Assembly: GCA_001460835.1 (NCBI GenBank)
Contig: CYKH01001882.1
Span: 5,190 to 27,128 of the forward strand
Reading direction: 5' to 3'
Source of the DNA: Bodo saltans
Taxonomy: Eukaryota; Euglenozoa; Kinetoplastea; Eubodonida; Bodonidae
DNA: 21,939 bases
The notes beneath the pieces are model-generated. The model did no database searches. It was not told the origin of the DNA and was given only the letters and a program-made list of their open reading frames with translations. Position numbers and translations under genes: made by a program. Each line of letters starts with the position of its first letter. Positions within the stretch are counted from its first letter, which is position 1. Positions 1-21,939 of this stretch are shown here, piece after piece.

Positions 1-2
1 GG

Positions 3-380
3 GAGCGCGCGGAGCGGCGGCGGCGCGCAAACGAGGCGGACGAGGCGAGCCGGCGCTACGACTACGACCCGACGCTGGACGACGACGAGGAGATCGTCGT
101 GTCGATGAAGCACGAGGCGTTCGAGGTGTGGATCGACCCGACGACGTACCAGCTGCTGAGCGCGCACTTCTTCAACTACACGTGGGAGGAGATGATGAAC
201 GACTACGACGACGCGAAGAAGAGCAGCGAGGAGGTGGACGAGCGCATGATGTTCGGGACGGTGGAGCACGGCGTGCGGAAGGTGGTCGGCGAGGACCTCG
301 CGAAGGTCGACCAGCTGGACGAGGTGCTGCGCACGCTGGAAACGGAAGTGCAAGAAATGATAGCAGCCTGCAACAAATAA
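3..380 (+). CDS. Unrecognised acidic protein, C-terminal part (5' end outside window)
   Basis: The frame is open from base 3 to the TAA at 378-380, so only the C-terminal ~125 residues are visible; the ATG at 105 is probably internal. The product is highly charged. It starts with an Arg/Glu-rich stretch and an acidic patch (DDDEE, about 78-95), followed by an aromatic-rich segment (FEVWIDP, FFNYTWEEMM) and a Glu/Leu-rich probably helical C-terminus. I do not recognise a family. Codons up to about base 345 are almost exclusively G- or C-ending, then the last ~12 codons turn A-rich (gaa, caa, ata, gca, aaa). No other gene in the window has such codon use. It sits at the 5' end of a same-strand gene array. 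Coding status is supported by the open frame and the strong third-position bias; function is unknown. Confidence 0.6.
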   Translation, partial: ERAERRRRANEADEASRRYDYDPTLDDDEEIVVSMKHEAFEVWIDPTTYQLLSAHFFNYTWEEMMNDYDDAKKSSEEVDERMMFGTVEHGVRKVVGEDLAKVDQLDEVLRTLETEVQEMIAACNK

Positions 381-906
381 GGCTTCAGCACGATATGTTT
401 TTCTAGAAAGAACCAAGGTTTCAAGAAAACAACAACAACAAAAAAAATACCGTCGACAACAGCAACACAAAAACAAAAATCCCCACAATGTTTTCATGAA
501 TAAAAAAGAGATTTTGAGAGAACGTGTTTTTCTTTTGTTTTGCTTCCTTTTTCCTCACCTCCTTATTGAACTACAGCGCGGTGTTTTTGCCAATGTTGCG
601 ATCGCCATGGCAATGATGGTTTCCACTTTTTTTTCTTTGGTTATCTGAATATATTGCCACGTGACAACGTTATGTGTTTGCCGAGATCCGGCCCTAATGT
701 CGTACACCTTCACCGTTTTTGTTGTTTCTCTTCTGCGGAAAGGTGTGATGACAAGGCCGTGACGAACCCTACCAACTGATGGAGACGTGTGCAAGTTTTG
801 TAGGCGCTCTTCTGCGGCAACGCCCAGGTTTTTTGAGGATTTTATCTCTCTTCTGTTTTTTTTTTTTTTTTTTTTTCGCAACGATAAGAGGACAAGTTTT
901 GCGTTG
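381..906. other. Intergenic region, AT-rich, with trans-splice signals
   Basis: This stretch holds A-runs just after the first gene (about 423-480), consistent with a 3' UTR, and T-rich tracts from about 520 onwards that end in the long T-run at 856-876. Open frames on the minus strand here (for example 555-1049) encode Lys runs templated by the T-tracts and show no protein-like composition, so I do not call genes. Confidence 0.6.
856..888 (+). promoter_or_regulatory. Polypyrimidine tract and probable spliced-leader acceptor
   Basis: An uninterrupted run of 21 T (856-876) is followed by the first AG at 887-888, which lies 18 bases before the ATG at 907. This is the standard arrangement of a kinetoplastid trans-splice acceptor. 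It supports 907 as the start of the phosphodiesterase locus. Confidence 0.7.
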
Positions 907-1180
907 ATGGTAAGCTTTTTGCTTCGCGTAGCACTCGCTACTTTTTTGTTGATGTTCGCTGTGACACCCATGACACTTTGCACCGCCTCCCGTGGCAGTG
1001 CGACGACAGAGTCTGTCATGTACGTGTTTGGTGACATCCACCTCGACACCTTCTACCGTACCTCTATGGCCATCGACGATAACAACACCACGCGCGCCGA
1101 GCGAGCCTACCGGACATTCCAATGATGAGCCTCACAAGATGGGAATAGTGTGATGCTGATTGCAGGAGATTTCTTGCGCC

Positions 1181-1601
1181 AACAACGCCTCCGCTCACCC
1201 TGCACTGCCCCATCTTGTCAGCGGCTTTGTGGAGACCGGTATTATGTCTCTTGAGCAAATGCAAAGCTTCTCGCAATGCGGATTCTACGGCACGAACCCA
1301 ACTGGTACCAATCTGAAAGTACTGGGCGATAAACACGGTAATTTACAGTGTGGAGCAAAAGGGATTTCAAAGCACCGGTGGAGATCCCTGTGGGCAGTTT
1401 GCGTGGATGGAGGAGCAACTGAACGACGCGACGCTGACGAACCACGTGTCATGATCCTTGGCCACATCATCCCCCAAGCAACCAAGTGGAACAGCACGTA
1501 CCTCGACCTGATGAAGAGCTACACCAGCATTATCACGTCGCGTTCGGCCACACGAACATGTTCACCTTCATGGCCGAGTCTGACCACGTCGCTCCACCGC
1601 T
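1181..1601 (+). repeat. Direct repeat copy 1 (421 bp) inside the phosphodiesterase locus
   Basis: Matches 1689-2112 base for base as far as I can read, except that it lacks one TGG triplet (copy 1 reads cgcgttcgg, copy 2 cgcgtggttcgg), which removes the Trp before FGHTN. It runs from the codons for NNASAH to those for HVAPPL. It is joined upstream directly to GDFLR, missing the segment that precedes copy 2. Confidence 0.93.
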
Positions 1602-1688
1602 AAAATGAGTGTCGTGGTGCACCCGAATTACTTCTCGTTGGTCAAGGGAAATGAAGATTGCGTTCCGAATTACAAATTTAACGCAGTG

Positions 1689-2112
1689 AACAACGCCTCC
1701 GCTCACCCTGCACTGCCCCATCTTGTCAGCGGCTTTGTGGAGACCGGTATTATGTCTCTTGAGCAAATGCAAAGCTTCTCGCAATGCGGATTCTACGGCA
1801 CGAACCCAACTGGTACCAATCTGAAAGTACTGGGCGATAAACACGGTAATTTACAGTGTGGAGCAAAAGGGATTTCAAAGCACCGGTGGAGATCCCTGTG
1901 GGCAGTTTGCGTGGATGGAGGAGCAACTGAACGACGCGACGCTGACGAACCACGTGTCATGATCCTTGGCCACATCATCCCCCAAGCAACCAAGTGGAAC
2001 AGCACGTACCTCGACCTGATGAAGAGCTACACCAGCATTATCACGTCGCGTGGTTCGGCCACACGAACATGTTCACCTTCATGGCCGAGTCTGACCACGT
2101 CGCTCCACCGCT
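1689..2112 (+). repeat. Direct repeat copy 2 (424 bp) inside the phosphodiesterase locus
   Basis: Second copy, 508 bp downstream of copy 1 (511 bp at its right end). The 87 bases between the copies (1602-1688) encode the family segment with GNED and PNYKF that normally lies just upstream of the repeat. The duplicated unit was therefore most likely 1602-2112, with the 5' part of the first copy deleted. Confidence 0.93.
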
Positions 2113-2961
2113 GTTTGATGTCCCTGGAATCACACCTCGAAATGGGAACATGCCAGCTTACTTGAAAGTACACTTCGCCGATCAAGGGGCCGGTGGTGGC
2201 GCTGCGCTGAATACGAGTCAATGGACAGTGTCGCAGATCGTGGAGCGATACCTTGACGACTCCAACCCACCGAGCAGTACTGCACTTGGGTGGGTGACCG
2301 GGAGCTCCTTCCCGCAGGACTTTTTGTTCTATCCTCTGACGACCACGCAAGGACTATCAGACTACGCGCAAGAATTACTTCCAAAACCTCATCATTCGAA
2401 TGAATGGCTGCAATTTCAGAGTTTTTACTTTGGCGGAGTGACGATGACGGAGATGACGAATAGAGAGAAGGCGAACGTGCTGTGCAAAGTTATTACCCAC
2501 AAAGCTTCAGACTACGAAGCGTGCAAACAGCAGTACGCGTAACATGCGAGAGAGAAAGAGGGAGGTTTGCACCTCAATGATTTTTTGTTCGTGTGACCAC
2601 TAACCATTTTGTAACCAATTGTTTTCTTGTGCGAAGTTGCTGAAGCTTTTTTTTGTTTGATTGTTTGTTGTTTATCTTTTACATTGTGCCCCAAACGAAA
2701 CGCCGAAAACGAACAACGGCCATTTTCGTCGAAGACTTTTTTTAAAAAACTGCATTACCCTGTATCACAAGGCCATGCCTTTTTAAAAATTCTTAAGAAA
2801 TTTGTGACGTCGCAACCCTTTTTGTTCGTGTGTGTTTTGTTTACGCACGTAAAACCATGTTTTGGCCGCAGAGAAAGAGCAGCGTGCCGCAACAGCGGAG
2901 GAAATACTTTGCTTGAGCTTTTTTTTTTTGTTGTTGTTTTGGGGATGCATACATGAAATTG

Positions 2962-2983
2962 CTCACTCTCACTCTCACTCACT
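2962..2983 (+). repeat. Short CTCACT-type microsatellite
   Basis: CTCACTCTCACTCTCACTCAC-like repeat in the 5' flank of the receptor-like gene. It is pyrimidine-rich and may serve as part of the mRNA processing signal; that role is inference. Confidence 0.6.
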
Positions 2984-3034
2984 TTGCTTTTTCCCCATTC
3001 GTTGATGAAAATTTACATTTCAAACAAATTTAGA

Positions 3035-3078
3035 GTTTTCCACTTTTTTACTTGTTTGTTTGAGAAATATTTTGACAG
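3035..3078 (+). promoter_or_regulatory. Polypyrimidine tract and probable spliced-leader acceptor
   Basis: T-rich stretch at 3035-3061 followed by AG at 3063-3064 and a second AG at 3077-3078, just ahead of the ATG at 3084. The short spacing supports 3084 rather than an upstream non-ATG start. Confidence 0.6.
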
Positions 3079-3083
3079 CAGTG

Positions 3084-4520
3084 ATGTCGACCAACGTGCT
3101 TCCGTACACCACTGCCACTCAGCACATGTCACTAGGTTGCATTGTTTCCAGTGCGCTTTCCTCAATCGTATTGCTTGATGTGCTCTTCACATTCATTGCG
3201 TTTCGAAACCGGTTAGACTGCTGTTTCAATCGGTTTATCCTCATTTTTTGCGCGTTGCAACTTTTGCAATGCTTGCAGAAGTTGACTTTTTCCGGCATGA
3301 CCATCGTGAATACTGGTTTGCCATTTGTCGCGTGTGACATTAATGCATCGCTGGATCAGTTTTTGGATTTTACGTCCATTTGTTTTCTGATCGCGTTCTT
3401 CATCGGGATGAGCAACCCTCGGCGGTTCTGGGACAATCGGACGTGGAGTCGGCTTGTGTACTTTATTGCGCCGTTTCTCGGACTCTTTTCGTTGGCGATG
3501 TTATGGATACTTCTTGCTGATCGTGTTCGTGGAGTGACTTACAACGATGCTCCGTTTTTCAAGCAAGACTTGGCTTGGTGCTGGATTCCGAATACTCGTG
3601 ATGCAGATCTTGAAGTCGTCAAGAGTGTCGATGCGTTGCGTACCGTTCAAATGTTGTTTGGCTACGCACCAACCCTACTTGTCATCGCAGCTGCCACGTA
3701 CTCGTATTTTGCGCAACGATGCAGGACTGGTGAAACGTGGCTAGGGAAGGGCATTGTGTTGCGTCGATTCCTAGGCGTGTCTGTTGCTCCGATTTTGATT
3801 TACGTGCTGGGCTTGCCGATTCGAATTTCGTTTGCAGCGAATGCGAACACCATTGCGATCGTCATCTCCACCGTATATCCACTTACTGGGGCGATTATCG
3901 GCATTGTGTTTTTATGGACAGAGGATGGTTTGACTTGGGTGCCGCGACTCGTGTGGCGACGGCTGTTTTGCACAGACGATAGGATACCCAATGAGCAGCA
4001 GTCCGAAGGAGCCGATGATGATGTTGTTGCGGTGCGCTACGATGGCATTGCTGCAACCGCAGTTCAATTGTTATCTCGCAACAGCAGCGGCTTCAGCAAC
4101 AATGGTCTCGCCGCGGACGAACATTTGTCGGCGACGTATTCAGAAAGCGGCGGCTATGGTGGAAGTGAGTTTCTCATTGGGCGCGAAAGCGAGGGACTAC
4201 ATCCACAACAACATCGATCATCGACGCCTCAACGCTCATCCGCCAGGCAGTCCGGATTGCACATGACCCAAGTTCAAGATTCGTGGCTCCACTCTGAGGA
4301 AGCAGTTCCTACCTCTTTTACAGCAACGCTGCGGGCAATGATGTGCGATGCAGCCGTTGGTCAGCATGTCATATCGTCTCGAACTGGACTGCATTATTAC
4401 GACGCGAGGTACGGCAGAGTGACAAACGATGACGAGACCTGCTCTGTGGACAGTGAGCATTTCGACAACGGTCGGCGCCTGCACCAAGCCAGCAGCAGTA
4501 TGACGGTTCTTGCAGAGTGA
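3084..4520 (+). CDS. Seven-transmembrane receptor-like protein (cAMP-receptor-like GPCR type)
   Basis: 478 residues from the ATG at 3084. Seven hydrophobic helices are visible at about residues 15-40, 50-69, 88-109, 123-146, 184-210, 227-250 and 254-278. Cys84 lies just before helix 3 and Cys166 (in the WCWIP motif) in the loop between helices 4 and 5, matching the disulfide pair and the WCWI signature of Dictyostelium cAMP-receptor-like (class E) GPCRs. The ~180-residue C-terminal tail is hydrophilic and rich in Ser, Gln and His, as expected for a phosphorylated cytoplasmic tail. No signal peptide is seen, and the N-terminus is short. The predicted site is the plasma or flagellar membrane. 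Topology is clear from the sequence; ligand and G-protein coupling are unknown. It could also be an orphan seven-helix protein outside the true GPCR superfamily. Confidence 0.75.
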   Translation: MSTNVLPYTTATQHMSLGCIVSSALSSIVLLDVLFTFIAFRNRLDCCFNRFILIFCALQLLQCLQKLTFSGMTIVNTGLPFVACDINASLDQFLDFTSICFLIAFFIGMSNPRRFWDNRTWSRLVYFIAPFLGLFSLAMLWILLADRVRGVTYNDAPFFKQDLAWCWIPNTRDADLEVVKSVDALRTVQMLFGYAPTLLVIAAATYSYFAQRCRTGETWLGKGIVLRRFLGVSVAPILIYVLGLPIRISFAANANTIAIVISTVYPLTGAIIGIVFLWTEDGLTWVPRLVWRRLFCTDDRIPNEQQSEGADDDVVAVRYDGIAATAVQLLSRNSSGFSNNGLAADEHLSATYSESGGYGGSEFLIGRESEGLHPQQHRSSTPQRSSARQSGLHMTQVQDSWLHSEEAVPTSFTATLRAMMCDAAVGQHVISSRTGLHYYDARYGRVTNDDETCSVDSEHFDNGRRLHQASSSMTVLAE

Positions 4521-4939
4521 GGGATTTTCTGATGTTGCTCGGTGAGCAACAAGAAGAAAAAAATGCAAAAACAAAGAAAAATGATGTGATGAATGGTTTA
4601 CTTGTATCCGCAAAAGAAAGTTTGTACCCGCTGGAGGAGATAAATGGTGTATTTGTTCCCTAATGAGAAAATCAAATCAAAAAAAAACAATCTGTGAGTC
4701 CTACACTCCCCTCAAATAACAACACTTCATGTCGCACTGGTGAAACAATCAACACAACGGAACATGTGTTTGCATGTTTTTTTGTCATGCCTTGCTTTTT
4801 TTGTGTGTGCCCTCCAATTGAAGAGAAATTGTTGCACCCTTTTTCTTATTCGCGCTTTGTTTGTTTGTAATGGCCCTTGTTGTCTCTCCCTGATTTGATA
4901 AATTCAACTTGAGAAGAGGAGATCTTACCCAACCAAGCT
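4521..4939. other. Intergenic region with trans-splice signals
   Basis: A-rich 3' flank of the receptor gene (about 4553-4580, 4666-4690), then T-rich tracts (4775-4803). A CT-rich block at 4878-4895 is followed by AG at 4912-4913, the likely spliced-leader acceptor for the nuclease gene at 4940. No gene seen. Confidence 0.55.
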
Positions 4940-5641
4940 ATGAAGAAAATCAGCCACCCTAGCGGAAAACTGATCACCTTCAACAGTCAATGGCATCAGT
5001 ACTCCATGGACGGATGCGGCACCCTTAAGTCCGTCTCCAAAGTGCTCGATAAACACTTCCCTTTCGACGAAGCACGCGTTTCTTCGATCGTGAGTGGAAA
5101 AACAGGTCAAACCCCGGCCGAGGTGACTGCTGGATGGAAACGGCAAGCGGTTCTCGGCAAGAACATCCACGCGTACATTGAGGCAAAGCTACGAAACGAG
5201 CCACCACCGGTTGTCCCCGCCGCATCACCGATGTTAGGCCTTGCTGGCACTATCGATTTCCTTGGAAGAAACAAGCGCACGGGTGCGATTTTAGTGGGCG
5301 ATTGGAAAACAAGTGGCTCTGTGACATCCTCGTTCCGCTTCGGTTCTTTTGAGACCCCTGCCATTGGCATGCTTTCCCACTTGCCGAATGCAAAATTGTA
5401 TCGGTACGCGATGCAGATTATGATTTACGGCTTCATGCTGCGACTCGAGGGGTACGATTCCATGTTTGGTCCTGAGCTGCTCACGAAACCGATTGAGTAC
5501 GGCATTATTCAAATGTCCAAGACAGAAACCGGCGATGTCGACTTGGAATTCAAAAAGGTGTGTGATAGTACCATTTTGCCGCTAGAGGGGGAGATGGGCG
5601 TCGATGAGCTTCTGCGCGCTGTGATCAGGGGAGGCATGTAA
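4940..5641 (+). CDS. RecB/MGME1-like PD-(D/E)XK nuclease
   Basis: 233 residues, complete. The PD-(D/E)XK core is readable: a helix with His77 and Glu81 (GKNIHAYIEA), Asp106 in GTIDF, the Asp121-Trp-Lys123 dyad in GDWKTS, and the RecB-type Gln159-x3-Tyr163 motif (QIMIY). This order, and DWKTS in particular, is that of MGME1, the mitochondrial single-strand DNA exonuclease, and of related small nucleases of large DNA viruses and phages. The protein probably degrades or trims single-stranded DNA; the substrate is inferred from the family. The N-terminus (MKKISHPSGK) is not an obvious mitochondrial presequence, so location is open. The N-terminal SVSKVLDKHFPFDEARV segment is typical of the small stand-alone members. 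The start is the first ATG after the probable acceptor at 4912. The fold is well supported; orthology to MGME1 is less certain. Confidence 0.8.
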   Translation: MKKISHPSGKLITFNSQWHQYSMDGCGTLKSVSKVLDKHFPFDEARVSSIVSGKTGQTPAEVTAGWKRQAVLGKNIHAYIEAKLRNEPPPVVPAASPMLGLAGTIDFLGRNKRTGAILVGDWKTSGSVTSSFRFGSFETPAIGMLSHLPNAKLYRYAMQIMIYGFMLRLEGYDSMFGPELLTKPIEYGIIQMSKTETGDVDLEFKKVCDSTILPLEGEMGVDELLRAVIRGGM

Positions 5642-6039
5642 AAGAATCATGTGTGTCGTCGTCGGGTGTTGTTGGGGATATCTCGCTCAATAATCGCGCA
5701 AAGGGCCTTTTCTTTTTGTTCCAATAGTTGGTCTGCGTGCAGAGAGCATGCATTGGCAACAAAGAAAAACCTGGGAAGGCCGCAAGAGAGCTTTGAGTGT
5801 AGCGGATGTGGAAGCAAACCAGAAACGAGGCTCATAGAAAAGAAGCGGCACTACCCACGCTCAACGCATTTTCTCTGCTAGCGACTTCTCATCAAAAAAA
5901 CAAACAAAAAAACAACCTGTGCGCAATACACTTGCGAAATTTTCTTCGAAGTATCCCTTTCTGTTTGTCCCCTAAATTACAACAAACATCATTTTTTTGT
6001 AAAGATTCATTTCCTCTATCAAAAGAAACACTTCGATTG
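5642..6039. other. Intergenic region
   Basis: 398 bases between the nuclease and the protease. A 76-codon frame at 5651-5881 has no recognisable features. A T-run at 5992-5998 with AG at 6003-6004, then a second pyrimidine tract at 6006-6020 with AG at 6024-6025, are the probable trans-splice signals for the gene at 6040. Confidence 0.55.
6006..6025 (+). promoter_or_regulatory. Pyrimidine tract and probable spliced-leader acceptor
   Basis: TTCATTTCCTCTATC followed by AG at 6024-6025, 15 bases before the ATG at 6040. It argues that translation starts at 6040 although the frame is open upstream to about 5806. Confidence 0.5.
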
Positions 6040-7797
6040 ATGGGAGGCTCATCCTCAAAAGATGATTCCCTGGGTGACGACGCCGGCGGTGACGATGCCT
6101 CTCCCACCCGCAACTTCGGCAATTTTGAAGCTGCGGCCAACGGAGCGAACAGTACTACGTCGAACAACGGCCTATTGCTCGCATCGCCATCTCTAGCCGC
6201 CCAGCGGAAGTATGAAGACGAAATCACGAAGAACGTTGGTTTGGAGAACTTTGGCAACACTTGCTACTGCAACTCCGTCATTCAATTACTCTACTCCTGC
6301 ACTGCACTGCGCCATCGTGCGCTGATTCTTCACGAACAATTTGTGGCGGCGATTGCTGCCGCTGGAGGTGGACCGCCACCAAAGAATAGGAGCAGAGGCT
6401 TCCACGGCGGCGTAAACCTGAGACACGAGAAGGCTAAGACACTTAACCAAAGCTACGACGTGTTCAGTTTTCTTTTCTTTTTCTTTGAAAGACGGAGACA
6501 CACGTCGGCCAACACAGCAACACCACCCACGTCGCCTGGTGTTCTTAGTAGCAGCGCAACGACGCCAGGAACAGTCGGTAGTGGACCACTGCTCTCGGCA
6601 GCCACCGCCACGTCGACGCCGATGCAAAACGTCATACCAGTGCCAGCCGTTGTCGCGTCGCCAAATGATTTTGTCCAACGCGTAAAGAAAGAGAACATCG
6701 TGTTTCGCAATGCGCAGCAGCAAGATCGCGTGCTCAAGCGGTACAAGCAGCAGTTAACAAACTAGCTTTTGCTCTTTCGAGAAGAAGTCGGACCTCCCGC
6801 CAACGGTGGAGGCGGTGGCCCAGGAGCGTCAATGTCAAGCGTTTCCAGCGACAAGAACAACAACTCTCTCTCGTCTTCGTCAGTTGCCGTCGGTGGGGGT
6901 GATAGGAACAATTGCGCCAGCAGTCGCACCACTACACCCATTCAGGATATCTTCGAAGGATCTTTTGCTTCGGAGACGAGTTGCATGGAGTGCGAAACGA
7001 ACACCGTCCGCTTCGAACGATTTTTTGATCTCAGCCTAGAGATTGAACAAAATTCGTCGCTAAGTCGATGCATTCTGAACTTCAGCTCACCTGAGTTTCT
7101 TATTGGAGCTGAGAAATTCCGCTGCGACGCGTGCTGTGCATCATCGCCGGCCCGTCGCTGCGTCCGTGTGCATCAAGCTCCCGCGAGAGCGATGCTGATT
7201 CACCTGAAACGTTTCAAATTTCAAGAAGAGAGACAAGTGTTCAAGAAACTCTCGTGGCGTGTGACCCTACCAAACGAGCTTACGGTCCACCATAGCTGCA
7301 CCAACGGTGGGCATGAGCACATGGGGGGCTGCTCTAGCGTGCACAACAACAACAACAGTAGTAGCAGCTCAGCGCAAGAAAAATCGCGTTCTGGTGAGGG
7401 TCACACCAACAGCAGCAACACGACACGAAGTAGTGTATTTCGCCTGAAAGGCTTTGTGGTGCACCAAGGAAGTGGTCCAAATCTTGGTCACTACATTTGT
7501 TGCGTGCGCGCGTTTACACCATCAGGCGAACCAACCGATCGATGGAAGAGATTCGATGACCCAACCGATCGATGGAAGAGATTCGATGACGACCTTGTGC
7601 ATGATTTATCTGAAAAAGAAGTGCAACAATACTTTGGCCTTGCAACAGGTGGTGCTGCAGCAAACAGCGGAGGGGCAGGTGACACAAGCGCGAGGAGAGA
7701 AGCTGTGCCGACACCACCACCGCCACCCGCGCTTAGTGCTTCGGATAGCCTTGTGAGCTCGTCCACGGCGTACATCTTGCTGTACGAACGAATGTGA
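6040..7797 (+). pseudogene. Ubiquitin-specific protease, USP12/USP46 type, with in-frame TAG
   Basis: Deubiquitinase of the USP (peptidase C19) family. The ATG at 6040 starts MGGSSSK, a possible N-myristoylation signal. Cys box GLENFGNTCYCNS (catalytic Cys75), QQQD at about codon 226, zinc-type pairs CMEC and CDACC, HLKRFK, His box with GPNLGHY (His484 counting every codon), the W..FDDD segment and a terminal YILLYE follow in USP12/46 order. The frame is uninterrupted except for TAG at 6763-6765 (codon 242), which splits it between Cys and His boxes; the phase is the same on both sides. The [AS]HEF that should follow QQQD is absent. A 30 bp in-frame duplication doubles the catalytic-Asp segment, and poly-Ser/Asn inserts are present. 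Product is either a readthrough-dependent enzyme, a pseudogene, or an artefact of a base error. Family assignment is strong; functionality is uncertain. Confidence 0.8.
7531..7590 (+). repeat. Exact 30 bp tandem duplication in the USP gene
   Basis: 7531-7560 and 7561-7590 are identical and in frame, so PTDRWKRFDD occurs twice in a row. The duplicated element is the strand carrying the W..FDD motif that follows the His box in USPs. Confidence 0.97.
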
Positions 7798-7901
7798 AAA
7801 AAAAAAATGATGACTGCAGAAAGGAGAATCTCATTTCGAACCGAAATTTGTTCTTGATTAAACGTGATGATAATTCGTGGGCGAGATTGTACAACATGTG
7901 C

Positions 7902-7924
7902 TTTTCTTTTGGTTTTGGTTGAAG
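7902..7924 (+). promoter_or_regulatory. T-rich tract and probable spliced-leader acceptor
   Basis: CTTTTCTTTTGGTTTTGGTTG followed by AG at 7923-7924, 21 bases before the ATG at 7946. It favours 7946 over the upstream in-frame GTG at 7877. Confidence 0.6.
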
Positions 7925-7945
7925 CAAAGCAAAGTGAGAATAAAG

Positions 7946-8578
7946 ATGGCTGCCCTCGAAATCAGCGTACCTGAGCTTGTTGCAAATTACGGCGCCTCAG
8001 GCCTGTTTGAGAAGATTGCCGCTCACATTCCAGCAGAGCGCGGTTCCCGCTTCTCTGGTGACATCTACAACATCGCCTTGTACATCCAGCGAAGCAAGAA
8101 CGAGAATGTAGTGTGCTACGCTGCCGACTTCGAAGATGCCGCTGCTGGCGTGCTGAAGCCCTCTGCCCCTATCGACGCATATTGGCTTGATATCGATCCC
8201 GAGTACGTCACGGCGACTCGAGAGAAGGGTCAGCTCCACGACCGCTGCGAGCTCAATCTCATTGACCGCACAATGGCGTATGGCCACAGCGCGTCGGAAC
8301 CGAAAGATGCCTCTGGCGTGACATACTATGATGTGAAGTTTGTTGCCATTTCTAGGAAAATGCAGTACCTCGCCATCCGCGGTGGCATCAACGGGAACAC
8401 CTTTACTCCCGTATTCGTGTCTGTTATCGGTGGTCAGGCGAGTGTCGCCACGCGCATCTACGTGAAGTCCACGGAGCCAAAGCATTTCTGGAACTTGCCG
8501 AGCGTTGAGTATGTGGAACTGTTTGGCGTTAGCATTGCGACTGGTGAGGCAACTTATGAGAAGATTACGAGCGCATAA
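7946..8578 (+). CDS. DUF4833-type conserved protein
   Basis: 210 residues, complete, ending in TAA. The sequence carries the hallmarks I associate with the DUF4833 family: YIQRSKNENVVCY (residues 46-58), APIDAYWLDID (74-84) and ELNLIDRTMAYG (102-113), in that order and spacing. No signal peptide, membrane segment or known catalytic motif is seen. The C-terminal half is a beta-rich pattern of alternating hydrophobics (YYDVKFVAISRKMQYLAIRGG, FTPVFVSVIGG). Biochemical role is unknown for the family. Codon use is ordinary for the window. The start is the first ATG after a T-rich tract and AG. The family assignment is from memory of the pattern and needs a profile search. Confidence 0.65.
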   Translation: MAALEISVPELVANYGASGLFEKIAAHIPAERGSRFSGDIYNIALYIQRSKNENVVCYAADFEDAAAGVLKPSAPIDAYWLDIDPEYVTATREKGQLHDRCELNLIDRTMAYGHSASEPKDASGVTYYDVKFVAISRKMQYLAIRGGINGNTFTPVFVSVIGGQASVATRIYVKSTEPKHFWNLPSVEYVELFGVSIATGEATYEKITSA

Positions 8579-8780
8579 ACTACTACGGCTTGTGTGTGGC
8601 GGATTGAGTGGTAGTGTGTGCGCGTGTGATGTTTCGTGCGTGTGTTTTTGTGTGCTTCGTTTGCTGAACCTTCAAGATTTCACAGGTGCTCCTTTTGTTT
8701 GCGTGTTCACACACTTTTTTGTCTGCATGATTTCAATTAATGTTTTGATTGCTAAAAAGTAAGAGAAGCATAGGATAGTT
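8579..8780. other. Intergenic region with T-rich acceptor tract
   Basis: GT-rich 3' flank (8586-8665) followed by T-rich stretches up to 8751 and AG at 8758-8759 and 8762-8763, about 20 bases ahead of the ATG at 8781. No gene seen. Confidence 0.5.
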
Positions 8781-9428
8781 ATGCTTGTGCGCACGTTGCT
8801 CCGCCGCAATGCTTCTGCTGCCGGCAGTGCTGGATTCACTTCCAACGAGACATTCATGTCTAACAACGGCGCTGGCTTCGGTCTAGGCTCTGCTTCTGCT
8901 GCCTACGCCGCCGCTGTTGAAGCTGCAGAGAGAGCAAAGCTGCCAAACCGCACGACCTACGAATCCATGACCGACGCCGACTTAGAAACTCTCCTGATCA
9001 CCAAAGACCGTCAAATTAGCGAGCTCCGTCACATTTACGAAAACTTTCACTACGAAGTGGACAAGAGGTTTCGCACGATGGTCCTGGACTACCATGACAA
9101 AGCCATGCAATTGGCGAAGGTTCACGGAGACATGCAGAATAGCTCCCTTAACATTCAACGTGAGGCACTGATGCGGATGCGTCATCAGGACGAGGCGCGG
9201 AATCGGGACCGTCGACTGGTCCAGTTTCTTTGTATTGTGGCGACGTTTTTGTTCTGGTTCTGGCTTCGGAGGCATTACATCCTTGCGAAGCAGGATGTGG
9301 ACCCAACGCTTACGACCTCGGTGTCTGGTCTTCGAGCCACGTTGGAGAATTTCTTTGGATCTAGCAAGCGCAGTGCGCGTAGCTGGGATACGCCTTTTGA
9401 GAAGGAAGTGAAAGAGCGCAAAGAATGA
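8781..9428 (+). CDS. Probable mitochondrial single-pass membrane protein, function unknown
   Basis: 215 residues. The N-terminus (MLVRTLLRRNASAAGSAGF) is basic, Ser/Ala-rich and free of acidic residues, typical of a mitochondrial presequence. It is followed by an Ala-rich stretch (36-50), a charged helical segment likely to form a coiled coil (about 64-146), one transmembrane helix (about 147-163, LVQFLCIVATFLFWFWL) and a basic C-terminal tail. The layout suggests an inner-membrane protein with most of its mass on one side. I do not recognise the family. Neighbours give no pathway clue. The start is the first ATG after AG sites at 8758-8763. Confidence 0.7.
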   Translation: MLVRTLLRRNASAAGSAGFTSNETFMSNNGAGFGLGSASAAYAAAVEAAERAKLPNRTTYESMTDADLETLLITKDRQISELRHIYENFHYEVDKRFRTMVLDYHDKAMQLAKVHGDMQNSSLNIQREALMRMRHQDEARNRDRRLVQFLCIVATFLFWFWLRRHYILAKQDVDPTLTTSVSGLRATLENFFGSSKRSARSWDTPFEKEVKERKE

Positions 9429-9658
9429 ACAAGAATATAGCGTAAAGATTTTTTTTGTTTTCACATTATGACACCTCGCTCTGCTATTCTTGATGTTTGT
9501 TATTCTTACCCCTTCAATATTTGCAAGTTAAATAAAAACAGCAAAAAAGGTTACCACTCTTTTTCTAAAAAGAGAAGTAAACCTAACAATCTCAATTTCC
9601 TTTTGGCGAACGCACAATCAAAATTTTGTAGAAATCTCTCGACAAGTACCACAAAGAG
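9429..9658. other. Intergenic region with acceptor signals
   Basis: AT-rich spacer. Pyrimidine tract at 9553-9566 with AG at 9571-9572, and a nearer candidate AG at 9630-9631 or 9645-9646 after CT-rich bases, precede the ATG at 9659. No gene seen. Confidence 0.5.
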
Positions 9659-10483
9659 ATGGCAACGTCAACCAAAGATCGTCAAAAGCTTGCAACGAAC
9701 GTGAGCAGAATGATCGGAGCTTTGAAAGTCAAAGCAACCGAAGCTGGTATTAGTCCTCCGCAGCCGTCTTTGACGCTACCGAATAGGAACGCTGCACTTG
9801 CGACATCGCTTGGCGGTGGCGGTGCTGGTGGCGGTAGCAACACGTTTCGAACGCCGTCACGAGATCGTTTCTCGAGCCCTGGGTCGATGAGCAACTTTTC
9901 TTCTGACGAAGACAATCCTTTTGATGGCAAGAGCTTCAACCGAAGCCGCCGTGACTCGGGTGACCGAAATTCACAAGCGTCGCTGTTGGACCTGCAAGAC
10001 AATGCTGCAGACGTGTTCAACCAGCCTGGCTTTGGGGCGTTGTCCACTCAGAACCAGCCGAAGTCGTCCGTCCAACCGTCCACCATTGCGCGCAAACCGC
10101 AGCAATCATCATCTGCACATGAAGTCGCCAAACCAAAGCCTCAGCGGCGAGGAGATGAACCCCAACAGCGACCAGTTGCAGCACAAGCTGGAGAAGGCAA
10201 TCGCAAGACTCCTCATCGCTCGTCGAGCAGAAACGAACCCAGCAATAGTTCGAGCTCCACGAACAACCGCCAGCAGCGTCCTGTAGATGACGCCTCACGC
10301 GGGCGAAGTTCGCAACAAGACCCGAAATCGACGCCACCGATGTCTGCGAGGAGCGACACACCATTAGCTATGAAACAATCATCATCTCAACAGACGTTTC
10401 AGCAGCAGCAGCAGCAGCAGCCTCGTGGGAGAGATGAAGCACGCGGCCCCAAGCGAGAGGAGCAGTCAGCGGCGAGGAGATGA
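9659..10483 (+). CDS. N-terminal frame of the coiled-coil protein gene (274 codons)
   Basis: As the sequence stands, translation from 9659 ends at TGA 10481-10483, shortly after entering the second repeat copy. The product would be only the disordered Ser/Gln/Pro-rich leader, including a Q7 run (10400-10420). It overlaps the downstream frame by about 50-60 bases. Confidence 0.6.
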   Translation: MATSTKDRQKLATNVSRMIGALKVKATEAGISPPQPSLTLPNRNAALATSLGGGGAGGGSNTFRTPSRDRFSSPGSMSNFSSDEDNPFDGKSFNRSRRDSGDRNSQASLLDLQDNAADVFNQPGFGALSTQNQPKSSVQPSTIARKPQQSSSAHEVAKPKPQRRGDEPQQRPVAAQAGEGNRKTPHRSSSRNEPSNSSSSTNNRQQRPVDDASRGRSSQQDPKSTPPMSARSDTPLAMKQSSSQQTFQQQQQQQPRGRDEARGPKREEQSAARR

Positions 10484-10784
10484 ACCCCAACAGCGACCAG
10501 TTGCAGCACAAGCTGGAGAAGGCAATCGCAAGACTCCTCATCGCTCGTCGAGCAGAAACGAACCCAGCAATAGTTCGAGCTCCACGAACAACCGCCAGCA
10601 GCGTCCTGTAGATGACGCCTCACGCGGGCGAAGTTCACAACAAGACCCGAAATCGACGCCACCGATGTCTGCGAGGAGCGATACACCATTAGCTATGAAA
10701 CAATCATCATCTCAACAGGCGTTTCAGCAGCAGCAGCAGCCTCGTGGGAGAGATGAAGCACGCGGCCCCAAGCGAGAGGAGCAG
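10141..10784 (+). repeat. 325/319 bp tandem duplication, frame-shifting
   Basis: Copy 1 is 10141-10465, copy 2 is 10466-10784, directly abutting. They differ at three single bases that I see (gttcgcaac/gttcacaac, gcgacac/gcgatac, cagacg/caggcg) and in the CAG run (Q7 versus Q5). A 325 base offset is 1 modulo 3, hence the frame break. Confidence 0.95.
10400..10420 (+). repeat. CAG trinucleotide run (Q7; Q5 in the second copy)
   Basis: Seven CAG codons in copy 1 and five in the corresponding place near 10725 in copy 2, a length polymorphism between otherwise near-identical copies. Confidence 0.9.
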
Positions 10785-13700
10785 TACCCTGCTGCCGATC
10801 GGGAAGCGGAAAAGAGTCGCCGGCAGCAGCTGAACAATGACAACGGCGCCCCGGCAGATGTGCGTCGCTCTGCACCGCGACGCACTGAGTCACCGAGGCC
10901 TTCTGGGGGAGAGGTACGAAAGGAGGACGATGGCCAACGTAGCCGCTCCACGCAGCGGCGAATGCAAGATGCAGCTCGACGTGCCGCGGGCGGAAATTCA
11001 ACCACCACACCGCGATCCAACGCACCTATGGCTTCACAGGATCGTGCTGGAGGGACTCGCGACAGCAAACCATCATCGAGTAGCAAACCGCAACAACAAC
11101 AACAATCCAGCAGCCCCCCATCACCTAGTCAAGAAGCGTATCAACTGCCACGCTCTCTTGGCGGAGGCCCTGCTGGTCAACGCACGAGTCCCGATTCTGG
11201 TCTTGTCACCCCCGTCGCCCCATCACCTAGTCAAGAAGCGTATCAACTGCCACGCTCTCTTGGCGGAGGCCCTGCTGCTGGTCAACGCACGAGTCCCGAT
11301 TCTGGTCTTGTCACCCCCGTCGACGAAGCATCGGCAAAACAATACAACAACAACAACAGTAGCAGTGGCCCCGCTAAGCGATCCTCACCCCAAACGCAGC
11401 CTCTTTCTGTTTCCCAGCAACCTGCCGTCCCTTCGGCTGGTGCTCGCGTGAGCTCACCTGCTGTTGGAATTCGACGAAAGAACCCCAACAACACTTCCAC
11501 CACCACTGGCAACAGCTCGTCTACGAATTCGAAGAACACACAAAATCAGTCTCCTCCTGCTGGTGGACTTACTGTTACGAACAACAACCGGAATCCGTCC
11601 CCCACACCACGACCTGGTGGTGGTGGTGGTGGCATCGCCGCCCTGTCTGGTGTCACAAAAGCGATCGCAACCCTCTCTCAGAACACAACACGACACCTTC
11701 TCGGTGGTGGTGGTCGCAGCATCAGTCCGCAAGAAGTCGACAACACTCTTACCCCTCGTGCACTTGCACGCCTCGGCCAGCAATCTGCCGCAAGTCAAGC
11801 ATTCTCTCTCGCAGATTTTGTGAAGGAGACAGCGTCTCAATACGATTTCAACCGTGCACCGTCACGTATGAGCCTTGGGGGGTCACAGTATGGAGGCAGC
11901 CAAGACGGCCGCAGTGGGCAAAATACTCCTGTGCAAATGCGAGGCGCGAATCTCCTTGACAGCCTCAGCGAACAGAAGTATCCTGCTCGTGCACCTCCCA
12001 CGTCCACCGCCGGGATGATTGATAGCACTTGGCTTGACCAAGCATCGAAGCATACTACGTCGAGTGGAATTGAGAAAACAGAGAAGAGTGTTCGCCTCCG
12101 CATTCATCATGCAGCAATGTTCCGACCTCGTGTGTGGTTTCTGAACAACATCCTTCCGATGCTTCGCCAACACCAGCTCAAAGAATTCGCGCTGAGAAAG
12201 CGTAAGTTGTTTGTCGAGTGCGCCGAGCCCGTGTTCCGAGTGAGGATTCAGAAACAAGCGAGCCAGGCACTTGAATTGTTAAAGTGCGAATACGCCGAGA
12301 ACGCTGACCGATTGGATCTTGCCCGCGCGTCGATGTTATGGCGGACACAAGTGAAAGGTGCCTTTGACCGCCTCGTGCAGCAGCTTCGCGTCGAGCAAGT
12401 TCGCAAGGTGGAGGCTGTCCAGCACACTGCTGAGGTGGAAGTCGCCAAAGGCGCATTAGCTCATTTAGAAAAGACATCCTTCTCGTACCTGCACCTTCAC
12501 ACCCAGTTCGGAGAGGCTCTCCTTCGCCGCACCAAGGAACTTTACATCTACTACTTCGGCATCATGGCAAGCATGGGCGTCAAGGAGGAAAAGGAACGCG
12601 CGTCAATTGCCTCCGAACAGCGTTTCCAACGCCTTCAAATTGAGGTCGAGCGACTTCGATATTTTATCCAGCACCTCGAGATTGTAGAGTACGAAAACAT
12701 CTTGAAGTACTTTTCGGGTGAGAAACGGATTCTTGAGAGCGAACTCCGCTTCAAGCCCAAGAGCAGCAATACTGCCGGACATCTCTCTGGGAGGATGTCT
12801 CAAAACAGTGGCGCTGCTTGGAAGAGCTCTACCGCGAGCTCGACTGCCATCCAATCTGCCTCCGCAACTCCAGTGAACTTTGGCGGCAGTCAACAGCAAC
12901 AGCGCTCTACCAATGCATCGCCTTTGATGGAAGACTACAATCGTCAACAGCAGCAACACCAGCAACTTCGTGATTCTGCCATGACGCCCCACGCTTCGAA
13001 TTACAGTCGCAACAGCGACTATCCCTCTGCCTACCGCTCTGCGAATGAAACACCTATTCGTCAACCAGCGCTTTCTCAACATGAACCAACACCACAGCGC
13101 GCGCCGTTCCCATTGGATGCCCTTGAGCGCCAGCAACAGTACCGTCGCTCGCAGAACCAACAACTGGAGCATGCGGTTGCGATTGAACGTGAACTTCAAG
13201 GCACCCCTGCATTTGCTGGACGAAGCACGACAACGGCTTACGACTCCGACCCTGCCGCTCGTGCGTTCCTGCCGACGAATAATCTTGCTAGTGGTCGCTA
13301 CGACGGAACGGCAACGCCAGTCAGCAGTCGCTATCTTGCAAACCAATCCACGTCGTCGTTGTCCGTTTCTGGTGCTCCTCCCGCACAGCATCAATTCCCC
13401 TCAAGCTACCAGCAGTCCAACCCCATGCAACAACTGCAGCAGTTCAAAGATCAGCAAGTGGTGGCCGCCCAGCGCCAAACTCTTGAGAGGATGGCCCCGC
13501 CTGTCACATCGAGCGCCACTCAGCTCCCCATCACGATGCGTTCCTCCATGAACAACAATTCTTCGTCGCTCCTCGCGCGAAATAACTCCTCATCATCCAG
13601 TCGTCTTGGGAAAGAGCTTGAGCATGAAGAAGCGAACTTTGGTGGCAACAACAATTTGTTACCTCCCCTTCGAAGGTCGACTGGTGGTGGTGGCCCCACT

Positions 13701-15329
13701 GGCGTCGTCATGGGAACAGAAGATCGTCGTAAAAGTGATGAGGAGGAAGACGTGCCTCTCCCTGCCCCTATTCGAGGAGGTCATATTCTACTCCCCCGCA
13801 TTGACCCAGCTGTTCGTAAAGCACGCGAAAACTCGGAAGGTGTGGTGCAGGGGATTATGCTGGTGAACAAAGTGATGGGAGGAGGTGGTGGTGGTGCAGT
13901 TGGAGGAGGCAATAAATTCCTTCCGCCTCTCACCAACTCGGTGGCCTCCAGTGCTGCAGTCGCTGCAGATACCACGGGCGTGGTGGCGTCAGTCGGTCGT
14001 ATGCTGCTAGGCAGCGACGCGCTTCCCGCGATTTCGTCTTCATCAGGTGCAAGCTTCCGCGACGACCTTATGAGTGTCCCTGAAGCCGCTATTGATGATC
14101 GCAGAGTGCGTGGAGCGGAGCTTGACACGGCAACCGCGTTACTCCTCATGCTGCACAAATCTGGTTCCGAGCGAGTCGCGGATGACGAAAGCGGTGTGCG
14201 CAAGAGTCTTCTTTTCTACGCGCAAGAAGACAAGAAAGAAGCAGTGTCACGCGCAGCTGCAGCTCGAACGAATCGCTTCTACTCCACTAGAACTGAGAAG
14301 GTCATCGTTGAGGAGCAAGAGCTTCGCCGTGAACTCCAGCAGCAGGAAGCCTACGAATTCGCACTCCAAATCCAACGCCGCCAGTGGGTGGAGTACTTCT
14401 TCCTCTCTACCGAAGAAGCCAGTGAACGCGAGCGCATTGTTGGCATGTCTCACTTGTCTCGTGCGATTGTCGAAAAGAACACGAAACAAGAGTTCGGCAT
14501 CACATGTCTCATGCAACACCAAGTACTTGCGATGCAACACTTGCACTCGCATCAACGATGGTTTTTCACGGACGTGACGTTCCCTACAGCGGCAGGACTG
14601 TCGGTGCACCAAACAGAGCGACGAGAGCGGAATAAAATTCTGATGCAAATGGAAAAGGAGGGTAATTTGTTGACCAAAGATGCCAGGGAGCGTCGACAAC
14701 ACAAGGCACGTTACAACAGTGGCAGTGGAGTGGCAGTCAATCCTGTCGAAGTGGAAGCACTTACTTCAGTAGAGGAAGTCCACCGCCGGAACTTGGAGCG
14801 ACAATTTGCCCTCATCCGTGATAAGTTTGTGTTCGAGAACTGGGAGGAGCCCATGCAACGAGGCGTGCTGATCGTCGCGAGGGAGCGATGGTTCCGTGAC
14901 CTTGTACGACCCTCACAACACAGAATTTCCATCACCGTCTCCGACACAGCGCAACGCAATGTACTCTGGAAAGAAGAGGCGCAAGAGCGCGCAGCACTTC
15001 AAGCTGCCATCAAACGTGGGATGTACGAGGCTGGATATCAGGATATTGTGGCGTTCGAACAGCGCGAATTCCGGAAGCTGACGATGGCGTACCTTAAAGA
15101 ACGACGCCAACGAGAAACACGCGAGCGTGAGTCCCAGTCCAAGAAATTTCAACTTGAAAAGTACCTCCAGCTGCAGGCAAGTGGGAACAGTGCATCGTCA
15201 CCACCACGCAGTGGGTTAGACGGAGCCCTTGGGCGGTACATGGCAGCAACTGCAGGACCAGCGGATGGAGTTCGCAGTACGCCGCTTCCTGACTACTCTG
15301 CAATGATTGTTCGACCAAAACGAAATTAG
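10434..15329 (+). CDS. C-terminal frame of the coiled-coil protein gene
   Basis: Same gene, shifted frame. The first in-frame ATG is at 10434 but lies inside repeat copy 1 read out of frame, so it is unlikely to be a natural start, and no polypyrimidine/AG signal stands immediately upstream. It carries both charged helical blocks of the protein. Confidence 0.6.
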   Translation: MKHAAPSERSSQRRGDEPQQRPVAAQAGEGNRKTPHRSSSRNEPSNSSSSTNNRQQRPVDDASRGRSSQQDPKSTPPMSARSDTPLAMKQSSSQQAFQQQQQPRGRDEARGPKREEQYPAADREAEKSRRQQLNNDNGAPADVRRSAPRRTESPRPSGGEVRKEDDGQRSRSTQRRMQDAARRAAGGNSTTTPRSNAPMASQDRAGGTRDSKPSSSSKPQQQQQSSSPPSPSQEAYQLPRSLGGGPAGQRTSPDSGLVTPVAPSPSQEAYQLPRSLGGGPAAGQRTSPDSGLVTPVDEASAKQYNNNNSSSGPAKRSSPQTQPLSVSQQPAVPSAGARVSSPAVGIRRKNPNNTSTTTGNSSSTNSKNTQNQSPPAGGLTVTNNNRNPSPTPRPGGGGGGIAALSGVTKAIATLSQNTTRHLLGGGGRSISPQEVDNTLTPRALARLGQQSAASQAFSLADFVKETASQYDFNRAPSRMSLGGSQYGGSQDGRSGQNTPVQMRGANLLDSLSEQKYPARAPPTSTAGMIDSTWLDQASKHTTSSGIEKTEKSVRLRIHHAAMFRPRVWFLNNILPMLRQHQLKEFALRKRKLFVECAEPVFRVRIQKQASQALELLKCEYAENADRLDLARASMLWRTQVKGAFDRLVQQLRVEQVRKVEAVQHTAEVEVAKGALAHLEKTSFSYLHLHTQFGEALLRRTKELYIYYFGIMASMGVKEEKERASIASEQRFQRLQIEVERLRYFIQHLEIVEYENILKYFSGEKRILESELRFKPKSSNTAGHLSGRMSQNSGAAWKSSTASSTAIQSASATPVNFGGSQQQQRSTNASPLMEDYNRQQQQHQQLRDSAMTPHASNYSRNSDYPSAYRSANETPIRQPALSQHEPTPQRAPFPLDALERQQQYRRSQNQQLEHAVAIERELQGTPAFAGRSTTTAYDSDPAARAFLPTNNLASGRYDGTATPVSSRYLANQSTSSLSVSGAPPAQHQFPSSYQQSNPMQQLQQFKDQQVVAAQRQTLERMAPPVTSSATQLPITMRSSMNNNSSSLLARNNSSSSSRLGKELEHEEANFGGNNNLLPPLRRSTGGGGPTGVVMGTEDRRKSDEEEDVPLPAPIRGGHILLPRIDPAVRKARENSEGVVQGIMLVNKVMGGGGGGAVGGGNKFLPPLTNSVASSAAVAADTTGVVASVGRMLLGSDALPAISSSSGASFRDDLMSVPEAAIDDRRVRGAELDTATALLLMLHKSGSERVADDESGVRKSLLFYAQEDKKEAVSRAAAARTNRFYSTRTEKVIVEEQELRRELQQQEAYEFALQIQRRQWVEYFFLSTEEASERERIVGMSHLSRAIVEKNTKQEFGITCLMQHQVLAMQHLHSHQRWFFTDVTFPTAAGLSVHQTERRERNKILMQMEKEGNLLTKDARERRQHKARYNSGSGVAVNPVEVEALTSVEEVHRRNLERQFALIRDKFVFENWEEPMQRGVLIVARERWFRDLVRPSQHRISITVSDTAQRNVLWKEEAQERAALQAAIKRGMYEAGYQDIVAFEQREFRKLTMAYLKERRQRETRERESQSKKFQLEKYLQLQASGNSASSPPRSGLDGALGRYMAATAGPADGVRSTPLPDYSAMIVRPKRN
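11116..11322 (+). repeat. 102/105 bp in-frame tandem duplication
   Basis: 11116-11217 and 11218-11322 are near-identical; the second has one extra GCT codon (GPAAGQ instead of GPAGQ). The frame is kept, so a 34-residue element with SQEAYQLPRSLGGGP is present twice. Confidence 0.95.
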
Positions 15330-15901
15330 TTGAAGTGAGAGTCAAAATGCACGACGACGACGATGGATTATGTTCATGTACATTGTAAAATCTGTGCTTC
15401 TCCCTTTCCCTTTATGTGCAGTGTGTCTGTGAAAAGCCAACACGTGAGTGCGATGTTTTTATATTCCTTTGGTTCTTCCCCCAAAAAACACCACAACCCG
15501 TTCTTCCATTGGCACTGCTGTGACCTTTTTCAACAAGACGCAACAAAACAAAACGTGCCATGAATCAAACAGCACAACGAAAAAAAATGTTATTGAATTC
15601 GAACGGAGCTGTATTACCCCTTACCCATCTTACAGGAAGAGAAAAGGCAAACCAATGAAAGTGATCCTTTTTTGATTCCTTTTTTTTTTTGAGATGTTTC
15701 CACACGGTTATTGGGGTAGAGAGTCAATGATGTGTGGATTGTATTTGTACGGCAGTTTTTGTTTTGTGACTTGCCAATATGCACCACAACCCAATAAATC
15801 ATGATACCAATTCTATTTCCTTGAAGCTGAAGTGTGTTTCTTTTTTTGTCAGTAAGAATTGCTGAAGACAGAAGCGGCGCTTTATTCTGAGAGTTTAAGA
15901 A
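15330..15901. other. Intergenic region with acceptor signals
   Basis: 572 bases without a supported gene. Short frames at 15363-15563 and 15448-15675 lack any protein-like features. T- and A-rich tracts lie at 15576-15586 and 15666-15690. The last tract leads into the acceptor before the export-factor gene. Confidence 0.55.
15837..15852 (+). promoter_or_regulatory. Polypyrimidine tract and probable spliced-leader acceptor
   Basis: TTTCTTTTTTTGTC followed by AG at 15851-15852, about 50 bases before the ATG at 15902, an almost ideal trans-splice acceptor. Confidence 0.65.
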
Positions 15902-16996
15902 ATGCTTTCCAACACCGGCGGATTTCGGAGTCGCAACGTCGCAAAAACGATGGAGCGCCACCGCAGCGTGGCAACGGTTGCCACGACACTGTGCCACCAT
16001 CTTACCAAAGGCGGAAAGTGCCCACTGTACACATTCGAACAAACCCTTCGCCGTGAACTAGTCAATGCAAAGGAGAAGGAATTAAAGAAACAGGCCATTG
16101 AATTGTTGAAACTGGAGCATGAAATGGCTCAGGACGAAACTACTGCGGCGACAGTGTCACTGGTGGATTTTTCTCCATCGCAAGAGAATATTGCGAAAGT
16201 GATTGCCGCGGTCAAGCAAGAGAAGGCGTACCAAGACTGGTCACTCGACCGCGATGTTGCGAAACGTTTACTGGAACTGAAACGATACTCGTGCCCTTAC
16301 TCCCATCTGGTTCAGACGGAAGTTGCTCCTTCAACTTCCAACGCAACAACAGAGGGTCAGTCACCGATCGTCAGCATCGTAGAATGTGCAAAGGTGTTTC
16401 GTCAGTTCTCCGTCTTCCAGAAGTTGATTGCTCTCGCCATGCTTGCAGGCTCTGTTGTGGTTCCCTGCCGCCTTGTATTGGACGTGGAGGACCTGCTGCG
16501 AGGCAGGAAACGTCGTGCGTATGAAAAAGAACGTGCGGCTCAACCTAAAGCGACCGACGATGATGAGGAGGAGTCCGACGAGGAAGAAGATTTTGAACCA
16601 TCTGAAGAGGAGGTGGAGCGAGAGGGGTCACGTCTAGTGCGCGTGGCTATCGTGGACGCTGCAAAAGCATCACTGAATTTGGGATGCCTTCCCGTATTGC
16701 TGTCCCACGTCGTGCAACACTTCGACCTTTGCCTGGGTGATCACAACGATGAACCCACCAAGCACGAAGACCGTGCATCGTCGTCGTCTTCATCAGCCAA
16801 TCCGGAAGCAAGTGCGACGTTCTTGTGGTCATTAAAACGTCGGCGCAATAGCATTCAGGAACTCTTGCAAGCCACCATCGACCTAGCCACAGCTGAAAGC
16901 CACCAAGCACGAAGACCGTGCATCGTCGTCGTCTTCATCAGCCAATCCGGAAGCAAGTGCGACGTTCTTGTGGTCATTAAAACGTCGGCGCAATAG
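15902..16996 (+). CDS. N-terminal frame of the Mex67-like gene (364 codons)
   Basis: Runs from the ATG at 15902 to TAG 16994-16996; the last ~31 codons are repeat copy 2 read out of frame. It holds a basic N-terminus, a helical middle part (about 16330-16500) and an acidic Asp/Glu run at about 16556-16620. No recognisable domain by itself. Confidence 0.6.
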   Translation: MLSNTGGFRSRNVAKTMERHRSVATVATTLCHHLTKGGKCPLYTFEQTLRRELVNAKEKELKKQAIELLKLEHEMAQDETTAATVSLVDFSPSQENIAKVIAAVKQEKAYQDWSLDRDVAKRLLELKRYSCPYSHLVQTEVAPSTSNATTEGQSPIVSIVECAKVFRQFSVFQKLIALAMLAGSVVVPCRLVLDVEDLLRGRKRRAYEKERAAQPKATDDDEEESDEEEDFEPSEEEVEREGSRLVRVAIVDAAKASLNLGCLPVLLSHVVQHFDLCLGDHNDEPTKHEDRASSSSSSANPEASATFLWSLKRRRNSIQELLQATIDLATAESHQARRPCIVVVFISQSGSKCDVLVVIKTSAQ

Positions 16997-17044
16997 CATT
17001 CAGGAACTCTTGCAAGCCACCATCGACCTAGCCACAGCTGAAAG
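16755..17044 (+). repeat. Exact 145 bp tandem duplication, frame-shifting
   Basis: 16755-16899 and 16900-17044 are identical on reading, with no spacer. 145 is 1 modulo 3, so the second copy is read one frame off and runs into TAG at 16994. No microhomology is visible at the junction (the base before copy 1 is C, before copy 2 is G). Confidence 0.97.
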
Positions 17045-19472
17045 TAAGAAGCAACAACGAACAGAGAAGGCCAGCAGCGGCAACAATAACGTGCAGCAGA
17101 AGACCTCCCTGCGGCATCTTCTTAGCGCGGCAGGCATCCCCAGAACGATTAGTGAGAAGGAGTTAGACCTCAGCAGCGCCTCACGCTGCAACGAACTTCT
17201 TGACGTTCTGAACATTGTATGGAAGAAATGGCTTGTGCGTCCGTCGTCGTCCTCCTCAGGCACCAGCAATTCCTCCCAACAACCGTTGCGCTTTTTATCC
17301 CTCCGTAGGTCTGCGCTGTCAACCGCGGAGCACTTGGTTGCGCTGCTGAAAAAATCCAACCTACACGAAGACCTTGTCGGCCTTGACATGAGCGGCAATA
17401 AACTTGACTCCCTCCGTTTCCTGTTTCAACTTCGTGCCGACTTTAAAGAACGCCTGTTGTTCCTATGGTTGCAGGAAAATCCTATCACACGCAAGCCTGA
17501 GTACAGAGAGCAAGTTCGCGCAACGCTCCCTCGGCTCGTATGCCTTGACGGCGAGTCCATCCGCCGCGCACCACTTCAATTACCCCACCCACGTGCCCCA
17601 TCCCTCGCCAGAAATATCGATCCACAAGAATACGCCGAAGTCCTTGCTGTGGTGGATCGTTTCTTGTACGCGTGGGAGTCCCAACAAGTCCCCCTACCAC
17701 CCATCGCCTTCAAGCCTAGCGATCGCAAGTTGCCGTTCCACCCCGCGTTGACAGAAGAGGCGCGCCAACTGAGGAAACGCCTTCGCAATGGAGTTTCTGA
17801 GCTGGAGCAGAGCACAAATGAGGAGGATGCATTGTTCACGCGAGCTTCATCCTTTGCGATAAACGCAAAACCCAAGAAAAAGAAGAGCGCCAACGTTGAC
17901 AGCAATGAAGATGACAGCGACGATGATGATGGTCATGACGGGGATCTCGAGGAGGACCTTGACGAGAATGTTTTTGCGAAACGATACATGCATCCAGAGT
18001 GCACCTTCAGCCTCTCCACCGCGCCTGGATGTGGTTGGTTCGATGCCGATAGCACATCATGCGTGACAGAATTAGACACGCATCTTGTCGAAGTCGCTCG
18101 CACGCGTGGCGTGAACGACGCCAACAACAGCAACAACGGCACCACCTCAAGCAGCAGCAGTAAAAAGAAGCTCCTCGTGCTTTCGAAACAAGATATGAAT
18201 GAACTTCGTGTGATGGATGTGAGCATCCGGAATCACCACCGCAATCTTATCCTTGGAAAGCCGGCTCTGTACCTCATGGTGAAAGGGCCTGTCAATTGTT
18301 TTACCGCATACCGCAGCACCCTCTACCCTGAGAGAATGATTGTGGATCACCACCTCGATGCGTGCGTTCCGCAGGTGACGTTGGTGGGGGATGAAGACAT
18401 GTCAGGGCTTGCTGCGAAAGAAAAGGAGGCGATGGGCGACCGGGAGCCAGTGAAGGGCCCCGCACCCTCGAAGAAGAAAATTGCTCGCGATCCGTATGCC
18501 GCCCGTGAACTTCCCGCTGCACTTCGAGCCCGCGCAGCAAAAGCCGCAGCGGAAGGCCCCGCTCCTGCCCCAGCCCTACAGATCAGCCAGTTGTTCCTCG
18601 GTAGCGCGACGCTGAGCTCCTCGACGCCTGCTCGCAAGCCGCTTGCGTTTCTCGTGACCATCCACGGGAAAATGTCATGGAGAAGCCCCACGATGAGCGC
18701 GGATCACAGCATCACATTGTGCTATGACCGAACGATTGGCCTCGTGCATCGCCCAGTGCCCACCAAAGGCTCACTTCCCTCAAAATCGCTTCATAAAGTG
18801 CCACGTTTTGTTGTGGCATCGGATATGATCTTCCTTCGCCCTGCTGCTGACGTTGCCTCTTCCCGTAGTAACAATAATGATGTATTGTTTGAAGCACGTG
18901 CAGAGGATCGGTTGGATGGTGTTGCTGTTGAATTCGGCCTTGACGGCACCAGCGACAATAAAGCATTTGCCCGCAGCGTTGCAGAGCGCGCCACAAGTGA
19001 CGCCGCGTTGCATCACGTGCTGACTGCTCTGCTCGATGTAAAAACGAAGCAAACCAATAAAGACGATGACAATGGCGAAGGTCAAATTGGATTGTCGAAC
19101 GAAGAGCTAGTAATCCAACAGAAAAAGTCAGAGTTCTGCGGTGAGCTGCAGCAGAAAGAGTTAAAGAGGTCTGAGTCCTCTCGACAGCTAGACGGGACAA
19201 ATGACCCTGTGTTGATGCAAACCCGTGCTGCGTCTACCACCAGCAATTTCCTGCCCATCCGCACGGCCTTTACTGTGCGCCCATCGTTCTCTGCGTTTGA
19301 CATTATCGAATTTGCAGACGCCACCGCCACCGACGAGGCGTCGCGCAAGAATAATGAATCAGGCGATGATGATCTCCTCAGTGCCGACAAAGAGATCAAA
19401 ATTGAACTTGCCCAAGTTGATGCAGCTCTTGCGGAAGCAAATGCATTTCACACAACGTCGTTCAAGTGGTGA
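16968..19472 (+). CDS. C-terminal frame of the Mex67-like gene (LRR and NTF2-like domains)
   Basis: Open from within repeat copy 2 to TGA 19470-19472. There is no in-frame ATG until 17388, which falls inside the LRR block, so this part cannot be an independent gene with an intact LRR domain. It holds a second acidic run (about 17900-17967). Confidence 0.65.
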   Translation: MWSLKRRRNSIQELLQATIDLATAESKKQQRTEKASSGNNNVQQKTSLRHLLSAAGIPRTISEKELDLSSASRCNELLDVLNIVWKKWLVRPSSSSSGTSNSSQQPLRFLSLRRSALSTAEHLVALLKKSNLHEDLVGLDMSGNKLDSLRFLFQLRADFKERLLFLWLQENPITRKPEYREQVRATLPRLVCLDGESIRRAPLQLPHPRAPSLARNIDPQEYAEVLAVVDRFLYAWESQQVPLPPIAFKPSDRKLPFHPALTEEARQLRKRLRNGVSELEQSTNEEDALFTRASSFAINAKPKKKKSANVDSNEDDSDDDDGHDGDLEEDLDENVFAKRYMHPECTFSLSTAPGCGWFDADSTSCVTELDTHLVEVARTRGVNDANNSNNGTTSSSSSKKKLLVLSKQDMNELRVMDVSIRNHHRNLILGKPALYLMVKGPVNCFTAYRSTLYPERMIVDHHLDACVPQVTLVGDEDMSGLAAKEKEAMGDREPVKGPAPSKKKIARDPYAARELPAALRARAAKAAAEGPAPAPALQISQLFLGSATLSSSTPARKPLAFLVTIHGKMSWRSPTMSADHSITLCYDRTIGLVHRPVPTKGSLPSKSLHKVPRFVVASDMIFLRPAADVASSRSNNNDVLFEARAEDRLDGVAVEFGLDGTSDNKAFARSVAERATSDAALHHVLTALLDVKTKQTNKDDDNGEGQIGLSNEELVIQQKKSEFCGELQQKELKRSESSRQLDGTNDPVLMQTRAASTTSNFLPIRTAFTVRPSFSAFDIIEFADATATDEASRKNNESGDDDLLSADKEIKIELAQVDAALAEANAFHTTSFKW

Positions 19473-19738
19473 CCAACGACAACAATTTTTAAAAAGAGAG
19501 TACAAGCGAAACAACAGTAGCTGCTGAGTAACAAACAAAAAAAGAAGAACACGTAATATGCGCACAGCGCAAACAAATTCGGTTAACAAGGCCTTGATGT
19601 CTTTTTATTGCAGGGGCAAGTCAAAAAAAAACAGCTGAACAAACTGCATTGCGATGTTCGTGTTTTCGTCCGTCACTTCTTTTTTCTTTTGTCTTTTCTG
19701 TGTGTTGAAAAGAACTCCACACTGAACGCGTACAGCAA
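19473..19738. other. Intergenic region with strong acceptor tract
   Basis: A-rich 3' flank (19526-19546, 19620-19632), then a T/C-rich tract at 19676-19706 followed by AG at 19711-19712 and 19734-19735, immediately before the ATG at 19739. No gene seen. Confidence 0.6.
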
Positions 19739-20254
19739 ATGTTGAGAATCCGATCTTCTGCTGCTGCATCGTGCGGACCTGCTATGCCTTGCACACCTCT
19801 CTCGACGTTGTCGTATTCAAGGGTTTGGTTCAGCTCCATGTTCCGCCGAGCAGCCACACGAGTTTTGCGACAACAGCAACGTGCATCGACGACAACGTCC
19901 TCTCCCGCAGGATCATCGCGCTTCACAGCTCAAAAAGCGTCAAAGTCTCAAGATCCTCTTATGGGATCATCGTCATCGTCTTCTGCAGCCGGATCCTCGA
20001 CGTTAGCGTCGCGTTGGAAAACGCTGCCAAGCTTCTCTGAGTTCCATGCAAAGGTTATCACAAAAGTTCAAGGCACCAGCAACAGCGGCGGCAGTGGCGG
20101 CTCGACGACTGGGCGAGCATCAGGGTGGTGGTGGCGGCGGCCAATTGCGTTTCTCCTAAACAACGTCGGCGGAATCATCGCGTATGAGATGCTCCTTGAA
20201 TCACTTGTCTCAGGTGCGTTTGTTGGCCTTCTCCTGAATAAGTTGATGTGGTAG
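19739..20254 (+). CDS. Probable mitochondrial membrane protein, N-terminal part
   Basis: 171 residues ending in TAG at 20252-20254. The N-terminus up to about residue 70 is rich in Ser, Arg and Ala with almost no acidic residues, as in a mitochondrial presequence; Met34 (19838, MFRRAATRVLRQQQRAS) is an equally good start. After a Ser/Gly-rich linker comes WWWRRP and a hydrophobic segment (about 136-168, LLNNVGGIIAYEMLLESLVSG) that should span the membrane. It ends abruptly after the helix at LMW. The next frame lies 33 bases downstream in the same phase with no acceptor tract between, so this is probably the first half of a single gene. The fold is faintly like DUF1279/FAM210 membrane proteins, but I would not name it. 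Confidence 0.65.
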   Translation: MLRIRSSAAASCGPAMPCTPLSTLSYSRVWFSSMFRRAATRVLRQQQRASTTTSSPAGSSRFTAQKASKSQDPLMGSSSSSSAAGSSTLASRWKTLPSFSEFHAKVITKVQGTSNSGGSGGSTTGRASGWWWRRPIAFLLNNVGGIIAYEMLLESLVSGAFVGLLLNKLMW

Positions 20255-20287
20255 CTTCTTGAAGCACGTCGCTAGCTTAGATCACGG

Positions 20288-20782
20288 ATGGGCAAGGGAT
20301 CAAACAATGATTGGGAGGGTGGTGTGTACACCGAGGGCATTAAACTGCCAGAGGCGTTGCGGCCTTTGGTGCTGAAGCTCGGGGGCAGTGGCGCGAACGC
20401 AACAGAGGGAAACAATACCAATAGTGGTGCTGCCGTTGCTGAGGAAGGGCTTGTTATGGACGCTTTTTTATGCACCGCACTGCACACGTCGCACAACATT
20501 TCGATGGGATTCATGCCGGTGACGCTCGTCTTCTTGTTTGCGACGTACCCCATGGCACGCCGTGTATGGCCTGCAGTGCGAGGCGCTGTTCAGAGAATTC
20601 CCATCATCGGCTTCGTGTTCAGGCCGATGGGCATGCCGGCTGAAGTGCTCGGCGCTGTGAATCGTACGGTTGGCTCGGAACTTGGGAGCACTGCGATGGG
20701 CGGTGGTGGTGCAGCAACCGCAGGGGCGAGACGAGTCGCTGCGTCACAGAACAGCGGCAAGTCAACGTCTTGGCGGAAGTAA
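20288..20782 (+). CDS. Small membrane protein, probably the C-terminal part of the preceding gene
   Basis: 164 residues from the ATG at 20288 to TAA. Acidic/neutral leader, then a hydrophobic segment at about 72-89 (ISMGFMPVTLVFLFATYP) followed by basic residues (MARRVW), a second weak hydrophobic patch (RIPIIGFVF, 103-111) and a Gly/Ala/Ser-rich tail. No presequence of its own, no pyrimidine tract in the 33 bases upstream, and same reading phase as the frame ending at 20254. Read alone it is an unrecognised membrane protein; read together the two halves give a ~347-codon protein with two membrane segments. Confidence 0.6.
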   Translation: MGKGSNNDWEGGVYTEGIKLPEALRPLVLKLGGSGANATEGNNTNSGAAVAEEGLVMDAFLCTALHTSHNISMGFMPVTLVFLFATYPMARRVWPAVRGAVQRIPIIGFVFRPMGMPAEVLGAVNRTVGSELGSTAMGGGGAATAGARRVAASQNSGKSTSWRK

Positions 20783-20871
20783 TTGTGGGTGAAGAATATC
20801 CACAAGCGGTCGTACTAAACTGCCTGAATTCTCGCTGTTCTTCACAACAACAACAACAAATCGATGCGCTA

Positions 20872-20964
20872 CTCATTTTTTTCTTTTAGCGCAAAAAGTT
20901 GCCTCTGTTTGTTCCTCTACTTCACTTCTCGTTTCTTATTCAAATCAACATCTTACTCACACAG
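20872..20964 (+). promoter_or_regulatory. Polypyrimidine tracts and probable spliced-leader acceptors
   Basis: CATTTTTTTCTTTTAG ends in AG at 20888-20889, and a second CT-rich tract (20901-20940) leads to AG at 20963-20964. Either may serve the gene starting at 20995. The rest of 20783-20994 holds a CAA microsatellite (about 20845-20860) and nothing else recognisable. Confidence 0.55.
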
Positions 20965-20994
20965 GCACACCTTATATCTCATTTGTTTTTTACT

Positions 20995-21939
20995 ATGATG
21001 CATCGCCCTGTGCTACGAACGGGAAAATTATCATCCAGTCATTACTACGGTGTCTACCACGGACATGATGTGGAGCATCTTCACACAGTGTTTGATCAGC
21101 TCGTCCTCTCCAAGCGTTCCGCAGGCGGTGCCAAGAAGGATGTGAGAGTGATTTGGCTCGCCGGAGACTCAAGCCTCGACAATAAATATTGGCTTGATGG
21201 CCCAGCGTCGCGGGTTCCTGCGTGCAACGGGATGGAACATGTACTGAAACCGCCAATATCTGTGGCAGACATCGCGACGCACCTCAACACATTAATCGCA
21301 TCAGAGCCGCCTTCCATTCACCACGGCAGTAGTAGCTCATCTGCACCACCACCAGAATATGTTTGCATCAACTGCTCAGTAGAAGAGTCGACCATCGGAA
21401 TGCGCAAGAGGGGCCAATCGCTGCTTCCGCAAGATGAGTTCTTAAAGGCTCATGTTGCCCCTGGCGACGTGGTGGTGGTATCACTTGGCGGCAACGACAT
21501 TGCACTTAAGCCCACGGCCTCCACCATTTGCAGCATGGGATGGCTCACTGCATGCAGCCGTCAAGCTAATGTGGTGAAGGGGACGGCGTGGGGCCTCGGT
21601 GCACTGCAGTCGCTGGTGGTGGGCGATCTCTCGCTGTACCTGAAGAACATCCTTTCACCGCTTCAAGAACGTGTCGACGGCGGAGTTGTGCAGGTCTCTC
21701 CTGTTGTAACTGCCAATAATCCTCAGTCGTCTCACACGCTACCAGAGGAGACAACAACTTCAGCAACAGCGACTCGTGATTTGCCAAAGAAGAAGACCAT
21801 TGTGCTGCCGTGCGTGATCTACTATCCTGATGAGAACGCAGCAGCACCCTCATGGGCGAACACAACCCTTGGCGCCATTGGCTACAACAAAACACCAGAA
21901 AAGGTGCAAGGCATCATCGACCGCATCACCGCCGTTGCC
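20995..21939 (+). CDS. SGNH/GDSL-type hydrolase, 3' end outside window
   Basis: The ATG at 20995 (a second ATG at 20998) opens a frame still open at the window end: 315 codons visible. VIWLAGDSSLDNKYWL carries the GDS nucleophile block (Ser59), and VVVSLGGNDIAL the block III Gly-Asn-Asp (Asn167). The late segment CVIYYPDENAAAPSWA and LGAIGYNKTPEKVQ resembles eukaryotic SGNH proteins of unknown substrate. The C-terminal DxxH block, if present, is beyond the end. A Ser/Pro-rich insert (about 21310-21355) and a Thr/Ser-rich one (about 21715-21780) interrupt the core. No signal peptide is seen, so it is probably cytosolic. Esterase or lipase activity is inferred from the fold; the substrate is unknown. 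Confidence 0.75.
   Translation, partial: MMHRPVLRTGKLSSSHYYGVYHGHDVEHLHTVFDQLVLSKRSAGGAKKDVRVIWLAGDSSLDNKYWLDGPASRVPACNGMEHVLKPPISVADIATHLNTLIASEPPSIHHGSSSSSAPPPEYVCINCSVEESTIGMRKRGQSLLPQDEFLKAHVAPGDVVVVSLGGNDIALKPTASTICSMGWLTACSRQANVVKGTAWGLGALQSLVVGDLSLYLKNILSPLQERVDGGVVQVSPVVTANNPQSSHTLPEETTTSATATRDLPKKKTIVLPCVIYYPDENAAAPSWANTTLGAIGYNKTPEKVQGIIDRITAVA

What the first reader, a model, noticed from the sequence alone, without database searches (positions are those of the whole stretch)
907..19472. Cluster of local direct tandem duplications inside coding regions, three of them frame-breaking
Five abutting or near-abutting direct duplications sit inside genes: ~510 bp (1602-2112 unit), 30 bp (7531-7590), 325 bp (10141-10784), 102/105 bp (11116-11322) and 145 bp (16755-17044). 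None lies in intergenic DNA. Three break the frame. Copies are identical or differ at a few positions, so they are recent or allelic. Explanations: haplotypes or reads concatenated by the assembler; a lineage with unusually frequent short tandem duplication; or heterozygous inactive alleles in a diploid or polyploid nucleus.
Basis: partly seen in the sequence, partly recalled or inferred. Interest (0 to 1): 0.8.

Follow-up and report, generated by a model that had tools for sequence, protein, structure and literature searches.

The report
Probably false tandem duplications from assembly
Stretches of several genes appear twice in a row in this genome sequence, most likely because overlapping pieces, some of them the two versions of one gene, were laid end to end during computer assembly, so genes that look broken here may well be whole in the living cell.

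Summary
The five duplications are really in the sequence and not chance. Units: 511 nt (copy 1 lacks the first 87), 30, 325/319, 102/105 and 145 nt; the 511, 325 and 145 units break the frame. The window is from the free-living kinetoplastid Bodo saltans: both published PFR2 primers match its assembly once each, facing each other over 2985 bp. Such units are not confined to the window: 13 more abutting units in 188 kb, in 12 of 22 sampled stretches; 0 in 10 random controls.

Best reading: most units of 140 nt or more are false duplications, i.e. unmerged overlapping contig ends, some carrying two alleles. Pooled frame-breaking units differ by 18 synonymous and 1 non-synonymous change (neutral expectation 28%, p = 1.6e-9), so the copies diverged inside working genes before being placed side by side. 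Without locus L016 this falls to 3 of 4 (p = 0.07). The published route (Velvet, SSPACE, GapFiller, IMAGE) fits. Against: no N at junctions, and no reads to check. The in-frame 30- and 102/105-nt units may be genuine protein repeats.

The parts
1181..1601 (+). copy 1 of the 511-nt unit in gene 2 (acid-sphingomyelinase-like phosphodiesterase paralogue); lacks the first 87 nt of the unit
1602..2112 (+). copy 2, full 511-nt unit; breaks the frame relative to copy 1; 3-nt indel and no substitution between copies
7531..7560 (+). copy 1 of the 30-nt in-frame unit (10 aa, PTDRWKRFDD) in the ubiquitin hydrolase gene
7561..7590 (+). copy 2 of the 30-nt unit, perfect
10141..10465 (+). copy 1 of the 325/319-nt frame-breaking unit in a long gene (9659-15329)
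10466..10785 (+). copy 2; 2 synonymous and 1 non-synonymous difference plus a 6-nt CAG-repeat indel
11116..11217 (+). copy 1 of the 102/105-nt in-frame unit (34 or 35 aa) in the same gene
11218..11322 (+). copy 2 (105 nt, one extra codon)
16755..16899 (+). copy 1 of the 145-nt frame-breaking unit in gene 15902-19472
16900..17044 (+). copy 2 of the 145-nt unit, perfect; the long downstream frame resumes in this copy

Best explanation
The long units (140 nt or more, including the 511, 325 and 145 units of this window) are most likely false duplications made during assembly of the Bodo saltans short-read genome. Two contig ends covering the same stretch were placed head to tail and the gap between them closed without recognising the overlap, giving left flank + U(end of contig A) + U(start of contig B) + right flank. 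Where the two ends came from different alleles the copies differ as alleles do (synonymous changes, in-frame codon-repeat indels); where they came from the same or identical alleles the copies are perfect. The genes that look frame-broken by these units are then single-copy there in the cell. Shown: the units, their presence in 12 of 22 sampled stretches elsewhere, the synonymous bias of the pooled set, the lack of frame preference, the species. Taken from print: the assembly route. Inferred: that gap closing or scaffolding made the joins. The two short in-frame units (30 and 102/105 nt) may be genuine protein repeats and are not firmly covered by this explanation.
For: The seven frame-breaking units of at least 140 nt (L027 left out) differ by 18 synonymous and 1 non-synonymous change (expected 28% synonymous, p = 1.6e-9); the same changes scored in the two wrong phases give 1 of 19 and 0 of 19 synonymous. 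The 607-nt unit of L016 has 15 of 15 synonymous; it is not a natural repeat of that multi-PAS gene, whose natural repeats match the unit at 25-42% protein identity and lie about 122-131 residues or multiples of that away, against about 202 residues and 100% protein identity for the duplication. Indels between copies in the window's 511 and 325 units are 3 and 6 nt. Unit length is frame-blind for units of 140 nt or more: 2 of 10 divisible by 3. Junction overlap is 0-2 nt (exceptions under evidence against). No abutting unit above 607 nt was called with periods searched to 8000, against a 500-bp main library. Units cut conserved genes: an OGG1-type glycosylase (L026, 523 nt) and a family 47 glycosyl hydrolase (L014, 157 nt). 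L026, L016 and the window stretches 9600-11600 and 15900-19472 each matched only one place in the held assembly. B. saltans has at least two alleles per locus: biallelic and single-allele knock-outs (PMC9544060, passages). Adjacent placement of overlapping haplotype contig ends is a described failure mode, median identity 98.1% (PMC2864568, passages).
Against: No N run lies at any junction: every N run in the loci held starts at base 1 of its locus, whereas false duplications are most often separated by a gap (PMC9516828). Kelley and Salzberg write that duplications inside one contig are rarely false. 15 of the 18 synonymous changes come from L016; without it 3 of 4 are synonymous, p = 0.07, and the window itself gives 2 synonymous and 1 non-synonymous. 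The perfect units (145, 157, 224) carry no divergence and fit a recent real duplication equally well. NHEJ repair is reported in B. saltans, so a biological route exists. No second-allele contig was found for the loci searched. A simple end overlap does not predict the 87 nt missing from copy 1 of the 511 unit, nor the 4 unmatched nt at the L007 junction and 2 at L024.
Confidence: 0.75

Rival explanations
1. Real recent tandem duplications made in the cell by end joining or fill-in of staggered breaks, fixed or heterozygous, at an unusually high rate; many genes are genuinely disrupted on at least one chromosome.
For: Units occur outside the window (13 in 188 kb); three long units are perfectly identical; most junctions are clean; B. 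saltans is reported to repair breaks by NHEJ (PMC9544060). Tandem copies that look genuine and older exist: a 75-nt in-frame array in L011 and an 80%-identical 369-nt pair in L029.
Against: A frame-breaking duplication that later diverges in place should collect mostly non-synonymous changes; 18 of 19 are synonymous, though 15 of these are from one locus. Scaling 4 long units (L008, L014, L016, L026; L027 and L029 left out) in the 178,338 bases outside the window and L007 gives about 660 such places in 29.3 Mb, a heavy load of broken genes. The clone-based B. saltans fosmids (0.403 Mb, 178 coding sequences) mention one disrupted gene, a beta-tubulin with a single-base deletion, in the passages I saw (PMC2621209); this is an argument from silence.
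Confidence: 0.15
2. Unequal exchange between the two homologues in the cell joined the two alleles in tandem, giving real heterozygous null alleles whose copies differ synonymously.
For: It would explain allele-like differences between adjacent copies without invoking the assembler; at least two alleles exist.
Against: It needs interhomologue joining with almost no homology at the breakpoints (0-2 nt) at several loci, whereas tandem duplications normally arise within or between sister chromatids (established knowledge), giving identical copies.
Confidence: 0.06
3. The short in-frame units (30 and 102/105 nt) are genuine protein repeats, independent of the long units.
For: In frame; the 102/105 unit lies in a low-complexity, serine/proline/glutamine-rich region. 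5 of 8 units under 140 nt are divisible by 3, against 2 of 10 longer ones (small numbers).
Against: The 30-nt unit doubles RWKRFDD inside the UCH domain match, a motif I recall as single in these enzymes; three other short units (37, 38, 70 nt) have lengths not divisible by 3.
Confidence: 0.55
4. Tandem duplication created introns: the extra copy is spliced out.
For: Duplications inside genes can make introns where the unit holds AGGT (recalled).
Against: No AGGT in the 511-, 325- or 145-nt units of the window. The B. saltans annotators assumed that introns are absent.
Confidence: 0.02

Closest known systems
False segmental duplication from haplotype mis-assembly, 'duplicated overlapping contigs' (Kelley and Salzberg 2010, PMC2864568; passages seen)
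   Same: Two contigs sharing the same stretch at facing ends are placed side by side, so the shared stretch appears twice with unique flanks; median identity 98.1%; sizes mostly under 2 kb.
   Different: Their cases lie on separate contigs and were shown with mate pairs; here the join is inside one gap-free contig, and no reads could be examined.
Heterotype and homotype false duplications (Ko et al. 2022, PMC9516828; passages seen)
   Same: Adjacent near-identical copies that disrupt genes; both a class with differing copies (607, 523, 325 and perhaps 303 nt) and an identical class (145, 157, 224 nt) occur here.
   Different: Their calls rest on read depth, k-mers, discordant read pairs and gaps; here the allele-differing class is argued from the synonymous bias, and no gap is present.
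Genuine in-frame protein tandem repeats
   Same: The 75-nt array in L011, the roughly 324-nt repeat in L027 and probably the 102/105-nt unit here.
   Different: The long units of the window are frame-breaking and two-copy.

Membership tests
False (assembly) duplication of overlapping contig ends | Near-identical copies adjacent, unique flanks on both sides | tested here: met
False (assembly) duplication of overlapping contig ends | Copies that differ do so as alleles of a working gene (synonymous changes, in-frame indels) | tested here: met
   Pooled 18 synonymous and 1 non-synonymous; without L016 3 and 1, p = 0.07; the window alone (2 and 1) is inconclusive.
False (assembly) duplication of overlapping contig ends | Assembly gap between the copies (typical, 'most often', not obligatory) | tested here: not met
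   No N run away from the first base of any locus held; the published route included gap closing with GapFiller and IMAGE, which could have removed gaps.
False (assembly) duplication of overlapping contig ends | Half or lower read depth and inconsistent mate pairs over the copies | not testable with these tools
   No reads available.
False (assembly) duplication of overlapping contig ends | Source organism has two or more alleles per locus | not tested
   Taken from print only: biallelic and single-allele knock-outs in B. saltans (PMC9544060).
Real tandem duplication by slippage or microhomology-mediated joining | Microhomology at the breakpoints beyond chance | tested here: not met
   0-2 nt in the units read; L007 and L024 have a few unmatched nt instead.
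Real tandem duplication decaying in place | Frame-breaking copies diverge neutrally (about 28% synonymous) | tested here: not met
   18 of 19 synonymous, mainly from L016.
In-frame protein repeat | Unit length divisible by 3 and open frame through both copies | tested here: met
   Only for the 30- and 102/105-nt units of the window; not for 511, 325 and 145.

The most novel reading that the evidence does not exclude
Bodo saltans really carries hundreds of frame-breaking tandem duplications of 0.1-0.6 kb on one homologue each, formed partly between homologues, so that a sizeable share of its genes is heterozygous for a null allele that is continually made and removed.
Probability: 0.1. Interest if true: 0.7.

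Novelty: not a real feature. Interest (0 to 1): 0.2.

Why it matters
B. [quoted passage not shown] If some 660 places (extrapolated from 4 long units in 178 kb) carry false duplications, then truncated, 'lost' or 'internally repeated' B. saltans genes need checking against reads. The synonymous-bias test used here needs no reads, and it gives a rough read-out of allelic divergence in a protist for which neither genome paper's main text uses a word beginning 'heterozyg'.

Tried and rejected
Genetic-code reassignment (in-frame TAG in the ubiquitin hydrolase): rejected. On the + strand, of 37 TAG, 22 TAA and 49 TGA codons ending ORFs of at least 150 codons, 2, 1 and 1 are followed by at least 150 further open codons, so no stop clearly stands out. 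Spliced-leader search for a kinetoplastid signature: nothing at up to 3 mismatches; a KMP-11 match (PF03037) gave the kinetoplastid assignment instead. Bacterial SSU family: no match. Eukaryotic SSU: not completed. DUF4833 protein against solved structures: no hit. L027 was first counted as a 293-nt frame-breaking duplication (8 synonymous, 3 non-synonymous), then left out of the pooled test because it belongs to a repeat of about 324 nt whose first spacing is about 31 nt shorter. The 22 rows became 18 units: two extra rows of the L011 array were merged, and L018 (438 nt) and L027 (324 nt) were not counted as abutting. L007 (303 nt, 5 synonymous, 0 non-synonymous) is in frame and was not pooled. 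L029 (369 nt, 80% identity, 3 synonymous, 15 non-synonymous in a frame with stops) looks non-coding and old; it was not pooled but is counted among the 10 long units. Units under 140 nt were not scored for synonymous changes, except the window's 102/105 unit, which has no substitution, and L024 (1 synonymous) and one pair of L011 copies, scored but in frame and not pooled; L012 has one difference, not scored. A natural-repeat origin of the L016 unit was tested and rejected. Junction overlap is confounded by indels or mismatches in the 325, 102, 607 and 303 units; 325, 607 and 303 were read by eye and 102. Searches for print on B. saltans assembly errors or duplications (listings only, 20, 15, 10 and 10 papers shown) showed no paper about them.

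Sample: 24 stretches were fetched; L006 and L017 were wholly masked and seven others in part, leaving 22 readable stretches outside the window (188,338 bases). Contigs were picked by round numbers, except C245 (L007), chosen because it matched the window, and C736 (L006), the window's own contig.
Full report
What is in the sequence. Three break the reading frame (511, 325/319 and 145 nt) and two keep it (30 and 102/105 nt). The first differs from the description in one respect: copy 1 (1181-1601) lacks the first 87 nt of the unit, which is complete only in copy 2 (1602-2112). Between copies there are no substitutions in the 511, 30, 102/105 and 145 units. The 325 unit has three substitutions and a 6-nt CAG-repeat indel; the 511 and 102/105 units each have one 3-nt indel. 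Random sequences of the same first-order composition gave no such duplication in 10 repeats, against 22 rows observed.

Where it comes from. The window is bases 5190-27128 of a 27,128-bp contig in an assembly of 29.3 Mb and 934 contigs. The assembly has one match to the kinetoplastid protein KMP-11. Two primers published for the PFR2 gene of Bodo saltans (read in PMC9544060) each match once, facing each other over 2985 bp on one contig; the paper gives the gene as positions 3455-6406 of its scaffold. I take the assembly to be Bodo saltans. The published B. saltans genome is 39.9 Mb in 2,402 scaffolds (N50 31.5 kb), made from Illumina 500-bp and 3-kb libraries with Velvet (k 41), SSPACE, GapFiller, IMAGE, ICORN and REAPR (PMC4728078, passages). 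That the held set is the part of this assembly in contigs of at least about 10 kb is inferred from the contig lengths seen.

Not peculiar to the window. I read 22 other stretches (188,338 unmasked bases) and found 13 abutting tandem units in 12 of them: 37, 38, 66, 70, 75 (array), 84, 157, 224, 293, 303, 369, 523 and 607 nt. The window's 5 in 21.9 kb is somewhat more than the average (P = 0.019, post hoc). The absence of intergenic cases in the window means little, because genes fill 84% of it (P = 0.42).

The discriminating test. If a frame-breaking duplication arose in the cell and then aged, the gene was already dead and differences between copies should be neutral. If instead the copies are two alleles of a living gene, wrongly or rightly placed side by side, their differences should be synonymous. 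I pooled the seven frame-breaking units of at least 140 nt after leaving out L027 (part of a natural repeat). Four carry no substitution (window 145 and 511, L008 224, L014 157). The other three (window 325, L016 607, L026 523) carry 18 synonymous and 1 non-synonymous substitution; the neutral expectation is 28% synonymous (p = 1.6e-9), and the same changes scored in the two wrong phases give 1 and 0 of 19. Weakness: L016 contributes 15; without it 3 of 4 are synonymous (p = 0.07). L016 encodes a multi-PAS protein, so I asked whether its unit is a natural repeat. Natural repeats in that gene match the unit at 25-42% protein identity and at spacings near 122-131 residues or multiples, while the duplication is identical in protein over 201 residues at a spacing of about 202 residues, out of register. 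The in-frame 303-nt unit of L007 shows 5 and 0 but is not diagnostic. L027, left out, shows 8 and 3.

Other properties. Among the ten units of at least 140 nt, two are divisible by three, so there is no sign of frame selection. Junction overlaps are 0-2 nt, so slippage or microhomology-driven joining is not indicated; L007 and L024 have 4 and 2 unmatched nt there instead. No abutting unit above 607 nt was called, in keeping with a limit set by the 500-bp library, though the stretches are only 10 kb long. Some units cut conserved genes: an OGG1-type DNA glycosylase (L026), a family 47 glycosyl hydrolase (L014) and a multi-PAS protein (L016). The L007 protein aligns to SMPDL3A in a clear piece (309-426 of the query to 186-310) and a weak one (45-114 to 28-99, 4 bits), which would leave about 108 more residues between them in the query; the 303-nt unit would account for 101 (the size comparison is mine). 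L016, L026 and the window stretches 9600-11600 and 15900-19472 each matched only one place in the held assembly, as did window 1-2500 apart from a 69-80% identical paralogue.

How it most likely arose. Identical 145- to 224-nt copies cannot both be unitigs of a k = 41 de Bruijn graph, because each k-mer has one place there; and a real tandem copy longer than the reads makes a loop that such assemblers usually collapse or break at (established knowledge of the method). The later steps, which extend contig ends with reads and join them across estimated gaps, can leave both ends extended over the same stretch. This is what Kelley and Salzberg call duplicated overlapping contigs (PMC2864568) and Ko et al. 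heterotype and homotype false duplications (PMC9516828). The absence of N at the junctions is a departure from the typical picture; gap closing would explain it, but I could not test this. The 87 nt missing from copy 1 of the 511 unit is not explained by a simple overlap. B. saltans has at least two alleles per locus (biallelic and single-allele knock-outs), so two alleles were available.

Gene 2. The unit at 1181-2112 lies in a paralogue of an open 555-residue acid-sphingomyelinase-like frame on another contig (L007). Matches to that protein change frame at corresponding points in both window copies, so this gene is either a pseudogene that was then duplicated or a poorly assembled stretch; the data do not decide. 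The paralogue carries its own, different 303-nt duplication.

Verdict. The long duplications are most likely not features of the organism (confidence 0.75). The short in-frame ones may be.

Noticed in passing
window 6724-6765: The ubiquitin hydrolase gene has an in-frame TAG (6763-6765) in a stretch of about 40 nt where the conserved AHEF residues would be expected after NAQQQD (motif recalled). A 33-nt piece of this stretch was found only here in the assembly at up to 3 mismatches.
   Followed up: partly
L018:3970; L014:4271: Further places where one stop codon splits two long ORFs in the same frame (1323 + 610 and 991 + 363 codons): premature stops or sequence errors.
   Followed up: no
window 19739-20782: Two ORFs in the same frame (19739-20254 and 20288-20782) separated by 33 nt; the first ends in TAG and a second TAG follows in frame: one interrupted gene or two very close genes.
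   Followed up: no
L027:8913-10000: A protein with a repeat of about 324 nt; the first spacing is about 31 nt shorter (293) and breaks the frame, perhaps a local collapse.
   Followed up: partly
L007:5159-5764: A paralogue of window gene 2 carries its own 303-nt in-frame tandem duplication with 5 synonymous and 0 non-synonymous differences and 4 unmatched nt at the junction.
   Followed up: yes
23 readable stretches of G000, window included: ORFs of at least 200 aa lie mainly on the + strand in 22 of 23 readable stretches (the other, L019, mostly masked, has none), although contig orientation in an assembly should be arbitrary; the contigs may have been oriented by gene strand.
   Followed up: no
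L011:8347-8850; L029:156-858: Tandem repeats that look genuine: a 75-nt in-frame array of about 6-7 copies in an ORF of at least 1846 codons, and an 80%-identical 369-nt pair in apparently non-coding DNA.
   Followed up: partly
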